This document shows positions 1-64,000 of a DNA stretch of 64,000 nt, one piece after another. The stretch covers positions 2,232,001 to 2,296,000 of the forward strand of contig NZ_VFQE01000001.1 in NCBI RefSeq assembly GCF_006717095.1, written 5' to 3'. The notes under the pieces were generated by a model. That model ran no database searches. It was not told where the DNA came from and saw only the letters and a list, made by a program, of their open reading frames with translations. Numbering within the stretch: the first letter of the stretch is position 1; every line of letters begins with the position of its first letter. Source of the stretch: Blastococcus colisei. Lineage in GTDB: Bacteria; Actinomycetota; Actinomycetes; Mycobacteriales; Geodermatophilaceae. A program made the translations under genes and the position numbers.

Positions 1-522
1 GTCGCGGTGCATCGGGTCGGTCGAGAGCGCGCTGTGCAGCACCAGCCCCTCCACCAGCGCGTCCAGCTCGCGGGCGGTCACGGGGTCGAAGTGACGCTCG
101 AGGCTCCGGCGGCTGCGGGCCATCCAATCCTGGGTGACCGCGCGCAGTGCCGGGTTCCGGGCGGCGGCGACGTAGAGCTCGACGGTGAGGACGAGGTCAC
201 GGGCGGAGCCCAGCAGGTCGCCGGTGAGGTGGTCGGTGAGGTAGTCGAGCACCGCGTCGTGGTTCTCGGCCGCCCGCATCCGCTCGTCGAACCGCGGGGC
301 GACGGTGTCTACGTGCCGCGTGAAGGCGGCCGTGAGCAGCTCCTCGAGCGTGGCGAAGTGGTACGTGATCGAGCCGAGGGGTACGTCGGCGGCGTGGGCG
401 ATGGCCCGGTGGGTGGCGCCGGCGACCCCGTGCCGGGCGATGACGTCCAGCGTCGTGTCCACCAGCCGGTCCCGGCGCCCGGGGTCGTGCCTGCGGGCCC
501 GCCGTGCCGGCGCCTCCGACAC
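1..522 (-). CDS. TetR family transcriptional regulator (3' end cut by window edge)
   Basis: Reading right to left from a GTG at 522, the protein starts VSEAPARRARRHDPGRRD and has a TetR N-terminal helix-turn-helix at about residues 15-60 (DTTLDVIARHGVAGATHRAI, then ADVPLGSITYHFATLEELL). A variable helical ligand domain follows and runs off the left edge, so the C-terminus is missing. The start lies 2 bp after the stop of the acetyltransferase at 525, so the two genes form one short operon. TetR proteins usually repress their own operon or a neighbour; the ligand cannot be read from sequence. The family call is firm, the target is unknown. Confidence 0.85.
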   Translation of the reverse strand, partial: MSEAPARRARRHDPGRRDRLVDTTLDVIARHGVAGATHRAIAHAADVPLGSITYHFATLEELLTAAFTRHVDTVAPRFDERMRAAENHDAVLDYLTDHLTGDLLGSARDLVLTVELYVAAARNPALRAVTQDWMARSRRSLERHFDPVTARELDALVEGLVLHSALSTDPMHRD

Positions 523-524
523 GG

Positions 525-1100
525 TCAGCCCTCGTCGGCCAGTGACCGGACCACGCGCGCGGGGTTGCCGACGGCGACCACGTTGGCGGGCAGGTCGCGG
601 GTGACCACGGAACCGGCACCCACGACGGTGTTCTCCCCGATGGTGACGCCGGGCAGCACGATGGCGCCGCCGCCCAGCCAGACGTTGTCGCCGATGGTGA
701 TCGGCTGCGCCGCCTCCCACTTCTGCCGCCGGGGCACCGCTTCGATCGGATGCGTCGGTGTCAGCAGCTGGACGTTGGGCCCGATCTGGACGTCGTCGCC
801 GATGGTGATCGGGGCGACGTCGAGGGCCACCAGACCGAAGTTGGCGAAGCAGCGGGCGCCGATCCGGATGTGGGCGCCGTAGTCGACGAAGACGGGCGGC
901 CGGATCTCGGTGCCCTCGCCGACCTCGCCGAGGAGTTCTTCCAGCAGCTGCCGCCGGAGCGGGGCCTGGCGAACCGTGGTGGCGTTGTAGGCGGCCATCA
1001 GGTCCAGGGCCGCCGCGCTCTGCTCGCCGATCTCCGGGTCGTCGGCGATGTACAGGTCACCGGCGAGCATCCGCTCGCGCATGGTCCTTGAGTCGTCCAT
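525..1100 (-). CDS. Maltose/galactoside O-acetyltransferase-like sugar acetyltransferase
   Basis: 191 residues from ATG 1100. An N-terminal Mac domain (MRERMLAGDLYIADDPEI, about residues 7-60) precedes a left-handed beta-helix of hexapeptide repeats (for example ITIGDDVQIGPNV and ITIGDNVWLGGGAIVLPGVTIG). The trimeric LbH active-site histidine is expected in LLTPTHPIEA. The family moves acetyl from acetyl-CoA to a sugar hydroxyl in the cytoplasm. A second in-frame ATG at 1082 is possible, but the longer start matches the usual maltose acetyltransferase N-terminus. The TetR gene follows after 2 bp and may control it. The exact acceptor sugar is not predictable. Confidence 0.88.
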   Translation of the reverse strand: MDDSRTMRERMLAGDLYIADDPEIGEQSAAALDLMAAYNATTVRQAPLRRQLLEELLGEVGEGTEIRPPVFVDYGAHIRIGARCFANFGLVALDVAPITIGDDVQIGPNVQLLTPTHPIEAVPRRQKWEAAQPITIGDNVWLGGGAIVLPGVTIGENTVVGAGSVVTRDLPANVVAVGNPARVVRSLADEG

Positions 1101-1170
1101 GGCGTGCAGCGTACGCACCGATAGGAACACTCGTACGCATCGGCGTCCTCGGGTCAGGCATGATTCGGCC

Positions 1171-1611
1171 ATGCCGCGGCTGCTCGTCGTCCACCACACC
1201 CCGTCGCCCAACCTCCAGGCGGTGCTGGAGGCGGTCCGGGAGGGCGTGGCCATGGTCGAGGAGGTCGAGCTCGTCGTGCGGCCGGCACTGTCCGCCGGGG
1301 CCGCCGACCTGCTGGAGGCCGACGGTGTCGTGCTCGGGACGCCGGCCAACATCGGCTACATGTCCGGTGCGCTCAAGCACTTCTTCGACACCGTCTACTA
1401 CCCGTGCCTCGACGCGACGGTCGGCCTGCCCTTCGGGGTCTACGTGCACGGCGGGGACGACACCGCCGGCGCCCTGGCCGCGATCGCGAAGATCACCGGG
1501 GCGCTGCGCTGGAAGCAGGTCGCGGCACCGCTGAGCCTCACCGGCCCGCCCACGGCGGCCGATCTGGAGGCGTGCCGCGAACTCGCGGCCACCGTGGCCG
1601 TCACCCTCTGA
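1171..1611 (+). CDS. Flavodoxin-like NAD(P)H-dependent oxidoreductase
   Basis: 146 residues from ATG 1171. It opens with a beta strand and phosphate-binding loop (LLVVHHTPSPNLQAVLEAV), followed by the family motif GTPANIGYMSGALKHFFD at about residues 56-73, which contacts the FMN ring in flavodoxin/WrbA-like reductases. It is a short single-domain flavoprotein with no transmembrane segment. It is divergent from the acetyltransferase operon, and its 3' end overlaps the convergent DUF2254 gene by 11 bp. The role is probably FMN-dependent redox chemistry; the substrate is unknown. Confidence 0.75.
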   Translation: MPRLLVVHHTPSPNLQAVLEAVREGVAMVEEVELVVRPALSAGAADLLEADGVVLGTPANIGYMSGALKHFFDTVYYPCLDATVGLPFGVYVHGGDDTAGALAAIAKITGALRWKQVAAPLSLTGPPTAADLEACRELAATVAVTL

Positions 1612-2962
1612 CGATCGACCCTTCCGGGCGGGCGGGCACCCACCGGCCCGCCAGCGCGTCGCTGACCCACTGTTCCCAGCTCTCGATCTCGGCGTCGCTG
1701 ACCGCGGTGGATTCCCGGGACAGGTCGACCACCTGCCGCAGGTAGCCCTCGATGTCGTGGTCGAGCACGCCGCGCGGTGCGCGCCAGGCCACTTCGCGCA
1801 GCAGCCCGGCGATGCGGCGGAGGACGGCCGGCTGTCCGGAGGCGAACTGGATCGGCTCCTCGAGCCCCAGCCGCATGAGACTGGCGACGTCCCACTGGGG
1901 CACGATGAGGCGCAGGACGCCGTCGTCGTCGCGGAAGGCCGACGGCCGCGGTGGCCGCGCCACCAGCTCGACCAGCAGGGCGGAGACGTGGGAGAGCCCG
2001 TGGACGGCGGTGGTCGGGTCGTTCGTCCCGGGTGACAGCGCGCGGACGGCGATGTCGACGACCTTGCGCAGGCTGTAGGCGATGTCGCGGGTCGGGGAGC
2101 GCTCGAACCCCAGTCGCACACCGTCGTGCAGCGCATCCTCCAGAGGTTCGAGATCCGCGTCCGTGTCGGCGGGCCAGACGGAGGCCAGCGGCGTCCCGGC
2201 CACGACGGAATCGCCGATCCGCGCCCCGAGGAGCACCGTGACGCCGACCTCGGTCGCCGCCGCCACGATCGCCCGGTGGTCGGCGTCGACCACGAACCCG
2301 CTGGAGCGGGCCGTCAGCGGCCGGCCGGATCCGGCCGGCAGGTCGACCCCCGGCTCGTCGTCCTGGTCGTCCTGTGCCGGCAGCTCGCGGGCGTAGGTCT
2401 CGGTCGCCTCGTCGTGGACGTCGCGGTACATCGTCTCCACCCGCAGCGACCGGGCCAGGTGGGCGAGGAAGAGCACGATGGCGACGACGCTGACGAGGGT
2501 CAGCGCGAACGCGACGGTGACCGACAGGCGCGGGACGAACGCGCTCTCGTCGTTCGTCGCGCTCTCGGTCCGCACCGTCCGCAGCACGGTGAGCGCGTAG
2601 ACGAAGGTCGCCACCAGCTGGGCGAGGGTCAGCTGGACGACCCGGTCGGTGACGAACGTCTGGAGCAGCCGCGGCGAGTGCTGGCTGCTGGCGAGCTGGA
2701 GCGCGACCACGGTGAAGGAGAACGTCAGGCCGGTCACCGAGATGAGCGAGCCGGCGATGGCGGCCAGCAGGTCACGGGCCGCCGAGGGGCCGCCGCCGAA
2801 TGCGAGGGCGAGGGGATGTCCGTCGGGCCGGGAGGCGAGCATCTCGTCGAGCGCCGGCAGCGCCACACCGAGGCCGACGGCGACGACGATGCCCAGCACG
2901 GGTATCGGCCAGAGGGAACCGCGGACGCGGGCCCGGACCGCCGCCCATGCGTTACCAGGCAC
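1601..2962 (-). CDS. DUF2254 family integral membrane protein
   Basis: 453 residues. Hydrophobic segments lie at about residues 18-36, 65-90, 110-128 and 145-170. The DUF2254 signature GSLISVTGLTFSFTVVALQLASSQHSPRLL sits between the second and third. A long soluble C-terminal half contains the conserved DIAVRALSPGTNDPTTA stretch. The family has no assigned function; its topology suggests a four-helix membrane anchor with a cytoplasmic domain. The start overlaps the upstream DUF1330 gene by 11 bp, which suggests translational coupling. The family call rests on the signature; no role is proposed. Confidence 0.8.
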   Translation of the reverse strand: MPGNAWAAVRARVRGSLWPIPVLGIVVAVGLGVALPALDEMLASRPDGHPLALAFGGGPSAARDLLAAIAGSLISVTGLTFSFTVVALQLASSQHSPRLLQTFVTDRVVQLTLAQLVATFVYALTVLRTVRTESATNDESAFVPRLSVTVAFALTLVSVVAIVLFLAHLARSLRVETMYRDVHDEATETYARELPAQDDQDDEPGVDLPAGSGRPLTARSSGFVVDADHRAIVAAATEVGVTVLLGARIGDSVVAGTPLASVWPADTDADLEPLEDALHDGVRLGFERSPTRDIAYSLRKVVDIAVRALSPGTNDPTTAVHGLSHVSALLVELVARPPRPSAFRDDDGVLRLIVPQWDVASLMRLGLEEPIQFASGQPAVLRRIAGLLREVAWRAPRGVLDHDIEGYLRQVVDLSRESTAVSDAEIESWEQWVSDALAGRWVPARPEGSIVRG

Positions 2963-3314
2963 TGGTCGCCTGCAGGACGGCCTCGGTGAGCGCGCGGGTC
3001 CGCAACTCGGTGACCTGCTGGTACTCGGGGTCGGCCACCATCGCGCTGAACGCCTGGCGGGAGGGATAGCGCACCAGCAGGACGGCGTCCCAGGCCTGAC
3101 CGTCCTCGGCGACGAGCGACGTCGAGCCGTCGCCGGCGTAGAGCACCTCCGCGCCGTAGCGCGGCAGGAAGGTGCTGCTCAGGGCCTCGGCGTACCGGGC
3201 ATACAGCTCCCGGCCGCCCTCGGCGTAGCGCAGCAGGTTGAGCATCACCACCGGCCCGCCCGGGTCCTCCTGGAGGTAGCGCTTGAGGTCGGCACCGCGG
3301 GGATCGACAGCCAT
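2952..3314 (-). CDS. DUF1330-like small dimeric alpha/beta-barrel protein
   Basis: 120 residues from ATG 3314. It shows the compact ferredoxin-like fold pattern of DUF1330/NIPSNAP-type proteins: PVVMLNLLRY near residue 22, a central YARYAEAL helix, WDAVLLVRYPSRQAF near residue 75 and MVADPEYQQVTELRTRAL near residue 92. No catalytic motif is visible. It overlaps the start of the DUF2254 membrane protein, so the two are probably co-expressed. The fold family is fairly clear, but function and ligand are unknown. Confidence 0.75.
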   Translation of the reverse strand: MAVDPRGADLKRYLQEDPGGPVVMLNLLRYAEGGRELYARYAEALSSTFLPRYGAEVLYAGDGSTSLVAEDGQAWDAVLLVRYPSRQAFSAMVADPEYQQVTELRTRALTEAVLQATSAW

Positions 3315-3489
3315 TCGCGGACGCTAGCAAGGCGGGTGGCGCACGAGGTCATCCGTCCACGGCGGCACACCGGTCGACGCCGGGCAGCCGGCGCGCAGCG
3401 GCCGGTGGACGCCCCCGCGGCCGTACCCCTGATCCCGCGACTCGCGACCCGACCTGCTCGAACGCCGATGGCCGTGGCAGGCTCGCTCC

Positions 3490-4467
3490 GTGACACGCGT
3501 GGGCCTCGTGCTGGGTGGCGGCGGCGTCGTCGGGCAGGCGTACCACTCCGGCGTCCTCGCCGTCCTGCAGAACGATGTCGGGTTCGACGCCCGCACCGCC
3601 GACATCATCGTCGGCACGTCGGCGGGATCGATCACCGGCACGTTGCTGCGGCTGGGCGTCTCCGCCGAGGACCTGGCGGCCTGGACGGTGAAGGCGCCCC
3701 TGTCCGGGAACGACGACGTGCTGCGGCAGATCGCGGAGGCCCCGATCCCCGAGCTGGCGCCGCTCCGCCCGCTGGAGCTGATCCGGCGGCCCATGCGGCT
3801 GCCGGGCCGGCACATGGTGGGGCGGGCGCTGTCCCGGCCGTTGCTGTTCCGCCCCATGGCGGCCGGCATGGCCCTCATGGCCCCGGGCCGGCACGACATC
3901 CTCGAGCAGCTGGCCGCGCTGCGGGAGCTCGAGCGCCCGGAGTGGCCGCAGCCGGACCTGTGGATCTGCGCCGTGCGGCGGCGCGACGGACGCCGGGTGG
4001 TCTTCGGCCGGCCGGGTGCACCGGAGGCGCCGATCCACCGGGCGGTCGGCGCGTCCTGCGCGGTGCCCGGCTACTTCGCGCCGGTGCGCATCGGCCGGCA
4101 CAGCTACGTCGACGGCGGCGCCCACTCACCGACGAACGCGGCGGTCCTGCGCGGTCGGCAACTGGACGTCGTCATCGTTCTCGCGCCCATGAGCGGGCCG
4201 GCCGGCTGGCGTCCCGGCGTCCTGCCGTCGGTCCGCCGGTACTCCGACCGCCTGCTCCGGCGGGAGGTGCGGGCGCTGGAGGCGGAGGGGGTGCGGACGG
4301 TCGTCTTCACCCCGGGTCCGGGGGAGCAGCAGGTCATGGGCAACGACATGATGTCGCGCGCACGCCTCGACGAGGTCATCCAGCAGTCGTTCCTGACCGC
4401 AGGGGCCTACGCCTCGACGTCGGAGGTGGCCGGGCTGCTCCGGTCGGCGGCCCGCCGCGAGGAGTGA
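3490..4467 (+). CDS. Patatin-like phospholipase family protein
   Basis: 325 residues from GTG 3490. It has the full patatin catalytic set: the oxyanion loop GGGGVVG (residues 9-15), the nucleophile elbow GTSAG (42-46, Ser44) and the Asp of the dyad in YVDGG (208-210). The family hydrolyses acyl esters of phospholipids or neutral lipids. No signal peptide or transmembrane helix is seen, so it is likely cytoplasmic or peripheral. It stands alone between minus-strand genes. The substrate is unknown. A 175 bp gap upstream shows no clear promoter that I would commit to. Confidence 0.9.
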   Translation: MTRVGLVLGGGGVVGQAYHSGVLAVLQNDVGFDARTADIIVGTSAGSITGTLLRLGVSAEDLAAWTVKAPLSGNDDVLRQIAEAPIPELAPLRPLELIRRPMRLPGRHMVGRALSRPLLFRPMAAGMALMAPGRHDILEQLAALRELERPEWPQPDLWICAVRRRDGRRVVFGRPGAPEAPIHRAVGASCAVPGYFAPVRIGRHSYVDGGAHSPTNAAVLRGRQLDVVIVLAPMSGPAGWRPGVLPSVRRYSDRLLRREVRALEAEGVRTVVFTPGPGEQQVMGNDMMSRARLDEVIQQSFLTAGAYASTSEVAGLLRSAARREE

Positions 4468-4488
4468 CCTCGCAGCACACCGTTGGCG

Positions 4489-6006
4489 TCAGCCGTTGAG
4501 CTCGAGCACCTGCATGGTCTCGGCCCGCACCTCGGCGAGGAGCCCCGGCTCCTCGGACAGCCGGCGTCCGTAGGAGGGGATGGCCTCCTGCAGCGCCGGG
4601 CGCCAGGCCGGCATCCGGTCGGGGAAGCACTGCTCCAGCAGGGTCAGCATGGCCGACACCGCGGTGGAGGCGCCGGGGGAGGCGCCGAGCAGGCCGGCGA
4701 TCGTGCCGTCCCCGCCGACGACCAGTTCGGTGCCGAACTGGAGGACGCCGCGGCCGGTCGCCGCGTCGCGCTTGATCACCTGGACGCGCTGCCCGGCGGT
4801 GATCAGGTCCCACTCGTGCTCCTCGGCCAGGGGCACGAAGTCCGTCAGCGTCGCGTGCCGCGCGGAGCGGGACTGCAGCACCTCCTTGACCAGGTAGCGG
4901 GTCAGCCCCATCTCGGTGCGCGCGACGCCGAGCATCGAGCCCAGGTTGTCCGGCGTGACGCTGCGCGGCAGGTCGACCAACGACCCGGCCTTGAGGAACT
5001 TCGGCGAGAACCCGGCGTACGGGCCGAAGAGCAGCGAGTGGTCGCCGTCGATGAGGCGGAGGTCCAGGTGCGGCACCGACATGGGCGGCGCGCCGACCGC
5101 GGCCTGCCCGTACACCTTCGCCTGGTGGCGGCCGACCAGCTCGGGCGACGTGGTGCGCAGGAACTGGCCGCTGACCGGGAAGCCGCCGAATCCGCGGATC
5201 TCCGGGATGCCCGCGCGCTGCAGCAGCGGCAGGGCGCCCCCGCCGGCACCGACGAAGACGAACCGGGCCCGCACCGTCCGCGGCTCGCCGGTACGCGTGT
5301 CCCGCACCGTGACCTTCCAGCGACCGTCGGATTCCTTGTCGAGGCCCTGGACGCGCTGGTTGCGGTGCACCGTGAGGCCGCGGGTCTCCGCGTCCTGGAA
5401 CAGCAGGCGGGTGAGGGAGCCGAAGTTCACGTCGGTCCCGGCGACCGAGCGGGTCGCGGCGACGGTCTCCGACGGCTCGCGGCCGGCCATCATCAGCGGA
5501 ACCCACTGCGCCAGCTCGGCGGCGTCCTCGGTGTACTGCAGCCCCTCGAACAGCGGCTGCGCGGCCAGGGCCTCGTGGCGGGCGCGCATGTAGGAACGGC
5601 CGGCCTCGCCGGTGACGAAGCTGAGGTGGGGGACCGGGGTGATGAAGTCCTTGGGGGAGCCGGTCATGCCCCCACGCACCAGGTAGGACCAGAACTGCCG
5701 GGACACCTGGAACTGCTCGTTGATCGTCACGGCCTTGGCCGGGTCGACCCGGCCGTCCGGGCCTGCGGGGGTGTAGTTCAGCTCGCACAGCGCCGCGTGG
5801 CCGGTGCCTGCGTTGTTCCAGGCGTCCGAGCTCTCGGTCGCGACGTCGCCGGCGGACTCGAAGACGGTGACGCTCCACTGCGGCGCGACGACGTCGATCA
5901 GGGCGGCCAGCGTGGCGCTCATGATGCCGCCACCGATGAGGACCACGTCGGGGTTCGCGCTGTCGGGGATGCCGCGCCCGGCTACTACGCCGCTCTCGGT
6001 TGTCAC
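4489..6006 (-). CDS. mqo: Malate:quinone oxidoreductase
   Basis: 505 residues from GTG 6006, preceded by the ribosome site GGAGAGG five bases upstream. The Rossmann FAD motif VVLIGGGIMSATLAALI is near residue 21, followed by the Mqo signatures WNNAGTGHAALCELNYTP and GGFPVSGQFLR. The C-terminal SPGASTAVSAML stretch and the GRRL ending are also typical. Mqo is a peripheral membrane flavoprotein of the TCA cycle that oxidises malate to oxaloacetate and passes electrons to quinone. The length matches the family. It is monocistronic here, with an inverted repeat 70-100 bp upstream that may be an operator. Confidence 0.96.
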   Translation of the reverse strand: MTTESGVVAGRGIPDSANPDVVLIGGGIMSATLAALIDVVAPQWSVTVFESAGDVATESSDAWNNAGTGHAALCELNYTPAGPDGRVDPAKAVTINEQFQVSRQFWSYLVRGGMTGSPKDFITPVPHLSFVTGEAGRSYMRARHEALAAQPLFEGLQYTEDAAELAQWVPLMMAGREPSETVAATRSVAGTDVNFGSLTRLLFQDAETRGLTVHRNQRVQGLDKESDGRWKVTVRDTRTGEPRTVRARFVFVGAGGGALPLLQRAGIPEIRGFGGFPVSGQFLRTTSPELVGRHQAKVYGQAAVGAPPMSVPHLDLRLIDGDHSLLFGPYAGFSPKFLKAGSLVDLPRSVTPDNLGSMLGVARTEMGLTRYLVKEVLQSRSARHATLTDFVPLAEEHEWDLITAGQRVQVIKRDAATGRGVLQFGTELVVGGDGTIAGLLGASPGASTAVSAMLTLLEQCFPDRMPAWRPALQEAIPSYGRRLSEEPGLLAEVRAETMQVLELNG

Positions 6007-6077
6007 GTCTGCCTCTCCGGCCGTCCAAAGAATCGCGCCCGCGGGCGCCGTCCTTCTGATCGTCGGACGAAACGGCC

Positions 6078-6105
6078 CCTCACATGCAGTCCGGAACGTG
6101 TGAGG
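6078..6105. promoter_or_regulatory. Inverted repeat upstream of mqo
   Basis: Arms CCTCACATG (6078-6086) and CGTGTGAGG (6097-6105) pair in 8 of 9 positions around a 10-base centre. The site lies 72-99 bp upstream of the mqo start, in a 289 bp gap that also serves the rightward membrane-protein gene. The position suits a repressor site for mqo. No U-tract follows, so a terminator is less likely. The regulator is unknown. Nothing else in the 6007-6295 gap is convincing. Confidence 0.4.
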
Positions 6106-6295
6106 TATCTCCAGCGCGTGACCTTGGCCATATCGGCGATGCCGGGAGTGGCGTCGTCGCAGGTCAGCAGCCCGGGCGTGGCGCCTCCGGGACGGGCGGC
6201 CGTCCCCTCTCCGGGGGACCGACCGGCCCGCGGGGCGGCTCGTGTCCGCCCGGCCCCCGGGTGAGCCGCACCACCCTCCGGGGTAGGCGCACCCG

Positions 6296-6931
6296 GTGGA
6301 CGGACGCAGGATCCTGCTGGGCGACTGGACCCCGGTGGTCCGCGACGGCATCGACGTCCTGCGGGTGGTGCTCCTCGGCGGCGCGGTCGGCTACGCGGTC
6401 ACCGGCCGGACGGGGGCGGCCGCGCTGCTGCTCGTGCTCGGCGGCGTCACGGTGGCGGCCCGGCTGGTGAACCTGCCGCGGGTCTACGACCTGTCGGTGA
6501 CCGCCGCCATGGTGCTCCAGGGCTACGGGGAGGTGCTGGGGCTCTACGACGAGTTCCTCCGGTTCGACGACCTGGTCCACGTCACCCTGCCGATGCTCAC
6601 CGCGCCGGTCATCTACATCGCCCTCGCCCGGGTCGAGGTCGTCCCCGACCCCCGCGACGAGACCCACCTGCCGCACTACGTGGGCATCGCCGTCGTGACA
6701 GCGGCGCTCGGCATCGCCGTCGGGGCGCTGTGGGAGGTCTACGAGTGGCGGTCCGACGCCTGGTTCGGCACGGACCTGTCCGAGGGCAACGACGACACCA
6801 ACGGGGACCTCGTCCACGACACCCTCGGGTCCCTGGTCGGGGCCGCGCTGCTCGTGGCGTGGGCCCGGTTCGGGTGGGGATCGGTCCGCCGGATCCCCGG
6901 CGTGAACACCCACGAGGACGTGTCCGCCTGA
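6296..6931 (+). CDS. Multi-pass membrane protein, DUF2238/YjdF-like
   Basis: 211 residues from GTG 6296. About five or six hydrophobic segments are visible (near residues 20-38, 42-58, 68-85, 98-115, 133-152 and 185-203). Polar residues inside membrane regions follow the DUF2238 pattern: RFDDLVHVTLP, GALWEVYEW and DTNGDLVHDTLGSLVGA. The pattern of conserved Asp, Glu and His in the membrane suggests metal or proton handling, but no function is established. It ends 10 bp before the convergent UPF0225 gene. Confidence 0.65.
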   Translation: MDGRRILLGDWTPVVRDGIDVLRVVLLGGAVGYAVTGRTGAAALLLVLGGVTVAARLVNLPRVYDLSVTAAMVLQGYGEVLGLYDEFLRFDDLVHVTLPMLTAPVIYIALARVEVVPDPRDETHLPHYVGIAVVTAALGIAVGALWEVYEWRSDAWFGTDLSEGNDDTNGDLVHDTLGSLVGAALLVAWARFGWGSVRRIPGVNTHEDVSA

Positions 6932-6941
6932 TCGCCGCCGT

Positions 6942-7328
6942 TCAGGTCACCGAGACGCCGTCGAGGTAGCGCCACCGGCCGTCCTCGCGGACGAACCGGC
7001 TGCGCTCGTGCTGGGCGCCGGTTCGACCGCTGACCCGGTAGGAGGCGCGGAACTCCACGGTGCCCTCGGCGCTCAGCAGCGTCCCGCCGGTCGTGGCCAG
7101 GAGGTCCAGACCGGTCCAGTGCACGTCCGGGTCGAGTTCCAGGACCGGCGGCCGGGTCGTGGAGTGCCACGTGGCGAGCAGGTAGCCGGGGTCGCCGAGG
7201 GCGAAGGCGCTGTACCGCGAGCGCATCAGCTGCTCGGCGGTCGCCGCCGTCGCCGTCCCGTCGTGCAGCCGGCCGCAGCACTCGTCGAGGGGGAGGCCGC
7301 TGCCGCAGGGGCAGCGCAGGGACGGCAC
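6942..7328 (-). CDS. UPF0225 / YchJ-like SEC-C motif protein
   Basis: 128 residues from GTG 7328. It begins with a zinc-binding SEC-C motif CPCGSGLPLDECCGRL (residues 6-21). The YchJ family core follows: TAEQLMRSRYSAFALGDPGYLLATWH, and later GTVEFRASYRVSGRTG and RWRYLDG near the C-terminus. Family members are cytoplasmic proteins of unresolved function, with an NTF2-like fold after the zinc knuckle. The start was chosen because CPCGSG lies within the first residues in relatives. Confidence 0.88.
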   Translation of the reverse strand: MPSLRCPCGSGLPLDECCGRLHDGTATAATAEQLMRSRYSAFALGDPGYLLATWHSTTRPPVLELDPDVHWTGLDLLATTGGTLLSAEGTVEFRASYRVSGRTGAQHERSRFVREDGRWRYLDGVSVT

Positions 7329-7463
7329 GGGGGCAGTCTGCGGTATGGCAGGAACAGTGCGGACGACGGCGTCCCTGCCACTGTTCGGCCGGCGCGACAC
7401 CTCGCAGAGTGGAGGCATCGAGGCGGGGTGGAGCCGGCCGCCGGGCGGAACGGGGTGGGTGGC

Positions 7464-7661
7464 GTGGGAACCGTGGTCTTCCTGCTCCTGTGCGTCGTCG
7501 TCCTGCGGGCGCTGGCGAGCACCCCGTCGGGCCCGCCGACGTCCGGCTCCGTGCGGGACGTCCTCCGGGGGTGGGGGCTCGACGTCGTGGACGGTGTCCG
7601 CACCCTGGCGCGGCTCGACGCCGTGCGCCGTGGGCGGCTCGACCGTCCGCCCTGGGTGTGA
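7464..7661 (+). CDS. Possible small membrane protein
   Basis: A 65-residue frame from GTG 7464 (GTG 7455 also possible). It begins with one hydrophobic helix (VGTVVFLLLCVVVLRALA) followed by a basic, soluble tail ending RRGRLDRPPWV. It lies between the UPF0225 gene and the GH13 gene and is not overlapped by a real gene on either strand. There is no clear ribosome site. The hydrophobic start followed by a charged tail is the only evidence that it is coding. Confidence 0.4.
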   Translation: MGTVVFLLLCVVVLRALASTPSGPPTSGSVRDVLRGWGLDVVDGVRTLARLDAVRRGRLDRPPWV

Positions 7662-7755
7662 GGGCCCCGCTGCGACCTCCCCGACGAGCGTTGCCCGGCG
7701 GCAGCTGGGAACGGTGCCCGGGGACGGCGGCGAGCGGTGCGGCAGCATCGGCGGC

Positions 7756-9099
7756 ATGTCGACGACGGGCGCCCGCGAGCCGGGCTGGGTGCAGGACGTC
7801 ATCTGGTGGCACGTGTACCCGCTGGGGTTCGTCGGCGCCGAGCGTGAGGCCGGCCCGGACCAGGCCGTCGTCCACCGGCTCGGCCATGTCGCCGGATGGC
7901 TGGACCACGCGGTCGAGCTGGGTGCCTCCGGTCTCGCCCTGGGGCCGGTGTTCGCCTCCGGGACCCACGGCTACGACACCACCGACCACCTGCGCGTCGA
8001 CCCTCGGCTCGGGGACGACGCCGACCTCGACGCGCTGATCGCCGCCTGCCGGGAGCGCGGGCTCCGGGTGCTGCTCGACGGGGTGTTCAACCACGTGGGC
8101 CGCGGCCACCCGGCGTTCCGGGCGGTGCTGGAGCACGGGCCGGCCACGCCGACAGCCTCGTGGTTCCGGCTGCGCTGGCCGGACGGCGCGGACGCGTGGC
8201 GGCCGGGCACCGAACCGGAGTACGACGACTTCGAGGGGCACTCCGCCCTCGTCGCGCTGCACCACGACGAGCCGGCGGTGGCCGACCACGTCGTCGAGGT
8301 CATGACCTCCTGGCTCGACCGGGGGGTCGACGGCTGGCGGCTGGACGCGGCCTACGCCGTCCCGACGTCGTTCTGGGCCGGGGTGGCCGATCGCGTGCGC
8401 GCCCGGCACCCGGACGCCTATCTCATGGGCGAGGTCATCCACGGCGACTACGCCGGCTTCGTGGCCGGGGCGCACGTCGACGCGGTCACGCAGTACGAGT
8501 TGTGGAAAGCGGTCTGGAGCTCGCTCAACGACGGCAACTTCTTCGAGCTCGACGCGGCGCTCACCCGGCACGGCGGCTTCCTCGACTCGTTCGTGCCATA
8601 CACCTTCCTGGGCAACCACGACGTCACCCGCATCGCCAGCCGGCTCACCGACGAGCGCCACCTCGCGCACGCGCTGGTCGTCCTGCTCACCACCGGCGGC
8701 ACCCCGGCGATCTACGCCGGTGACGAGCACGCCTTCCGCGGGGTCAAGGAGGACCGCGCCGGAGGGGACGACGCCGTCCGGCCGCCGTTCCCGGCCACGC
8801 CGAGGGAGCTCTCGCCGTTGGGGTTGCCCACCTACTCGCTGCACCGGGAGCTGATCGGCCTGCGCCGCCGGCACCGGTGGCTGCACACGGCGCGGACGAG
8901 GACCCTGCACCTGGCCAACGAGCAGCTGGTCTACGAGGCGGTGGGCGACGGCGGACGGCTCGTCGTCGCCCTGTCGGTGGGGGACCGGCCGGCCGAGGTT
9001 CCCGCGGCCGGCGTCCGCGTGGTCCTCGCGGGGAACGCCGAGGTGGCCGATGACCGGGTGCGGCTGCCCGCCCACGGCTGGGCGGTCCTGGAAGGCTGA
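7756..9099 (+). CDS. Glycoside hydrolase family 13 (alpha-amylase/alpha-glucosidase type)
   Basis: 447 residues from ATG 7756. The catalytic barrel carries all four GH13 regions: LLDGVFNHVG (107-115), GWRLDAAY with the nucleophile Asp197, LMGEVIH with the acid/base Glu226, and FLGNHDV with Asp289. A short beta domain closes the C-terminus. There is no signal peptide, so it should act on intracellular glucans or malto-oligosaccharides. The barrel is lean, with a short B domain. Two bases separate its stop from the Mug-type glycosylase, so they probably share a transcript. The substrate cannot be fixed; trehalose or maltose handling is possible. Confidence 0.9.
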   Translation: MSTTGAREPGWVQDVIWWHVYPLGFVGAEREAGPDQAVVHRLGHVAGWLDHAVELGASGLALGPVFASGTHGYDTTDHLRVDPRLGDDADLDALIAACRERGLRVLLDGVFNHVGRGHPAFRAVLEHGPATPTASWFRLRWPDGADAWRPGTEPEYDDFEGHSALVALHHDEPAVADHVVEVMTSWLDRGVDGWRLDAAYAVPTSFWAGVADRVRARHPDAYLMGEVIHGDYAGFVAGAHVDAVTQYELWKAVWSSLNDGNFFELDAALTRHGGFLDSFVPYTFLGNHDVTRIASRLTDERHLAHALVVLLTTGGTPAIYAGDEHAFRGVKEDRAGGDDAVRPPFPATPRELSPLGLPTYSLHRELIGLRRRHRWLHTARTRTLHLANEQLVYEAVGDGGRLVVALSVGDRPAEVPAAGVRVVLAGNAEVADDRVRLPAHGWAVLEG

Positions 9100-9101
9100 T
9101 C

Positions 9102-9602
9102 GTGCGCGACAAACCGCTGCCCGACGTCATCGCGCCGGACCTCGACGTGCTGTTCTGCGGGATCAACCCGTCGGTGATGTCGGCCGAGCGTGGGCACCAC
9201 TTCGCCCGGCCGGGCAACCGCTTCTGGCCGGCCATCCACCTCGCGGGGTTCACGCCCCGGCTGTTCGCGCCCGACGAGGACCGGCAGCTGCCCGAGCACG
9301 GGCTCGGCATCACCAACGTCGTGGCCCGACCGACGCGGGCGGCCGCCGAGCTGACCCGCGACGAGTTGCGCGAGGGCGCCGCCGCACTGGCCGAACTGGT
9401 CGCCGAGTTCCGGCCCCACGTGCTGGCCGTCCTCGGCATCACGGCCTGGCGGGTCGGTTTCGACCGTCCGAAGGCCGTCATGGGCCTGCAGTCGGAGCGC
9501 ATCGGCGGGGCGGCCACCTGGGTGGTGCCGAACCCGAGCGGCCTCAACGCCCACTTCCAGGTCCCCGACCTCGCGCGCCTCTACCGGCAGCTGCGCCCCT
9601 AG
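9102..9602 (+). CDS. mug: G/U mismatch-specific uracil-DNA glycosylase (Mug type)
   Basis: 166 residues from GTG 9102. It has the Mug/TDG motif I FCGINPS (18-24) with the catalytic Asn, and motif II VVPNPSGLNAHF near residue 142. The middle FARPGNRFWPAIHLAGF is also typical of the family. The enzyme removes uracil or etheno-cytosine from mismatched DNA and starts base excision repair. It begins 2 bp after the GH13 stop. No damage-response box was seen in front of this pair. Confidence 0.92.
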   Translation: MRDKPLPDVIAPDLDVLFCGINPSVMSAERGHHFARPGNRFWPAIHLAGFTPRLFAPDEDRQLPEHGLGITNVVARPTRAAAELTRDELREGAAALAELVAEFRPHVLAVLGITAWRVGFDRPKAVMGLQSERIGGAATWVVPNPSGLNAHFQVPDLARLYRQLRP

Positions 9603-9847
9603 GACGGCGTGGGACGTTTCCCCGGGTCGGCTCGGCGACACGGGCACGTCGCAGAGGGACGTCGCGATGTGCAGCCCGGTGCTCGCGTCCGAGCAGTCAG
9701 CGGTGACCGAGGTCGAGCTACCGGCTCGGGTCCACGTCATCACTGCTCGGGCAGCCGTGACACCGCGGGCTGTCCTCCCCCCGGCGGTCGACGCCCGGCG
9801 CACCTTTTCCCTCGATCGTCCGGCCCACCTGCCGAAATTGTCAGTGG

Positions 9848-9863
9848 TCGCACGTATGTTCGA
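9848..9863. promoter_or_regulatory. LexA (SOS) box
   Basis: The 16-mer TCGCACGTATGTTCGA differs at one position from the actinobacterial/Bacillus-type SOS consensus TCGAAC-N4-GTTCGA. It ends 3 bases before the chosen start of the DUF222-HNH gene, so LexA bound here would block its transcription start. The remaining 9603-9847 gap holds no other clear feature. Confidence 0.75.
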
Positions 9864-9866
9864 CTC

Positions 9867-11510
9867 GTGCAGCGGATGGCGGCGACCTCCGGGGTGGAGG
9901 GCCTGGTGGGCGACTGGCTGCGGGCCCAGCCGGAGTCCGGGCCGCGGCTGCCGGTGTCGTGGCTGGATGATGAGGACGTCGCCGCCGAGCTGGGGCGGAT
10001 CCAGCGCAACCGGGCGCGGGACGCTGCCCGGGAGGCGGATCTGATCCTGCGGCTGGCCGAACTACGTCCCGACGCCGACGATCCGCCCGCGGGGACGCCG
10101 GGTGCCCGCAGCCGGACGTGGCGGAAGACCGATCCGGAGTTTCCCGGGGTGAGTGAGTTCTTTCCCGACGAGGTGGCCCATGCGATCACCCTCGGGCGGG
10201 GCACCGCCGCCTTCCGGGCCCGGCGGGCCTACACGTGGCAGCAGAAGCTGCCGGCCACGTTCGCCTTGCTGCGCCGCGGGGAGATCGACGAACGTCGGGC
10301 CGGGGTGCTCGCCGACGCGCTGCAGCACACCACGCCGGAGCTGGCCGGTGCGGTGGAGGCGGCGCTGCTCCCGGAGGCGGGCGATCTGTCGCCGGCCCGG
10401 CTGCGGTCGCGGGCGTTGGAGCTGCTGGCCGAACTGGACGCCACCGCGATCGAGGAGCGGCACGAGGAGGCCAAGCAGGCCGCCGACGTGCGCGTGGGCG
10501 ACACCGGCGACGGCATGGCGACCCTGGCCGGGGACATGACGGCCGAGGAGGCGGCGGCCTGCTACGACGTGATCGACCAGCTGGCGAGGATGGCCAAGGC
10601 CGACGGTGATCCGCGCCCGATCGGGCAGATCCGGGCATCGATCATGTCGATGCTCCTGCTGCGGCCGGCCGACCACGGCCTGCCCGGCGTCACGGTCAAT
10701 CTGGCCGTCAGCGCCACCCTCGAGGGGCTGGAGGGCGCGACCACACGCGGCGGGACCCGGGGCGGCGAGGTCAACGGGTTCCCGATCACCGCCGCTCACC
10801 TGCGTGATCTGCTCCGTCGCGTCGGCGCCCTCGGCCTGACCACCCCCGAGGGCGGGTCGCTGACGTTCGCGCTCACCGACGAGCACGGGCGGCTGCTGGC
10901 CACCGTCACCGCCGCCGAGCTGGCTCGCCTGGCGGCGAAGGGCTGCCCCGACCACCCCGACACGCCGCCGGCGGCCCAGCAGCCGCAGGCCGACAACCCG
11001 GACGCCGACGACTGCGATATCGAGCAGCCCGACGAGGTGCAGCCTGAGCAGACGCATCCGGAAGCTGAGCACCCGGAGGCGGGGCATTCTGACACCGACG
11101 GGACCGACGCCGATGCGGCCGATGTGGGGTGCAGCTGCCCGGTGGCCGGCATGCCCCCGCCGACCGACGGCTACGAGCCCACGGCCGCCCAGCGTCGGTT
11201 CGTGAAGACCCGGGATCGCCGGTGCCGCATGCCCAACTGCGGGCAGCGGGCCGGCTGGGCCGACCTCGACCACGTGGTCCCGCACGCCGAGGGCGGGCCC
11301 ACGACGTGCACGAACTTGTGTTGTGCATGCCGCTCCCATCACCGGTTGAAGACCTTCGCGCGCGGCTGGGTCTTCCGCATGGAGCCCGACGGCACCCTGC
11401 ACGTCACCAGCCCGTGCGGGATCACCCGCACCACCCGACCACCCGGCCTGCGACCACCGGAACCCCCACCACCGCCCTACGACCCGGCGGCGGACCCCCC
11501 GCCGTACTGA
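9867..11510 (+). CDS. DUF222 domain HNH endonuclease (13E12 repeat family)
   Basis: 547 residues from GTG 9867 (ATG 9876 is an alternative). The DUF222 helical domain covers about residues 40-350. It is followed by an acidic low-complexity linker rich in Asp, Glu, Pro and His (about 375-425) and then a C-terminal HNH nuclease: CRMPNCGQRAGWADLDHVVPHAEGGPT, NLCCACRSHHRLKT. A Pro-rich tail ends the protein. Such proteins are strongly amplified in actinobacteria, including mycobacteria, where some are LexA-controlled; the box at 9848-9863 fits that. The biological target is unknown. Mobile endonuclease behaviour is inference. Confidence 0.9.
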   Translation: MQRMAATSGVEGLVGDWLRAQPESGPRLPVSWLDDEDVAAELGRIQRNRARDAAREADLILRLAELRPDADDPPAGTPGARSRTWRKTDPEFPGVSEFFPDEVAHAITLGRGTAAFRARRAYTWQQKLPATFALLRRGEIDERRAGVLADALQHTTPELAGAVEAALLPEAGDLSPARLRSRALELLAELDATAIEERHEEAKQAADVRVGDTGDGMATLAGDMTAEEAAACYDVIDQLARMAKADGDPRPIGQIRASIMSMLLLRPADHGLPGVTVNLAVSATLEGLEGATTRGGTRGGEVNGFPITAAHLRDLLRRVGALGLTTPEGGSLTFALTDEHGRLLATVTAAELARLAAKGCPDHPDTPPAAQQPQADNPDADDCDIEQPDEVQPEQTHPEAEHPEAGHSDTDGTDADAADVGCSCPVAGMPPPTDGYEPTAAQRRFVKTRDRRCRMPNCGQRAGWADLDHVVPHAEGGPTTCTNLCCACRSHHRLKTFARGWVFRMEPDGTLHVTSPCGITRTTRPPGLRPPEPPPPPYDPAADPPPY

Positions 11511-11647
11511 TTCCCGAGGCGGCGTGCGGCACTCGACCGCGTGCGGCGGCCCCGCTACCGATGGACGGCGAAGTCCGGTCGGGGCTGCGGATCGACGCTT
11601 CGGCTCCGCGAAGGTGTCGGCGAACCAGTCGCCGATGCAGGTGCTGA

Positions 11648-11690
11648 CGGAGGGGGCGAGCCAACCCGTTTCACTGGGTCGCGCCCTCCG
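11648..11690. terminator. GC-rich hairpin in the 11511-11881 gap
   Basis: Arms CGGAGGG (11648-11654) and CCCTCCG (11684-11690) pair perfectly. A second paired part inside (GGCGAGCCA with TGGGTCGCG, two mismatches) extends the stem around a small loop. It lies about 140 bp after the HNH gene and 190 bp from the end of the convergent acyl-CoA dehydrogenase, so it may stop transcription from either side. No U-tract is present. The rest of this 371 bp gap shows no gene or RNA that I can support. Confidence 0.45.
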
Positions 11691-11881
11691 CCGGAGTGAA
11701 CAGACACAGCCCGCTCCGGGGACCTGACGGCCTGCTGGACGGCGCCAAGTGGGGGTCGGCGACCCGGCCCACCACCAGTGCAAACCGCTCCTCGGTATAC
11801 CGGGGTGCACGGTGATGACGCGGATGCACGCCCCGGCCGACCTGGCCGGATTCCCAAGGGGACCCGTGGCCTCCGGGCCGC

Positions 11882-13030
11882 TCAGCGCGCGGCGCGGGAG
11901 AGCAGGTCGCGCGCGATCACGATCCGCTGGATCTGGTTGGTGCCCTCGTAGATCTGGGTGATCTTGGCGTCGCGCATCATCCGCTCGACCGGGAAGTCCT
12001 TCACGTAACCGGAGCCGCCGAGCAACTGCACGGCGTCGGTGGTGACCTTCATGGCGGTGTCCGAGGCGAACAGCTTCGCCGCCGCGCCGGCCGCACCCAT
12101 CGTGGGCGAGCCGGCCTCGATCTCCACCGCCGCGGCGTGGGTGAGCAGCCGGGCGGCGCGCACGGCCACGGCCATGTCGGCGAGCATGAACTGCAGCCCT
12201 TGGAACTCGGCCAGGACGCGGCCGAACTGGCGCCGCTCGGACACGTAGCCCACAGCGACGTCCAGGGCGCCCTGGGCGATGCCGACCGCCTGGGCGGCCA
12301 CGCCGGTGCGGGTCCGGTCCAGCGTTCCCAGAGCGATGGACAGCCCCTCACCCGGCCGGCCGATCAGCCGGTCGGCAGGCAACGGGACGTCGTCGAGGTA
12401 CACCTCCGTCGTGGGCGAGCCCTTCAGGCCCATCTTCCGCTCGGGCGCGCCGAACGAGAGCCCGGCGTCGTCCTTCGCCACCACGAAGGCCGAGATCCCC
12501 CGACTGCCGGCGTCGGGATCGGTGACCGCGAACAGGACGTAGCAGTTGGCCACGCCGCCGTTGGTGATCCACCGCTTGGTACCGCGCAGCCGCCAGCCGT
12601 CCTCGGTCGCGACCGCCCGTGTGGTCATCGCCGCGACGTCGCTGCCTGCCTCGGGCTCGGACAGCGCGAACGCCCCGAGCGCCTCGCCCGCCGCGATCGG
12701 GATCAGCCAGCGCTGCTTCTGCTCCTCGGTGGCGGCGAGCAGCAGCGGCCAGGCGAACAGCTCGTTCGCGCCGGAGACCTGCTGGGTGGTGGCACAGACC
12801 CGGGCGATCTCCTCGGCGACGACCGCGCCGGTGAGCGCGTCCGCGCCCACGCCGCCGTAGGCCTCGGGAATGACGACGGCGTGCAATTGCGCCTCGACCA
12901 GGGCCCGGTAGCCCTCGCTGGGAAACCGACCGGCCTCGTCGACCTCGGCGGCGTACTGCGCGATCCGGCCGGCCGCGACCGACCGGGCCAATGCCCGGAT
13001 CTCGTCGACCTCTTCGGTGGTGGTGCTCAT
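11882..13030 (-). CDS. Acyl-CoA dehydrogenase
   Basis: 382 residues from ATG 13030 with ribosome site GAGGAGG five bases upstream. Standard three-domain architecture is present: helical N-domain (YGGVGAD...), beta domain with FALSEPEAGSDVAAM and RGTKRWITNGGVA, and C-domain with RRQFGRVLAEFQ and LLGGSGYVKDFPVERMMRDAKITQIYEGTNQIQR. The catalytic Glu is in IYEGTNQ. It is an FAD enzyme of the short/branched-chain class that oxidises acyl-CoA to enoyl-CoA. A perfect palindrome 41-52 bp upstream suggests a local repressor. The chain-length preference is unknown. Confidence 0.93.
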   Translation of the reverse strand: MSTTTEEVDEIRALARSVAAGRIAQYAAEVDEAGRFPSEGYRALVEAQLHAVVIPEAYGGVGADALTGAVVAEEIARVCATTQQVSGANELFAWPLLLAATEEQKQRWLIPIAAGEALGAFALSEPEAGSDVAAMTTRAVATEDGWRLRGTKRWITNGGVANCYVLFAVTDPDAGSRGISAFVVAKDDAGLSFGAPERKMGLKGSPTTEVYLDDVPLPADRLIGRPGEGLSIALGTLDRTRTGVAAQAVGIAQGALDVAVGYVSERRQFGRVLAEFQGLQFMLADMAVAVRAARLLTHAAAVEIEAGSPTMGAAGAAAKLFASDTAMKVTTDAVQLLGGSGYVKDFPVERMMRDAKITQIYEGTNQIQRIVIARDLLSRAAR

Positions 13031-13070
13031 GCAGGCCTCCTCGAGGCAGTGGACGTCGGCCGAGGGCCCG

Positions 13071-13082
13071 CTGACATGTCAG
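13071..13082. promoter_or_regulatory. Perfect 12-bp palindrome upstream of acyl-CoA dehydrogenase
   Basis: CTGACATGTCAG is a perfect palindrome 41 bp upstream of the acyl-CoA dehydrogenase start, in the 127 bp gap before the EamA gene stop. Its position is right for a TetR or GntR-type operator. It could arise by chance, so confidence is limited. Confidence 0.35.
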
Positions 13083-13157
13083 GGCGTCGGGGCGGAGACA
13101 GGGCCCCGGGCGTGATGAGCTGGGTCATCCGCCAGTCTGCTTCGTCGACGAGGAGCG

Positions 13158-14108
13158 TCACCGCGGCGTCGACGTCCGTGCGGTCGCCGATGTCGACGTG
13201 GGTGGCTGCCCGGACCGCGGCGCCACGACGACGAGGGCGACACCGAGGGCCGTGACCACGATTCCCGCGAGGGACAGCGGGCTCACCTGCTCGCCGAACA
13301 GGAAATACGCCTCGACCGCGGTGGCCGGCGGCACGAGGTAGTACAGGCTCGACACCCCGGCCGCGGTTCCCCGGCGCAGCAGCAGGAGGAGCAGGAGAAC
13401 CGCACCGAGGGACAGGACGAGGACGAGCCAGACGAAGGCGAGCACGAACTCGCCGGTCCAGCGGATCGACATGTCCTCCGTCGCGGCCGCCACCGCGAGG
13501 AGCAGCGCCGCGGCCGCGGCGTACTGCACCGCCGTGCCCCAGACCAGCGGGATGCCGTCGCCGTGCCGCTTCTGGTAGACGGTGCCGAGCGTCCCGGACG
13601 CCAGCGCGACCAGGCAGGCGACGAGCCCCGGGACCGACAGCGACCGGTCCGACCCGGACTCGGCGATGCCCGGTCCGACGACGAGCGCGACGCCGGCCAC
13701 TCCCAGGACGAGGCCCAGCCACTGGCGCGCCGCCGGTCGCTCTCCCAGGACCCGGGCGGCGAGGACGGCGGTGAGAACCGGCTGCAGGCTCACCACCACC
13801 GCTGCCACGCCGGCGGGGATCCCGAGCGAGATGGCGTAGAAGACCCCGCCCAGGTAGCCGGCGTGCAGCAGGAGACCGACGACCGAGGCCCGGCCGTACT
13901 GGGCCGGGGCGGACATCCGGGCCGAGCGCAGCGCGGCGGCGAGCAGCGCCAGGAGGACCGCGGCGACGGCAAGCCGGACGGTGAGGAAGGTGAACGGCGG
14001 CGCGTACGGCAGCCCGTACTTGGCCCCCACGAAGCCGGTGCTCCAGAGAAGGACGAACAGGGCCGGCCCGCCCAGCCGCTGCAGCGGGGACGTTGCGCTG
14101 GACGCCAC
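13158..14108 (-). CDS. EamA/DMT family transporter
   Basis: 316 residues with ten hydrophobic helices in two EamA repeats (first about 15-145, second about 160-300), including LLWSTGFVGAKYGLP at the N-terminus and PATAVEAYFLFGEQVSPLSLAGIVVTALG in the second repeat. The GTG at 14108 was chosen because AGGAGG lies five bases before it; a GTG at 14114 would overlap that site. The family exports or imports small metabolites and amino acids, and the substrate is unknown. The C-terminal tail is Ser/Thr-rich. It follows the LLM gene after 46 bp on the same strand. Confidence 0.88.
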   Translation of the reverse strand: MASSATSPLQRLGGPALFVLLWSTGFVGAKYGLPYAPPFTFLTVRLAVAAVLLALLAAALRSARMSAPAQYGRASVVGLLLHAGYLGGVFYAISLGIPAGVAAVVVSLQPVLTAVLAARVLGERPAARQWLGLVLGVAGVALVVGPGIAESGSDRSLSVPGLVACLVALASGTLGTVYQKRHGDGIPLVWGTAVQYAAAAALLLAVAAATEDMSIRWTGEFVLAFVWLVLVLSLGAVLLLLLLLRRGTAAGVSSLYYLVPPATAVEAYFLFGEQVSPLSLAGIVVTALGVALVVVAPRSGQPPTSTSATARTSTPR

Positions 14109-14154
14109 GTTCACCTCCTGGGCCGGACTGCAAGCTGGGGGGACACGACACTCC

Positions 14155-15072
14155 TCAGGTGGGCGGCTGGATCTTCGGGAGTACCTCGGCGGTGAACAGG
14201 TCCACGATCTCGCGGCGGCGGGCGCCGGCCCCGACGGGCGAGAAGATCACCGTGTCTGCTCCGGCGTCGGCGTACTCGCGCGCGCGGGCGACCACCCGGT
14301 CGGGATCGCCGTGCAGGAGGTACCGGTCGGCGAGCCGCGTGAAGTCCTGCTGGTAGACCGCGCTGACCCCCTCGATGACCTCCTGCCGGGCCACTGCGGC
14401 GTCCGGGTCCACACCGCCCCAGCAGAACACCGCGCCACGGACCGAGGCCGGATCGCGCCCGGCCGCCTCGGCCGCCGTCCACACCTCGGCCAGGCTCGAG
14501 GCCAGCTGCTCGGGGGTGTACATGTACGGCATCCAGACGTCGCCGAAGCGCCCCGCCCGGGTGACGGCGGCCGGGCTGCGGCCGCCCAGCCAGATCGGCG
14601 GGCCCCCCGGCTGCACCGGTCCCGGGGCGAGGGCGAGGTCCGGGACGCGCGTGAACCGGCCGTCGAAGTCCACGCTCCCGCCGGCCCACAGGGCCCGCAT
14701 CAGCTCGAGCGCCTCGTCCGTCCGGGCGCCGCGCTGCGTCACGTCGACGCCTGCGGCCACGAATTCCGGGGGGTACTCGCCGCCGACCCCCACGCCCATG
14801 TCGAACCTGCCGCCGGATACCTGGTCGAGGGTCGTCGCCAGCTTGGCGGCCAGCGCCGCGGGATAGAGCGGGAGCACGGTGAGGGAGGTCAGCAGCCGGA
14901 TGCGGCTGGTGGCTCCCGCGGCCGCGGCCAGGGCGACGAACCCGTTCGGGTGCGGGCCGTGGAAGAACAGGTGCTCGCCGGCGGCGACCCCGGCGTAGCC
15001 CGCCTCCTCGGCGGCGCGTGCCTCGGCGGCCACCGCAGTCTGGTCGAAACTCAGGGTCAGGAAGACCTGCAC
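14155..15072 (-). CDS. LLM class (luciferase-like) F420/FMN-dependent oxidoreductase
   Basis: 305 residues. TIM-barrel luciferase-like fold: VFLTLSFDQTAVAAEARAAEEAGYAGVAAGEH at the start, TSLTVLPLYPAALAAKLATTLDQVSGGRFDMGVGVGGE near residue 62, and PPIWLGGRSPAAVTRAGRFGDVW near 155. These match actinobacterial F420-dependent LLM enzymes rather than bacterial luciferase. It shares a 75-bp divergent promoter region with the SDR gene at 15147. The substrate is unknown, and cofactor choice between F420 and FMN is inference from taxon. Confidence 0.87.
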   Translation of the reverse strand: MQVFLTLSFDQTAVAAEARAAEEAGYAGVAAGEHLFFHGPHPNGFVALAAAAGATSRIRLLTSLTVLPLYPAALAAKLATTLDQVSGGRFDMGVGVGGEYPPEFVAAGVDVTQRGARTDEALELMRALWAGGSVDFDGRFTRVPDLALAPGPVQPGGPPIWLGGRSPAAVTRAGRFGDVWMPYMYTPEQLASSLAEVWTAAEAAGRDPASVRGAVFCWGGVDPDAAVARQEVIEGVSAVYQQDFTRLADRYLLHGDPDRVVARAREYADAGADTVIFSPVGAGARRREIVDLFTAEVLPKIQPPT

Positions 15073-15133
15073 CGCGTTCTCCTCGGATCGTCGGAATCCC
15101 GCTACACGGAACCTACTGCACAGCGGTGCCCCG

Positions 15134-15139
15134 TAGAAT
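15134..15139 (+). promoter_or_regulatory. -10 element for leaderless SDR transcript
   Basis: TAGAAT lies 7 bases before the ATG at 15147, the spacing expected if transcription starts at the A of that ATG. No Shine-Dalgarno sequence precedes the gene. Leaderless genes are common in actinobacteria. No good -35 is visible. Confidence 0.4.
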
Positions 15140-15146
15140 GTCGCGC

Positions 15147-15863
15147 ATGGTGGCAGACGGCGTCGTCCTGGTCCTCGGCGGCAGCAGCGGCATCGGCGCG
15201 GCCCTCGTCCGCCGCCTCGCAGCAGGCGGCCGATCCGTCGTCTTCACGCACCGCACCGGCGCCGAGCGCGCCGCGGACCTCGTCGCGGAATTGGGCGGGC
15301 GTGTGCGGACGGTGCCGTGCGACGTCCGGCGGCCGGAGGACCTGACAGCGGCCTTCGACGCCGCCGGTGAGACGCTCACCGGCGTGGTGCACTGCGCCGG
15401 CGCCTGGACCTACACCCGACTGGACGAGCTCACGCTCGACGAGCTCGACGACTCCTGGGCGCTGAACGCCCGGTCGGTCGCGCTCACCCTGCAGGAGGCG
15501 GGACGCCGGCTTTCCGACGGCGGCTCCGTCGTCGTCGTCTCGTCGGTCGCCGCGGAGCTGGCCCCCGCCCGGCAGACCTCCTACGTGATGGGCAAGGCGG
15601 CCGCCGAGGCCGCGGTGCGCGTCGCGGCCAAGGAGCTCGGACGGCAGGGCATCCGCGTCAACGCCGTGCGCGCCGGCGCCACCGACACCCCGCAGCTGCG
15701 AGCGACCACGGGGGAGGCGGCGATCGAGGCGATGGCGAAGGCGCCGGCCCTGCGGCGGCTGGGCGATCCGGACGACGTCGCCGCCGTCATCACGTTCCTG
15801 CTGGGTGCCGACGCAGGGTGGATGACCGGCACCGTCGTCGAGGCGACCGGCGGGCTGCGCTGA
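15147..15863 (+). CDS. SDR family NAD(P)-dependent oxidoreductase
   Basis: 238 residues. It has a glycine-rich nucleotide loop GGSSGIG (residues 11-17), CAGAW in place of the classic NNAG, the catalytic Ser-Tyr-Lys set (VSSVAAEL, YVMGKAA) and a normal C-terminus with RLGDPDDVAAVITFLLG and MTGTVVEATGG. ATG 15147 is preferred over ATG 15138 because of the -10 placement. It converges on the carbonic anhydrase gene with 5 bp between stops. It resembles FabG-type reductases. Its substrate and any link to the neighbouring box operon are unknown. Confidence 0.88.
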   Translation: MVADGVVLVLGGSSGIGAALVRRLAAGGRSVVFTHRTGAERAADLVAELGGRVRTVPCDVRRPEDLTAAFDAAGETLTGVVHCAGAWTYTRLDELTLDELDDSWALNARSVALTLQEAGRRLSDGGSVVVVSSVAAELAPARQTSYVMGKAAAEAAVRVAAKELGRQGIRVNAVRAGATDTPQLRATTGEAAIEAMAKAPALRRLGDPDDVAAVITFLLGADAGWMTGTVVEATGGLR

Positions 15864-15868
15864 CGGCG

Positions 15869-16387
15869 TCACTCCACGCGGACGAGCCCGTCGCGGTAGC
15901 GGCGGGCGTTCTCGACGTAGGCCGCCACGGCGTCGTCCATGTGCGCGGCGATCCCGGCACCCGGCCGCACCCGCGCCGGGATGCCCAGGGCCCGGTGGTC
16001 GGGCGGGATCGCGCTGCCCTCCGCCACGAGGGCGCCCGCGCCGACCAGCGACCCGTCCCCGATCACGACTCGGTTCAGCACGACCGAGTTCGAGCCGACC
16101 AGACACCGGTTGCCGACCGTGCAGCCCTCGAGGTGCGCCAGGTGGCCGACGACGCAGTCGTGGCCGATCACCGTCGGCCATTCCGCCGTCGTGTGCAGCA
16201 CCGTGCCGTCCTGGATCGACGTCCGGGCGCCCACCCGGATCTCGCCGTAGTCGCCGCGCAGCACCGCCTGCGGCCAGATGCTGGCCTCCGGGCCGATGTG
16301 CACGCGGCCGATGACGGTCGCCTCCGGATGGACCCACGCCGAGGGGTGGACCTCCGGGGCGACGCCGTCCAGCGCCCAGAGGGCCAT
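15869..16387 (-). CDS. Gamma-carbonic anhydrase-like hexapeptide protein
   Basis: 172 residues. Left-handed beta-helix repeats (VIGRVHIGPEASIWPQAVLRGD, IRVGARTSIQDGTVLHTT, VIGHDCVVGHLAHLEGC) carry the three histidines of the gamma-carbonic anhydrase zinc site (HTT, GHDC, GHLAHLEGC). The RGD and IQDGTVLH signatures match YrdA/PaaY-type proteins. PaaY-like members act as thioesterases that rescue CoA in aromatic degradation. That role would suit this place at the end of a benzoyl-CoA operon, but it is inference. The start overlaps the ferredoxin stop as TGATG, so translation is probably coupled. Confidence 0.88.
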   Translation of the reverse strand: MALWALDGVAPEVHPSAWVHPEATVIGRVHIGPEASIWPQAVLRGDYGEIRVGARTSIQDGTVLHTTAEWPTVIGHDCVVGHLAHLEGCTVGNRCLVGSNSVVLNRVVIGDGSLVGAGALVAEGSAIPPDHRALGIPARVRPGAGIAAHMDDAVAAYVENARRYRDGLVRVE

Positions 16388-16716
16388 CAGGCGTCGGCGA
16401 CCAGTTCGGTGTCGACGCCGATGCGCCCCACCTTGGAGGCGCCTCCGGGGCTGCCCAGGGCGGCGTCGCGGCCCGGCAGCACCTCCACGAAGAAGCGGCG
16501 GTTGTCGGCGATGTGCGGCTCGTTGTCGTCGCTGACCCGCCGGTCCTGCGCGATGGCCTCGACCGGGCAGACCGGCTCGCAGGCACCGCAGTCGATGCAC
16601 TCCTTGGGATTGATGTAGAGCTTCCGGTCGCCTTCGTAGATGCAGTCGACCGGGCACTCCTCCACGCAGGACATGTCGGTGGTGTCGATGCACTCGGAGC
16701 CGATGACGTAGGGCAC
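16387..16716 (-). CDS. fdxA: 7Fe ferredoxin (FdxA type)
   Basis: 109 residues. Cysteines at 9, 17, 21, 25, 40, 43, 46 and 50 fit a [3Fe-4S] cluster (9, 17, 50) plus a [4Fe-4S] cluster (21, 40, 43, 46), as in FdxA/Azotobacter FdI-type proteins. The C-terminal half, including [28 protein letters not shown], is the usual FdxA extension. It lies 27 bp after the TrxR-like ferredoxin reductase in the benzoate operon. Supply of electrons to BoxB is inferred from context, since no BoxA is present. Confidence 0.92.
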
Positions 16717-16743
16717 GGGTCTTCTCCTCGCGGTGGGACCGGG

Positions 16744-17811
16744 TCAGGCGGAGGCGCTCGCGCCGATGCCGGCGGGGTCGTCGCTGCTGTGGCCCGGGAA
16801 GAGGGGCTGGTCGGGGTCGAGGTACGTGGCGGCGTTGTTCACCGCGGTCGCTGCTTCCCCGAAGCCGACGGCGATCAACCGCACCTTGCCCGCGTACTCG
16901 GTGATGTCACCCGCGGAGTACACGCCGGACACGGAGGTCCGCATCGCCGTGTCGACGAGGATCTTGCGGTCGACGATGTCGATGCCCCACGTCTCCAGGG
17001 GCCCGATGTCCGCGGTGAAACCCAGCGCCGCGATCACGGCGTGCGCCTTGTGCGGGGTGATCATGCCGTCCTTGTGCCGGACGTGCACCGTGTGCAGCAC
17101 GTCGTTCCCCTCCAGGTGGCTCACCTGGGCGTCGGTGACGACGACGGTGCGGCCCTTCTCCATGTCGGCGACGCTGGCCGCGTGAGCGCGGAAGTTCTTG
17201 CGCCGGTGCACGAGGGTCACCGAGGCGGCGATGTCGTCCAGGGCCAGCGCCCAGTCCACCGCGCTGTCGCCGCCGCCCACGATGACGACGTCCTGGCCGG
17301 TGTGCGCGGCGAGCTCCTTGACGACGTAGGTCAGCCCGCGGCCCTCCCACTGGTCGCCGCCGGGCAGGGGCCGCGGCGTGAAGGTGCCGATGCCGCCGGT
17401 GATGACGACGGCGCCGCAGGTGATGCGGGTGCCCTTGTCGGTGGTCACGACCAGCCGGTCGCCGGCGCGCGGCCGGTGCCCCGCCTCGTTGGTCAGGCGC
17501 TCCGCACGTTCGCCGAGCACGTAGACCGGGTCGAACCGGGCCGCCTGCTGCACCAGACCGGCCACCAGGTCGCGTCCCTTGATGCCGGGGAAGCCCGCGA
17601 CGTCGTAGACCATCTTCTCCGGGTAGAGCGCCATGACCTGACCGCCCGGCTCCGGAAGGCTGTCGACGACGGCTGTCCGCAGGCCGCGGAAGCCGGCGTA
17701 GTAGGCGGCGTAGAGACCGGCGGGCCCGGCCCCGACGACGAGGAGGTCGACCTCCACCGCCCTGCCGGTGGCCGCCGGCATCTCCGGTGCCGTGGTGTCG
17801 GTCGCTGTCAC
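16744..17811 (-). CDS. TrxR-like ferredoxin-NADP+ reductase
   Basis: 355 residues. FAD motif VVGAGPAGLYAAYYAG (about 26-41), GGQVMALYPEKMVYDVAGFPGIKG (about 57-80) and the NADP(H) motif VVIVGGGDSAVDWALAL (about 174-190) match the thioredoxin-reductase-like FNR class. The CxxC of true thioredoxin reductase is missing, and a C-terminal stretch GFGEAATAVNNAATYLDP is present as in FNRs. The start overlaps the ligase stop by four bases (GTGA-type overlap), so it belongs to the benzoate-CoA operon. With FdxA it can form a two-protein electron chain. Confidence 0.9.
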   Translation of the reverse strand: MTATDTTAPEMPAATGRAVEVDLLVVGAGPAGLYAAYYAGFRGLRTAVVDSLPEPGGQVMALYPEKMVYDVAGFPGIKGRDLVAGLVQQAARFDPVYVLGERAERLTNEAGHRPRAGDRLVVTTDKGTRITCGAVVITGGIGTFTPRPLPGGDQWEGRGLTYVVKELAAHTGQDVVIVGGGDSAVDWALALDDIAASVTLVHRRKNFRAHAASVADMEKGRTVVVTDAQVSHLEGNDVLHTVHVRHKDGMITPHKAHAVIAALGFTADIGPLETWGIDIVDRKILVDTAMRTSVSGVYSAGDITEYAGKVRLIAVGFGEAATAVNNAATYLDPDQPLFPGHSSDDPAGIGASASA

Positions 17812-19502
17812 GCGGGGCCTCCGGTGATCGGGGTGAGGTCGGGCTTGGCCGCGCCGAGGCGTTCGATCGCCAGTTCGCGGATCCGGAACCGCTGGAGCTT
17901 GCCGGTGGCGGTGGTGGGCAGCTCCTCGAAGAGCACGATGTTGCGCGGCCGCTTGAAGGCAGCGAGCCCGTCCCGGCAGAAGGCGACGAGGTCCTCCTCC
18001 GTGGCATCGGAGCCCGGGGCGAGGACGACGCAGGCCACCGGCTTGTCGAGATCCGTCTCGTCGGGAACGGACACGACCACGACCTGCGCGACCTGCGGAT
18101 GGCTGCGCAGCCGCTCCTCCACCTCCGTGGGGGAGACCCAGATGCCGCCGGCCTTGATGATGTCGTCCGTGCGGCCGAGGGAGGAGAAGAAGCCGTCGGC
18201 GCTGCGGACGTATGTGTCACCGGTGCGCACCCACTCGCCCTGGAACACCCGCCGGGTCACGTCCGTGCGGGACCAGTAGCCCGTCGCCGCGGACGAGCCC
18301 TTGACGAACAGGTTCCCGGGCGTCCCGTCGGGCACGGGCGCACCGTCGTCGTCGAGGATCTTCGCGTCGTAGCCCGGGACGATCTCGCCGGTGGACCCGG
18401 CGCGCGTCCTGCCGGGGCGGCCGCTGATGAAGATGTGCAGCATCTCGGTGGACCCGATGCCGTCGAGCATCTCCACGCCGAAGGTGCCCGTGAACCGCTC
18501 GAACAGCGCCGCAGGGAAAGCCTCCCCGGCGGAGACGCAGGCCCGCACTCCGGCGAAGGCGTCGGTCGGCAGCCCGGCGGCCAGCAGGGCCGCGTAGTAC
18601 GTGGGACCGGCGAAGAACAGGGTGGGCCGCTGGTCGCGCAGCACCCGCAGGGTTCCGGCGGGGCTGGGACGGGAGCGGTCGAGCACGGTGCTCGCGCCCA
18701 CGGAGAAGGGGAACGTCAGCGTGTTGCCCAGCCCGTAGGCGAAGAAGAACTTCGCGACGGAGAATGCGACGTCGTCCGGCCCGATGGCCAGGATGTCGCG
18801 GGCGTAGGTGTCGGCGGTGTCCCGGAGGGAACCGTGCCGGTGCATCGCGCCCTTGGGCGTCCCGGTGGTGCCGGAGGTGTACAGCCAGAACGCGGGGGAG
18901 TCCGCGACGGTGGGGTACGGCTCGGCGACCTGGTCGAGAAGATGCTCCCCGGCGGCGACGAAGGCGTTCCACGTCCGCACGCGGGCACCGGTGACCTCGG
19001 GCAGCGGCTCGTCGGTGAAGATCACGACGTCGGCGAGGTCGCGGCACCCACCCACGGCCGAGCCGAGGTCGGCGAACTCCGACGTCAGCACGACCATCCG
19101 CGCCCGGCTGTCCGTGGCCAGCGTCGCGATGTCCTTCGGCTTGAGCATCGTGCTGACGGGCACCGGCACCGCGCCGATGTGGAGGCCGGCGAGGAACGCC
19201 GTGAGGAGCTCGGGCGTGTCACCCATGCACAGCAGCAGGCGCTCCTCGGGCCGGACCCCGGAGGCGACGAGCGCCGCCGCGAACCGGCGGACCGCCTCGT
19301 CCAGCTCGGCGTAGGACAGGCTGCGCACGCTGCCGTCGAGGTCGATGGCGGTGATCGCCCGCCGATCGGGGGTCGCACGCGCGTTGCGGGTGACCAGCCA
19401 CTCCGCCGCGTTGAACAGCTCGGTGCCCGGCGACGCGGGGGACGGTGCGGGGGTGGCGCTCGGAGCTGGTGGGGCGGTGTCCAGGGTGGCCACGGTGCTC
19501 AT
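17808..19502 (-). CDS. Benzoate-CoA ligase family protein
   Basis: 564 residues, an ANL-superfamily adenylating enzyme. AMP-binding loop FWLYTSGTTGTPKGAMHRHG is near residue 207, the benzoate-CoA ligase-type segment FAYGLGNTLTFPFSVGAS near 265, DGIGSTEMLHIFISGRPG near 350, and the hinge/C-domain GRTDDIIKAGGIWVSPTEVE and TATGKLQRFRIRE with the catalytic Lys. DGIGSTEMLHIF is characteristic of benzoate/4-hydroxybenzoate/2-aminobenzoate ligases. It activates benzoate to benzoyl-CoA with ATP for the BoxB step encoded just upstream. The Ala/Pro-rich first 25 residues are extra. Confidence 0.92.
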   Translation of the reverse strand: MSTVATLDTAPPAPSATPAPSPASPGTELFNAAEWLVTRNARATPDRRAITAIDLDGSVRSLSYAELDEAVRRFAAALVASGVRPEERLLLCMGDTPELLTAFLAGLHIGAVPVPVSTMLKPKDIATLATDSRARMVVLTSEFADLGSAVGGCRDLADVVIFTDEPLPEVTGARVRTWNAFVAAGEHLLDQVAEPYPTVADSPAFWLYTSGTTGTPKGAMHRHGSLRDTADTYARDILAIGPDDVAFSVAKFFFAYGLGNTLTFPFSVGASTVLDRSRPSPAGTLRVLRDQRPTLFFAGPTYYAALLAAGLPTDAFAGVRACVSAGEAFPAALFERFTGTFGVEMLDGIGSTEMLHIFISGRPGRTRAGSTGEIVPGYDAKILDDDGAPVPDGTPGNLFVKGSSAATGYWSRTDVTRRVFQGEWVRTGDTYVRSADGFFSSLGRTDDIIKAGGIWVSPTEVEERLRSHPQVAQVVVVSVPDETDLDKPVACVVLAPGSDATEEDLVAFCRDGLAAFKRPRNIVLFEELPTTATGKLQRFRIRELAIERLGAAKPDLTPITGGPA

Positions 19503-19562
19503 CCCTTCTTCTGCCGAGAGGACCGGTCGTTCCCGGCCGGTGCGGGTGTCACAGGCGAGCGG

Positions 19563-19605
19563 CGACGGCTGCGGCCGGACCCGAGAGGCCCGGCCACAGC
19601 CGTCG
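19563..19605 (-). terminator. Strong hairpin between boxB and the ligase gene
   Basis: Arms CGACGGCTGCGGCCGG (19563-19578) and CCGGCCACAGCCGTCG (19590-19605) pair in 15 of 16 positions around an 11-base loop. It begins 15 bp after the boxB stop and lies 61 bp before the ligase start, so it probably attenuates transcription or protects mRNA ends between boxCB and the ligase-reductase-ferredoxin half of the cluster. No U-run follows. Confidence 0.7.
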
Positions 19606-19619
19606 AGCGGACGTGGTCC

Positions 19620-21101
<1,482 letters not shown>

Positions 21102-21103
21102 GG

Positions 21104-22840
21104 TCAGACCCGCTTCCTGTCGTAGTCGGCCCGCTGACCGGTCCCGTACCGGCGCAGTGCTCCTTCGGGGCCAGCGGCGTTGGGCCGCTGGAAGATCCAG
21201 TTCTGCCAGGCGGTGAGGCGGCCGAAGACCTTGGTCTCCGGGGTCTCCTGGCCGGCGAAGCGGAGGTTGGCCTCCATGCCGGTCAGCGCGTCGGGGGAGA
21301 AGCTCCGGCGCTCCTCGACGACCAGGCGGATCTCGTCCTCCCAGTCGATGTCGTCCGGAGCGCTGGTGACCAGGCCGAGCTCGAGGGCGTCGGCGGCGAG
21401 CAGGTCCCGCCCGACGGCGCCCTCCGCGGCGGCCAGCTCGTCGGCGCTGCCGAGGAAGCGGACCTGCAGGCGGGTCAGGTCGTTGCTCATCGGCAGCAGG
21501 CCGGTGTTGAACTCGTCCAGCCGGACGACGGCGGGCGGCTTCGGGTCGTCGTCGTCCTCGAACTGCCCCTCGAGCATGAACGAGCGGTCGGCGGCGAACG
21601 CGATCTCGGCGAGCAGGCCGGCGAAGCAGCTGCCCGGCTCGATCAGGGCGAACAGGCTGCGGGACGTGGTGTCCAGCCGCTTGACCGTCCGCTTGTAGAA
21701 ACCGATGGTCTCGTTGACCAGCCAGTCGTCGCGGTTGGCGAGCAGGAACTCGTCGTAGGCGGCCACCGTCGCGACGTCGCCCTCCGTGCGCAGCAGCCAG
21801 GTGCCGACGGACAGCTCGTTGGTGCGCAGCCGCAGGATCGCGTCGTCGAGCTCGCGGGTGGTGGCGAGCAGCCAGGCCTGGTCGCCCTGCTCGTGCAGCT
21901 CCTCGACCGTCGCCGGCACGGACGTCGGCCCGAGGACGGTGACGGTGGCGGTGCCCGACTCGCGGTCGAGGACCACGCGCACGTGCCCGTAGTGGGTGGT
22001 GTCGCCGTCGACCTCGCGCTCCAGCGGGGTGAGCGCCACGCCCTGCGCGCCGGCGCCCGGACGCGACGACGTCGCCGCCGCCTCGGCGGTGCGACGGGCG
22101 ATCTCCTCGGGGAACTCGCGGGCCTTGGCGATCCCGTCGACCAGCCGCCACTGCACGGCACGGTCGCCCCGGATGCCCTCGGAGGTGGTGGAGAAGACGT
22201 CGGCGAGGTCACGCCGGACGCCGCGCTTGTCGACCACCCGGGTCAGCCCGCCGGTGCCCGGCAGTACGCCGAGCAGGGGGACCTCGGGGAGCGAGACGGC
22301 CGAGGAGTTGTCGTCGACGAGGACGATCTCGTCGCAGGCCAGCGCCAGCTCGTAGCCGCCGCCGGCCGCGGTGCCGTTGACGGCGGCGATCGAGCGGAGG
22401 CCGGAGTGCGCCGAGGCGTCCTCGATGCCGTTGCGGGTCTCGTTGGTGAACTTGCAGAAGTTCACCTTCCAGCTGTGCGGCGACGCCGCGAGCATCTTGA
22501 TGTTGGCGCCCGCGCAGAACATGCGGTCCTTGCCGCTGGTGACGACGAGGGCCTTGGCCTCGGGGTGCTCGAAGCGGATGCGCTGCATCGCATCGTGCAG
22601 CTCGATGTCGACGCCCAGGTCGTAGCTGTTCATCTTCAGCTCGTAGCCGGGGACGATCCCGCCGTCCTCGGCGACGTCCAGCGTGAGCGTGGCCACGTCG
22701 CCGTCGACCGACAGCGTCCAGTGCTTGTACTGGTCGGGGGAGGTGTCGAAGGAGACCTCGGTGCGGGCCGGTGACTGATCGGGAGCCGGGGCCGTGGCCT
22801 CCGCCCCTCCGGTGGCCGGACGGTCGTCGAGGGTGGTCAC
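21104..22840 (-). CDS. boxC: 2,3-epoxybenzoyl-CoA dihydrolase
   Basis: 578 residues from GTG 22840, four bases after GGAGG. An in-frame ATG at 22951 would read through the operator, so it is rejected. BoxC is a large crotonase-superfamily enzyme that opens 2,3-epoxybenzoyl-CoA to 3,4-didehydroadipyl-CoA semialdehyde and formate. The first crotonase domain has ALVVTSGKDRMFCAGANIKML and AVNGTAAGGGYELALACDEI. The long C-terminal part contains FALIEPGSCFAGLLAEIAFAADR and ends with RLTAWQNWIFQRPNAAG. It is the first gene of the box operon. BoxD, the semialdehyde dehydrogenase, is not in the window. Confidence 0.96.
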   Translation of the reverse strand: MTTLDDRPATGGAEATAPAPDQSPARTEVSFDTSPDQYKHWTLSVDGDVATLTLDVAEDGGIVPGYELKMNSYDLGVDIELHDAMQRIRFEHPEAKALVVTSGKDRMFCAGANIKMLAASPHSWKVNFCKFTNETRNGIEDASAHSGLRSIAAVNGTAAGGGYELALACDEIVLVDDNSSAVSLPEVPLLGVLPGTGGLTRVVDKRGVRRDLADVFSTTSEGIRGDRAVQWRLVDGIAKAREFPEEIARRTAEAAATSSRPGAGAQGVALTPLEREVDGDTTHYGHVRVVLDRESGTATVTVLGPTSVPATVEELHEQGDQAWLLATTRELDDAILRLRTNELSVGTWLLRTEGDVATVAAYDEFLLANRDDWLVNETIGFYKRTVKRLDTTSRSLFALIEPGSCFAGLLAEIAFAADRSFMLEGQFEDDDDPKPPAVVRLDEFNTGLLPMSNDLTRLQVRFLGSADELAAAEGAVGRDLLAADALELGLVTSAPDDIDWEDEIRLVVEERRSFSPDALTGMEANLRFAGQETPETKVFGRLTAWQNWIFQRPNAAGPEGALRRYGTGQRADYDRKRV

Positions 22841-22935
22841 GGTGCCTCCAAGGGTGTGCTGACGCGATGTTCCCGCGGGCTTACGGGACCCATCCTGACG
22901 TGCTACACCGCAATGCGCAAGCGGCATAGCTAGTG

Positions 22936-22958
22936 TAGAGATGTGGTTCACGTCTCTA
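22936..22958. promoter_or_regulatory. Operator-like inverted repeat in the boxC upstream region
   Basis: Arms TAGAGATGTG (22936-22945) and CACGTCTCTA (22949-22958) pair in 9 of 10 positions around GTT. On the minus strand its edge touches a -10-like TACACT (22932-22937) about 95 bp upstream of boxC. On the plus strand it overlaps a TATCCT (22957-22962) for the acetyltransferase gene. A second pair CTACAC/GTGTAG (22903-22908, 22933-22938) lies beside it. This is the best operator candidate for the box operon, but no cognate regulator gene is adjacent. Confidence 0.6.
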
Positions 22959-23022
22959 TCCTGAAAATGTACGGCCGGATGGCCTGGACGGCCGTCCGGG
23001 CGACCGTCACCGAGGGGGCCTC

Positions 23023-23670
23023 ATGCACACCGCGGACAGCCGCACGGACACGCTGCGCTGGGTGAAAGACGACGATCCTCGCTGGGACGCGGACCGGGAA
23101 CGGGTCTTCGCCACCGTGCCGGACGGCGTGTTCCGCGCCGCTGCGCGGACTCCCGGGGAGCGTCTGTCGAGTGACTGGTGGCGCGTCGAGGACCATGGCC
23201 GGGTTGTCGGTTACGGCTGGCTCGACGACGTGTGGGGTGACGCCGAGATCCTGCTCGCCGTCGAGGAGGGCGCCCGCGGCACCGGGGCGGGCGCCTTCGC
23301 TCTCGCCCGTCTCGAGGAGGAGGCGTCCGCCCGCGGGCTCAACTACGTGCTCAATGTGGTGCGCGACACACATCCCGACCGTGCTGCGGTCACCGAGTGG
23401 TTCCTCGCGCACGGCTTCACCGGAACCGAGGACGGCCGGCTCCGCAAGCGGGTCGGCGACCGCATGCGCGACATCGGTCAGCGCCAGGCGGGCCGGCCCG
23501 GCACCGGCCGGTTCGAACCGGACGCGGCGCAGCGGGCGGCGTACGACGTCGAGCGGCAGCGGGCCGCCGCGCGTCCGCGCCCCGAGGTGGAGCAGGGGAG
23601 CGGTTCCGATCTGGGACCGGGCGCCGAGGAGAGCGGCGGCTACGTCGACCAGGAGCAGCACCGGTTCTGA
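23023..23670 (+). CDS. GNAT family N-acetyltransferase
   Basis: 215 residues from ATG 23023. The GNAT core spans about residues 45-150: GRVVGYGWLDDVWGDAEILLAV (beta 2-4), then the acetyl-CoA loop RGTGAGAFALARLEEEASARG, then LNYVLNVVRDTHPDRAAVTEWFLAHGFTGT, which is the typical motif B ending. A basic, Pro/Gln-rich, probably disordered tail follows from about residue 155. It is divergent from boxC and shares its operator region, so co-regulation with benzoate catabolism is possible. The acceptor substrate is unknown. Confidence 0.85.
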   Translation: MHTADSRTDTLRWVKDDDPRWDADRERVFATVPDGVFRAAARTPGERLSSDWWRVEDHGRVVGYGWLDDVWGDAEILLAVEEGARGTGAGAFALARLEEEASARGLNYVLNVVRDTHPDRAAVTEWFLAHGFTGTEDGRLRKRVGDRMRDIGQRQAGRPGTGRFEPDAAQRAAYDVERQRAAARPRPEVEQGSGSDLGPGAEESGGYVDQEQHRF

Positions 23671-23839
23671 ATGTCCCTGCCGCTCGAAGGCCCGGTTCAC
23701 GTCCCAGGGCTGCCGGCGTGCCCGTGGGGCGCAGCCGGCGCCGGGGACGGAGGTGAGTGCGAGCGGACACGGCGAGCACGGGTCGGTCCCTGCGGCATCT
23801 CCCCGGTTCCGGCGCAACCGCGGGGCTGCCGCGCGACGG

Positions 23840-25489
23840 TCAGCGGTGGTCCAGGAGGTCGGCGCCGTGGCGGACGACGCCGCCGACGACGGTCGCCACG
23901 GCCGAGAGGTCGCCGATCGTCTCGGGGGCCACGGCCAGCAGGTCATCGGAGAGGACGACGAAGTCGGCGAGCTTGCCGCGGGACAGCGTGCCCTTGCGGT
24001 GCTCGGAGTGGTCGGCGTAGGCGGAGCCCACGGTGTAGGCACGCAGCGCCTGCAGCGGCGTCAGCCGCTCGGCAGCGTTGAGCACGGAGCCGTCGGGCAG
24101 CTGCCGGTTGACCAGCGAGTGGATGCCGCGCAGCGGGGAGCCGTCGACGACCGGGCAGTCGGAGCTGCCGGGCACCTCGATGCCGGCGTCGAGAAAGCTC
24201 CGCTGCCGGTAGAGCAGTTGGGCCCGCTCCGGCCCGAGGGCGGTGACGTAGCTGTCGCCCAGCTCGTCGAGGAAGCGACCCTGGGGCACCGGGACGACGC
24301 CGAGCTGCTTGATGCGCTCGATCTGCCGGTCGCCGGTCAGGCCGCAGTGCTCGATCCGGTGCCGGAAGTCGGCGCGCGGGTGCAGCCGCTGCGCCCGTTC
24401 GTAGCCGTCGAGGATCACGTCCACGGCGGCGTCCCCGATCGCATGGGTGCCGATCTGCCAGCCGGCGCGGTGCGCGGCAAGGATGGTGTCCTGGAGCGCC
24501 GCGGCGTCGTCCAGCAGCAGCCCGCGCACGCCGGGCCGGTCCGCGTAGTCGCAGCAGAGGGCCGCCGTGCGGGCGGTCAGCGCCCCGTCGCTGATGATCT
24601 TGACCGCGCCGACCCGGAGCCAGTCGTCCCCGAAGCCGGTGCGCAGGCCGAGGTCGAGGCCGAAGCCGGGTCCGCCGGCCGCGTCCCCGGCGAGGTCGTG
24701 CAGCGCTGACATCTCCGGCATCACGGTCATCCGGACGCCCAGCAGGCCGCGCTCGCGGGCAGCCGTGAACGCCGCCAGGTCGCTGGCGCTGTTGCCGATC
24801 ATCCGGCCGCTGATGCCGGGTTCGGTCACGCTGGTCAGCCCGTCGGCCAGCGCCGCCCGGCTGGCCAGTCCGATCGCCTCGACGAAGTCCTCGAACGGCT
24901 GCGGCCGGATGTGCTCGAAGATCAGCGTCATCGCTCGCTCGGTGATCAGCCCGGTGGGGTCGCCGTCCGGACGGCGCTCGATCCACCCGCCGTCGACGTC
25001 GGGGAGGTGGCGCGGATCGGCGAAACCGATCCGACGGATCGCCCCGGTGCTCGCGATGCCGGCGTGGTGCGAGGCGTGGAGCACCCAGACCGGCCGCCCG
25101 CCGGCCACCGCGTCCAGGCCTTCCCGCGTGGGGGCGTCGTCGAGCTTGCCGACGTCCAGGCCGGTGGCGAGGACCCAGGCGTCCGGGGTGAGGGTGGCGG
25201 CGTGCCGTCCGACGGTGGCGTAGACGTCGGCCAGGGTGCGGACCACCGCCGGCGACACGTCGCACATCTGCAGCTCCTGGCCGCGCGCGGACAGGTGCTG
25301 GTGGGCATCGTGCAGCCCGGGGACGACCGGCGCGCCGGCGAGGTCGACGGTCACCTCGGCGCGGCAGCCGTGCAGCTCCTCGTCGAGGCCGACGATGACC
25401 CCACCGAGCACGCCGACGGTGGTGGCGGTGGGCCGTTGCGAGTCCAGCGTGGTGAAGCGTCCGTTGACGTAGAGCGCGTCGAGCAGCAC
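23840..25489 (-). CDS. YtcJ-like metal-dependent amidohydrolase
   Basis: 549 residues from GTG 25489. Amidohydrolase fold: a small beta-sandwich at both ends, the metal motif PGLHDAHQHLS (HxH) near residue 58, the lysine in VGAVKIISDGALTARTA near 295, HAIGDAAVDVILDGYERA near 348, RIEHCGLTG near 378 and the Asp in SSDCPV near 440. All are standard YtcJ/exoenzyme-regulatory AepA features. Family members hydrolyse amide or related bonds of small compounds. It is the last gene of the transporter operon, 29 bp after the M20 gene. Substrate is probably what the ABC transporter imports, but this is inference. Confidence 0.88.
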   Translation of the reverse strand: MLLDALYVNGRFTTLDSQRPTATTVGVLGGVIVGLDEELHGCRAEVTVDLAGAPVVPGLHDAHQHLSARGQELQMCDVSPAVVRTLADVYATVGRHAATLTPDAWVLATGLDVGKLDDAPTREGLDAVAGGRPVWVLHASHHAGIASTGAIRRIGFADPRHLPDVDGGWIERRPDGDPTGLITERAMTLIFEHIRPQPFEDFVEAIGLASRAALADGLTSVTEPGISGRMIGNSASDLAAFTAARERGLLGVRMTVMPEMSALHDLAGDAAGGPGFGLDLGLRTGFGDDWLRVGAVKIISDGALTARTAALCCDYADRPGVRGLLLDDAAALQDTILAAHRAGWQIGTHAIGDAAVDVILDGYERAQRLHPRADFRHRIEHCGLTGDRQIERIKQLGVVPVPQGRFLDELGDSYVTALGPERAQLLYRQRSFLDAGIEVPGSSDCPVVDGSPLRGIHSLVNRQLPDGSVLNAAERLTPLQALRAYTVGSAYADHSEHRKGTLSRGKLADFVVLSDDLLAVAPETIGDLSAVATVVGGVVRHGADLLDHR

Positions 25490-25518
25490 GGGGGCGGGGT
25501 CCTCGGGGTCGTGCCGGG

Positions 25519-26787
25519 TCAGGCCGGCGAGGGGACGGGTCGGGCGACGGCGTCCAGGAGCGCGGCGACGTCGAGCGCGCCGCCGGCGGCGGCGAACTCG
25601 GCCGCCACGGCGGCGCGGAGGTCGGCGTCGGCGAGGAAGTCGACCGCGGTGAGCGCCAGGCCGATCGCCCCGTCGACCACGGCCTGATCGGCCGAGGGAG
25701 CGACGGCGTGCTCGGCGAACGCCGCCGTGTGCATGCCGGCCTCGGCCGGCGCGATGCCCAGCATCGGGTGGATCGCGGGCACGCGGAGGCTGACGTTGCC
25801 GAGGTCGGTCGAACCGCCGCCGCCGCTGGGCAGGCCGTCGGCGTGCACGACTGTGCGGCCCCGGGCGGTGACGTGGGCGGCGTAGCGTCGGGCGAGCGCG
25901 CCGTTGGTGCGCACCGGCAGGTAGGGCGGCACCGGGTCCCAGGCGGCCTCGAGCACCGTTCCGGTCACCTGTGCCGCGCCGTCGAGGATCGCCTGCACCC
26001 GGCCGGTCAGCTCGAGCAAGCCCTCCACCGTCGCCGACCGGAGCATCACCGTGGCGCGGGCGAGGGCAGGAACCACGTTCACCGCGGTCCCGCCCTCGGT
26101 GATGATCGCGTGCACCCGGTCGGTCTGCGGCATGTGCTGCCGGAGCGCGGCGATGCCCTGGTAGGCGGCAACGACGGCGTCGAGCGCGTTGCGCCCCCGG
26201 TGCGGTGTGGCCGACGCGTGCGCAGGCACGCCCCGGTAGGTCACCTCGACCGCCCGGCAGCCGAGCGCGGTGAAGTCCGCGACGTCGGGGCCGGCGAACG
26301 GGTGCAGCATCAGCACGGCGTCGACGTCGTCGAACGCCCCGGCGCGTGCCATGAGCTCCTTGCCCGAGCCGTTCTCCTCGGCCGGAGTGCCGAGCAGGAC
26401 GACGGAGCCGCCGAGCCGCTCGACGTGCGGCGCGAGCCCGAGGAACGCGCCGACGGCGGTGGCGCAGATGACGTTGTGCCCGCAGCCGTGGCCGATGCCC
26501 GGCAACGCGTCGTACTCGGCGAGGATCGCCACCCGGGGCGTCCCGGACCCGGCCACCGCCCGGAAGGCGGTGGGCTGGCCGTGGCAGCCGACCTCCAGGC
26601 GCAAGCCGGAGGCGGAGAGCGCGTCGCGGACGTGTCCCACCGAGCGGTGCTCGGCGAACCCGAGCTCCGCGGCGGCGTGCACCTGGTGGCTGAGCCGCAC
26701 CAGGCCGGCGGCGGCGCCTTCGATCGTGTCGCGGACATCGGCGCTCACGGTCGGGGCGGCGCCATCCGCCGGGAGGGTGTGGGTCAC
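25519..26787 (-). CDS. M20 family amidohydrolase (AbgB/aminoacylase-like)
   Basis: 422 residues from GTG 26787. Metal-binding segments AILAEYDALPGIGHGCGHNVICA (about 90-112), GTPAEENGSGKELM with the catalytic Glu pair (about 132-146), and GVPAHASATPHRGRNALDAVVAAYQ (the dimerisation domain) match M20D peptidases that cleave N-acyl or p-aminobenzoyl-glutamate type amides. The C-terminal GMHTAAFAEHA supplies the last ligand. It starts 2 bp after the substrate-binding protein gene, so it is co-translated with the transporter. The likely substrate is an N-acylated amino acid or dipeptide-like compound. Confidence 0.9.
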   Translation of the reverse strand: MTHTLPADGAAPTVSADVRDTIEGAAAGLVRLSHQVHAAAELGFAEHRSVGHVRDALSASGLRLEVGCHGQPTAFRAVAGSGTPRVAILAEYDALPGIGHGCGHNVICATAVGAFLGLAPHVERLGGSVVLLGTPAEENGSGKELMARAGAFDDVDAVLMLHPFAGPDVADFTALGCRAVEVTYRGVPAHASATPHRGRNALDAVVAAYQGIAALRQHMPQTDRVHAIITEGGTAVNVVPALARATVMLRSATVEGLLELTGRVQAILDGAAQVTGTVLEAAWDPVPPYLPVRTNGALARRYAAHVTARGRTVVHADGLPSGGGGSTDLGNVSLRVPAIHPMLGIAPAEAGMHTAAFAEHAVAPSADQAVVDGAIGLALTAVDFLADADLRAAVAAEFAAAGGALDVAALLDAVARPVPSPA

Positions 26788-26789
26788 GG

Positions 26790-27764
26790 TCAGCTCGTCG
26801 CGCCGTTGACGGTGATCGTGTCGAGCAGGCCGTACTCGATGCCGTAGCTGTTCATGATCTCGGCGTACGTGCCGTCGTCGACCAGCTGCTGGTACGCCTG
26901 GGCGAGCACCTCGGTGAGCCCGGAGAGGTCCTTGCTCAGCATCACGCCGACCGGAACCGGGAGCTCCTCGACGTAGGCGATGGTGAGCGCACCGTCGGAC
27001 TGCTTGACGGCGTTGATCGCGATCGGCTCACCGGTGACCAGGGCGTCGGCGCGGCCGGCGGTCAGGGACGTGATCGCCGAGACGCTGGTGTCCGCCTGCA
27101 CCGGGATCGGCGCCGGCAGGCCGGCCTCCTCGCACAGGGTGAGCAGCGAACCCGGAGTCGTCCGGTCGGTCAGCTGCGCCAGCTGCACCGTGCCGACGGC
27201 AGCGACCACGTCGAGGCCACAGAGGTCCTCGGTGCTCTCGATGCCCTCCGGGTTGCACTGCTGGGTCAACGCGGCCCGCGAGCCGGTGCTGTAGTCGATG
27301 AAGTCACCGAGCTCCTGACGCTCCAGGGTGTCGGTGAACGCGCCGGCGATGCCGTCGACCTGCCCGGCGCCGTACTCCTGCAGCGCGTTCTGGCTTTGCT
27401 GGAAGACGACCTCGACACCGGCCAGCTGACCGGCGGCGCGCAGCAGGTCGGCCTCGTAGCCGCGCTGCTCGCCGTCCTTGCCGAAGTTGATCGGCGGCAG
27501 GTCCGGGGCGACGCCGATGACCAGTGGCTCGTCCCGGAATACGGCCGGCACCTGGTCGGCGAGCGCCTCGTCGGCCTGCAGGGAGAGCAGCTCCGGTGCG
27601 GCGAACGGGTCGCCGGAGATGTCCGGGTCGTCGCAGGCAGCGGAGGTCTCCGCCGCAGCTGCCGCGGACTCCGGGTCCTCGACCTGGGCGCCGCAGGCGG
27701 CGACCAGGCCCGCCGCCAGGGCGAGCGGCAGGAGACGGGTCAGGAAGGTACGGGACGTGCGCAT
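26790..27764 (-). CDS. Polar amino acid-type ABC transporter substrate-binding lipoprotein
   Basis: 324 residues from ATG 27764. Signal peptide of lipoprotein type: RTFLTRLLPLALAAGLVAACG, with the lipobox Cys at residue 24. An SBP family 3 fold follows (PLVIGVAPDLPPINF, GYEADLLRAAGQLAGVEVVFQ, GRADALVTGEPIAINAV). Family 3 proteins bind amino acids or opines outside the membrane and hand them to the permease encoded next door. Two cysteine pairs in the mature part (for example CNPEGIESTEDLCG) may form disulfides. It follows the permease gene by 50 bp. The specific ligand is not readable. Confidence 0.92.
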   Translation of the reverse strand: MRTSRTFLTRLLPLALAAGLVAACGAQVEDPESAAAAAETSAACDDPDISGDPFAAPELLSLQADEALADQVPAVFRDEPLVIGVAPDLPPINFGKDGEQRGYEADLLRAAGQLAGVEVVFQQSQNALQEYGAGQVDGIAGAFTDTLERQELGDFIDYSTGSRAALTQQCNPEGIESTEDLCGLDVVAAVGTVQLAQLTDRTTPGSLLTLCEEAGLPAPIPVQADTSVSAITSLTAGRADALVTGEPIAINAVKQSDGALTIAYVEELPVPVGVMLSKDLSGLTEVLAQAYQQLVDDGTYAEIMNSYGIEYGLLDTITVNGATS

Positions 27765-27814
27765 GGCAGAACTCCTCGGGAGCAGAGCAGGGGGATGCGG
27801 GGAGCTGGGAGAGG

Positions 27815-28744
27815 TCAACGGCGGGTCGCCGAGCGGGCGACCAGCCGCTCGATGCCCAGCTGCAGCAGGGACAGTGCTGCGGTCAGCACGAGGTACCAGA
27901 AGGTCGCGACGAGCAGCAGCGGCGTCTGCTGCAGGTTGCGGGCACCGATCTCCATGACAGCGGAGAACAGGTCGGTGACCGACGCGAGGATGACCACGGC
28001 CGTGGTCTTGGTCATGGCGATGACATTGTTGAAGAACGGCGGGATGACCACCGGCAGGATCTGCGGGGCGAGCACCCGGCGACGGATCTGGCCGGGGGTC
28101 ATGCCTACCGCGCGGGCGGCCTCCAGCTGCCCGGGTGGGACCGCAGCGATGCCACCGCGGAGCACCTCTGCGAGGTAGGCCGACTCGTTGAAGCTCAGTC
28201 CGATGATTGCGCCCACGACGGGCGCGACCAGCAGGTTGGTGTCGAAGAAGAGGAACTCGGGACCGAACGGGATCCCCAGGGAGATGACCGGGTAGAGCTG
28301 GGCGAGGTACACCCAGAAGATCACCTGCACGATGACCGGCACGCCACGGAAGAACCAGATGTACCAGCCGGCGATCGTTGACAGCACCCGACTCGAGGAC
28401 AGCCGCATCCCGGCGATGAGAGAGCCGAGGACCAGGCCCACGCCGACGGCACCGGCCGTGAGCACGATGGTCGTCACCAGGCCGCCCAGCACCATCTCGT
28501 CGAACAGGTACTCGCCGACGACATCCCAGCGCCAGCGCTCGTTGGTGATGACGCTGTTGGCCAGCATCGCCAGGATGACCGCCAGCAGGGCGTAGCTGAC
28601 CAGCCGCCACGGGTGCTTGCGGCGGACCAGTGCCAGGCCCGGGGGAGTGGGCTCCGTGCCGGCGGGGGCGGTCGCGGTGGGGGCAGCGGTGCTCACGGCG
28701 GCTCCGGGTAGGGGGAGGGTCTCGGCGACGGTGCGGGCGCTCAC
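27815..28744 (-). CDS. Amino acid ABC transporter permease (HisM/GlnP type)
   Basis: 309 residues with a long Ala/Pro/Thr-rich cytoplasmic head and at least five transmembrane helices. The binding-protein-dependent permease signature for the ATPase contact ([29 protein letters not shown]) lies near residue 218. It also has [14 protein letters not shown] and [15 protein letters not shown], both typical of polar amino acid permeases. Its GTG start overlaps the ATPase stop. It carries both half-transporter functions alone, so it should act as a homodimer. Confidence 0.92.
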
Positions 28745-29565
28745 TGGACGCGCGCCAGGAACTCGCGGGTGCGGGGATGCGTGGGATGCCCGAAGACCTC
28801 GGCGGGCGTGCCGTACTCGACGATGCGGCCCGCGTCGACGAAGGCGACGCGGTCGGCGACCTCATGGGCGAAGGCCATCTCGTGGGTGACCACGATCATG
28901 GTCATCCCGGCCTCGGCCAATTGCTTCATGACGCCGAGCACTTCGCCGACGAGCTCGGGGTCCAGCGCGCTGGTGGGCTCGTCGAACAGCATCAGCTGCG
29001 GGTCCATCGCCAGAGCGCGGGCGATGGCGACGCGCTGCTGCTGCCCTCCGGAGAGCTGGCGCGGATACATGCCGGCGCGGTCGGAGAGGCCGACCCGGGC
29101 CAGCAGGTCCTCGGCGCGACGCCGGGCCTGCGCGCGGGCGACGCCGGCGACGACGACGGGCCCCTCCATGACGTTCTCCAGCGCCGTCCGGTTGGGGAAC
29201 AGGTTGAACTGCTGGAAGACCATGCCGATGTGCCGGCGCTGGGCGGCGGCCTCGCGCGGGGACAGTTCGTAGCGTCGGCCATCGCGCAGCCGGACGCCGA
29301 TCAGCTCCCCGTTCACCTCGATGACGCCGTCGGTGGTCTCCTCGAGGCCGTTGACGCAACGGAGCATCGTCGACTTGCCGGAGCCCGAGGCGCCGATCAC
29401 GCAGACAACCTGACCCCGCTCGATGGTGAGGTCGATGCCGCGCAGGACCTCGATGGCGCCGAAGGACTTCCAGACGTTGCGAAAGGTGACCATGGGAGCG
29501 GTGTCGGTCGCCTCCGCCCGGTCGGGCCGGGCCTTCGTCTCTGTCGGCTGAACCACGATGACCAC
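28741..29565 (-). CDS. Amino acid ABC transporter ATP-binding protein (GlnQ/HisP type)
   Basis: 274 residues, first gene of a five-gene operon on the minus strand (ATPase, permease, binding protein, M20, YtcJ). Walker [10 protein letters not shown] (about 58-66), Q-loop FQQFNLF (about 119-125), signature LSGGQQQR (about 166-173), Walker [13 protein letters not shown] and H-loop VTHEM. The [17 protein letters not shown]-type Q-loop is specific for polar amino acid importers. A LysR-type operator stands 66-109 bp upstream of its start, so the operon is probably controlled by the divergent LysR gene. Confidence 0.94.
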
Positions 29566-29630
29566 CTGTCCTACCGGGGTCGGCGCCCCGCTCGACTGCG
29601 TTGAGGAAGAGTGACGGCGAACACGTCAGA

Positions 29631-29674
29631 CAGTCCAATGCCGTTTGAGCGTCGTCGCCATGCCGTCGCGGCAT
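29631..29674. promoter_or_regulatory. LysR-type operator, copy 1
   Basis: A two-part site: CAGTCCAATGCCG (29631-29643), 16 bases, then the palindrome ATGCCGTCGCGGCAT (29660-29674, ATGCC-N5-GGCAT). It lies between the divergent ABC operon (start 29565) and the LysR gene (start 29686). The palindrome is distal and the GGCATTGGAC half-site proximal to the transporter promoter, as in LysR recognition and activation sites. An almost identical arrangement exists at 31806-31849. Confidence 0.75.
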
Positions 29675-29685
29675 AGGCTTGGCGC

Positions 29686-30579
29686 GTGGACCTTCGCCGT
29701 GTCGAGCACTTCCTCGCCGTCGTCGATGCCGGCACGGTGACCGCCGCCGCGGGGCAGATCCGGATCGCGCAACCGGCGCTCAGCCGTCAGCTGCTCCAGT
29801 TCGAACGCGACCTCGGCATCCGGCTCTTCGACCGAGCGCGCGGGCGACTGGCTCTCACTCCCGCCGGCCGGGAGTTCGTGCCGGTCGCCCGGGAGCTCAT
29901 GGCCCATGCCGACCGCACGCAGGCCGCCGCGCGGCATCTGGCCGAGGGCGTGCTCGACCGGCTCCTGGTCGCGGCACCCACGGCAACCATCAGCGAGCTG
30001 CTGGCACCCTTCCTCAGCACGCTCCGCCGCGACGATCCCCTGGTGCTGGTGCGCGAGGTGTCCCCGACGCGCGCCTACGCCGCGCTCGAGACGGGAGCCG
30101 ACCTCGCGATCTCACCGGCCCCGGTGACCGGCTCGCTCGCGCACCTCCACATCGGCGCAGTGCCACTGCGGGCCCACGTCTCGCCGGACCATCCCTGGGC
30201 GCAGCGGTCCGGGACGGTAGAGCTGGCCGAGCTCGTCGAGGAGCGACTGCTCCTGCTGCCGCAGGACAACGTGTCGCGCATCGAACTCGACCTCGCCGTG
30301 GCGCGGGCCGGCCTGGCCTACGGCGACGTGACGGAGTGCGCGGTGGGCCGCGTCATCCAGGCCCATGCGGCAGCCGGGCACGGGGTCGGCGTCGTCACGG
30401 ACCTGCCCCGGTTCGGGGCTCGGAGCCTCCGGATCGCCCCTCCCGATTCGTCCGGGGAGCCGCTGCGGATCGTCCTCCATGCCGCCTGGGACCCGACGCA
30501 CTTCGCCGCCGACGTCATCGAGTCCATGGCTCGGCGGATCGGATCCTTCCTGGCAACGGTCGATCAGGCGGCACGCTGA
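29686..30579 (+). CDS. LysR family transcriptional regulator
   Basis: 297 residues from GTG 29686. Winged HTH at residues 1-60 (LRRVEHFLAVVDAGTVTAAAGQIRIAQPALSRQLLQFERDLGIRLFDRARGRLALTPAG), then a periplasmic-binding-protein-like effector domain. It is divergent from the amino acid ABC operon and overlaps its control region, which is the classic LysR layout, so it probably activates that operon. A second copy of the operator upstream of the cyclodeaminase gene suggests a two-operon regulon. It converges with the cyclodeaminase gene with 9 bp between stops. Confidence 0.94.
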   Translation: MDLRRVEHFLAVVDAGTVTAAAGQIRIAQPALSRQLLQFERDLGIRLFDRARGRLALTPAGREFVPVARELMAHADRTQAAARHLAEGVLDRLLVAAPTATISELLAPFLSTLRRDDPLVLVREVSPTRAYAALETGADLAISPAPVTGSLAHLHIGAVPLRAHVSPDHPWAQRSGTVELAELVEERLLLLPQDNVSRIELDLAVARAGLAYGDVTECAVGRVIQAHAAAGHGVGVVTDLPRFGARSLRIAPPDSSGEPLRIVLHAAWDPTHFAADVIESMARRIGSFLATVDQAAR

Positions 30580-30588
30580 CCCCTAGCC

Positions 30589-31620
30589 TCACACCCCGAT
30601 CGGCGACAGCGCAGTGACCATGCCGAACAGGTCCTTGGGGTCCTCTGGGTCGGCCACCAGGTCGATGTGGGTGACCCACGGAGTGCCGCGCACGGCGTCG
30701 CGTAGATATCGCAGCGCGGAGAAATCCTCGATCGCGAAGCCCACCGAGTCGAAGACGGTCACCTCGTCGCGGGAGGTCCGGCCCGGACGGCGGTCGGCCA
30801 GCACCGCCCAGAGTTCTGTGACGGGGAAGTCGGGCTCCACGGCCTGGATCTCACCCTCGACCCGGGTCTGGGGTGTGTACTCGACGAAGACCTCCGCGGA
30901 ACGCAGGATCTCCGGGTCGAGTTCGGTCTTGCCGGGGCAGTCGCCGCCGACCGCGTTGATGTGCATGCCGGGCTCGATCCAGTCGAGCGGCAGCACGGTC
31001 GCGCGCGCCTTGTCGGCGGTGCACGTGGTGACGACGTCCGCTGCGCGGACAGCCTCGCGGCCAGAGGTCGCGAGGGTGACGTCGAAGCCGAGCGGCTCGA
31101 GGTTCCGCGCGACCTTGTCCATCGCGCCCGGATCGGTGTCCCAGACGGTGATCTGGTCGATGCCGAGCGCGCTGCGCATCCCCATGGCCTGGAACTCCGC
31201 CTGGCTACCCGCTCCGATCAGCGCGAGGCGCCGCGAGTCCGGACGGGCCAGAGCCTTGGCCGCGACGGCCGAGGTCGCCGCGGTCCGCAGTGCGGTGAGC
31301 AGCGTCATCTCGGCGAGGAGCACCGGATAGCCGGTGGACACATCCGCCAGTGCCCCGAAGGCGGTGACGGTCTGGAAGCCGCGGGCAGGGTTGGAGGGGT
31401 GACCGTTGACGTACTTGAAGGCGTAGGTCACCGAGTCGCTGGTGGGCATCAGTTCGATGACGCCGAAGGGCGTGTGGCTGGCGACCCTCGGCGTCCTGTC
31501 GAAGGATTCCCAGCGGAGGAAGTCCTCACGGATGTACCGGGTCATCCCGGCGATGCTCGACTCGGCTCCGGCGGCGGCGATCCAGCGAACCATGTCGTGG
31601 ACGCCGACGAACTCGGTCAT
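30589..31620 (-). CDS. Ornithine cyclodeaminase / mu-crystallin family protein
   Basis: 343 residues from ATG 31620 with GGAAGG upstream. NAD-binding loop LALIGAGSQAEFQAMGM (about 131-147), an N-terminal substrate domain containing PFGVIELMPTSDSVTYAFKYVNGHPSNPARGFQTVTAFGALADVSTGYPVLLAEMT, and INAVGGDCPGKTELDPEIL. The family deaminates ornithine to proline or reduces cyclic imino acids and related compounds. Neighbouring transporter and amidohydrolase genes suggest that it acts on the liberated amino acid. The operator copy lies 186 bp upstream of the start. Enzyme specificity is open. Confidence 0.9.
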   Translation of the reverse strand: MTEFVGVHDMVRWIAAAGAESSIAGMTRYIREDFLRWESFDRTPRVASHTPFGVIELMPTSDSVTYAFKYVNGHPSNPARGFQTVTAFGALADVSTGYPVLLAEMTLLTALRTAATSAVAAKALARPDSRRLALIGAGSQAEFQAMGMRSALGIDQITVWDTDPGAMDKVARNLEPLGFDVTLATSGREAVRAADVVTTCTADKARATVLPLDWIEPGMHINAVGGDCPGKTELDPEILRSAEVFVEYTPQTRVEGEIQAVEPDFPVTELWAVLADRRPGRTSRDEVTVFDSVGFAIEDFSALRYLRDAVRGTPWVTHIDLVADPEDPKDLFGMVTALSPIGV

Positions 31621-31805
31621 GTCAGTGCCTTCCTGTGGACGTCCCCATGCGGACGGTGCGGAGGGCCGCCGTCCTCCGGAGGAGGAACCGGCCAACTGAT
31701 CACCCCTCCGTCCAGCCCACCACGGGCGATACGCGCCGGTGCGGCCATGTCAGGACGCGTCGGACCACGGTGTGTCCGCGACCAGCGTGGAGGGGTAGGC
31801 GCGCG

Positions 31806-31849
31806 CAGTCCAATGCCGAATTGCTGGGCGTCCCATGCCACACCGGCAT
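31806..31849. promoter_or_regulatory. LysR-type operator, copy 2
   Basis: CAGTCCAATGCCG (31806-31818), 16 bases, then ATGCC-ACACC-GGCAT (31835-31849). Order, sequence and the 29-base offset between the two parts equal copy 1 at 29631-29674. It lies 186 bp upstream of the ornithine cyclodeaminase start and 26 bp after the livF stop, in a 254 bp gap. The palindrome alone could be a hairpin after livF, but the shared CAGTCCAATGCCG block favours an operator. I see nothing else in 31621-31805. Confidence 0.7.
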
Positions 31850-31874
31850 GCAGCCTCGCGACGACGGCAGGGGG

Positions 31875-32576
31875 TCAGGCCACGCCGAGCAGCGTGTGGG
31901 CGACCGAGCTGTCGCTGCGGAACTCCCGCGTGCTGGACCGGTGCGCGATCACGCCCTTGTCCATGACCGCGATGTCGTCGGCGACGGCGAACGCGAGGTG
32001 CAGGTCCTGCTCGACGACCACCAGGGTGACCCCTTCGGCCTTCATCCGGCCGATCGCCACGCCGATCAGGTCCACGACCGCGGGCGCCAGTCCGTCCGAG
32101 GGCTCGTCCATGAGCACCAGGCGTGGATTGGTCAGCAGGGCGCGCGCGATGGCCAGCATCTGCTGTTCGCCGCCCGAGAGCTGGCCGGCAGCGTGCCGCC
32201 GGCGTTCCCCGAGACGGGGGAACAGGTCCAGCACCCGGTCCATGTCCCACGGCCCACGGCCCCGTCCACGCCGGGCGGCCAGGTCCAGGTGCTCGGTCAC
32301 GCTGAGCGGTGCCCAGACCCGCCGTCCTTGCGGCACCAGACCGACACCCGCTCGTGCGATCACGTCCGAACGGCGTCCCGCCAGGTCGACGCCGTCGAGC
32401 CGGACGGTGCCCCGGGAGGGGTGCACCAGCCCCATCAGCGTGTTGATCAGCGTGCTCTTGCCCACGCCGTTGCGGCCGAGGAGCCCGAGCACCTGACCGG
32501 CGGCCACGTCGAGGTCGACGCCCTGCAGCACGGTGCTGCGCTTGTAACCCGACTCCAGGTCGCGGACCTCGAGCAC
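31875..32576 (-). CDS. livF: Branched-chain-type ABC transporter ATP-binding protein, LivF-like
   Basis: 233 residues from GTG 32576, 1 bp after the livG stop. Walker A GRNGVGKST (about 34-42), Q-loop LVPQGRRVW, signature LSGGEQQM (about 133-140), Walker B LVLMDEPSDGLAP, then VEQD at the switch. VPQGRRVWAPLSVTEHLDLA is the LivF subtype. It is the last gene of a five-gene importer operon beside aromatic-acid genes. In that setting Liv-type systems often import aromatic acids such as benzoate or anthranilate derivatives, so branched-chain amino acid transport is less likely. Specificity is inference. Confidence 0.9.
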   Translation of the reverse strand: MLEVRDLESGYKRSTVLQGVDLDVAAGQVLGLLGRNGVGKSTLINTLMGLVHPSRGTVRLDGVDLAGRRSDVIARAGVGLVPQGRRVWAPLSVTEHLDLAARRGRGRGPWDMDRVLDLFPRLGERRRHAAGQLSGGEQQMLAIARALLTNPRLVLMDEPSDGLAPAVVDLIGVAIGRMKAEGVTLVVVEQDLHLAFAVADDIAVMDKGVIAHRSSTREFRSDSSVAHTLLGVA

Positions 32577-32577
32577 G

Positions 32578-33369
32578 TCAGCTCACCTCCAGATGGGCGG
32601 CGCCGCTGCCGTCGAGGAACAGCGACTCCCGGCCGGTGCCGAGGTAGGCCTCCTGCACGGCCTCGCTCGTGCGGACCTCGTCCGGCGTCCCGGTCAGCAG
32701 CACCCGGCCCAGGTGCAGCACCGTCACCGAGGTCGCCAGCGCGAACACCACGTCGAGGTCGTGCTCCACGATGACGAGCGTCACCGACTCCGGCAACGAC
32801 TTGAGCAGGCCGACGAGCTGGGCGCTCTCGGCCGGTGACATGCCGGCGGCCGGCTCGTCGAGGAGCAGCAGCCGGGGCTCGCAGGCCAGCGCCACGGCGA
32901 CCTCCACCTGGCGCCGCTCTCCGTGCGAGAGGGCGGCGACGGGCGTCGCGGCACGGCCGGCCAGCCCGACGTCGGAGAGGAGCGCCTCCACCCGTTCCCG
33001 CGCGGCCGCCTGCCGGCGCGGCACGAGGGAGTGCCGGCTGCTGTGGCGGCGTTGCGCGGCCAGCAGGACGTTCTGCTGCACCGTCTGGGTGAGGAAGAGG
33101 CTCGAGTGCTGCAGGGTCTGGCTGATCCCACGCCGGGCCCGCTGGTGCTCCGACAGCCGGGAGATGTCCGAGCCGGCCAGGCTGATCGTGCCGGCCGACA
33201 ACGGCAGCGCGCCGGTGATCAGCTTGAACAGGGTGCTCTTGCCGGCTCCGTTGGGCCCGATGAGCGCATGGCGCGCGCCGGCGGGAACCTCCAGGCGGAC
33301 GTCGTCGACCGCCTTGAGCGCGCCGAAGTGCCGGGCCACGCCGGACAGGGACAGCAGCGGTGGACTCAT
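32578..33369 (-). CDS. livG: Branched-chain-type ABC transporter ATP-binding protein, LivG-like
   Basis: 263 residues from ATG 33369. Walker A GPNGAGKST (about 38-46), Q-loop TLQHSSLFLTQTVQQNVLLA, signature LSHGERRQVEVAVALA (a HGE variant usual in LivG), Walker B LLLLDEPAAGMSP, switch VIVEHDLDVVFALA. The start overlaps the livM stop by four bases, indicating translational coupling. The C-terminal extension ESLFLDGSGAAHLEVS is short. Partner of LivF in a heterodimeric ATPase. Confidence 0.92.
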   Translation of the reverse strand: MSPPLLSLSGVARHFGALKAVDDVRLEVPAGARHALIGPNGAGKSTLFKLITGALPLSAGTISLAGSDISRLSEHQRARRGISQTLQHSSLFLTQTVQQNVLLAAQRRHSSRHSLVPRRQAAARERVEALLSDVGLAGRAATPVAALSHGERRQVEVAVALACEPRLLLLDEPAAGMSPAESAQLVGLLKSLPESVTLVIVEHDLDVVFALATSVTVLHLGRVLLTGTPDEVRTSEAVQEAYLGTGRESLFLDGSGAAHLEVS

Positions 33370-34406
33370 GCCGGACCTCCTGGGAAGCGCTGCCGGCGGC
33401 CGAACAGGCCGCTGAGGCCGGCGAAGCCGCGGGGGAGCACGTAGACGGCGACGACGAACACCACGCCCAGCAGCAGCGGGCCGTGCCCGTCCAGCTGGGG
33501 GCCGAAGGTGTCCCGGACCAGCACGACGACCGCCGCGCCGAGGACCGGGCCCCACAGCGTCCCGGCGCCGCCGAGGATCACGGCCAGGAGGATCAGGGCG
33601 CTGGTGGTGAAGCCGGTGTCGCTCGGGTTGACGATGCGGACCAGGCCGGCCAGCAGGCCGCCGGCCAGGCCGGCGAAGCCGCCGGCGATCGTGAACGCGA
33701 CGAACTTGTAGCGGAAGGGGGAGTAGCCCAGCGACCGCATTCGCGGCTCGTTGTCCCGGATGCCGCGGAGCACGCCGCCGAAGGGCGAGTGCGCCACCAG
33801 CCACAGACCGAGGAAGCCCAGCAGCGCGACGGCCAGGATGTACCAGTAGACGTATCCGGCCAGGGTCAGGGGCTCGCCCCCGACGCGCACGCTGGGGATC
33901 CCGAACAGGCCGTTGGAGCCGCCGGTCACGTCGGAGAGGCTCTGCGCGAGCTGGTGCACCAGCTCCCCGATGGCCAGCGTCAGCATCAGGAAGTAGACGC
34001 CGCCGCTGCGCACCGCCAGCCACCCGGTCGCCGCCGCGGCCACGGCGCCGGCCACCGCGGCCAGCAGCACGGGGACGGGCGCCTCGCTGGTCCAGTGGAT
34101 CGACACCAGGCCTGCGGTGTAGGCGCCGACGCCAAAGTACGCGGCGTGCCCCAGCGACGGAAGTCCGGTGATCCCGACGAGCAGGTCGAGGCTGACGGCG
34201 AACAGCGCGAAGACCAGGATCCGGGACAGCGTGTTGGCCTCGAACGGCGCCAGGAACAGCGGGACGGCAGCGAGGAGCACCAGCAGTACCAGCACCGCCA
34301 CTGCGGGCAGGGAGCGGCCGAGCCGCCGGGACGGCGGAGGCGCGTCGTGCGTCGCCGTGGCCCCGGCGACGGACGGTTCGGTCGGCCTGTCGGCGTGCAC
34401 GGTCAT
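33366..34406 (-). CDS. livM: Branched-chain-type ABC transporter permease, LivM-like
   Basis: 346 residues, about nine or ten hydrophobic helices after a 30-residue soluble head. LivM markers: GLPSLGHAAYFGVGAYTAG, GVYFLMLTLAIGELVHQ, GGVLRGIRDNEPRMRSLGYSPFRYKFVAFTIAGGFAGLAGGL and GGAGTLWGPVLGAAVVV. The EAA-like loop is the IRDNE segment. Its start shares one base with the livH stop and its stop overlaps the livG start, so the importer genes are tightly coupled. Confidence 0.93.
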   Translation of the reverse strand: MTVHADRPTEPSVAGATATHDAPPPSRRLGRSLPAVAVLVLLVLLAAVPLFLAPFEANTLSRILVFALFAVSLDLLVGITGLPSLGHAAYFGVGAYTAGLVSIHWTSEAPVPVLLAAVAGAVAAAATGWLAVRSGGVYFLMLTLAIGELVHQLAQSLSDVTGGSNGLFGIPSVRVGGEPLTLAGYVYWYILAVALLGFLGLWLVAHSPFGGVLRGIRDNEPRMRSLGYSPFRYKFVAFTIAGGFAGLAGGLLAGLVRIVNPSDTGFTTSALILLAVILGGAGTLWGPVLGAAVVVLVRDTFGPQLDGHGPLLLGVVFVVAVYVLPRGFAGLSGLFGRRQRFPGGPA

Positions 34407-35287
34407 CAGTGGGCCACCTTCCCGGCGAAGAGTCCGCGCGGCCGGACGATGAGCACCAGTGCGAGCGTGCCGAACAGGATGAAGGACGCGATCTCGGGGA
34501 ACAATGCCCGGCCCAGCGACTCCACCTGGCCGATCACCAGGGCGCCCACCAGCGCGCCGCGGACCGACCCGAGCCCGCCGATGACGATGACGACGAGGGC
34601 CAGGATCAGGATCGTCTTGTCCAGGCCCGGACGTGCGCCGTAGACGGGGGCGGCCAGCACACCGGCCACGGAGGCCAGGAGAGAGCCCACTCCCAGTACC
34701 GCGAACTTCACCTTCCGGTTGTCGATGCCGAGGGCCGACACCATCTCCCGGTCGGCGACGCTGGCGCGCACGAGCGCCCCGAGGCTGGTCTTCTCCACCA
34801 CCAGCCAGACGACGAGGGCCAGCAGCAGACCCACTGCGATGAGCATGAGCCGGTAGGTGGGGTAGGAGCTGCCGGCGACGTCGACGCTGCCGGCCAGGCC
34901 GGGAGGCTCCGGCACGGAGAAGACGTCGTTGCCGTAGATGATCGACAGCGCCTCGGCCACGATCAGCGAGATGCCGAGCGTGAGCAGCGCCTGGTCGAGG
35001 ATCGGCCGCCGGGCCAGGGGTTCGGTCATGCCGGACAGCGCTCCGCCGGCCAGCAGCCCGATGAGTGCGGCGACCCCGAGAGCGGTGAGGAACCCGCCCC
35101 AGGACTCACCGGCGACGAACGTCACGGCGAGGTAGGAGCCGACCAGGAAGAACGCGCCGTGGGCGAGGTTGAGCACGTCCATCATCCCGAAGACGATCGA
35201 CAGCCCCACGGCGAGGATGAACAGCAACGAGCCGATGGCGAACCCGTTGAGAATGCTGACCAGGTTCGCGTCGAACCAGCCGGCCAT
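34406..35287 (-). CDS. livH: Branched-chain-type ABC transporter permease, LivH-like
   Basis: 293 residues from ATG 35287 with GGAGAGGAG just upstream. Eight or so hydrophobic helices. LivH signatures GLSIVFGMMDVLNLAHGAFFLVGSYLAV near residue 24, LVRASVADREMVSALGIDNRKVK near 183 and IVIGGLGSVRGALVGALVIGQVESLG near 232. A longer in-frame start exists but lacks a ribosome site. It pairs with LivM as the heteromeric channel. A stem-loop separates it from the binding-protein gene upstream. Confidence 0.93.
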   Translation of the reverse strand: MAGWFDANLVSILNGFAIGSLLFILAVGLSIVFGMMDVLNLAHGAFFLVGSYLAVTFVAGESWGGFLTALGVAALIGLLAGGALSGMTEPLARRPILDQALLTLGISLIVAEALSIIYGNDVFSVPEPPGLAGSVDVAGSSYPTYRLMLIAVGLLLALVVWLVVEKTSLGALVRASVADREMVSALGIDNRKVKFAVLGVGSLLASVAGVLAAPVYGARPGLDKTILILALVVIVIGGLGSVRGALVGALVIGQVESLGRALFPEIASFILFGTLALVLIVRPRGLFAGKVAH

Positions 35288-35320
35288 CGAGGTCTCCTCT
35301 CCGCGCGGATCGGCGGCCAC

Positions 35321-35346
35321 GGCCGGGAGGGGAGAACCTCCGGGCC
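35321..35346 (-). terminator. Intergenic stem-loop between livK-like and livH genes
   Basis: Arms GGCCGGGAGG (35321-35330) and CCTCCGGGCC (35337-35346) pair in 9 of 10 positions around GGAGAA. It lies 33 bp after the binding-protein stop. Stem-loops here usually stabilise the upstream mRNA so that binding protein is made in excess over permease. A partial terminator is the alternative reading. Confidence 0.55.
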
Positions 35347-35378
35347 GTGACCGCCGTCGCGGGACTAGCGCGACTGGG

Positions 35379-36602
35379 TTACGGCTGCGGCATGACGCCG
35401 AGGTCGGTCACCACGCTGTTGAGCAGCGTGCCGCCCTCGTCGACGACCTCCCGCAGGTAGATGCTCTGCTCCGGCGTCTGATTCGTGAAGCTCCACGGGC
35501 CCCGGGGGCTGTCCTCGATCTCGCCCAGGCCGTCCAGCGCCTCGGTGATCGCCGGACCGGAGAGATCCTCGGCCTCCTCCAGTGCCGCATCCAGCACGTT
35601 CGCGGCGTCGTAGGCCTGCACCGCGTACGTCGTCGGCAGCTCGTCGTAGGCCGCCACATAGGCCTCCACGAACTCGGCGTTGGCCTCGTTGTCGATCTCG
35701 GTGGAGTAGTGCAGCGTCGTCCGGACTCCGACGGCCGACTCGCCCTGAGCGTCGAGGACGCTGCCCTCGGTCAGGAAGCCGGAGCCGTAGAGCGGGATGC
35801 TGTCCTTGAGGCCGAACTGGTCGTACTGCTGCACGAAGCTCACCGCCTCGCCGCCGGCGTAGAAGACGAAGGTCGCCTCGGCACCCGATGACTGGATGCC
35901 GGACAGGAAAGGCTGGAAGTCCTGCGTCGACCCGAAGGGCGTCAGGGCCTGACCGGCAACCGTGCCGCCGGCGGCCTCGTAGGCGGTGGTGAAGCCCTCG
36001 ACGACCTCCTGGCCGGCGGCGTAGTCCGGGGCCATGACGTAGACCGGACCGATGCCTTCCTGGGCCAGGTGCTCACCCATCGCCGCTGCGATCTGGGCGT
36101 TGGTGAACGATGACCGCCAGACGTAGGGGCTGCCGGCGTCCTTGGTGATCGCCTCGGCACCGGCGTTGGCGACGATCAACGGGACCTCGGCCTCGGTGAC
36201 CGCGTCGGCCACCCCGAGCGCCGTGGCGGAGTTCACGATGCCGACGAGCGCGTCGACGTCGCCCTCGGTCAGGAGCCGCTGGACCGCCGGGACGCCGGTG
36301 TCCGGACTCTCGCCCTCGTCGGCGACGACCGTCTCGACCTCGTACCCACCGAGCATGCCGTCGTTCTGCTCCAGGTAGAGGTCCCAGCCCTGCTGCATGT
36401 CCTCGCCCAGGGGCGTGTAGACGCCGGCCTGGGGGATGACCAGGCCCACCGTGACGGTCTCCTCGCCCTCGGCGCCGCCGCCCGCGCCGGCGTCCTCGTC
36501 ACCTCCCAGGCTTCCGCCGCCGCAGGCGGCCAGGGCCATGGCGAGGACGCCCACGCCGCAGGTGGTGGACAGCCGTCGCCGGGAGAGGTGGGCCAGTGCC
36601 AT
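35379..36602 (-). CDS. livK: Branched-chain-type ABC transporter substrate-binding lipoprotein
   Basis: 407 residues from ATG 36602. Lipoprotein signal with RRRLSTTCGVGVLAMALAACGGG; the lipobox Cys is at about residue 27. A Gly/Glu-rich linker follows and then the type I periplasmic binding fold (VTVGLVIPQAGVYTPLGEDMQQGWDLYLEQ, VDALVGIVNSATALGVADAV, YVMAPDYAAGQEVVEGFTTAYEAAGG). It is a Leu/Ile/Val-type receptor that in aromatic clusters often binds aromatic acids. First gene of the livKHMGF operon; a consensus TTGACA lies about 75 bp upstream. Confidence 0.92.
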   Translation of the reverse strand: MALAHLSRRRLSTTCGVGVLAMALAACGGGSLGGDEDAGAGGGAEGEETVTVGLVIPQAGVYTPLGEDMQQGWDLYLEQNDGMLGGYEVETVVADEGESPDTGVPAVQRLLTEGDVDALVGIVNSATALGVADAVTEAEVPLIVANAGAEAITKDAGSPYVWRSSFTNAQIAAAMGEHLAQEGIGPVYVMAPDYAAGQEVVEGFTTAYEAAGGTVAGQALTPFGSTQDFQPFLSGIQSSGAEATFVFYAGGEAVSFVQQYDQFGLKDSIPLYGSGFLTEGSVLDAQGESAVGVRTTLHYSTEIDNEANAEFVEAYVAAYDELPTTYAVQAYDAANVLDAALEEAEDLSGPAITEALDGLGEIEDSPRGPWSFTNQTPEQSIYLREVVDEGGTLLNSVVTDLGVMPQP

Positions 36603-36664
36603 GGAGTCTCCGTAGTCTCGGGACGTGCTACAGCTGCACGTCGGTTCTCGGTGAGCCTGTAGAA

Positions 36665-36768
36665 CGCCACGCGGTGTGTCAAGCGCCACAAATGCAACCG
36701 TGACCGGACCGGTACCTGCGCGACCGTCGGGGGTGTCGCCATATCGATCCGGTACACCGCTTGTGGCG
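36665..36768. promoter_or_regulatory. Divergent control region with TTGACA and three GTGGCG motifs
   Basis: In the 197 bp between the liv operon and the PaaX gene, the minus strand carries a perfect TTGACA (36677-36682). It is flanked by GTGGCG on both sides (plus-strand CGCCAC at 36665-36670 and 36684-36689), with the outer one extended to TTGTGGCG. A further TTGTGGCG sits on the plus strand at 36761-36768, making an inverted pair over 85 bp. These are candidate sites for the adjacent PaaX-type regulator. No clean -10 at 17-18 bp was found for the TTGACA. Confidence 0.45.
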
Positions 36769-36799
36769 GGGTGTAACGATGTGCGGCGTGGAGGCTGTC

Positions 36800-37633
36800 A
36801 TGGGACCCGTCGTGACCAGACGGCAGGAGCTCGGCGCGGCGAGTGCGCGCAGCCTGTTGCTCACCGTCCTGGGCGAGTTCGTGCTGCCCGATGGCCGGCC
36901 CGTGTGGACCTCCACGCTCATCGACCTGCTGGCCGATCTCGACGTCGCGGAGAAGGCGGCCCGGCAGGCCATCATGCGTACGGCCGACTCGGGCTGGATC
37001 CGGTCGAGCCGGATCGGCCGCGAGACCCGCTGGTCGCTGACCGACGCGGGTACCGAGCTGCTGCGCGAAGGCACCGAGCGGATCTACCACTTCGCCGCCG
37101 AGAACCAGTCCTGGGACGGCCGGTGGCTGGTGCTCACCGTCGGCGTCCCGGAGAACAACAGGGCGCTCCGGCAGCGGTTGCGGACCCAGCTCGGCTGGGC
37201 CGGGCTCGGGTCGCCCTCGCCGGGCGTCTGGGTGACTCCCCGGACGCACCGGGAGAACCGGGCGCGCAAGGTCCTCGAGGACCTGCAGCTCAGCGAGGGC
37301 AGCTGGTCGTTCGTCTCCACCGCGGGGGCGATCGGGGACGAGCGCTCGCTGGCTCGGGCGGCGTGGGACCTCGACGACGTCGAGCGCCGGTACGAGGACT
37401 TCCTGGACCTGGTCAGTCACCGCCGGCCACGCACCGACCGGCAGGCGCTGATCGCGCAGGTCCGGCTGGTCCAGGAGTGGCGACGCTTCCCGCTGCTCGA
37501 TCCCGGGCTGCCCCGGGAGCTGCTCCCGCCCCGCTGGACCGGCAACCGGGCCGCCGAGGTCTTCCGCGAGCGGCATGCCGGCTGGGCGCCGCGCGCCCGC
37601 GCCGCGTGGGAACAGCTGGCTCGTCAGGACTGA
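36800..37633 (+). CDS. PaaX family transcriptional regulator (copy 1)
   Basis: 277 residues from ATG 36800, five bases after GGAGG. N-terminal PaaX winged-helix domain (ARSLLLTVLGEFVLPDGRPVWTSTLIDLLADLDVAEKAARQAIMRTADSGWI), a central Cas2-like domain (WDGRWLVLTVGVPENNRALRQRLRTQLGWAGLGSPSPGVWVTPR) and a C-terminal domain (LVQEWRRFPLLDPGLPRELLPPRWTG). PaaX proteins repress aryl-CoA pathways and are released by the CoA thioester. It is divergent from the liv importer and probably controls it. The second PaaX at 42473 is only distantly similar. Confidence 0.92.
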   Translation: MGPVVTRRQELGAASARSLLLTVLGEFVLPDGRPVWTSTLIDLLADLDVAEKAARQAIMRTADSGWIRSSRIGRETRWSLTDAGTELLREGTERIYHFAAENQSWDGRWLVLTVGVPENNRALRQRLRTQLGWAGLGSPSPGVWVTPRTHRENRARKVLEDLQLSEGSWSFVSTAGAIGDERSLARAAWDLDDVERRYEDFLDLVSHRRPRTDRQALIAQVRLVQEWRRFPLLDPGLPRELLPPRWTGNRAAEVFRERHAGWAPRARAAWEQLARQD

Positions 37634-37662
37634 CTCCGCCGGGAACCCGGACAGGGCTCCGG

Positions 37663-38220
37663 TCAGGCCGGGACGCCGTGCTTCTCCAGCCATGCCCGGC
37701 CGGCGTCGGTGATGACCCGGGCGTCGCGCTCCGCCTGCAGGAGCGGGGGGTCCTGGCGGTAGAGGCTGGCGACCAGGTGGCTGTCGGGGGTCAGCTGCCG
37801 GGCGATCTGGTGCGCCTCGAGCTTGTGCAACCGCCCGCCGGGCGACTCGGCGAAGCGTCGCAGCAGGGCGGCCTGCGCCTCTGTGGGGTCCGGTCGCTGC
37901 GTCGTCCCCCTGGCCGCGCCGGGCGTCGGCTCCTCGTCCAGGAGAGCCGTGATGGCCCGGGAGAAGGTCTGCACGAGGTCCCGGATCCGGTCGTCGCGCG
38001 AGGGGGCGCCGGGCGCGTCGCCCGAGCCCTGCCAGGTGCGCTGCGGGTGGCGCCGGAGGTACTCCTGCTCCAGTTCGAGCATCCGCTCGGTGTGGGTGCG
38101 GAACTGCTCGGCGGTCCCGTGCAGGAAGACCCAGTGCCGCATGGCGTGCGCGTGCACGCCCTGCCGCTCCAGCTCCTCGTCGGACAGTTCGCGGGCCGGA
38201 ATGCCCTGTCGGTCGCTCAT
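37663..38220 (-). CDS. DUF6158 family protein
   Basis: 185 residues from ATG 38220. The conserved N-terminal block ARELSDEELERQGVHAHAMRHWVFLHGTAEQFRTHTERMLELEQEYLRRHPQR marks the actinobacterial DUF6158 family, known only as a helical protein of unknown role. The C-terminal part (EAHQIARQLTPDSHLVASLY) is less conserved. It follows the monooxygenase/reductase gene by 84 bp and converges with PaaX copy 1. No membrane segments or catalytic motif are seen. It may belong to the aminobenzoate operon, but a link is unproven. Confidence 0.6.
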   Translation of the reverse strand: MSDRQGIPARELSDEELERQGVHAHAMRHWVFLHGTAEQFRTHTERMLELEQEYLRRHPQRTWQGSGDAPGAPSRDDRIRDLVQTFSRAITALLDEEPTPGAARGTTQRPDPTEAQAALLRRFAESPGGRLHKLEAHQIARQLTPDSHLVASLYRQDPPLLQAERDARVITDAGRAWLEKHGVPA

Positions 38221-38304
38221 GGCCGCTCCCTCGCTCGATCTGCGGTCGGACGGTGCTGGGGTCATGGTGCTGGCTGGCGGGGGTGGTGTCACCCGTACCG
38301 GCGG

Positions 38305-40659
38305 TCATGGCCGCCAGCGGGCGTGCCGGGTGCGCGGCTCACCGTGCCGGACGAGTTCGAGCCGCGGGCGTGGTCCCTCGCTGCGCCCGGTCTGCGGCCG
38401 GCGGCTGCCTGCCGCGAAGGGCTTGGGCCAGACCGCGCCCGGGCCGGTGTACCCCTGCTCGGCGGCCGCGTGCAGTGTCCACTGTGGGTCGTAGAGGTGG
38501 GGGCGGCCGAGCGCGCAGAGGTCCGCGCGGCCGGCGAGCAGGATGGAGTTGACGTCGTCGTAGCTGGAGATCGCCCCCACGGCGATCACCGCACAGCCGA
38601 ACTCGCGGCCCACCTCGTTGCGGATCCGGTCGGCGTAGGGCGTCTGGTAGCTGCGGCCGAACGCGGGTCGCTCGTCCTTCACGACCTGCCCGGTGGACAC
38701 GTCGATCGCCGCGGCCCCGTGCTCGGCGAAGGCCCGGGCCACCCGGACGGCGTCGTCGACGTCGGTGCCGCCCTCGTACCAGTCGGTCGCGGAGATGCGC
38801 ACGGTCATCGGCCGCTCGGCCGGCCAGGCCGCACGGACGGCGTCGAACACCTCGAGCGGGAACCGGAGGCGGTTCTCCAGCGAGCCGCCGTACCGGTCGG
38901 TGCGCCGGTTGGCCAGCGGGGAGATGAACGAGGACAGCAGGTAACCGTGCGCGCAGTGCAGTTCCAGGACGTCGAAGCCGGCCCGTGCGGCGGCCTCGGC
39001 GTTGCGCACGAACTCGTCGCGGAGGTCGGCGAGTTCGGCCTCGCTCAGCTCGCGCGGCACCTGGTTGGCGGGGGAGTAGGGGACCGCCGACGGGGCGACC
39101 ACCTCCCAGTTGCCCGCGGGCAGCGGGTCGTCGATGCCCTCCCACATCAGCTGGGTGGAGCCCTTGCGGCCGGAGTGCCCGAGCTGGACCCCGATCTTCG
39201 CGTCGGTGGCGTCGTGCACGAAGTCGACGACGCGGGTCCAGGCGGCCTCCTGCTCCGGCGTGTACAGCCCGCTGCACCCGGGGGTGATCCGGCCCTCCGG
39301 GGAGGTGCAGACCATCTCGGTCATCACCAGCGCCGCGCCGCCCAGGGCCTTGCTGCCCAGATGGACCAGGTGGAAGTCGGTCGGCAGCCCGTCGTCGGCG
39401 GAGTACATGTCCATCGCCGAGACGATGATCCGGTTCTTCAGCTCGAGCTCGCCCAGCCGGAAGGGCTGGAACATCGGCGGACGCGGCTCGGCCGGTTCCG
39501 GCTGGCTGCGGGCGAACCACTCGTCGATGCCGGCGACGAACTCGGGGTCGCGCAGCCGCAGGTTCTCGTGGGTCACCCGGCGGCTGCGCGTGATGATGTT
39601 GAAGGCGAACTGCTCGGGGTCCTGGTGGACGTAGTGCCCGATGTCCTCGAACCACTCCAGGCTGGCCTGGGCGGCGCGCTGGGTGGAGAGCACGACGGGG
39701 CGCCGCTCCTCCTCGTAGGCGGTCAGCGCGCTGTCGAGGTCGGGATGCTCGTGCAGACAGGCGGCCAGCGCGAGGGCGTCCTCCATGGCCAGCTTCGTGC
39801 CCGACCCGATGGAGAAGTGCGCGGTGTGCGCGGCGTCGCCGATGAGCACCAGGTTGCCGTGCCGCCAGGTCTCGTTGCGCAGCGACAGGAAGTTGAGCCA
39901 CTTCGAGTTGTTGGCGAAGACCTTGTGGCCGCCGAGGACGTCGGCGAACAGGTGCTCGACCAGCTCGATCGACTTCGTGTCGCTCTCGCCCGGGGGGAGG
40001 TCCAGGACGGCGATGTCCCCGAATGCCCGCTGCCACACGTCGTCGTGCATCTCGACGATGAAGGTGCTGCCGGTGCGGTCGTAGGGATAGCCGTGGATCT
40101 GCATGACGCCGTGCGGCGTCTCCTCGACGTAGAACTTGAACGCCTCGAAGACGAGGTCGGTGCCCAGCCACATGTACTTGCTGTGCCGGGTCTCCAGGGT
40201 CGGCCGGAACACGTCCTCGTAGGCCGCGCGCACCTGGGAGCGGGCGCCGTCGCCGGCGAGCACGAGGTCGTACTCGGCGCGCAGGAGCTCGGGGTCCGGT
40301 GCGGACGTGCGGAAGTGGACGGTGACGCCGAGGTCGTCGCAGCGGCGCTGCAGGATGCCGAGCAGCTCCTTGCGGCTCATCGCGGCGAAGCCGTGCCCGC
40401 CCGAGGTGGTCACCGTGCCGCGGAAGTGGACGTCGATGTCGTCCCACCGGGCGAAGTGCCGCTCCATCTCGCGGAAGACGACCGGGTCGGCGTGCTCGAT
40501 GCCCCCGAGCGTCTCGTCGGAGAACACGACGCCGAAGCCGAAGGTGTCGTCCGGAGCGTTGCGCTCCCACACCGTCACCTCGTGGGACGGATCGAGCTGC
40601 TTGACCAGCGCGGAGAAGTACAGGCCGCCCGGGCCTCCGCCGACAACCGCGATGCGCAT
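38305..40659 (-). CDS. Fused flavin monooxygenase / old-yellow-enzyme protein, 2-aminobenzoyl-CoA monooxygenase/reductase type
   Basis: 784 residues from ATG 40659. The N-terminal half (about 1-395) is a single-component FAD monooxygenase: RIAVVGGGPGGLYFSALVKQ, then VLAGDGARSQVR and LIGDAAHTAHFSIGSGTKLAMEDA. The C-terminal half (about 410-750) is an FMN old-yellow-enzyme domain: FQPFRLGELELKNRIIVSAM, HSGRKGSTQLMW, HCAHGYLLSSFISPLANRRTDRYGGSLENR, ALGRPHLY. This fusion occurs in 2-aminobenzoyl-CoA monooxygenase/reductase and in proteins labelled bifunctional salicylyl-CoA 5-hydroxylase/oxidoreductase. No gentisate dioxygenase is present, while Rid, SDR and BadI-like genes are, which favours the aminobenzoyl-CoA reaction. 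A strong own promoter lies at 40693-40722. Confidence 0.85.
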   Translation of the reverse strand: MRIAVVGGGPGGLYFSALVKQLDPSHEVTVWERNAPDDTFGFGVVFSDETLGGIEHADPVVFREMERHFARWDDIDVHFRGTVTTSGGHGFAAMSRKELLGILQRRCDDLGVTVHFRTSAPDPELLRAEYDLVLAGDGARSQVRAAYEDVFRPTLETRHSKYMWLGTDLVFEAFKFYVEETPHGVMQIHGYPYDRTGSTFIVEMHDDVWQRAFGDIAVLDLPPGESDTKSIELVEHLFADVLGGHKVFANNSKWLNFLSLRNETWRHGNLVLIGDAAHTAHFSIGSGTKLAMEDALALAACLHEHPDLDSALTAYEEERRPVVLSTQRAAQASLEWFEDIGHYVHQDPEQFAFNIITRSRRVTHENLRLRDPEFVAGIDEWFARSQPEPAEPRPPMFQPFRLGELELKNRIIVSAMDMYSADDGLPTDFHLVHLGSKALGGAALVMTEMVCTSPEGRITPGCSGLYTPEQEAAWTRVVDFVHDATDAKIGVQLGHSGRKGSTQLMWEGIDDPLPAGNWEVVAPSAVPYSPANQVPRELSEAELADLRDEFVRNAEAAARAGFDVLELHCAHGYLLSSFISPLANRRTDRYGGSLENRLRFPLEVFDAVRAAWPAERPMTVRISATDWYEGGTDVDDAVRVARAFAEHGAAAIDVSTGQVVKDERPAFGRSYQTPYADRIRNEVGREFGCAVIAVGAISSYDDVNSILLAGRADLCALGRPHLYDPQWTLHAAAEQGYTGPGAVWPKPFAAGSRRPQTGRSEGPRPRLELVRHGEPRTRHARWRP

Positions 40660-40692
40660 GGGTCGTCCTCCTGCTCGCTGGCCCGTGGGCCC

Positions 40693-40722
40693 AGGATATG
40701 CCGCCTTTGCGACGGGCGTCAA
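40693..40722 (-). promoter_or_regulatory. Promoter of the monooxygenase/reductase gene with embedded operator
   Basis: On the minus strand TTGACG (40722-40717) and TATCCT (40698-40693) are 18 bp apart and predict a start about 27 bp before the ATG at 40659. The -35 is the left arm of TTGACGCCCGTCGC (40722-40709), which matches 12 of 14 positions of the perfect palindrome at 44727-44740. Confidence 0.7.
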
Positions 40723-40741
40723 CGGAACGAGAGATGGGCGG

Positions 40742-42349
40742 TCAGCGCAGCCGGTACCGCTGGAGCTTGCCGGTGCTCGTCCGGGGGAGCTCCTCGACGA
40801 ACTCCACCACCCGCGGGCGCTTGTAGGGCGCGATCGCCTGCTTGACGAAGTCCACGAGCTCGGCGGCCGGGACGTCCCGGGTGCGGTCGGGGTTCAGCAC
40901 GACGAAGGCCTTGACGACCATCCCGCGCTCGGCGTCGGGTGCGCCGACGACGGCGCAGTCGACGACCTCGGGGTGGCCGAGCAGCGCCTGCTCGACCTCC
41001 GGCCCGGCGATGTTGTACCCCGCGGAGACGATCATGTCGTCGGTCCGCGCCTGGTAGACGAAGTAGCCGTCGGCGTCGCGGACGTAGGTGTCTCCCGTGA
41101 CGTTCCAGCCGTGGCGGACGTAGATCTCCTGGCGGTCGCCGCCCAGGTACCGGCAGCCCGTGGGCCCGCGGACGGCGAGGTGGCCGGGCGTCCCGTCGGG
41201 CACGGGCCGGCCCTCGTCGTCGAGGACGGCGGCGGTGTAGCCGGGCACCGCGCGGCCGGTCGAGCCGGGCCGGATGTCGTCGTCGGCGGCCGCGATGAAG
41301 ATGTGCAGCATTTCGGTCGCGCCGATCCCGTCGATGACCTTCAGCCCGGTCGCCTCGTGGACGGCGCGCCACACCGACTCGGGCAGCGCCTCGCCGGCCG
41401 ACACCGCGCGCCGGACGCCGGCCAGCTTGTCGGCGTGCCCGCCGGCGAGGATCGCCTTGTAGGCCGTCGGCGCGGTGAACAGGACGGTCACCGCGTGCTC
41501 GGCCACGGCGTCGGCGAGCACGTCGGGGGTCGCGCGCTCGAGCAGGAGCACGCTGGCACCGACCCGGAGCGGGAAGACCACCAGACCGCCGAGGCCGAAG
41601 GTGAACCCGATCGGCGGGGAGCCGGTGAAGACGTCGTCCGGCTCGGGGCGCAGCACGTGGGCTGCGAAGGTGTCGGCGATGGCGAGCACGTCCCGGTGGA
41701 AGTGCATGGTCGCCTTCGGTCGCCCGGTGGTTCCGGAGGTGAAGGCCAGCAGCGCGACGTCGTCGGCGGCGGTGTCGACGTCGGGGAACTCCGCCGGCTT
41801 GCCCGCGGCCCGGGCGCACAGGTCGTCGGGCCCCGTGGAACCGAAGACCACCGTCGTCAGGCCGGGGATCGCGGCGCGCTCGAGAGCCTCGGTCAACCGG
41901 TGGTCGCACAGGGCGACGGCGGGGCGGCACATCTCGCCCATCGTCGCGAGCTCGCCGGCCCGCAGCAGCGGCATCGTGGTCACCGCGACGCCGCCGGCCT
42001 TCAGCACACCCAGCCAGCAGGCGACCAGCCACGGCTCGTTGTAGCCGCGCAGCAGCACGCGGTTGCCCGGGACCAGGCCCAGGTCGTCGACGAGGACGGC
42101 GGCGATCCGGTTGGCCTGCGCCCGCAGGTCGCCGTAGCTCCACACGGCCCCGTCGGACGACCGCAGGCAGGGCCGGTCGGGACCCAGGCGGTCGATGGTC
42201 GCGTCCAGCAGGGCGGTCGCGCAGTTCAGCCGCTCGCCGTAGTCCAGCGGTCCCAGGTCCAGCACCGGCCACTGGTCGAGCGGGGGCAGGTTGTCCCGGC
42301 TGAACGTGTCCCGGTGGGCGGAGGGGCTCAGCGCGGCAATCTGCGTCAT
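40742..42349 (-). CDS. Aryl-CoA ligase, 2-aminobenzoate/benzoate-CoA ligase type
   Basis: 535 residues, ANL superfamily. ATP loop LLAFTSGTTGRPKATMHFHRD near residue 202, FTFGLGGLVVFPLRVGAS near 250, DGIGATEMLHIFIAAADDD near 335, hinge VYQARTDDMIVSAGYNIAGPEVE, and SAGEALPESVW. The catalytic C-terminal lysine lies in RTSTGKLQRYRLR. The NIAGPEVE and GIGATEMLHIF segments resemble 2-aminobenzoate-CoA ligases more than the box-type ligase at 17808. It should form the CoA ester used by the fused monooxygenase 82 bp downstream. Its own promoter shares the cluster motif. Confidence 0.88.
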   Translation of the reverse strand: MTQIAALSPSAHRDTFSRDNLPPLDQWPVLDLGPLDYGERLNCATALLDATIDRLGPDRPCLRSSDGAVWSYGDLRAQANRIAAVLVDDLGLVPGNRVLLRGYNEPWLVACWLGVLKAGGVAVTTMPLLRAGELATMGEMCRPAVALCDHRLTEALERAAIPGLTTVVFGSTGPDDLCARAAGKPAEFPDVDTAADDVALLAFTSGTTGRPKATMHFHRDVLAIADTFAAHVLRPEPDDVFTGSPPIGFTFGLGGLVVFPLRVGASVLLLERATPDVLADAVAEHAVTVLFTAPTAYKAILAGGHADKLAGVRRAVSAGEALPESVWRAVHEATGLKVIDGIGATEMLHIFIAAADDDIRPGSTGRAVPGYTAAVLDDEGRPVPDGTPGHLAVRGPTGCRYLGGDRQEIYVRHGWNVTGDTYVRDADGYFVYQARTDDMIVSAGYNIAGPEVEQALLGHPEVVDCAVVGAPDAERGMVVKAFVVLNPDRTRDVPAAELVDFVKQAIAPYKRPRVVEFVEELPRTSTGKLQRYRLR

Positions 42350-42390
42350 CGAGGTACCTCTCCCGGGGTGCGGCGAGCGCGGCGTCCCGA

Positions 42391-42420
42391 ACGCTATGGC
42401 GTCTACCTAACGAGAGTCAA
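42391..42420 (-). promoter_or_regulatory. Promoter of the aryl-CoA ligase gene with embedded operator-like motif
   Basis: On the minus strand TTGACT (42420-42415) and TAGCGT (42396-42391) are 18 bp apart, predicting a start about 35 bp before the GTG/ATG at 42349. The 14-mer TTGACTCTCGTTAG (42420-42407) shares TTGAC-N-C-N-CGT with the sites at 40709-40722 and 44727-44740. Confidence 0.6.
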
Positions 42421-42472
42421 CAACGCGCAATGAGCGGGCGGATGCGGGCTGGGTCATCGCTATCGTGAGCCG

Positions 42473-43315
42473 GTGACCGTCGTCGAGGAGGCAACCGGCC
42501 AGGCCGGTGCGCTGCAGCCACGGCAGCTCATCGTCACGCTGTACGGGCTCTACGCCCGCGAGCACGGCAGCTGGCTGTCCATCGCCGCCGTCGTCCGGTT
42601 GATGGCCGACCTCGGGGTCGAGGAGTCGGCCGTGCGCTCCTCGATCTCCCGGCTCAAGAGGCGCGGGCTGCTGGATTCCCGGCGGGTGGACGGGGTCGCC
42701 GGCTACGCGCTCACCGAGGTGGCCCAGGAGATCCTGGCCGACGGCGATGCGCGCATCTTCGGCCGGCGCCGAGCGGACGAGGACGACGGCTGGCTGCTCG
42801 TCGTGTTCTCCGTGCCCGAGTCCGAACGGGACCGCCGGCACCAGCTCCGGTCCCAGCTGACCCGGCTCGGCTTCGGCACGGTGGCCCCGGGCGTCTGGGT
42901 GGCCCCCGGCCACCTGGCGGACGAGGCCGCCGAGATTCTCGGCCGCCGGGGCCTGGCCGGGTACGTCGAGCTCTTCCGCGGCGCCCAGCCGGCCCTGGGG
43001 GAGGCCCGTGACAACGTGGCCCGCTGGTGGGACGTGGACCACCTGCACGCCCGTTACGCGGAGTTCCTCGACCGTCAGGAGCCGGTGCGCGAACGGCTGT
43101 CGGCCGACGGCGGCGTCGATCGGGAGCAGGCGTTCGCCGACTACGTGCGGCTGCTCACCGACTGGCGGCGGCTGCCCTACGCCGACCCCGGGCTGCCGCT
43201 GCACCTGTTGCCCGCCGACTGGAACGGCGCCCGGGCCGCGGACCTCTTCGGCGACCTCCGGGGCCGGCTGGCCGGGCCGGCGCACGACCACGCCCGCCGG
43301 CTGATCGGCATCTGA
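42473..43315 (+). CDS. PaaX family transcriptional regulator (copy 2)
   Basis: 280 residues from GTG 42473. PaaX domains in order: winged helix (QLIVTLYGLYAREHGSWLSIAAVVRLMADLGVEESAVRSSISRLKRRGLLDSRRVDGVAGYALTEVAQEIL), Cas2-like (WLLVVFSVPESERDRRHQLRSQLTRLGFGTVAPGVWVAPGH) and C-terminal (YVRLLTDWRRLPYADPGLPLHLLPADWNG). A -10 hexamer TATCGT (42461-42466) lies seven bases before the GTG, and no ribosome site is visible, so the mRNA may be leaderless. It is divergent from the aryl-CoA ligase and is the best candidate to read the aryl-CoA made by this cluster. A hairpin follows its stop. Confidence 0.92.
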   Translation: MTVVEEATGQAGALQPRQLIVTLYGLYAREHGSWLSIAAVVRLMADLGVEESAVRSSISRLKRRGLLDSRRVDGVAGYALTEVAQEILADGDARIFGRRRADEDDGWLLVVFSVPESERDRRHQLRSQLTRLGFGTVAPGVWVAPGHLADEAAEILGRRGLAGYVELFRGAQPALGEARDNVARWWDVDHLHARYAEFLDRQEPVRERLSADGGVDREQAFADYVRLLTDWRRLPYADPGLPLHLLPADWNGARAADLFGDLRGRLAGPAHDHARRLIGI

Positions 43316-43322
43316 TCGAGGC

Positions 43323-43338
43323 GCTTCCGCACGGAAGC
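43323..43338 (+). terminator. Hairpin after PaaX copy 2
   Basis: GCTTCCG (43323-43329) and CGGAAGC (43332-43338) pair perfectly around CA, starting 7 bp after the PaaX stop. The short stem has no U-tract, but its place directly after the stop fits a terminator. The remaining 43339-43466 gap shows nothing further. Confidence 0.5.
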
Positions 43339-43466
43339 CGGCGGGTCGTCCTCGGGGTCGGCAGGGTCCGGAGCCACCCTGATGCGTACGGCGGTCGTCA
43401 TGCGCCCTCGATGACCGCAGGCATCCGCATGAGGGCGGTCGCGCGCGGCGAGATGCCCGGGGTCAC

Positions 43467-43949
43467 TCAGGCGGGGAGGGCCGCGATGCCCTGCACCTCG
43501 ACCAGCGCCTCGACGTCCCAGAGGCGGGCGATGCCGATGCCGGCCATCGCCGGGTAGTCGGAGCCGACGAGCCGTCGCCAGACGGCGCCGATCTCCCGGG
43601 CGTGGGCGCGGTAGTCCTCGATGTCGACGGCGTAGACGGTCAGCGTGGCCAGGTGCTCCGGTTCGCCGCCGGCTGCGCGCAGGGCGGTCAGCAGGTTGCC
43701 GAGAGCCCGCTCGAACTGGGCGACGACGCCGTCGCCCACGATCCGCCCCTCCGCGTCGAGAGCGGTCTGCCCGGCCAGGAACACGATCCGGTTGCTGTCG
43801 GCGAGCACCGCGTGCGAGAAGCCGGCCGGCCGGGCCAGTTCCGGGGGGTTGATCCGCTCGAAGCCACTCGATGTTCCCGATTCGCTCCCGCGGGGCCCTC
43901 CGCTCCTCGCTCGTTCCTCGCTGCGATGCTCACGCCCCTGTCCGCTCAT
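43467..43949 (-). CDS. Rid (YjgF/YER057c/UK114) family protein with repeat-derived N-terminus
   Basis: 160 residues from ATG 43949. The Rid fold begins near residue 30 (FERINPPELARPAGFSHAVLADSNRIVFLAGQTALDAEG) and ends with VEALVEVQGIAALPA. Rid proteins form trimers and often hydrolyse enamines or imines. In the aminobenzoyl-CoA pathway the ring product is an enamine, so such a helper makes sense. The Arg usually found in PAR..V of archetypal RidA is replaced (YPAMAGIGIARL), so imine hydrolase activity is uncertain. The first 29 residues (Arg, Glu, Ser and Gly-rich) are encoded by what looks like an inserted repeat. The start overlaps the SDR stop (ATGA). Confidence 0.85.
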   Translation of the reverse strand: MSGQGREHRSEERARSGGPRGSESGTSSGFERINPPELARPAGFSHAVLADSNRIVFLAGQTALDAEGRIVGDGVVAQFERALGNLLTALRAAGGEPEHLATLTVYAVDIEDYRAHAREIGAVWRRLVGSDYPAMAGIGIARLWDVEALVEVQGIAALPA

Positions 43950-44704
43950 GACTGCACAGCTCCTCCGTCGACGTTGAGCCCCTGGCCGGTGATCGCCCCG
44001 CTGTGCACGCACATCAGCACGGCGTCGGCGACCTCCTCCGGATCGATCAGCCGCCCGATCGGCTGGCGGCGGGCCAGCGTCTCGCGCGCCTCGGCCTCGG
44101 ACCGCCCGGTGGTGGCGCTGATCGTTGCGACGGTGCCGGCGGTCATCGGGGTGTCCACGTACCCCGGGCACACGGCGTTCACCGTGACCCCCTTCGTGGC
44201 GACCTCCGCGGCCGCCGACCGGACCAGCCCGAGCAGCCCGTGCTTGCTCGCGGTGTAGGCGCTGACGTACGGGTCGCCGCGCTTGGCGGCGATCGACGCC
44301 ACGGCGACCACCCGTCCCCAGCGCTGCTCGACCATGCCGGGCAGGGCACGGCGCAGCAGCCGGAACGGCGCGGTGAGATTGAGGTCCAGCATGCGGGCCC
44401 AGTCCTCGTCGCTCGTGCGTGCCAGCGGTGCGGACGTGCCGGCGCCGGCGTTGAGCACGAGCACCTCGACCGGGCCGCCCCACTCCGCCTCGACCCGGGA
44501 GACGACCGTGTCCGCGGCGGCGGGGTCGGTCAGGTCGGCCGGCACGACGAGCGAGGGGGCGGGCAGCCGGGCGGCCAGCGCGGTGAGCTCGTCGGCGCTG
44601 CGGGCGGTGAGCGCGACGGAGTGGCCCTCGGCGGACAGGCGCTGCGCGACCGCGGCGCCGATGCCCCGTCCTGCCCCGGTGACGAGGCAGCGACGGGCAG
44701 GCAC
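43946..44704 (-). CDS. SDR family 3-hydroxyacyl-CoA dehydrogenase-like protein
   Basis: 252 residues from GTG 44704. NAD loop GAGRGIGAAV near residue 10, LNAGAG near 85, and Ser/Tyr/Lys in ASIAAKRGDPYVSAYTASKHG near 140-155. The C-terminal half has NAVCPGYVDTPMTAG and QPIGRLIDPEEVADAVLMCVHSGAITGQGLNVDGG. An ATG at 44743 would place the palindrome inside the gene, so GTG 44704 is preferred; it also sits at the predicted transcription start. The protein resembles BadH-type alicyclic hydroxyacyl-CoA dehydrogenases, which suits a partner of the BadI-like hydrolase across the promoter. Rid is co-translated downstream. Confidence 0.88.
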   Translation of the reverse strand: MPARRCLVTGAGRGIGAAVAQRLSAEGHSVALTARSADELTALAARLPAPSLVVPADLTDPAAADTVVSRVEAEWGGPVEVLVLNAGAGTSAPLARTSDEDWARMLDLNLTAPFRLLRRALPGMVEQRWGRVVAVASIAAKRGDPYVSAYTASKHGLLGLVRSAAAEVATKGVTVNAVCPGYVDTPMTAGTVATISATTGRSEAEARETLARRQPIGRLIDPEEVADAVLMCVHSGAITGQGLNVDGGAVQS

Positions 44705-44726
44705 CGCCGGAGCTTGCCACTTCCCC

Positions 44727-44740
44727 TTGACGCCCGTCAA
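44727..44740. promoter_or_regulatory. Perfect palindrome TTGACG-CC-CGTCAA in a divergent promoter
   Basis: A 6-2-6 perfect palindrome lies between the divergent SDR/Rid operon and the ring-hydrolase gene. Each arm can serve as a -35 (TTGACG). On the plus strand TACCCC (44751-44756) is 18 bp away; on the minus strand CAAGCT (44716-44711) is 18 bp away and predicts a leaderless start at GTG 44704. Related sites occur at 40709-40722 and 42407-42420, so this is the best consensus for the cluster regulator. Confidence 0.7.
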
Positions 44741-44831
44741 CATGGCGACATACCCCGGAAGGGCGTCGGCCCGACGCCGTCGCAGGTCGTCCGCGAGCGG
44801 CCCGGGGACGTCGAGGAGAAGGGGCGCACGG

Positions 44832-45629
44832 ATGAAGATCGAGGAGTTCACCGACATCCGGTACGAGGTGGAGGAGGACAACCACGCGGTCATCACGATC
44901 GACCGGCCCGACCGGATGAACTCCTTCCGTGGCCGCACGGTCGACGAGCTGATCTCGGCGTTCAAGTACGCCTGGGCCGACCGCCGCGTCGCCGCCGTCG
45001 TCCTCACCGCGACCGGCGAGCGTGCGTTCTGCACCGGCGGCGACGTCAAGGAACGCGCGGAGACCGGTGGCTACGGCGAGACGGAGTGGGGCACCTTCGA
45101 GATCGAGCGGCTGCACCGGATCATCCGGGACATCCCCAAGCCGGTGATCGCCGCCGTCAACGGCATCGCGATCGGCGGCGGGCACGTGCTGCACGTGCTG
45201 TGCGACCTCACCGTCGCCGCCGAGAACGCCACGTTCGCGCAGGCGGGGCCCCGCGTCGGCTCCTTCGACGCCGGCTTCGGGTCGGCCTACCTGGCCCGGG
45301 TCGTGGGGGAGAAGCGGGCGCGGCAGATCTGGTTCCTGCTCGACCGCTACGACGCCGTCACGGCCGAGCGCTGGGGGCTGGTCAACGAGGTCGTGCCCAA
45401 GGAGCAGCTGCTCGAGAAGGCGCGGGAGTGGGCCCGGAAGATCGGCTCCTACTCGCCGACCGCCATCAAGTTCCTCAAGCACTCGTTCAACGCCGACAGC
45501 GACCACATGAGCGGCATCTCGCACCTGGCCTTCGACGGGCTCGCCCACTACGCCACGAGCGAGGAAGGCATGGAGGGCGCGCGGGCCTTCGCCGAGAAGC
45601 GGCCGCCGGACTTCTCGAAGTACCGCTGA
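44832..45629 (+). CDS. BadI/MenB-like crotonase (ring-cleaving oxocyclohexane-carbonyl-CoA hydrolase candidate)
   Basis: 265 residues from ATG 44832. Crotonase fold with features shared by MenB and BadI: ITIDRPDRMNSFRGRTVDELISAFKYA, GERAFCTGGDVKER (oxyanion), DIPKPVIAAVNGIAIGGGHVLHVLCDLTVAAENATFAQAGPRVGSFDAGFGSAYLARVVGEKRARQIWFL, and C-terminal EKRPPDFSKYR. BadI opens 2-oxocyclohexanecarboxyl-CoA to pimeloyl-CoA. MenB itself would normally sit with menaquinone genes, which are absent here. I infer hydrolytic ring opening in the aminobenzoyl-CoA route. It is divergent from the SDR and Rid genes over a shared palindrome. Confidence 0.85.
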   Translation: MKIEEFTDIRYEVEEDNHAVITIDRPDRMNSFRGRTVDELISAFKYAWADRRVAAVVLTATGERAFCTGGDVKERAETGGYGETEWGTFEIERLHRIIRDIPKPVIAAVNGIAIGGGHVLHVLCDLTVAAENATFAQAGPRVGSFDAGFGSAYLARVVGEKRARQIWFLLDRYDAVTAERWGLVNEVVPKEQLLEKAREWARKIGSYSPTAIKFLKHSFNADSDHMSGISHLAFDGLAHYATSEEGMEGARAFAEKRPPDFSKYR

Positions 45630-45636
45630 CGCCGGC

Positions 45637-46089
45637 TCAGGCGGCGGGGCGGGTGCGGACGAGGTTCATCGCGAGCAACCGCAGGACGACGTCGCCGCCG
45701 GAGTCGACGAGCTCGACCCTGGTCCGCAGCAACCCGCGATCGGGCTTGCTGCGGGACAGGCGGGCCTCCTCGACGGTGGTGCGCAGCGACAGCTCGTCGC
45801 CCGGACGGACCGGCTTGACCCAGCGCAGCTCGTCCACCCCGGGGGAGCCGAGGCTCGAGGCGGGGGAGAGGTACTCCTGGGCGAGCAGCCGCATCATCAG
45901 CGCGCAGGTGTGCCAGCCGCTCGCGATGAGGCCGCCGTACGGACCGGACGACGCCGCCTCCCGGTCCACGTGGAAGGGCTGGGGGTCGAACCGGCGCCCG
46001 AAGTCCACCAGTTCCGCCTCGTCCACCCGGATCGAGCCGTGCTCGGCGGTCGTCCCCACGACGTAGTCCTCGAACCAACGCTCGCTCAT
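45637..46089 (-). CDS. MaoC-like hot-dog dehydratase
   Basis: 150 residues from ATG 46089. The hydratase-2 motif appears as DPQPFHVDREAASSGPYGGLIASGWHT (about 36-62), with Asp and His as in R-specific enoyl-CoA hydratases. The strand segment ELRWVKPVRPGDELSLRTTV near residue 88 is also typical of MaoC proteins. The 3' end meets the ring hydrolase gene with 7 bp between stops. It probably hydrates an enoyl-CoA intermediate after ring opening. The precise step is not determined. Confidence 0.88.
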   Translation of the reverse strand: MSERWFEDYVVGTTAEHGSIRVDEAELVDFGRRFDPQPFHVDREAASSGPYGGLIASGWHTCALMMRLLAQEYLSPASSLGSPGVDELRWVKPVRPGDELSLRTTVEEARLSRSKPDRGLLRTRVELVDSGGDVVLRLLAMNLVRTRPAA

Positions 46090-46201
46090 GCGGGCACCGT
46101 ACGGGCGTCGGCCGTGGTGCCTGCCGACACCACCGACGAGCTACAGCATGCTTGACTGGTAGCAGGAACGTGTAGAACACCGGTCGGGGAGGATCTTCCG
46201 C

Positions 46202-47065
46202 ATGCTCGACGGACACGTGCTGGTGGACGCGCACGTGCACGTGCCCCACCTGTCCTCGCTGGCGCCCGCCTGGGTGGACTGGGCGCGGCAGTTCGGCCGG
46301 CCCGGCGTGCTGGAGGAGATCTGGCACGCCGACGGGACGCCCGATCCGGCCGCGCTGGACCGGCTGTTCGCCGACGAGGGCGTCGACGCCGCGCTCCTCT
46401 TCTGCGAGTACAGCCCCAAGGCCACCGGATACCAGCGGTTCGACGACCTGCTGCCGCTCGTCGACGGGAACCCGCGCCGTTTCCGTCCCGTCGCCAACGT
46501 CAATCCGCACCTGCACTTCCCGATCGCCCGGGAGGTGGAGAGACAGTTGGACCTCGGTGCGGCGGCACTGAAGATCCATCCCGTCCACGGCGGGTTCCGG
46601 GCCGACGACGCGGCGATGTATCCCGCCTACGCCGTCCTCGTCGAGCGCGGGGTGCCCCTCGTCGTGCACTGCGGGACCAGCAGCTTCCCGGGGTCGACGA
46701 ACGCCTACGCGGACCCGCAGCTGCTCGACGCCGTTCTCCGTGACTTCCCCGACCTGCACGTGGTGCTCGCCCACGGTGGCCGCGGGTGGTGGTACGACGC
46801 CGCGGCGTTCCTCGCCGTCTCCCGTCCGAACGTGTGGATCGAGCTGTCCGGTCTGCCGCCCAAGCGGCTGCCGGAGTACTACGCCCGCTTCGACCTGGCG
46901 CGCCTCGCCCGGAAGTGGATCTACGGGACCGACTGGCCGGGAGTCCCCGGTCAAGCCGCCAACGCCCGGGCCGTCGCCTCGCTGGGCCTGCCCGACGACG
47001 TCGTCTCGCTCGTGCTCGGCGGGAACGCCAGGCGGGTCTACTCGGGCGTCCTGCCGCCCGACTGA
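46202..47065 (+). CDS. Amidohydrolase-2 family metal-dependent hydrolase (ACMSD-like)
   Basis: 287 residues from ATG 46202, ten bases after GGAGG. TIM-barrel amidohydrolase with an N-terminal HVH metal motif (VDAHVHVPH), ALKIHPVHGGFRADD near residue 121, VPLVVHCGTSSFPGS near 151, VLAHGGRGWW near 183 and YGTDWPGVPG near 241 with the last Asp. Relatives decarboxylate or hydrolyse aromatic-derived acids. A TTGACT (46152-46157) with TAGAAC (46173-46178) 15 bp away is a possible weak promoter, in a region with CTACAG/CTGGTAG half-sites. Its exact reaction in this cluster is open. Confidence 0.85.
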   Translation: MLDGHVLVDAHVHVPHLSSLAPAWVDWARQFGRPGVLEEIWHADGTPDPAALDRLFADEGVDAALLFCEYSPKATGYQRFDDLLPLVDGNPRRFRPVANVNPHLHFPIAREVERQLDLGAAALKIHPVHGGFRADDAAMYPAYAVLVERGVPLVVHCGTSSFPGSTNAYADPQLLDAVLRDFPDLHVVLAHGGRGWWYDAAAFLAVSRPNVWIELSGLPPKRLPEYYARFDLARLARKWIYGTDWPGVPGQAANARAVASLGLPDDVVSLVLGGNARRVYSGVLPPD

Positions 47066-47108
47066 GGCGCAGGAAGGACGCTCGGGCGAGTCCACCGTCG
47101 CATCGGCG

Positions 47109-47519
47109 TCAGGCGCGGCGGGGCAGGACCATGCACGTGAGGCGGGCGCTCGCGGTGAGCCGACCGGAGTCATCGGTGACCTCGACGAGGAAGGAGGCCA
47201 CCGGCTGACCGTCACCGACCGGCGTGCAGACCGCGGTGACGTGCCCGGAGGTGACGGCCCGCACGTAGCTGGCACTGAGCTCGATGCCCACCACACTCGC
47301 CTCCGGCCCGGCCCGCAGAGCTGCGGCGTACGAGCCGACCGTCTCGACCAGGCTGCACGTGGCCCCGCCGTGCAGGAGGCCGTAGGGCTGGGTGTTGCCC
47401 TCGACGGGCATGCGGGCGACGAGGCGGTCGAGGTCCCAGTCGACGATCTCGATGCCGAGCTTCTCGTCCAGAGCGCTGAAGGTGTCCGAGGGCAGCCAGT
47501 CCGGCGCTTCGGTGGGCAT
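47109..47519 (-). CDS. PaaI-type hot-dog thioesterase, 5' region invaded by IS
   Basis: 136 residues from ATG 47519. Hot-dog thioesterase with the PaaI-type segments PYGLLHGGATCSLVETVGSYAA (HGG motif, about 45-66) and VVGIELSASYVRAVTSGHVTAVCTPVG. It can release CoA from dead-end acyl-CoA. The IS982 terminal repeat begins 7 bp before the start codon, so the native ribosome site and promoter are gone or replaced; GGGTGGG from the IS end and flank is the only candidate site. It converges with the amidohydrolase gene. It may be silent or driven by the IS. Confidence 0.88.
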   Translation of the reverse strand: MPTEAPDWLPSDTFSALDEKLGIEIVDWDLDRLVARMPVEGNTQPYGLLHGGATCSLVETVGSYAAALRAGPEASVVGIELSASYVRAVTSGHVTAVCTPVGDGQPVASFLVEVTDDSGRLTASARLTCMVLPRRA

Positions 47520-47526
47520 GCGCCCA

Positions 47527-47549
47527 CCCTAGATGACCTATTCCAAGGG
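47527..47549 (+). repeat. Left terminal inverted repeat of the IS
   Basis: The 23-bp end reads CCCTAGATGACC followed by TATTCCAAGGG and equals the reverse complement of 48631-48653 exactly. Confidence 0.92.
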
Positions 47550-47566
47550 GTTGCCGTTCTCGATCA

Positions 47567-47622
47567 CGTTCCTGCGGGAACGTCGTCAAGCTGAGAGCCT
47601 TGACCGCGTTCCCGCGGGAACG
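47567..47622. repeat. Two palindromes, 40 bp apart, inside the IS left end
   Basis: CGTTCCTGCGGGAACG (47567-47582) and CGTTCCCGCGGGAACG (47607-47622) start exactly 40 bp apart, and each is followed by TCG. The second is a perfect palindrome; the first has one mismatched central pair. They lie between the left terminal repeat and the transposase, where transposase or a repressor could bind. They may also fold as hairpins in read-through RNA that would shield the transposase start. Function is inferred only from position. Confidence 0.6.
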
Positions 47623-47714
47623 TCGGCGGTATCGGTCGGCGAGCCTTGAGCAGGTGAGAGGCGAGGGTGCCCACGCTCGGCGTTGGAACCCAACGTCGAA
47701 CCTCGGAGGTCCTC

Positions 47715-48629
47715 GTGGACGCCGATCTGGACACCCTCGCAACCGCACTCTATGTCCGCGCCGATGACCTGTTGAAGGCCTTTCCGGAGCGGGCTCCGGC
47801 CCGGCCGAGGGTCGGAATCGCCCCGAAGATCACCGACGCGGAGCTGGTCACGCTGGCCGTCATGCAGGCGTTGGCCGGCCGTCCGAGTGAGGCCCGCTGG
47901 CTGCGCTACGCCCACGCGGAGCTGCGGCATCTGTTCCCGTATCTGCCCCTGCAGCCGGCCTACAACAAGCGGCTGCGACGCCTGGCCGACACGATCGCCT
48001 GGCTGATCACCGCGCTCGCCCGCGACACCAGCCTGTTCACCGATGACGTGTGGGTCGTTGACTCCACGCCAGTCGAGTGCGCCCGCTCCAGGGAGACCGT
48101 CCGCCGCTCGGATCTGGCCGGCTGGGCGGAGTACGGCTACTGCGCCAGCCACTCCCGGTTGTTCTGGGGCCTGCGGCTGCACCTGCTGTGCACGCTGCAC
48201 GGGCTGCCGGTCGGCTTCGCCCTCACCGGCGCCAAGGCCGACGAGCGCGCGGTGCTCCTCGACATCCTCGACGCCGACCCCGCCCTGACCGCTGACCGCC
48301 GCGAGCAGGTCGTGATTGCGGACAAGAACTACTACGGCCGCGAGTTCGAAGGCACCCTCGCCGACGCGGGGTTGAACCTGCTGCGCCCGGCACGCAAGGG
48401 TGAAGCCGAACGCCCGGGGACGCGCTTCTTCAGGCCATTACGCCAGGTCATCGAGTCGATCAACGACACCCTTAAAGGCCAACTCGACCTCGAACAACAC
48501 GGCGGACACACCCCCGGAGGAGTCTGGGTCCGAGTCCTGCAACGCGTCCTGGCCCTGACCGCCGCAATCTGGCACAACGACCGCATCGGCGCCCCCGTCG
48601 CCCGCTGCCTCACCGTCTACGACCACTAA
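47715..48629 (+). CDS. IS982 family transposase
   Basis: 304 residues from GTG 47715, five bases after GGAGG; a GTG at 47667 is less likely. DDE residues are Asp116 (WVVDSTPV), Asp203 (VIADKNYYG) and Glu247 (VIESINDTLKG). The YCASHSRLFWGLRLHLLC segment is typical of the family. The helical N-terminus (ITDAELVTLAVMQALAGRPSEARWLRYAH) is intact and the frame runs without break to the usual C-terminus APVARCLTVYDH, so the element could still move. The stop is 1 bp before the right terminal repeat region. Confidence 0.94.
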   Translation: MDADLDTLATALYVRADDLLKAFPERAPARPRVGIAPKITDAELVTLAVMQALAGRPSEARWLRYAHAELRHLFPYLPLQPAYNKRLRRLADTIAWLITALARDTSLFTDDVWVVDSTPVECARSRETVRRSDLAGWAEYGYCASHSRLFWGLRLHLLCTLHGLPVGFALTGAKADERAVLLDILDADPALTADRREQVVIADKNYYGREFEGTLADAGLNLLRPARKGEAERPGTRFFRPLRQVIESINDTLKGQLDLEQHGGHTPGGVWVRVLQRVLALTAAIWHNDRIGAPVARCLTVYDH

Positions 48630-48630
48630 A

Positions 48631-48653
48631 CCCTTGGAATAGGTCATCTAGGG
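48631..48653 (-). repeat. Right terminal inverted repeat of the IS
   Basis: Exact reverse complement of the left end at 47527-47549, placed 1 bp after the transposase stop at 48629. Confidence 0.92.
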
Positions 48654-48672
48654 CCGCGCGCACCATGGGTGG

Positions 48673-49403
48673 ATGGCCGAGCCGGGAGTGCCCGCATACG
48701 TGGCGCTCGGTGACTCCATCTCGATCGACGACTACGCCGGGGGGCCCGGCCGCGGTGCGGCGAGCCTGCTGTTCACCAACCGCGACGAGGACTTCCCGGA
48801 GTGGCGCGGACACGACCTGCGGACGGTCACCCCGGGGACGACGTCCTCCCTGTCCGCCACGGACGGCGCGACCACCCGGACCCTCCTGCAGGCGCAGCTC
48901 CCGCGGCTCCGGGCGCTGGGGGAGCGACCGACGCTGGTGACCCTGACGATCGGCGGGAACGACCTGCTCGGCGCCTACGGCGACACCGGCGCGGCCCGCG
49001 CGGCGGTCATCGGCGGCGTGCGCGCGGCGGTCGACACCGCGCTGGCCGAACTGCGCGACGTCTGCGCACCGGCGGCCAGGATCGTGGTCGGGACCGTCTA
49101 CGACCCCAGCGACGGCACCGGCGACGCCGCCCGGCTCGGCCTTCCCTCGTGGCCCGATGCGGTGCCGGTGATCGCGGAGCTGAACGACACGCTGCGCGCG
49201 GTGGCCGGCCCGCACGGCGCCGTCGTCGCGGAGATCGCGGCGGTCTTCTCCGGCCACGGACTGCGTGCCGGGGACCCCACCGGCGCGACGCGCGACCGGC
49301 GGAGCGGGACCTGTGGTTCTGCAACCTCATCGAGCCGGATGCCTGGGGCGCCGGCGGTGTCCGTGCCGCCTTCTGGGCGGCCGTCCGCGACGGCCGAGGG
49401 TGA
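48673..49403 (+). pseudogene. SGNH/GDSL hydrolase with a frameshift near the 3' end
   Basis: From ATG 48673 the frame gives a normal SGNH hydrolase: YVALGDSISIDD (GDS at 13-15), LTIGGNDLLGAYGD with block III, and IVVGTVYDPSDGTGD. After GHGLRAGDPTGAT the frame turns into Arg/Ser-rich nonsense. The expected ending AERDLWFCNLIEPDAWGAGGVRAAFWAAVRDGRG is in another frame and stops at 49403. A one-base change near 49290-49302 would restore it. The usual ending has WGAHEIR with a His; here it is WGAGGVR, so the catalytic His seems lost as well. It may be a decayed gene or a sequencing error. Confidence 0.7.
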
Positions 49404-49413
49404 CCGGGCGACG

Positions 49414-50223
49414 GTGCCCCGAGCACGTTCGACATGGACGCGGCGGCGGGTCCTCGCGGTCGGGGGACGGCTCGCCCTGGGGGCTCTGCTGGCCGGCTGC
49501 ACGGCACGGGATCAGGAGGAACCGATGTCCGGTGACCGCTCCGCACAGCTGACGGCACGTCCACCGGAGAACGCGCCGGAGCCTCCGCGCGAGCCCGTCG
49601 AGCCGGGCGATCATCCGCTCGGTCTCGTGGCCGATCGGGACCCGGTCCTGCACGTGCCCCCGGGGTTCGATCCGGCAGCGGCGGCGCCCCTGGTGGTCTC
49701 GCTGCACGGGGCGGGCGGCTCGGCGGCCGGGGGGCTGGCTCTCCTCTCGGCCCTGGCGGACGAGCACGGCCTCCTGGTCCTGGCGCCGGCGTCCCGCGGA
49801 TCGACGTGGGACGCGATCCGCGGGCGGTACGGCGCGGACCGGGCGCTCGTGGACCAGGCCCTGGAGACGGTGTTCACGACCGTCCGCGTGGACCCCGAGC
49901 GCATCGCCGTGGCCGGGTTCTCCGACGGCGCTTCGTACGCACTGGGGCTCGGGCTGGCCAACGGTGTGCTCTTCCGCCGGATCGTCGCGTTCTCCCCGGG
50001 GTTCGTGCCGTCCGCGAGCCGGCAGGGCCGACCGGACGTGTACGTCTCCCACGGCGACGCCGACGACGTCCTCCCGGTCGGACGGACCAGCCGCCGGATC
50101 GTCCCTGCGCTCGAGGAGGACGGCTACGACGTCATCTACCGGGAGTTCGCCGGTGGGCACACCGTGCCGCCCGGGATCGCCCGGGAGGCCGTCGAGTGGC
50201 TCGACCGGGGTGGTGCCGGATGA
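49414..50223 (+). CDS. Secreted or lipid-anchored alpha/beta hydrolase (PHB depolymerase/LpqC-like esterase)
   Basis: 269 residues from GTG 49414. Twin-arginine/lipoprotein signal TWTRRRVLAVGGRLALGALLAGC, with the lipobox Cys near residue 29. A Pro/Glu-rich linker is followed by the hydrolase fold: PLVVSLHGAGGSA (oxyanion), VAGFSDGASYALGL (nucleophile Ser in GFSDG), YVSHGDADDVLPVG (Asp) and FAGGHTVP (His). The predicted site is outside the membrane. The frame continues without stop from the SGNH gene upstream, so the start was set by the signal peptide. The substrate may be a polyester or lipid; this is inference. Confidence 0.85.
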   Translation: MPRARSTWTRRRVLAVGGRLALGALLAGCTARDQEEPMSGDRSAQLTARPPENAPEPPREPVEPGDHPLGLVADRDPVLHVPPGFDPAAAAPLVVSLHGAGGSAAGGLALLSALADEHGLLVLAPASRGSTWDAIRGRYGADRALVDQALETVFTTVRVDPERIAVAGFSDGASYALGLGLANGVLFRRIVAFSPGFVPSASRQGRPDVYVSHGDADDVLPVGRTSRRIVPALEEDGYDVIYREFAGGHTVPPGIAREAVEWLDRGGAG

Positions 50224-50276
50224 GCCCGGAGCGCGGAACGGGTCTGGCGACACCGCCGGCCGGGTAGCGGTGCGGC

Positions 50277-50471
50277 ATGGACGTGATCAGCGTGGGGAAG
50301 GCCGGCCTGCAAGGCTGGCGCGGAAAGGTGGCGGACGCCGTGGCGGGGCCGGTGGCCCGCCGCGCGGGTGTGGCCGACGACCAGGTGCGCGCCGCGGTCG
50401 GGGCGCTCTTCTTCGTCCTCTCGGTGCTCTACGTCGCCGGCGCGGTCAAGCGCCTGGCGAGCGCGCGCTGA
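50277..50471 (+). CDS. Small single-pass membrane protein
   Basis: 64 residues from ATG 50277. An amphipathic N-terminal half (VGKAGLQGWRGKVADAVAGPVARRAGVADDQVRAA) leads into a hydrophobic helix (VGALFFVLSVLYVAGAV) and a basic end KRLASAR. No family is recognised. It lies between the lipoprotein esterase and the next hydrolase on the same strand, with 53 and 23 bp gaps, so it may be co-transcribed. Coding status is supported by the clean composition and position. Confidence 0.65.
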   Translation: MDVISVGKAGLQGWRGKVADAVAGPVARRAGVADDQVRAAVGALFFVLSVLYVAGAVKRLASAR

Positions 50472-50494
50472 GCTCCGGCGGGGTACCGGGCGCG

Positions 50495-51358
50495 ATGGAG
50501 GAACGTCGGGAGGGCAGCATCCGGCTCCGCGACGGCCGGACGCTGACCTACGCCGAATGGGGTGACCCGGACGGCCGCCCCGTGCTCGGCTGCCACGGGT
50601 CGCCGAGCTCCCGGCTGGAGCGGCACGTCGAGGATCCCGACGCCTACCGGCGGTGGGGGGTGCGCCTCGTCGTCCCCGACCGACCCGGCTTCGGCCGGTC
50701 GGATCCGCAGCCCGGCCGGCGGGTGATGGACTGGCCGGACGACGTCCGCGCGCTGGTGGACCACCTGGGGATCGACCGGTTCGCCGTCCTCAGCCTGTCC
50801 GGTGGCGCCGCCTACGCGCTGGCCTGCGCCCACGTGCTCGGGGACCGGGTGAGCGGCGTCGGTGTACTGGGCGGCGCCCCACCGCCGGACGTTCCCTGGC
50901 CGTGGCCCCGCTGGGTGCCCGAGCGGGTCCGGTCGGCCGCGCACCGGCCGACTCGGGCGGCGGCGCTGCTCCAGCCGGTGTTCGCGCCGATCGCCCTGCG
51001 GCCGGCGACGATCCCGCGGTACCTCCAGGTGCGGCTGAACCCCGCCGACCGCCGGGTGATCGGCCGGCCGGCCGTCCGGCGGATCCTGTCCGAGACCTTC
51101 ACCGAGGGACTGCGGAACGGGGCGGGTGCGCTGGCCGAGGACCGTGCGCTGCTGTTCCGGCCGTGGGGTTTCCCGTTGTCCGCGGTGCGGCAGCGCGTCC
51201 ATGTCTGGCACGGGACGCAGGACTGGCAGGTGCCGGTCTCGCTCGGCCAGGTGCTCGTCGCGATGCTGCCGCACTGCACGGCGCACTGGTTCCCCGGCGA
51301 AGGTCACTTCCTCGTGTTCGACCACGCCGAGGAGATCTACGCGGCCCTACGTCCCTGA
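50495..51358 (+). CDS. Alpha/beta fold hydrolase
   Basis: 287 residues from ATG 50495. GRTLTYAEWGDPDGRPVLGCHGSPSSRLERH (oxyanion HG), VVPDRPGFGRSDP, the nucleophile elbow LSLSGGAAYALACAHV (Ser in SLSGG), VHVWHGTQDWQVPV (Asp) and FPGEGHFLVFDH (His) give a complete catalytic triad. No signal peptide. It resembles proteins annotated as TAP/epoxide-hydrolase-like, but the substrate is unknown. The start follows the small membrane protein by 23 bp. Confidence 0.88.
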   Translation: MEERREGSIRLRDGRTLTYAEWGDPDGRPVLGCHGSPSSRLERHVEDPDAYRRWGVRLVVPDRPGFGRSDPQPGRRVMDWPDDVRALVDHLGIDRFAVLSLSGGAAYALACAHVLGDRVSGVGVLGGAPPPDVPWPWPRWVPERVRSAAHRPTRAAALLQPVFAPIALRPATIPRYLQVRLNPADRRVIGRPAVRRILSETFTEGLRNGAGALAEDRALLFRPWGFPLSAVRQRVHVWHGTQDWQVPVSLGQVLVAMLPHCTAHWFPGEGHFLVFDHAEEIYAALRP

Positions 51359-51434
51359 CCGGCAGGTTCCCGACCACGGGCGGGCCAGATGTGCTTGGCT
51401 GACGGCCGCCCGCAGCCGGCCCGAAGGGAACCCG

Positions 51435-52211
51435 ATGTCCGTCCTCTCCAGCTTCGCCGAGGCGCTGTCCACCGGAGGCGTCGAGGTGGTGGACCTGACG
51501 GCGCCGCTGTCGTCGGACACGCCCGTGATCGCCCTGCCGGAGCAGTTCGCGCAGACCGCTCCCTTCCGGTTGGAGGAGCTCAGCCGCTACGACGACCGGG
51601 GCCCGGCCTGGTACTGGAACAACTTCCGCACCGGCGAGCACACCGGAACCCACTTCGACGCCCCCAACCACTGGGTCACCGGACGGGACGGGGACGACGT
51701 CGCGTCGGTGCCGCCCCGGCGGTTCATCGCGCCGGCCGTCGTCCTGGACTTCTCCGCCCAGGCCGCCGCGGACCCCGACTTCCTGCTGGAGGTCGAGCAC
51801 GTCCGCGCGTGGGAGGCCGAGCACGGCCCGCTGCCCGACGGCGGCTGGCTGCTGTTCCGCACCGGGTGGGCCGCGCGGTCGGCGTCGCAGCAGGAGTTCC
51901 TGAACGCCGACGAGAACGGCCCGCACACACCGGGACTGTCTCCGGCCTGCGCCCGCTGGCTGGCCGAGGAGACGCCGGTCATCGGGCTCGGGGTGGAGAC
52001 CGTCGGCACCGACGCCGGCACGGCGCACTCCTTCGACCCGCCGTTCCCGTGCCACGCCGCGCTGATGGGCAGCGGGAAGTACGGGCTCACCCAGCTGCAG
52101 AACCTCGACCGGCTGCCCACGACCGGCGCGCTCGTCGTCGCGGCCCCGCTGCCGATCGTGTCCGGCTCCGGCTCGCCGCTGCGGGTGGTGGCCCTGGTCG
52201 AGCGGGGATGA
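51435..52211 (+). CDS. Cyclase family protein, kynurenine formamidase-like
   Basis: 258 residues from ATG 51435. The metal-binding motif HTGTHFDAPNHW (H69-W80) is the HxGTHxDxPxH signature of the cyclase/KynB family; FRTGWA and GLGVETVGTDAGTAH also fit. KynB members hydrolyse N-formylkynurenine on the route from tryptophan to anthranilate, others act on isatin or polyketides. The neighbouring aminobenzoate cluster makes the kynurenine reading attractive but unproven. The stop overlaps the next start (ATGA), so it is translated with the ThDP enzyme. Confidence 0.85.
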   Translation: MSVLSSFAEALSTGGVEVVDLTAPLSSDTPVIALPEQFAQTAPFRLEELSRYDDRGPAWYWNNFRTGEHTGTHFDAPNHWVTGRDGDDVASVPPRRFIAPAVVLDFSAQAAADPDFLLEVEHVRAWEAEHGPLPDGGWLLFRTGWAARSASQQEFLNADENGPHTPGLSPACARWLAEETPVIGLGVETVGTDAGTAHSFDPPFPCHAALMGSGKYGLTQLQNLDRLPTTGALVVAAPLPIVSGSGSPLRVVALVERG

Positions 52212-53854
52212 GCGGAGCGCGGACGACGGTCGCCGAGACCGTCGGCGAGGTACTGGTCCGCTCCGGGATCGACGCCGTCTTCGGGGTCGTGGGCTCGGGC
52301 AACTTCGCCGTGACCAACGCGATGGTCGCCTCCGGCGCCCGGTACGTGCCCGCCCGGCACGAGGGCGGGGCGGCCACGATGGCCGACGCCTACGCCCGCA
52401 TGTCCGGGGGTGTGGCGGCGTTGAGCGTCCACCAGGGCTGCGGCCTGACCAATGCGCTGACCGGCATCACCGAGGCGGCGAAGAGCCGGACCCCGCTGGT
52501 GGTCGTGACCGCGGAGGCCACCTCCCGCCGGTCCAACTTCTTCGTCGACCAGCAGGCGCTCGCCGCGGCCGTCGGCGCCGTGCCGATGCGGGTGGAGGCC
52601 GCGGAACAGGCGGCGGAGGTCGCGGCGGGGGCGGTGGCCACCGCCCGGGACGACCGGCGGGTCGTCGTCCTCAACCTCCCGCTGGACGTGCAGGCGCAGC
52701 CCGCCTCCCCGGGCGACCCGGGACCGGCTCCGGCGCGACCGTCGGCCGCCGCCCTGCCCGACGACGTCGAGCGGCTGGCAGACGCGCTGCGGCGGGCACG
52801 GCGCCCGGTGTTCGTGGCCGGGCGGGGCGCCCGGGGAGCCGGCTCCCGCGCCGCGCTCGAGGGGCTCGCCGACCGGTGCGGTGCCCTGCTGGCGACGTCC
52901 GCGGTCGCCAAGGGGCTGTTCCGCGGCAGCCCGTGGGACCTCGACGTGTCCGGCGGTTTCGCCACCCCGCTGGCCGCGGAGCTCATCTCCGGGGCCGACC
53001 TGATCGTCGGCTGGGGGTGCGCCCTGAACATGTGGACGATGCGCCACGGGAAGCTGATCGCCGACGACGCCGTCGTCGTGCAGGTGGACAGCGACGCCGA
53101 CGCGATCGGCGCCCAGCGCACCGTGACCTTCGGGGTCGTGGGCGATGTGCGTGCCGTCGCCCGGGCGACGGCCACCGTCCTCGCGGCGGACGCGCCCGGA
53201 TACCGGACGGCGGAGGTGCGGGCCGCCCTCGCGGCGCGGCGACGCTGGCGGGACGAGCCGTTCGACGACGGCGGGGGAGCGGGCCTGGTCGACCCGCGGG
53301 CGCTCACCATCGCGCTGGACGACCTGCTGCCGGCCGAGCGCATCGTCGCCGTGGACTCCGGCAACTTCATGGGCTACCCGAGCATGTTCCTCGACGTCCC
53401 CGACGAGTTCGGGTTCTGCTTCACGCAGGCGTTCCAGTCGGTCGGGCTGGGGCTGGCGACCGCCATCGGCGCCGCCGTCGCCCGGCCCGACCGCCTGCCG
53501 GTCGCCGCCCTGGGCGACGGCGGCGCGCTCATGGGCGCCTCCGAACTGGAGACGGTCGTGCGCCTCGGCCTGCCGATGGTCGTCGTCGTGTACGACGACG
53601 CCGCCTACGGTGCCGAGGTGCACCACTTCGGGCCGGGCGGGCACCCGCTGGACACCGTCCGGTTCCCCGAGACCGACTTCGCCGCGATCGCCCGGGGCCT
53701 CGGCTTCGAGGCGGTCACCGTGCGGGCCGTCGCCGACCTCGACCCCGTGCGGCAGTGGCTGGCCGGCCCGCGGTCCGCGCCGTTGCTCGTCGACGCCAAG
53801 GTGACCCGCGACCAGCCGTCCTGGTGGCTGGAGGAGGCCTTCCGCGGGCACTGA
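52208..53854 (+). CDS. Thiamine diphosphate-dependent enzyme, acetolactate synthase-like
   Basis: 548 residues from ATG 52208. Pyrimidine domain with the activating glutamate in PARHEGGAATMADAYARMSGG (Glu52), a central domain (ADALRRARRPVFVAGRGARGAGSRAAL) and the PP domain with the diphosphate motif LGDGGALMGASELETVVRLGLPMVVVVYDDAAYG near residue 437. The missing FAD-type features and short central domain suggest a decarboxylase or carboligase rather than housekeeping acetolactate synthase. It overlaps the cyclase gene by four bases, so the two should act on linked substrates. The reaction is not identifiable from sequence. Confidence 0.87.
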   Translation: MSGARTTVAETVGEVLVRSGIDAVFGVVGSGNFAVTNAMVASGARYVPARHEGGAATMADAYARMSGGVAALSVHQGCGLTNALTGITEAAKSRTPLVVVTAEATSRRSNFFVDQQALAAAVGAVPMRVEAAEQAAEVAAGAVATARDDRRVVVLNLPLDVQAQPASPGDPGPAPARPSAAALPDDVERLADALRRARRPVFVAGRGARGAGSRAALEGLADRCGALLATSAVAKGLFRGSPWDLDVSGGFATPLAAELISGADLIVGWGCALNMWTMRHGKLIADDAVVVQVDSDADAIGAQRTVTFGVVGDVRAVARATATVLAADAPGYRTAEVRAALAARRRWRDEPFDDGGGAGLVDPRALTIALDDLLPAERIVAVDSGNFMGYPSMFLDVPDEFGFCFTQAFQSVGLGLATAIGAAVARPDRLPVAALGDGGALMGASELETVVRLGLPMVVVVYDDAAYGAEVHHFGPGGHPLDTVRFPETDFAAIARGLGFEAVTVRAVADLDPVRQWLAGPRSAPLLVDAKVTRDQPSWWLEEAFRGH

Positions 53855-53887
53855 CGCGCGAGTGCACCGGAGCCGCCTGCTGCCCGG

Positions 53888-54643
53888 TCAGACCGGGGAA
53901 CGGGAACCGGCCGCCGCCGGAACGTCCTCCTCCGCCTCCTCCGACGGGGGCTGGGCGACCGTGTTGTCGCTGAAGGCCGCGCCTGCGCCGCCCTCGCGCG
54001 CGGACCGTTGCGCCGGTGGCGGGGGTGGCCCCTGCGGCAGCGCGGCGGGATCGGCCCGGCCCCACTCGTTCTCGACGTCGCTGAGCAGCGCCTCCAGGTA
54101 GGAGCGCAACTGCACCCGGCAGGCCTGGCCGAAGGCCTTGAGGTAGGCGACCTGCTCCTCGAGCTCCTCGACGCTCCGCTGCGGGGCGTCCGCGCCCATC
54201 GGGGCCGGGCCGGTCATCTTCGCCGCCGCCTCCTGGGCCGCCTGGATGATCGCCCCCGCGTTCTCGCGAGCCTCGCGAACCCGCTCCTCGTACTCGGCGC
54301 GGGCCTCGCTGGTCATCTGGCGGCTGAACTCCTCGGCCTCGGCCACGTAGTTGTCGGCTGTCTGCTGGGCGCTGGCGAGGATCCGGACGGCCTGCTCGCT
54401 GGGGGGCGCCGGCGCCACGGTCTCCTCCACCTGGGACTGCAGAGCACGGAGCCGGTCGCGCAGCTCCGCCTTCTCGGCGATGTGCCGGCCCAGCTCCTCG
54501 GCGAGGCGGTGCAGGAGCCGGTCGACCTCGCTGTCGGCGTAGCCCGGGTGCAGCATCGAGGCCCGGGTGAACCGGACGTTGTGCAGGTCGGCGGGCGTGA
54601 TGCCTCGGTCGCCGTTCGCGGACCCGTGCGCTGTGCTGCTCAT
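53888..54643 (-). CDS. DivIVA domain coiled-coil protein
   Basis: 251 residues from ATG 54643. The N-terminal DivIVA segment (ITPADLHNVRFTRASMLHPGYADSEVDRLLHRLAEELGRHIAEKAELRDRLRALQSQVE, about 15-73) is followed by a long helical coiled coil (AVRILASAQQTADNYVAEAEEFSRQMTSEARAEYEERVREARENAGAIIQAAQEAA) and a Pro/Ala-rich tail. In actinobacteria DivIVA/Wag31 proteins recruit the polar growth machinery; this is a shorter paralogue outside the division cluster. Its start overlaps the globin-reductase stop (ATGA). A division role is inferred from the family, but the gene context is oxidative metabolism. Confidence 0.85.
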   Translation of the reverse strand: MSSTAHGSANGDRGITPADLHNVRFTRASMLHPGYADSEVDRLLHRLAEELGRHIAEKAELRDRLRALQSQVEETVAPAPPSEQAVRILASAQQTADNYVAEAEEFSRQMTSEARAEYEERVREARENAGAIIQAAQEAAAKMTGPAPMGADAPQRSVEELEEQVAYLKAFGQACRVQLRSYLEALLSDVENEWGRADPAALPQGPPPPPAQRSAREGGAGAAFSDNTVAQPPSEEAEEDVPAAAGSRSPV

Positions 54644-55779
54644 TCGGTCACCTCTCCGTCAACACTGGGCCCCGGTCGGCTGGGGGCGAAGACCTCGCTC
54701 GAGATCCGTCGTGGTGGAACGCCGTGCTGCGTCAGCCGTCCGACGGTGTCCTCGACCATCGCGGCGGGTCCGGCGACGCAGACCTCGCGGCTGTTCCACG
54801 GGCCGTGCCGCAGGACCACGTCACCGACGTCCCCGTTCTCCAGGGACGACACCTTGTCCTCGGAGACGGCGTAGGTGACGGTCAGCCACGAATTCTCCTC
54901 CTGCAGCCGGTCGAGGTCGGCCCGGTCGTAGATCTGGTCCTCGGTACGGAAGCCGGCGAACAGGTCCACCCTCCGGGCGGGGCCGTGCCGCGCCACCTGG
55001 TCGATGATCGCCTTGAGCGGGGCCAGGCCCAGGCCACCGGCCACCAGCAGGAGGTCGCGGTCGGCCTCGGGGTCGAGTGCCAGGTGGCCCATGGGCGGCC
55101 CCAGGCGCAGCACGTCGCCGACGCCCACCCGGCGCACGAGCGCGGAGCTCACCGGCCCGCCGTCCCGGGACTTGACGTGCAGCTCGAGGACGCCGTCCGG
55201 CCGCGGCGCGTTGGCGGGGGAGTAGTAGCGCCACAGCCGGGGCCGCAGATCCGACTCGAGCGACACCGACTGACCGGGGAGGTAGTCGTAGCGCGCCCGC
55301 GGCCGGACCCGGAGGACGGCGACGTCGATGGTGCGCCGCTCGTGCCCCACCACGTCGGCGTCCCACCAGGCGGGCTGCTCGGCCGCCTCGTCGGCGGCGG
55401 CGATCATGACCTCGGCGACGAGGGTGTACGCCTCGCTCCAGTCCTTGGCGAGCTCCGGGCTCCACTCCTCGTCGAAGTGCTCGAGCGTCGCCAGCAGGCT
55501 GGCCCCGGCGGCCGGGTAGTGCGCCGCCAGGGTCCCGAACTTGCGGTGGTCGCGGCCCAGCTGCTGGAGGATCGGGACCAGTGAGTCCAGGTCGTCGACG
55601 CGCGTGACGACCTCGCCCAGGGCGGTGAAGAACCGGTCGCGCTGGTGGGCCATCGAGACGGGGAACATCGCCCGCGTCTCGGGATGGCTCAGGAACAAGT
55701 GCGAATAGAAGTACAGCGGGGCCTCGTCGCCGGTGGCCGCGGCCTTCGCGAAGTTGGCCCGCATCGCGGGGATGTCCAC
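54640..55779 (-). CDS. Globin domain FAD/NAD reductase (type II flavohemoglobin-like)
   Basis: 379 residues from GTG 55779, five bases after GGAGG. Globin domain about 1-130 with FYSHLFLSHPETRAMFPVSM and the proximal His in LGRDHRKFGTLAAHYPAAGASLLATLEHF. A reductase half follows: RLWRYYSPANAPRPDG (FAD), GPPMGHLALDPEADRDLLLVAGGLGLAPLKAIIDQ (NAD) and VCVAGPAAMVEDTV. It differs from classic Hmp in the FAD loop and lacks the Hmp-type GLYSARG stretch, so it resembles actinobacterial type II flavohemoglobins whose role is not NO dioxygenation for certain. It precedes DivIVA and follows hmp by 74 bp. Confidence 0.85.
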   Translation of the reverse strand: MDIPAMRANFAKAAATGDEAPLYFYSHLFLSHPETRAMFPVSMAHQRDRFFTALGEVVTRVDDLDSLVPILQQLGRDHRKFGTLAAHYPAAGASLLATLEHFDEEWSPELAKDWSEAYTLVAEVMIAAADEAAEQPAWWDADVVGHERRTIDVAVLRVRPRARYDYLPGQSVSLESDLRPRLWRYYSPANAPRPDGVLELHVKSRDGGPVSSALVRRVGVGDVLRLGPPMGHLALDPEADRDLLLVAGGLGLAPLKAIIDQVARHGPARRVDLFAGFRTEDQIYDRADLDRLQEENSWLTVTYAVSEDKVSSLENGDVGDVVLRHGPWNSREVCVAGPAAMVEDTVGRLTQHGVPPRRISSEVFAPSRPGPSVDGEVTE

Positions 55780-55853
55780 GCGCGCCTCCTCAGGGGGTGG
55801 GCGCCCGGCCCGCCACGCGCCTCGGGGGCGCGGGGACCGGACGATGTGGGGGC

Positions 55854-57104
55854 TCAGGCGCTGTGGCGCCCGCTCCGCTCGGAGGCGCCGGGTGTCTCCT
55901 CCGTCGCCAGGTCGGCCTGCCAGAGGTCGGGCCCGAACACCTCGTACTGGATGTCGCGGGCCGGCACGCCACGGTCGAGAAGGGCACTGCGCACCGCCTG
56001 CATGAAGGGCAGCGGGCCGCAGAGGTAGTAGCCGGCGTCGTCGGGCAGCTTGACGTCGTCGAGGTCCATCTGCCCGCTGTGGATCTCGGCGGGCAGGGTG
56101 CTCTCCCCGCCGCGCTCGAACCAGACGTGCGCCGACGCGCCCGGCAGGTACCGGACGTCCTCGAGCACCTGGTCGCGCAGCGCGAAAGAGGCCTCGTCGG
56201 CGTCGGCGTGCAGGAGCGTGATCGGCAGGTGCGACCCGGCTGCCGCCAGGTGGGAGAGCATGCCGGCCATCGGGGTGACGCCGATGCCGGCGCTGGCGAA
56301 CACGACCGGCCGGGAGTCGTCGAGGACGACGTCGCCGAACGGCAGCGACATCGTCAGCCGGTCGCCGACCTGCACGCGGTCGCAGAGGTAGTTGGAGACC
56401 TCGCCGTCGGGTGTGCCGCTCCCGTGGACCCGCTTGACCGAGAACTGGCGGTGCTCGCCGTCGTCGGCCTTCGTGAGGCTGTACTGGCGCGGCTGGCGCA
56501 CGCCGTCGGGCATCGGCACCTGCACGGTCACGTACTGACCGGGCAGCGAGGTCTTCACCAGGCGGTCGTCGGTCCTGCGCATCCGGAAGGTGACGACGTC
56601 CTCGGTCTCCTGCACCTTCTCGGCGACCTCCCACTCGCGCCACACGGTCTCCGGCCGCACCCCCCGGGCGCTGTAGAGGCCCCGTTCCTGGTTGATGAGC
56701 GCGTAGGCCATCAGCCAGTAGACCTCGTCCCACGCCGCCGCCACCTCGGGCGTCACGGCATCGCCGAGCACGTCGGCGATCGCCCAGAACAGATTGTCGT
56801 GGACGACGTCGTACTGGGCCGGGGTGATGCCGAGCGAGGCGTGCTTGTGGGCGATGCGCGAGAGCAGGTGCTCGGGGAGCTGCTCGGGCACCTTCACCAG
56901 GGAGGTCGCGAAGACCGCCACCGAGCCGGCGAGGGCCATCTGCTGGGTCTTCTCCGCCTGGTTGCCGCGGTTGAAGACGCCGTCGACCAGTTCCGGATGC
57001 TCACCGAAGAGATGCGCGTAGAAGCGGGTGGCGATCTCCTCGATGTTGTCGGCGACCACCGGGAGCGTCGCCTCGATCACGGGACGGGATCGGTCAGAGA
57101 GCAC
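55854..57104 (-). CDS. hmp: Flavohemoprotein, nitric oxide dioxygenase
   Basis: 416 residues from GTG 57104 with AAGGAGG upstream. Globin domain about 1-135: FYAHLFGEHPELVDGVFNRGNQAEKTQQMALAGSVAVFA and the proximal His in RIAHKHASLGI. FAD domain with VRQPRQYSLTKADDG, and NAD domain with VVFASAGIGVTPMAGMLSHLA and GYYLCGPLPFMQAV. The length and order match bacterial Hmp, which converts NO with O2 and NAD(P)H to nitrate. No regulator such as NsrR is adjacent. It heads a probable operon with the second globin-reductase and DivIVA. Confidence 0.95.
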   Translation of the reverse strand: MLSDRSRPVIEATLPVVADNIEEIATRFYAHLFGEHPELVDGVFNRGNQAEKTQQMALAGSVAVFATSLVKVPEQLPEHLLSRIAHKHASLGITPAQYDVVHDNLFWAIADVLGDAVTPEVAAAWDEVYWLMAYALINQERGLYSARGVRPETVWREWEVAEKVQETEDVVTFRMRRTDDRLVKTSLPGQYVTVQVPMPDGVRQPRQYSLTKADDGEHRQFSVKRVHGSGTPDGEVSNYLCDRVQVGDRLTMSLPFGDVVLDDSRPVVFASAGIGVTPMAGMLSHLAAAGSHLPITLLHADADEASFALRDQVLEDVRYLPGASAHVWFERGGESTLPAEIHSGQMDLDDVKLPDDAGYYLCGPLPFMQAVRSALLDRGVPARDIQYEVFGPDLWQADLATEETPGASERSGRHSA

Positions 57105-57209
57105 GTGTCCTCCTTGCCAGTCGACTAGCCCCCCGCTGGCGCGGTCACGTTCCGCTCGTCGTCGGCTACCCGTTCATGCGGATCTGAGACGTGCGGATTC
57201 CAGCCGGGC

Positions 57210-58013
57210 GTGTCGCAGCCCAGGAGGACCGCTCCGGATTGGGGCAGGCTGGTCGGTGTGGATGCCAGGGGGACGGCGCCGGTCGGAGCGCTGCCGAACG
57301 TCGTGATCATCGGTGCGATGAAGTGCGGGACCACCTCCCTGCACCGCTACCTCGACCTGCATCCCGACGTCGCGATGTCCCGCCGGAAGGAGCTCAACTT
57401 CTTCGTCGGGTGCGCGGACGGGGAGCTCGACTGGGCGCGCGGGAACTGGTGGCGGGGCCCGGCCTGGTACGCCACGCAGTTCGACGCGACCGCCGCCGTC
57501 CGGGGGGAGGCCTCGCCCGGGTACACCTCGCCGTCCCATCCCGAGGTCGCCGGGCGGCTGGCGGCGCTGATCCCGGACGCCCGCCTGGTGTACGCCGTCC
57601 GCGACCCGGTGGACAGGGCGGTCTCGCAGTACTCGCACCACCGGCGGGAGGGGGCGGAGACCCGGGAGCCGGAGGAGGCCCTGCTCGATCCCGGCAGCCA
57701 GTACGTCGCCCGGGGGCGGTACCTCGAGCGGCTGAGCCCGTTCCTGTCCGCGGGCCTCGGCGACCGCGTCACCGTCGTCGCCCAGGAGCAGCTCAGGGAC
57801 CGGCCCCGGCCGACGATGCGCCGGCTGTTCTCCTGCCTCGGCATCGACGACGACTACTGGTCGCCGGCGATGGAGGAGCGGCGGAACACCGCGCCGGAGC
57901 AGCCGGGAGACCTGAGCGGCAGGGTGCGGGACCGGCTCCGCGAGGCCTTCCGGGACGACGCCCAGCGGCTGCGCGACGTCACGGGGGAGGACTTCCCGGA
58001 GTGGTCGGTCTGA
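57210..58013 (+). CDS. PAPS-dependent sulfotransferase family protein
   Basis: 267 residues from GTG 57210; GTG 57258 is an equally possible start. The 5'-phosphosulfate loop is VVIIGAMKCGTTSLHRYLDLHPDV, and the 3'-phosphate binding segment is LVYAVRDPVDRAVSQYSHH. The C-terminal VTVVAQEQLRDRPRPTMRRLFSCLGI is typical. The enzyme moves sulfuryl from PAPS to a hydroxyl of a lipid, sugar or peptide. No signal peptide is seen. It is divergent from hmp over 105 bp with no clear operator, and a hairpin covers its stop. Confidence 0.88.
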   Translation: MSQPRRTAPDWGRLVGVDARGTAPVGALPNVVIIGAMKCGTTSLHRYLDLHPDVAMSRRKELNFFVGCADGELDWARGNWWRGPAWYATQFDATAAVRGEASPGYTSPSHPEVAGRLAALIPDARLVYAVRDPVDRAVSQYSHHRREGAETREPEEALLDPGSQYVARGRYLERLSPFLSAGLGDRVTVVAQEQLRDRPRPTMRRLFSCLGIDDDYWSPAMEERRNTAPEQPGDLSGRVRDRLREAFRDDAQRLRDVTGEDFPEWSV

Positions 58014-58023
58014 CGGGCCGACC
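58003..58023 (+). terminator. Hairpin across the sulfotransferase stop
   Basis: GGTCGG (58003-58008) and CCGACC (58018-58023) pair perfectly around the stop codon. The sulfotransferase and the convergent YihY gene stops are only 21 bp apart, so this stem could stop either transcript. No U-tract. Confidence 0.35.
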
Positions 58024-58034
58024 GGCTCTTGCCC

Positions 58035-59000
58035 TCAGGGGTAGGGCGGGGTGCTGTCTGCGACGACGGCGCCCCGCTCGCCCACGGGACGGTCGGGCCC
58101 CACGGTGGAGTCGCGAACGGTCTGGCGCTCGGACTCCGCGTTCACCGCGGCGCCGACGATCACCAGGAAGACGCTGATCCAGAGCCAGAACATGCTGATC
58201 GCCACGCCGGCCAGGGAACCGTACGTCGACTCGTAGTTGCCGAGGCTCTGCACGTAGGCGAACAGTCCCAGCGACGTGGCCAGCCAGAGCAGGGTCGCGA
58301 TGATGGCGCCCCCGCTGATCCATCGCCAGCGTGCCCGTCTCCGATCGGGTGCGAACCGGTAGAGCACGGCCAGCACCGCTGCCATGAGGACGGCGAGCCC
58401 GATCCAGGTGAGCACCGGCTCGAGCGCGCGCACCGGGTCCGGCGCCGATTCCAGGAGCCGTGACAGCACGCCACCCGCGGCGATGGCGCCGCCGAGGACC
58501 AGGGCGCCGCCCAGCACGAACACCAGGGCCAGCCCCGTGCGACGCAGGAATCCCCGTGTCTCCGTCTCGTGGTAGGCCAGGGTCAGTGCGTCGATGAGGT
58601 ACGTGGCCGCGGTGGTCGCCGTCCAGAGTGCGACCACGAGGCCGGTGAGCCCCCGGAAGGTCAGGACCTGCGTGGAGGCGGTCGTGATCGTCGTCAGCTG
58701 CTCGGCGACGAGGGGTTCGAGTTCGGCGGGCAGCACGCGCGCGACGTCGGACAGCTGATCGAGCGCCTGCTCGGGGGTGTTCACGGCGCCGTAGACCGAC
58801 ACCGCGGTCACCAGCACGGGCGCGATGGAGAGCAGCGCGAAGAACGAGATGCCGGCACTGAGCACCATCAGCCGGTCGTGGAGCACGTGCCGCACCACGC
58901 GACGGAGTATTCGAGCCCAGTGCCGGACGGGGATCCGGTGCGGCGATCCGGCGTCGCTCGCCGCGCGTTCCGGCCCACGGGTCGTCGGCGTGTGAGGCAT
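58035..59000 (-). CDS. YihY/BrkB family membrane protein
   Basis: 321 residues from ATG 59000, with GGAG eight bases upstream (ATG 59027 is an alternative). Six hydrophobic segments, near residues 50-75, 110-135, 155-180, 190-215, 225-250 and 255-280. YihY signatures: LMVLSAGISFFALLSIAPVLVTAVSVYG, ALWTATTAATYLIDALTLAYHETETRGFLRRTGLAL and YGSLAGVAISMFWLWISVFLVIVGAAVNAESERQ. The family is predicted to be an inner-membrane transporter or structural protein without a settled role. It converges with the sulfotransferase. Confidence 0.9.
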   Translation of the reverse strand: MPHTPTTRGPERAASDAGSPHRIPVRHWARILRRVVRHVLHDRLMVLSAGISFFALLSIAPVLVTAVSVYGAVNTPEQALDQLSDVARVLPAELEPLVAEQLTTITTASTQVLTFRGLTGLVVALWTATTAATYLIDALTLAYHETETRGFLRRTGLALVFVLGGALVLGGAIAAGGVLSRLLESAPDPVRALEPVLTWIGLAVLMAAVLAVLYRFAPDRRRARWRWISGGAIIATLLWLATSLGLFAYVQSLGNYESTYGSLAGVAISMFWLWISVFLVIVGAAVNAESERQTVRDSTVGPDRPVGERGAVVADSTPPYP

Positions 59001-59498
59001 GGCGCTGACTCCATCAGCCTCCGACATGGCGGGTGTGTTCCCACGTCGTCCACCCGGCAAGCAGTCCACCGCTGCTGAACGACGGCTGCCAGGCGATTGT
59101 CCCCAGACGGTGGTGTCTGGGTACCCCGCCCCGTCAGGTGAGCACGTCGCGCCGACCCCGGCGGCGAGCCCCGAACCGGCGACCGCGGCCTCGGGTGCCG
59201 TGCCGGGGCTGCGCTCCACGAGCACGACGAAGCACGACAGGACGGTGACGGCGAGGGCGCCGCCGGCCGCCTGCCGCCCCGCGTGTGGCCCATCAGTGCT
59301 GCGACGGTCACGACCCTCGTCCAGCCAACGGTCAGCGTGACTGTCCGCGCGCGCGGCGTGGACCGCGAGGCGGGCGTTGATCAGGGAGAGGGACTAACAC
59401 CGCCGTCCAGACCCGAGTGCCTTGCTGCAGCGGGGGCAGCGGCCGGGCTGGGCCCCGCCGCTGCGAACACCGGGTCCCGGCCGGGCATGAGGTGCTCG
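59001..59498. other. Long intergenic region without supported gene
   Basis: About 500 bp between the YihY start and the promoter of the old yellow enzyme. Short open frames on both strands have no ribosome site, no recognisable domain and Arg/Pro/Ser-rich composition typical of GC-rich antisense frames. The region presumably carries the YihY promoter. I found no RNA fold or repeat that I would name. Confidence 0.6.
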
Positions 59499-59528
59499 TT
59501 GACCTACCGACCGGCCGGTAGATAACTT
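59499..59528 (+). promoter_or_regulatory. Promoter with a TetR-type operator inside the spacer
   Basis: TTGACC (59499-59504) and TAACTT (59523-59528) are separated by 18 bp. CTACCGACCGGCCGGTAG (59504-59521), an 18-bp palindrome with one mismatched pair, fills that spacer. A bound repressor would cover the -35/-10 region. The expected transcription start is about 64 bp before the ATG at 59599. TetR proteins are the common readers of such CCGGCCGG-centred sites, but the regulator gene is not in the window. Confidence 0.75.
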
Positions 59529-59598
59529 TGTGGTCGAGCAGAACTCCGCCGCCGCGGGGTGACGCCGGTCTGCCGAATGCCATGGAGCCAGATCACCG

Positions 59599-60816
59599 AT
59601 GAGCCGAAGCTTGCTGTTCTCCCCGTTCGACATCCGTGGGGTACGGGTCCGCAATCGAGTCGTCGTCTCGCCGATGTGGCAGTACGCCGGCCGAAACGGC
59701 TTTCCGACGGACTGGCACCTGATGCATCTGGGACGGTTCGCCGACGGCGGCGCGGGGATCGTGTTCCAGGAGGGAACCACGGTCGAACGACGCGGATGCG
59801 GGACCCGGGGAGACGTCGGCATCTGGGACGACGACTTCGTCGCGCCCCTCCAGCGGCTGGCGTCGGTCATCTCCGACAACGGGTCGGTCTCCGCCATCCA
59901 ACTCATGCACGCAGGCCGGAAGGCGCGCATGAGCACGCCGATGGAGGGCCGCAAGCCACTGGAACGGTCGCCGGAGATTCCCGACTGGGACGAGTGGGAG
60001 ATCGTGGCCCCGAGCGCGGTACCGCTCCGCGAAGGACTTGCCGCACCGCGCGCCCTGGCGCTGCACGAGGTCGAACAGGTCGTCCAGTCCTTCGTCGACG
60101 CCACGGCGCGCGCAGCGCGGGCGGGCTATCAGGTGGTCGAACTACATGCCGGCCACGGCTACCTGCTCCACCAGTTCCTCTCGCCGGTTACCAACCGCCG
60201 GACCGACCGGTACGGCGGGTCGCTGGAGAACCGTTCGCGGATCCTGCAGGAGATCGTCGAGGGCGTCCGGGCCGTATGGCCGCAGGACCGGCCGGTGTTC
60301 GTCCGGATGTCGGCGGCCGACGGGTCGGGCTGGGGGATCGAGGACACCATCACCGTGGGGCGGCGCCTGCTGGCGGCCGGGGTCGATGTGATCGACTGCT
60401 CGTCCGGTGGTCTGGTCGGTTCCCCCATGGACGCCGCGACACCACTGTCCTACGGCTACCAGGTTCAGTACGCGTCCGAAGTCCGCCGGGGGACCGGCGC
60501 CCCGACCATGGCCGTCGGTCTCATCGTCCATCCGGAGCACGCCGAACGCATCATCGCGGAGGGCCACGCCGACCTGGTGGCCGTAGGCAGGGAAGTTCTC
60601 TACAACCCGAACTGGCCGATCGACGCCGCTGTGAAGCTCGGCGTCGAGGACCCATTCTCCTTGGCGTCGCACCGCACCGCCTACTGGCTCCGGCGTCGCG
60701 CCGAGTCCGTCCCCGACCTCGTCCCGTCGACGTTCCTCCCGGGCGCGGGTAGCGGTGTGCTGGAAGGCCGGGGACCTAGACGGCCCCATCGGTCACGCCG
60801 CGGCGACCCGGCGTAG
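59599..60816 (+). CDS. NADH:flavin oxidoreductase, old yellow enzyme family
   Basis: 405 residues from ATG 59599. FMN TIM barrel: SLLFSPFDIRGVRVRNRVVVSPMWQYAG, HLMHLGRFADGGAGIVFQEGTTV, AIQLMHAGRKA, ELHAGHGYLLHQFLSPVTNRRTDRYGGSLENR near residue 190 and DLVAVGREVLYNPNWP near 325. YqjM-like members reduce activated enones or xenobiotics. The strong operator-controlled promoter suggests induction by a small molecule. It stands apart from the fused OYE domain at 38305 and is a separate gene. The C-terminus is rich in Arg and overlaps the E1 gene end by 24 bp on the other strand. Confidence 0.93.
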   Translation: MSRSLLFSPFDIRGVRVRNRVVVSPMWQYAGRNGFPTDWHLMHLGRFADGGAGIVFQEGTTVERRGCGTRGDVGIWDDDFVAPLQRLASVISDNGSVSAIQLMHAGRKARMSTPMEGRKPLERSPEIPDWDEWEIVAPSAVPLREGLAAPRALALHEVEQVVQSFVDATARAARAGYQVVELHAGHGYLLHQFLSPVTNRRTDRYGGSLENRSRILQEIVEGVRAVWPQDRPVFVRMSAADGSGWGIEDTITVGRRLLAAGVDVIDCSSGGLVGSPMDAATPLSYGYQVQYASEVRRGTGAPTMAVGLIVHPEHAERIIAEGHADLVAVGREVLYNPNWPIDAAVKLGVEDPFSLASHRTAYWLRRRAESVPDLVPSTFLPGAGSGVLEGRGPRRPHRSRRGDPA

Positions 60817-62727
60817 TGCATCGGCGATGGTGCTGCGGTCGGGCAGCCACTCCTGTTCCAGGGACGGGGCGTACGGCGCAGGGGTGAAACGTGCGCCGAC
60901 TCGGACGACCGGGGCGTCGAGGGACCAGAAGCCGTCATCGACGGCCAGCGCTGCCAGCTCGGCTCCCACGCCGAAGTCTCGGACCGCCTCGTGGGCAACC
61001 ACCATGCGATTGGTCTTCCGCAGCGAGGCAAGCACGGTCTCCCGGTCGAGCGGGACGATCGACCGCAGGTCGATGACCTCGACGCTGGTGCCCTCCTGCT
61101 CGAGCACGGCGGCGGCCGCGACAGCCTCGTGCACCATGCGCGAATAGCTGACCAACGTGATGTCGGTGCCCGGACGCACGACGCGAGCCCGGCCGAGTGG
61201 CACGAGGTGGGTCTCGCTCGGGCGCGGCCCCTTCCAGCCGTACTGGGACCGGTTCTCGACGAAGATCACCGGGTTGGGATCCCGGATGGCCGCGCGCAGC
61301 AGGCCGTAGGTCTCCGCCGGCGTCGAGGGCATCACCACCGACAGACCAGGGATGTGGGCGAGCAGGGCCTCGAGACTTTGTGAATGCTGGCTGCCGGAGG
61401 ACCGGCCGGCGCCGAACTGGGTGCGGACGACGAGCGGAAGGCTCGCACGCCCTCCGGTCATGAACCGGAGCTTGGCCGCCTGGTTGAGGAGCTGGTCGAA
61501 GCAGACGCCCAGGAAGTCCATGTACATCAGCTCGACGACCGGGCGCATGCCGGCCATCGCCGCACCGACCGCAGCGCCGAGCAGAGCCGTCTCGGAGATG
61601 GGGCTGTCGAGGACCCGGTCCGGGAACTCCTCGAACAGACCGCGGGTGACGCCGAAGACGCCACCGCCGGCGCCGACGTCGATACCGGCGATGAAGACGT
61701 CGGGATCGGCGGCCAGCTCGTCACGAAGCGCCGAGCGAACGGCATCCATCGTCCGGAAGACCTCGCCGTCGTCACTCAGGGCGGTCTCGGTCACGATGGG
61801 ACGGGGCGTCGACACGTGATCGAACAACGACTGCGGGGGCGGCTCGGGAGCCGCTCTCGCCACCGATACGGCGTGCTCGATCTCGGCCTCGATGTCGCCG
61901 TCGATCGCGGCGATGACGTCGGGGTCGGTGCCGGTGCCGGTGAGCCGACGGAGCAGGACCTGCAGCGGGTCCCGCCCCTTCCACTGGCCGACCTCGTCCT
62001 CGGTGCGGTACCGCTGCGGGTCGCCCTCGTAATGCCCGTGCCAGCGGTAGGTCTCGGCCTCGACCAGAACCGGGCCGGGGGAGTCCCGCAGCCGGGTGAC
62101 CAGTCCGGTCATCAGTTCGGCGACGGCCACGACGTCGTTGCCGTCCACCCAGGCGTAGTCGATGCCGTATCCCGCGGCGCGGTCCTGGAGCGAACCCCGG
62201 GACTGCGTCGGTGCGGCCGAGAACTCGGCGTAGTGGTTGTTCTCGCAGAAGAAGACCACTGGCAGGTCCCAGACCGCGGCCAGGTTCACCGACTCGTGGA
62301 AGGCCCCCTGGGCGACGGCGCCGTCACCGAAGAAGGCGACGGCGATCCGGCCGGAGCCTCGCAGCCGGGCGGCGGTCGCGGCGCCGACGGCGATGGGCAG
62401 CCCGGCGCCCACGATGCCGTTGGCCCCGTAGATGCCCAGATCTGGGTCGGCGATGTGCATAGAGCCTCCGAGGCCCCGGCACGTGCCCGACTCGCGGCCC
62501 ATGAGCTCGGCGAACATGGCCGTCATGTCCATTCCCTTGGCCAGGCAGTGGCCGTGTCCGCGGTGGTTGGACACGACGACGTCGTCCTGGTCGAGCGGCC
62601 AACTGGCGCCGACCGCGCAGGCCTCCTGGCCGATGGACAGGTGCAAGAAGCCGGGGACCTCGGTGGCCCGGTACAGCTCCGACGCCCGCTGCTCGAACCG
62701 TCGGATACGAGCCATCCGCCGGTACAT
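60793..62727 (-). CDS. Fused E1 alpha-beta 2-oxoacid/acetoin-type dehydrogenase
   Basis: 644 residues. The first half is an E1 alpha (MARIRRFEQRASELYRATEVPGFLHLSIGQEA, VVSNHRGHGHCLAKG, the ThDP motif FFGDGAVAQGAFHESVNLAAVWDLPVVFFCENNHYAEFS). The second half is an E1 beta (DVFIAGIDVGAGGGVFGVTRGLFEEFPDRVLDSPISE, GGRASLPLVVRTQFG, SQHSQSLEALLAHIPGLSVVMPSTPAETYGLLRAAIRDPNPVIFVEN). E1 alpha and beta are usually separate genes, so fusion is notable. No E2 or E3 lies in the window. The ATG at 62727 has its GGAG directly adjacent, so the start is uncertain. Downstream of LivF/LivG genes on the same strand. Confidence 0.88.
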   Translation of the reverse strand: MYRRMARIRRFEQRASELYRATEVPGFLHLSIGQEACAVGASWPLDQDDVVVSNHRGHGHCLAKGMDMTAMFAELMGRESGTCRGLGGSMHIADPDLGIYGANGIVGAGLPIAVGAATAARLRGSGRIAVAFFGDGAVAQGAFHESVNLAAVWDLPVVFFCENNHYAEFSAAPTQSRGSLQDRAAGYGIDYAWVDGNDVVAVAELMTGLVTRLRDSPGPVLVEAETYRWHGHYEGDPQRYRTEDEVGQWKGRDPLQVLLRRLTGTGTDPDVIAAIDGDIEAEIEHAVSVARAAPEPPPQSLFDHVSTPRPIVTETALSDDGEVFRTMDAVRSALRDELAADPDVFIAGIDVGAGGGVFGVTRGLFEEFPDRVLDSPISETALLGAAVGAAMAGMRPVVELMYMDFLGVCFDQLLNQAAKLRFMTGGRASLPLVVRTQFGAGRSSGSQHSQSLEALLAHIPGLSVVMPSTPAETYGLLRAAIRDPNPVIFVENRSQYGWKGPRPSETHLVPLGRARVVRPGTDITLVSYSRMVHEAVAAAAVLEQEGTSVEVIDLRSIVPLDRETVLASLRKTNRMVVAHEAVRDFGVGAELAALAVDDGFWSLDAPVVRVGARFTPAPYAPSLEQEWLPDRSTIADALRRVAAA

Positions 62728-62740
62728 CTCCAGCTGGTCG

Positions 62741-63511
62741 CTAGTCGTGGTTCGTCCCCAGGCTCAGGTAGCGTTCGGCGACCTCGGGATGGGCGTCGAA
62801 CTCGTCCCAGCGGCCCTGGAACACCATGGTCCCGCTCTCGCTGGCGAGGACGCCGACCGTCTCGGTCACCTCTCGCGAGAACCACTGCTTGTGTTCGGCC
62901 ACCACGATGGTCAGCGACAGCTGCCGGCGCAGATCCTTGATCGTGTCCACCAGGTCCTCGACGATTCGAGGGGCGAGCCCCTCGCTGGGCTCATCGAGCA
63001 GTAGGACGGACGGCCGGGCGCGAACCGCGCGCGCGATGGCCAGCATCTGCTGCTCGCCGCCGCTCAGGCGTCCGGCATCCCGGGTGCGCATGCCCGCGAG
63101 CAACGGGAACATGTCGTAGACGTCGTCGAGCGCGAGCTGCTTCGAGGCGGTCTTCTGGCTGGGCACCTCCAGGTTCTGGGTGACCGTCAGGCCCGGAAAG
63201 ATCCGGCGGTCCTCGAAGACCAGCGCGAGCCCCCGGCGCGCGCGCTTGTAGGGGCTCTCACGCTGCACGTCGGTGCCGTTGAGCATCACCGTGCCGGTAG
63301 TCTTGGCCAGCAACCCCATCCCGCTGCGCAGGGTGGTGGACTTGCCCGCCCCGTTGCGACCGAGGATGGCCATGCCGTGGCCGCGACCCACCTCGAAGTT
63401 GAGCCCCTTCACGACGTGGCTGCTGCCGTAGTACGCGTGCAGGTCGCCGAGGGCGAACGCCACCGAGCCCGGTTCCGTGGCGCTCTGCCCCTGGATGGCC
63501 TCGGTACTCAT
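62741..63511 (-). CDS. livF: Branched-chain-type ABC transporter ATP-binding protein, LivF-like (second importer)
   Basis: 256 residues from ATG 63511. Walker A GRNGAGKST (about 51-59), Q-loop LVFEDRRIFPG, signature LSGGEQQM (about 149-156), Walker B VLLLDEPSEGLAPRIVE and the switch VVAEHKQW. This is the LivF subtype; VFEDRRIFPGLTVTQNLEVP parallels VPQGRRVW in the first importer. Its stop is 13 bp before the fused E1 start, so the importer and E1 may be one operon. Permease and binding-protein genes presumably lie beyond the right edge. Confidence 0.92.
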   Translation of the reverse strand: MSTEAIQGQSATEPGSVAFALGDLHAYYGSSHVVKGLNFEVGRGHGMAILGRNGAGKSTTLRSGMGLLAKTTGTVMLNGTDVQRESPYKRARRGLALVFEDRRIFPGLTVTQNLEVPSQKTASKQLALDDVYDMFPLLAGMRTRDAGRLSGGEQQMLAIARAVRARPSVLLLDEPSEGLAPRIVEDLVDTIKDLRRQLSLTIVVAEHKQWFSREVTETVGVLASESGTMVFQGRWDEFDAHPEVAERYLSLGTNHD

Positions 63512-64000
63512 GACGCCGCCTTTCCGAGGTATGCCTCTCGCACCGCCGGGTCGGATCGGACCTGATCCGGTTCGCCAGAGGCGATGACCACCCCGTCGGC
63601 CAGGACACTGACCTGCGACGCCAGACGGAAGACCGTCTCCATGTCGTGCTCCACGAGGAGCACCGTCAGGTCTGTCTCGGCATGGAGCCGGGCGAGCACG
63701 TCCGCGCAGCGCAGCACCTCGTCGGGCGACATCCCCGCCATGGGCTCGTCGAGCAGCAAGATGGACGGCTCCTGGGCAAGAGTCAGCGCCAGTTCCACCA
63801 GCTTGCGGTCGCCGTGCGCCAGCTCGGCCACCGGGCGCTCGAACAGCTGAGGGATACCGAGGGTCTCCAGCCGCTGGTGCGCCTCCTCCCGGACCCAGGA
63901 CCGCGGGGACCCCACCCAGCGACCGTCGCGGCGGCTGCCGGAGTTCCGCCATCGGTCCGCCGCTTCCAGAGCGATGGTCAGGTTCTCCTCGACGGTCAGC
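63508..64000 (-). CDS. livG: Branched-chain-type ABC transporter ATP-binding protein, LivG-like (5' end beyond window)
   Basis: About 164 residues of the C-terminal part are visible (LTVEENLTIALEAADRWRN...); Walker A is outside the window. The signature region is LAHGDRKLVELALTLAQEPSILLLDEPMAGMSPDE (HGD variant of LSGGQ as in LivG), then the switch VEHDMETVFRLASQVSVLADGVVIASGEPDQVRSDPAVREAYLG. The stop overlaps the LivF-like start (ATGA). Together they form the ATPase pair of a second Liv-type importer. Confidence 0.9.
   Translation of the reverse strand, partial: LTVEENLTIALEAADRWRNSGSRRDGRWVGSPRSWVREEAHQRLETLGIPQLFERPVAELAHGDRKLVELALTLAQEPSILLLDEPMAGMSPDEVLRCADVLARLHAETDLTVLLVEHDMETVFRLASQVSVLADGVVIASGEPDQVRSDPAVREAYLGKAAS

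Follow-up and report, generated by a model that had tools for sequence, protein, structure and literature searches.

Anthranilate is a breakdown product of tryptophan and indole. Arthrobacter sp. Rue61a is reported to grow on anthranilate via a CoA-thioester route, two ligases of the strain were assayed, and its linear plasmid encodes two PaaX-related regulators (PMC3534580). Only anthranilate-grown cells were reported to contain the CoA ester of a C7H8O4 acid, for which the authors give cyclohexanedione-carboxyl-CoA as a possible identity, and Rue61a cells formed benzoyl-CoA, perhaps through the ligases (PMC3534580). The 2-aminobenzoyl-CoA monooxygenase/reductase (ACMR) is described as a 170-kDa homodimer with approximately 85 kDa per subunit (PMC4539516). 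For the aerobic 2-aminobenzoate pathway of Azoarcus (Aromatoleum) evansii, a review specifies the later steps no further than as β-oxidation, and a pathway-annotation study states that it omitted tryptophan breakdown via ACMR because too little was known (PMC9007349). The route's first two steps are known, and the close tie described below between a hydrolase clade and the monooxygenase points to an enzyme that can be tested for opening of the deaminated ring.

Gene content of the Blastococcus colisei locus

The window, a stretch of 64,000 nucleotides of the Blastococcus colisei genome, contains the genes collected in Table 1. All genes listed between positions 31875 and 47519 are open frames with matching family profile matches, which confirmed the inventory of a preliminary description made from the DNA alone: a Liv importer, a ligase, a fused monooxygenase/OYE protein, a Rid protein, an SDR, a BadI/MenB-like protein, a MaoC protein, an amidohydrolase, a thioesterase, and two PaaX proteins. 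That description also named an actinobacterial version of the route with its own regulation as being of interest; such a version was already known from Arthrobacter sp. Rue61a (PMC3534580). The G+C content was 0.70-0.75 along the whole window, and the composition profile was uninformative. A tRNA-Leu prediction within the ligase gene was taken as spurious.

Table 1. Features of the locus, in window coordinates
Feature	Position	Strand	Basis
Five-gene LivFGMHJ-type ABC importer; candidate for uptake of anthranilate/aromatic acids	31875..36602	-	family matches; substrate predicted
PaaX-type regulator 1 (PaaX1), divergent from LivJ	36800..37633	+	three PaaX Pfam domains
DUF6158 protein	37663..38220	-	Pfam
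Fused flavin monooxygenase/OYE reductase (putative ACMR)	38305..40659	-	FAD_binding_3 + Oxidored_FMN
Operator-like site upstream of ACMR, TTGACGCCCGTCG, one mismatch	40710..40722	-	motif search
Putative anthranilate-CoA ligase (aryl-CoA ligase)	40742..42349	-	identity to assayed pAL1 ligase
Operator-like site, ligase/PaaX2 divergent promoter, TTGACTCTCGTTA	42408..42420	-	motif search
PaaX-type regulator 2 (PaaX2); presumed TTGACKNYCGTCA binder	42473..43315	+	PaaX domains
Rid-family protein, candidate enamine deaminase	43467..43949	-	Pfam Rid family; no Arg at RidA Arg105 position
SDR reductase, candidate ring-ketone reductase	43946..44707	-	NCBIfam SDR matches
Palindromic operator-like site TTGACGCCCGTCAA between SDR and BadI/MenB-like gene	44727..44740	strand-neutral	motif search
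BadI/MenB-like crotonase, separate clade; candidate ring-opening hydrolase	44832..45629	+	family scores, trees, alignment
MaoC-type dehydratase, apparently accessory	45637..46089	-	family match
Amidohydro_2 protein, apparently accessory	46202..47065	+	family match
Hotdog thioesterase, apparently accessory	47109..47519	-	family match
Isatin hydrolase-like cyclic amidase, outside 31875-47519	51435..52211	+	PDB 5nmp, E 7e-89
ThDP enzyme paired with isatin hydrolase-like gene; candidate isatinate decarboxylase	52208..53854	+	homology, neighbourhood

The locus was compared with others carrying the fused enzyme, giving 86 loci made up of the window, 5 plasmid records, and 80 loci kept from at least 307 relatives; these are close relatives, many of them truncated where a contig ends. 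The simple gene caller missed genes, such as the SDR of the window and the monooxygenase of locus L011, and the module genes were rechecked by tblastn. Around this monooxygenase the ligase, Rid, and PaaX families recurred in 65, 69, and 61 of the 86 loci, respectively, and the recurrence of the gene set therefore exceeds chance. Of the 85 loci in which an ACMR gene was called, 68 contained Rid. DUF6158 accompanied the Liv genes in 7/86 loci, and the fused enzyme is likewise adjoined by Liv-type genes in Comamonas, Paracoccus, and Deinococcus.

It is very probable, in our view, that the locus is a PaaX-regulated cluster for aerobic anthranilate catabolism via CoA thioesters. In the pathway that we infer, anthranilate would enter through the Liv transporter, or be formed in the cell from isatin, by the isatin hydrolase-like protein and the ThDP enzyme, or from tryptophan via kynurenine. 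The ligase would convert it to 2-aminobenzoyl-CoA. Following the monooxygenase, the Rid protein would hydrolyze the enamine to the 2-oxo (β-keto) acyl-CoA, with reduction of the C5 ketone by the SDR either before or after this step. The BadI/MenB-like hydrolase would then open the ring at the C1-C2 bond through retro-Claisen hydrolysis, and the resulting 4-oxo- or 4-hydroxypimeloyl-CoA would enter β-oxidation. PaaX2 would repress the ligase, monooxygenase, and SDR/hydrolase promoters via TTGACKNYCGTCA sites.

The fused monooxygenase/reductase and the gentisate cluster

The ligase has 58% identity to the ligase of Arthrobacter Rue61a plasmid pAL1 (NC_009453) assayed there as making anthraniloyl-CoA, versus 38% for the box benzoate-CoA ligase of the same window. 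Because Rue61a cells formed benzoyl-CoA, perhaps by their ligases, the window ligase may accept benzoate as well. The fused protein (784 aa) joins FAD_binding_3 and Oxidored_FMN domains, the FAD hydroxylase and OYE-type reductase architecture of the ~85-kDa ACMR subunit, and adjoins its partner ligase; it has 68% identity to the pAL1 partner protein and approximately 50-52% to five plasmid-borne proteobacterial/deinococcal ones. These identities support the earlier assignments of a 2-aminobenzoyl-CoA monooxygenase/reductase and an aminobenzoate-type ligase. Plasmid pAL1 further shares PaaX regulators, Rid, and one operator-like site with the window, but has FAH-family hydrolase, cupin, and acyl-CoA thioesterase genes in place of the SDR and BadI/MenB-like hydrolase, and its pathway is fed by quinaldine where that of the window would be fed by isatin and kynurenine.

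The fused protein also matched NF006101, the NCBI curated model for salicylyl-CoA 5-hydroxylase/oxidoreductase, scoring 1241 bits where 1078 is the cut-off, and this name stands on 12 of the first 20 plasmid records among the matches listed. The salicylyl-CoA/gentisate (sdg-type) pathway shares a related flavin hydroxylase domain and PaaX, but differs in having a single-domain hydroxylase without the OYE domain, a gentisate dioxygenase homolog, and a FAH-family hydrolase. The preliminary observation that gentisate dioxygenase is absent held for the stretch and not for the genome, which has a homolog at C1:1739567, 530 kb away, and a weak match at C1:1841955, both outside the window; no gentisate dioxygenase was found within the cluster of the fused enzyme itself. 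The homologs counted here were all under the curated cut-off, as was that of the Corynebacterium glutamicum control. The homolog at C1:1739567 lies in an sdg-type cluster with its own single-domain monooxygenase (46% identity to the N-terminal part of the fused enzyme), two ligase-like genes, a FAH-family hydrolase, and its own PaaX.

The name of the model and this homolog could be taken to mean that the cluster degrades salicylate, with the fused enzyme acting as a salicylyl-CoA 5-hydroxylase feeding gentisate, and in two relatives (G063 and G064) a homolog is indeed flanked by both monooxygenase genes, the single-domain gene at a distance of 4.2-4.3 kb and the fused gene at 7.1-7.2 kb; in a third (G003) it is 21 kb from the fused gene. 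However, among 112 genomes of the family a gentisate dioxygenase homolog was present in 13/13 with the single-domain gene and in 0/15 with the fused gene only (four of the 15 being <90% complete), and a Rid deaminase with isatin and kynurenine genes would make no sense for salicylate. We rejected the salicylyl-CoA function for the fused enzyme as highly improbable, since the gentisate dioxygenase homolog is tied to a separate single-domain cluster, and this suggests that, for the actinobacterial members examined at least, the NCBI name misleads. The identity to the Rue61a proteins, the company of Rid, SDR, and ligase that the fused enzyme keeps in actinobacteria, proteobacteria, and Deinococcus, the linkage to isatin and kynurenine genes, and the split between fused and single-domain genes together support the anthraniloyl-CoA function proposed for this cluster. 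Across the genome, anthranilate 1,2-dioxygenase gave sub-cut-off matches only (best 127 of 672 bits) and 3-hydroxyanthranilate dioxygenase gave no match, with no control genome passing the cut-off in either search.

The BadI/MenB-like hydrolase and its proposed role in opening of the ring

The hydrolase scored 291 of the 467.6 bits needed for BadI (TIGR03210) and 311 of the 342.7 needed for MenB (TIGR01929), reaching neither cut-off. The genome has its own MenB at C2:756699, scoring 411.7, and assignment of the gene as the housekeeping MenB was rejected. The protein has 46-53% identity to BadI and MenB and has in common with them the SxD motif, presumably the catalytic Ser/Asp of MenB/BadI crotonases. 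Unlike them, it forms a separate clade and lies outside any ali/bad or men cluster. The BadI/MenB-like group was one clade in the smaller tree, while in the larger it was split by the long-branched MenB of the genome itself. SxD was present in all 22 aligned MenB, BadI, BadI/MenB-like, and homolog rows, as SFDAG in 13/13 of the BadI/MenB-like proteins and SVDPG in three badI products, and was absent in three sampled enoyl-CoA hydratase-type rows.

A BadI/MenB-like gene at ≥77% identity was found in 18 of the 112 family genomes, and every one of these 18 belongs to the 26 genomes that have the fused enzyme (three of the 26 by a partial match only, running into the OYE domain), with a p value of 5.5e-15 that is to be read with the non-independence of genomes from one family in mind. 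The 77% threshold was picked after the match list had been seen; when homologs down to 58% were counted, they occurred in 18/26 fused genomes versus 6/86 others (p = 4e-10, with the same reservation). At least eight of the loci (L027, L028, L030, L031, L044, L074, L080, and L089) are, by contig coordinates, from genomes also in the 112-genome set, and the locus and genome tests are therefore not independent.

In the 86 loci, the BadI/MenB-like gene never occurred together with the enoyl-CoA hydratase or acyl-CoA dehydrogenase of other ACMR loci. It occupies the place held elsewhere by the enoyl-CoA hydratase, often with the dehydrogenase; the five sampled proteobacterial/deinococcal loci have these two and a MarR regulator instead. 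The acyl-CoA dehydrogenase was found in 0/13 BadI/MenB-like loci versus 28 or 29/37 others. The window has one at 11882-13030, near box genes and 25 kb away, with 38-39% identity to those adjoining ACMR elsewhere, which could serve the anthranilate pathway. With the window counted, and as lower bounds because most loci reach no further than 10 kb from the monooxygenase, the 13 BadI/MenB-like loci contained Rid and SDR (at ≥50% identity) in 13/13 each, the ligase in 12/13, the amidohydrolase in 7/13, and MaoC and the thioesterase in 3/13 each; the last three therefore look accessory. LivJ and LivF were present in 7/13, the window again included. Among the loci MaoC was seen in Blastococcus alone.

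The Rid start is most likely 43949, overlapping the SDR stop, giving a protein of 160 aa. The protein belongs to the Rid family by Pfam all the same, but lacks the arginine that RidA imine deaminases have at the Arg105 position; none of 73 aligned Rid rows has Arg there (58 Met, 7 Thr, 8 others). The SDR has 41-48% identity to the SDR adjoining ACMR in five plasmid records. Its earlier description as BadH-like proved not to be specific, as the best 25 of 221 NCBIfam matches were 3-hydroxybutyrate-dehydrogenase, FabG, and similar general SDR models, with BadH absent among them.

The BadI/MenB-like gene points to a candidate ring-opening variant of the pathway, and in the Blastococcus lineage ring opening seems to rely on another enzyme than in other bacteria that have the route. 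Three mutually exclusive and interchangeable modules may follow the monooxygenase, many under one PaaX-type operator: an enoyl-CoA hydratase, usually with acyl-CoA dehydrogenase; a cupin and acyl-CoA thioesterase, with a FAH-family hydrolase in 6/7 loci; and, here, Rid and SDR with a dedicated third MenB/BadI-type clade for retro-Claisen opening of the deaminated ring to 4-oxo- or 4-hydroxypimeloyl-CoA. We consider the case for this scheme evenly poised. Somewhat less probable, though a serious competitor, is that the hydratase-like crotonase and the BadI/MenB-like protein perform the same ring hydrolysis, the exchange being a non-orthologous replacement with unchanged chemistry; both are of the crotonase fold and adjoin SDR and Rid, yet the missing SxD in the sampled hydratase rows and the missing dehydrogenase in the BadI/MenB-like loci suggest different chemistry.

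It is also conceivable, if rather unlikely, that only the ligase, ACMR, and Rid form the anthraniloyl-CoA pathway, and that the BadI/MenB-like protein, MaoC, amidohydrolase, and thioesterase belong to an adjacent pathway for alicyclic acids, the products of the anthraniloyl-CoA route not being their substrates. Homologs at 59-67% identity adjoin SDR, acyl-CoA dehydrogenase, or MaoC with no ACMR in the stretches displayed, six family genomes without ACMR hold a 58-74% homolog, an annotated badI (52% identity) lies with aliA/aliB, and the three accessory genes are poorly kept with the cluster. Against this, the ≥77% group is restricted to ACMR genomes (18/18), its members do not coexist with the hydratase and dehydrogenase of other loci, and the BadI/MenB-like gene retains its position next to SDR and Rid in loci of Pseudonocardia and Virgisporangium as well and has a promoter site in common with these genes; this counter-evidence bears on the hydrolase and does not reach MaoC, the amidohydrolase, or the thioesterase. 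Among the literature matches listed (titles and abstract openings), no description of the association of a BadI/MenB-like gene with ACMR was recognized.

PaaX regulators, the operator-like site, and likely anthranilate sources

Both PaaX proteins have PaaX, PaaX_M, and PaaX_C domains, and both score under the TIGR02277 cut-off for phenylacetate PaaX. They have 36% identity to each other, and PaaX2 has 47-48% to the two pAL1 PaaX proteins. The operator-like TTGACKNYCGTCA recurs upstream of ligase genes in related loci, in 35/65 versus 10/748 unrelated upstreams; the core for this count was drawn from the window alone, making it a cleaner test than the degenerate site, whose refinement drew on the loci already counted. 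Both genes of a divergent pair have a single site in common, so the number of genes is not the number of sites. The strict site preceded 3/85 ACMR genes, and 35/86 loci had no site at all. The window has five matches, one of them inside the LivG gene, and no site common to the LivJ/PaaX1 region and the ligase promoter was found. Genome-wide the pattern had 16 matches versus 9 for a reversed control; the other matches mark no recognizable cluster, with two among β-oxidation-type genes 10-13 kb right of the window. In pAL1, one TGACGGTCGTCA site lies upstream of a PaaX gene, and MeqR2, a PaaX-type repressor of that plasmid, reportedly responds to anthraniloyl-CoA and binds TGACGNNCGTCA. PaaX2 is presumed to bind the TTGACKNYCGTCA site, whose recurrence at promoters is suggestive of a regulon.

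The conversion of isatin via isatinate to anthranilate has been described, and the 2-aminobenzoyl-CoA cluster of Cupriavidus SHE was reported as vital for anthranilate degradation (PMC9613470, PMC6221969). Both indole catabolism and the isatin branch of auxin catabolism, encoded by iad loci, include this conversion; of the genes concerned, the window has the isatin hydrolase-like gene and the ThDP gene, which lie 4 kb outside the 31875-47519 interval and beside the monooxygenase in some relatives. The isatin hydrolase-like gene was present in 21/26 ACMR genomes versus 36/86 others (p = 6e-4, among non-independent genomes), and was <2 kb from ACMR in 7/17 genomes with both on one contig. Of the isatin hydrolase metal ligands His69, His73, Asp75, and Gln219 (PMC6117287), the first three positions were kept in 14/14 of these proteins and the fourth was Thr in 14/14; the operator-like site was found upstream of 0/14 of the genes. 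The ThDP enzyme has 57% identity to the ThDP protein adjoining ACMR in Deinococcus, and tryptophan dioxygenase and kynureninase homologs lie 61 kb from the fused gene. Judged from these homologs, the isatin and kynurenine routes are likely sources of anthranilate, which suggests that isatin, formed as an intermediate when auxin and indole are broken down, is tied to the anthranilate-CoA route in this actinobacterial family.

Gene content and substrate of the cluster

Gene calls together with NCBIfam and Pfam assignments placed within 31875-47519 every gene listed in the preliminary description: a Liv-type importer, an aminobenzoate-type CoA ligase, a fused flavin monooxygenase/OYE protein, a Rid protein, an SDR, a BadI/MenB-like crotonase, a MaoC protein, an amidohydrolase, a thioesterase and two PaaX regulators. 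The stop codon of the SDR gene is overlapped by the Rid gene. Between this cluster and the isatin hydrolase-like pair of genes stands an IS982-type transposase. The window also holds, on one strand, an aerobic benzoyl-CoA (box) cluster, in which BoxB, BoxC and benzoate-CoA ligase score above their cut-offs and a thioredoxin-reductase-like gene is present.

Positions of the features discussed, in window coordinates unless a locus or contig is named
Feature	Position	Remark
Box cluster	16744-22840	one strand
Fused protein	38305-40659	N-terminal FAD hydroxylase domain, C-terminal OYE domain
CoA ligase	40742-42349	
PaaX2	42473-43315	
Rid	43467-43949	
SDR	43946-44707	
BadI/MenB-like crotonase	44832-45629	
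IS982-type transposase	47715-48629	
Isatin hydrolase-like gene and ThDP enzyme	51435-53854	
Second catabolic-looking cluster	59599-64000	also locus L106
Separate salicylyl-CoA/gentisate-type cluster	locus L003, 10720-18994 (source genome contig 1, G000:C1:1738719-1746993)	own PaaX

The ligase shares 58% identity with the one encoded on pAL1, the linear plasmid of Arthrobacter sp. Rue61a, a protein shown by assay to have anthranilate-CoA ligase activity (PMC3534580); between the fused enzyme and its counterpart on that plasmid, identity is 68%. Rue61a degrades anthranilate only via the CoA route, as stated in the genome paper, which also describes two PaaX-related regulators on the plasmid (PMC3534580). 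Similar clusters are found on Rhodococcus and Tsukamurella plasmids. An actinobacterial version is not new, and the first two pathway steps are ordinary, having already been shown in an actinobacterium. For specialists, the later steps are the point of interest; the literature consulted (PMC9007349) leaves them open.

The curated NCBI model for the fused protein carries the name salicylyl-CoA 5-hydroxylase/oxidoreductase, and the rival explanation is that the enzyme serves a salicylate route. The absence of a gentisate dioxygenase, which had been held against salicylate, holds for the cluster but not for the genome, where a homolog is encoded at C1:1739567; it scores 248 bits against a curated cut-off of 442, a cut-off passed by no family homolog nor by that of the Corynebacterium glutamicum control. 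Its neighbors encode a single-domain hydroxylase paralog, a DHB-AMP-ligase-like protein, an ADP-forming acyl-CoA synthetase-like protein, an FAH-family hydrolase and PaaX, a layout we take to be similar to the Streptomyces sdg salicylate cluster. Because the genome keeps the two functions apart, with the gentisate homolog in a cluster of its own, the case for anthranilate is strengthened.

Among 112 Geodermatophilaceae genomes, the fused gene was found in 26 (23 full-length matches and 3 partial), the single-domain gene in 13 and a gentisate dioxygenase homolog (E value of 1e-50 or better) in 22. All 13 single-domain genomes have the gentisate homolog, on the same contig at 0.9-7.5 kb in six and 42 kb in a seventh, and on separate contigs in the remaining six; it was detected in none of the 15 family genomes with the fused gene only, 4 of which are less than 90% complete. 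The split is not clean: genomes G063 and G064 have the gentisate homolog flanked by the two monooxygenase genes, at 7.1-7.2 kb from the fused one, and B. mobilis (G003) has it 21 kb from the fused gene; in these three genomes the fused gene is about 12 kb from the single-domain gene. Taken together, the sequence comparisons point to anthranilate rather than salicylate as the cluster substrate, and the curated name is likely misleading across many records, 2-aminobenzoyl-CoA being the substrate favored by the evidence.

A possible BadI/MenB-like module for the later steps

The product of the Azoarcus fused enzyme is described as an enamine in PMC4539516, and PMC3534580 reports a CoA ester of a C7H8O4 acid only in anthranilate-grown Rue61a. 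Rid would hydrolyze such an enamine to the β-keto thioester. The substrate of BadI is a β-ketothioester ring of this kind. The SDR, a candidate ring-ketone reductase, may act before or after Rid. None of the 73 aligned Rid sequences from fused-enzyme loci has arginine at the RidA Arg105 position, which is mostly Met; this would fit a substrate without a free carboxylate beside the imine, and these proteins are perhaps a distinct Rid group.

The BadI/MenB-like gene occurs at 77% identity or above in 18 of the 112 family genomes, every one with the fused enzyme (p = 5.5e-15). Homologs of 58-74% identity are present in six other family genomes, all lacking the fused enzyme; when these are counted, the comparison is 18/26 fused-enzyme genomes versus 6/86 others (p = 4e-10). 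The protein scores under the curated cut-offs for both MenB and BadI, and the genome has a separate MenB of its own. In a smaller tree the proteins of this group cluster together, separately from MenB and from badI of aliA/aliB clusters, while in a larger tree they are split by the long-branched MenB of the same genome. The protein keeps the SxD motif of MenB and BadI, which is absent from three sampled hydratase-type sequences. The position taken as the MenB C-terminal tyrosine is not conserved across the whole clade.

We compared 86 loci (80 from the scan of relatives, 5 plasmid records and the window); 69 of them carry a Rid gene, 65 a ligase gene and 61 a PaaX gene. Thirteen loci have the BadI/MenB-like gene, 37 an enoyl-CoA hydratase-type gene and 7 a cupin module, and in none of the 86 do these modules coexist. 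Acyl-CoA dehydrogenase was called in 0/13 BadI/MenB-like versus 28/37 hydratase-type loci (p = 1e-6; 0/13 and 29/37 upon tblastn recheck), as well as in 12 of the remaining loci; a more distant one lies inside the 64-kb window, 25 kb away. The SDR, at 50% identity or more, is found in 13/13 BadI/MenB-like, 18/37 hydratase-type and 5/36 other loci. All five proteobacterial and Deinococcus plasmid records contain hydratase, dehydrogenase, SDR and MarR regulator genes, and four have a Rid gene within the stretch. It is plausible that the BadI/MenB-like module represents a new ring-opening variant.

A recurring promoter site

Comparison among the window's own promoters revealed the palindrome TTGAC-N4-GTCAA, and this promoter site recurs among related loci. 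Matches at 9 or 10 of the 10 half-site positions precede 35 of 65 ligase genes versus 10 of 748 unrelated genes. A degenerate form was found upstream of genes for the ligase (36/61), crotonase (22/50), PaaX (23/68), SDR (12/39) and acyl-CoA dehydrogenase (10/40), compared to 5/1008 other upstream regions, and the reversed control gave none. The strict site is scarce before the fused gene (3/85), Rid (3/69) and cupin (1/7) genes, was seen in 0/14 isatin hydrolase-like upstream regions, and is absent from 35 of the 86 loci. The window has five matches at one mismatch or fewer versus 0.72 expected (0/100 shuffles gave five), two of the five being both strands of one site and one lying inside the LivG gene; genome-wide there are 16 matches at 12 places versus 9 for the reversed control, and hence the site is not rare. 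We infer that PaaX2 is a candidate binder of this site. Two operator-like matches also fall within a second catabolic-looking cluster, composed of an OYE, a fused pyruvate dehydrogenase-type E1 and a Liv-type transporter followed by β-oxidation-type genes.

Possible sources of anthranilate

Ten of the other 85 loci have the isatin hydrolase-like/ThDP gene pair in the neighborhood of the fused gene; in L026, L027 and L089, all three from Blastococcus, the pair stands between the ligase and monooxygenase genes, and in Deinococcus it also adjoins the fused gene. The isatin hydrolase-like gene is present in 21 of the 26 fused-enzyme genomes and 36 of the 86 others; in 17 of the 21 it shares a contig with the fused gene, less than 2 kb away in 7 and less than 60 kb in 15. 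From these counts, it is linked, yet not dedicated, to the fused enzyme. Since the metal ligand Gln219 is replaced by Thr in 14/14 sequences, isatin is a likely yet not secure substrate. Homologs of tryptophan 2,3-dioxygenase and kynureninase, each slightly below cut-off, are encoded at about C1:2333419-2335504. In Rhodococcus NJ-530 and Ruegeria, the distance between the fused gene and a gene annotated as tryptophan 2,3-dioxygenase is about 6 kb and 1 kb, respectively.

In four loci (L041, L045, L095 and L100), the isatin hydrolase-like gene near the fused gene is accompanied by genes for an FAD oxidoreductase-like protein (F27) and for a protein of 362-371 aa interpreted as an LLM-type flavin oxidoreductase, both candidate upper indole/indoleacetate genes. 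In seven others (L044, L085-L088, L093 and L096), from Chloroflexi MAGs and one Geodermatophilaceae genome, the fused gene is directly adjoined by one for a protein that, read by eye, resembles tryptophan synthase beta.
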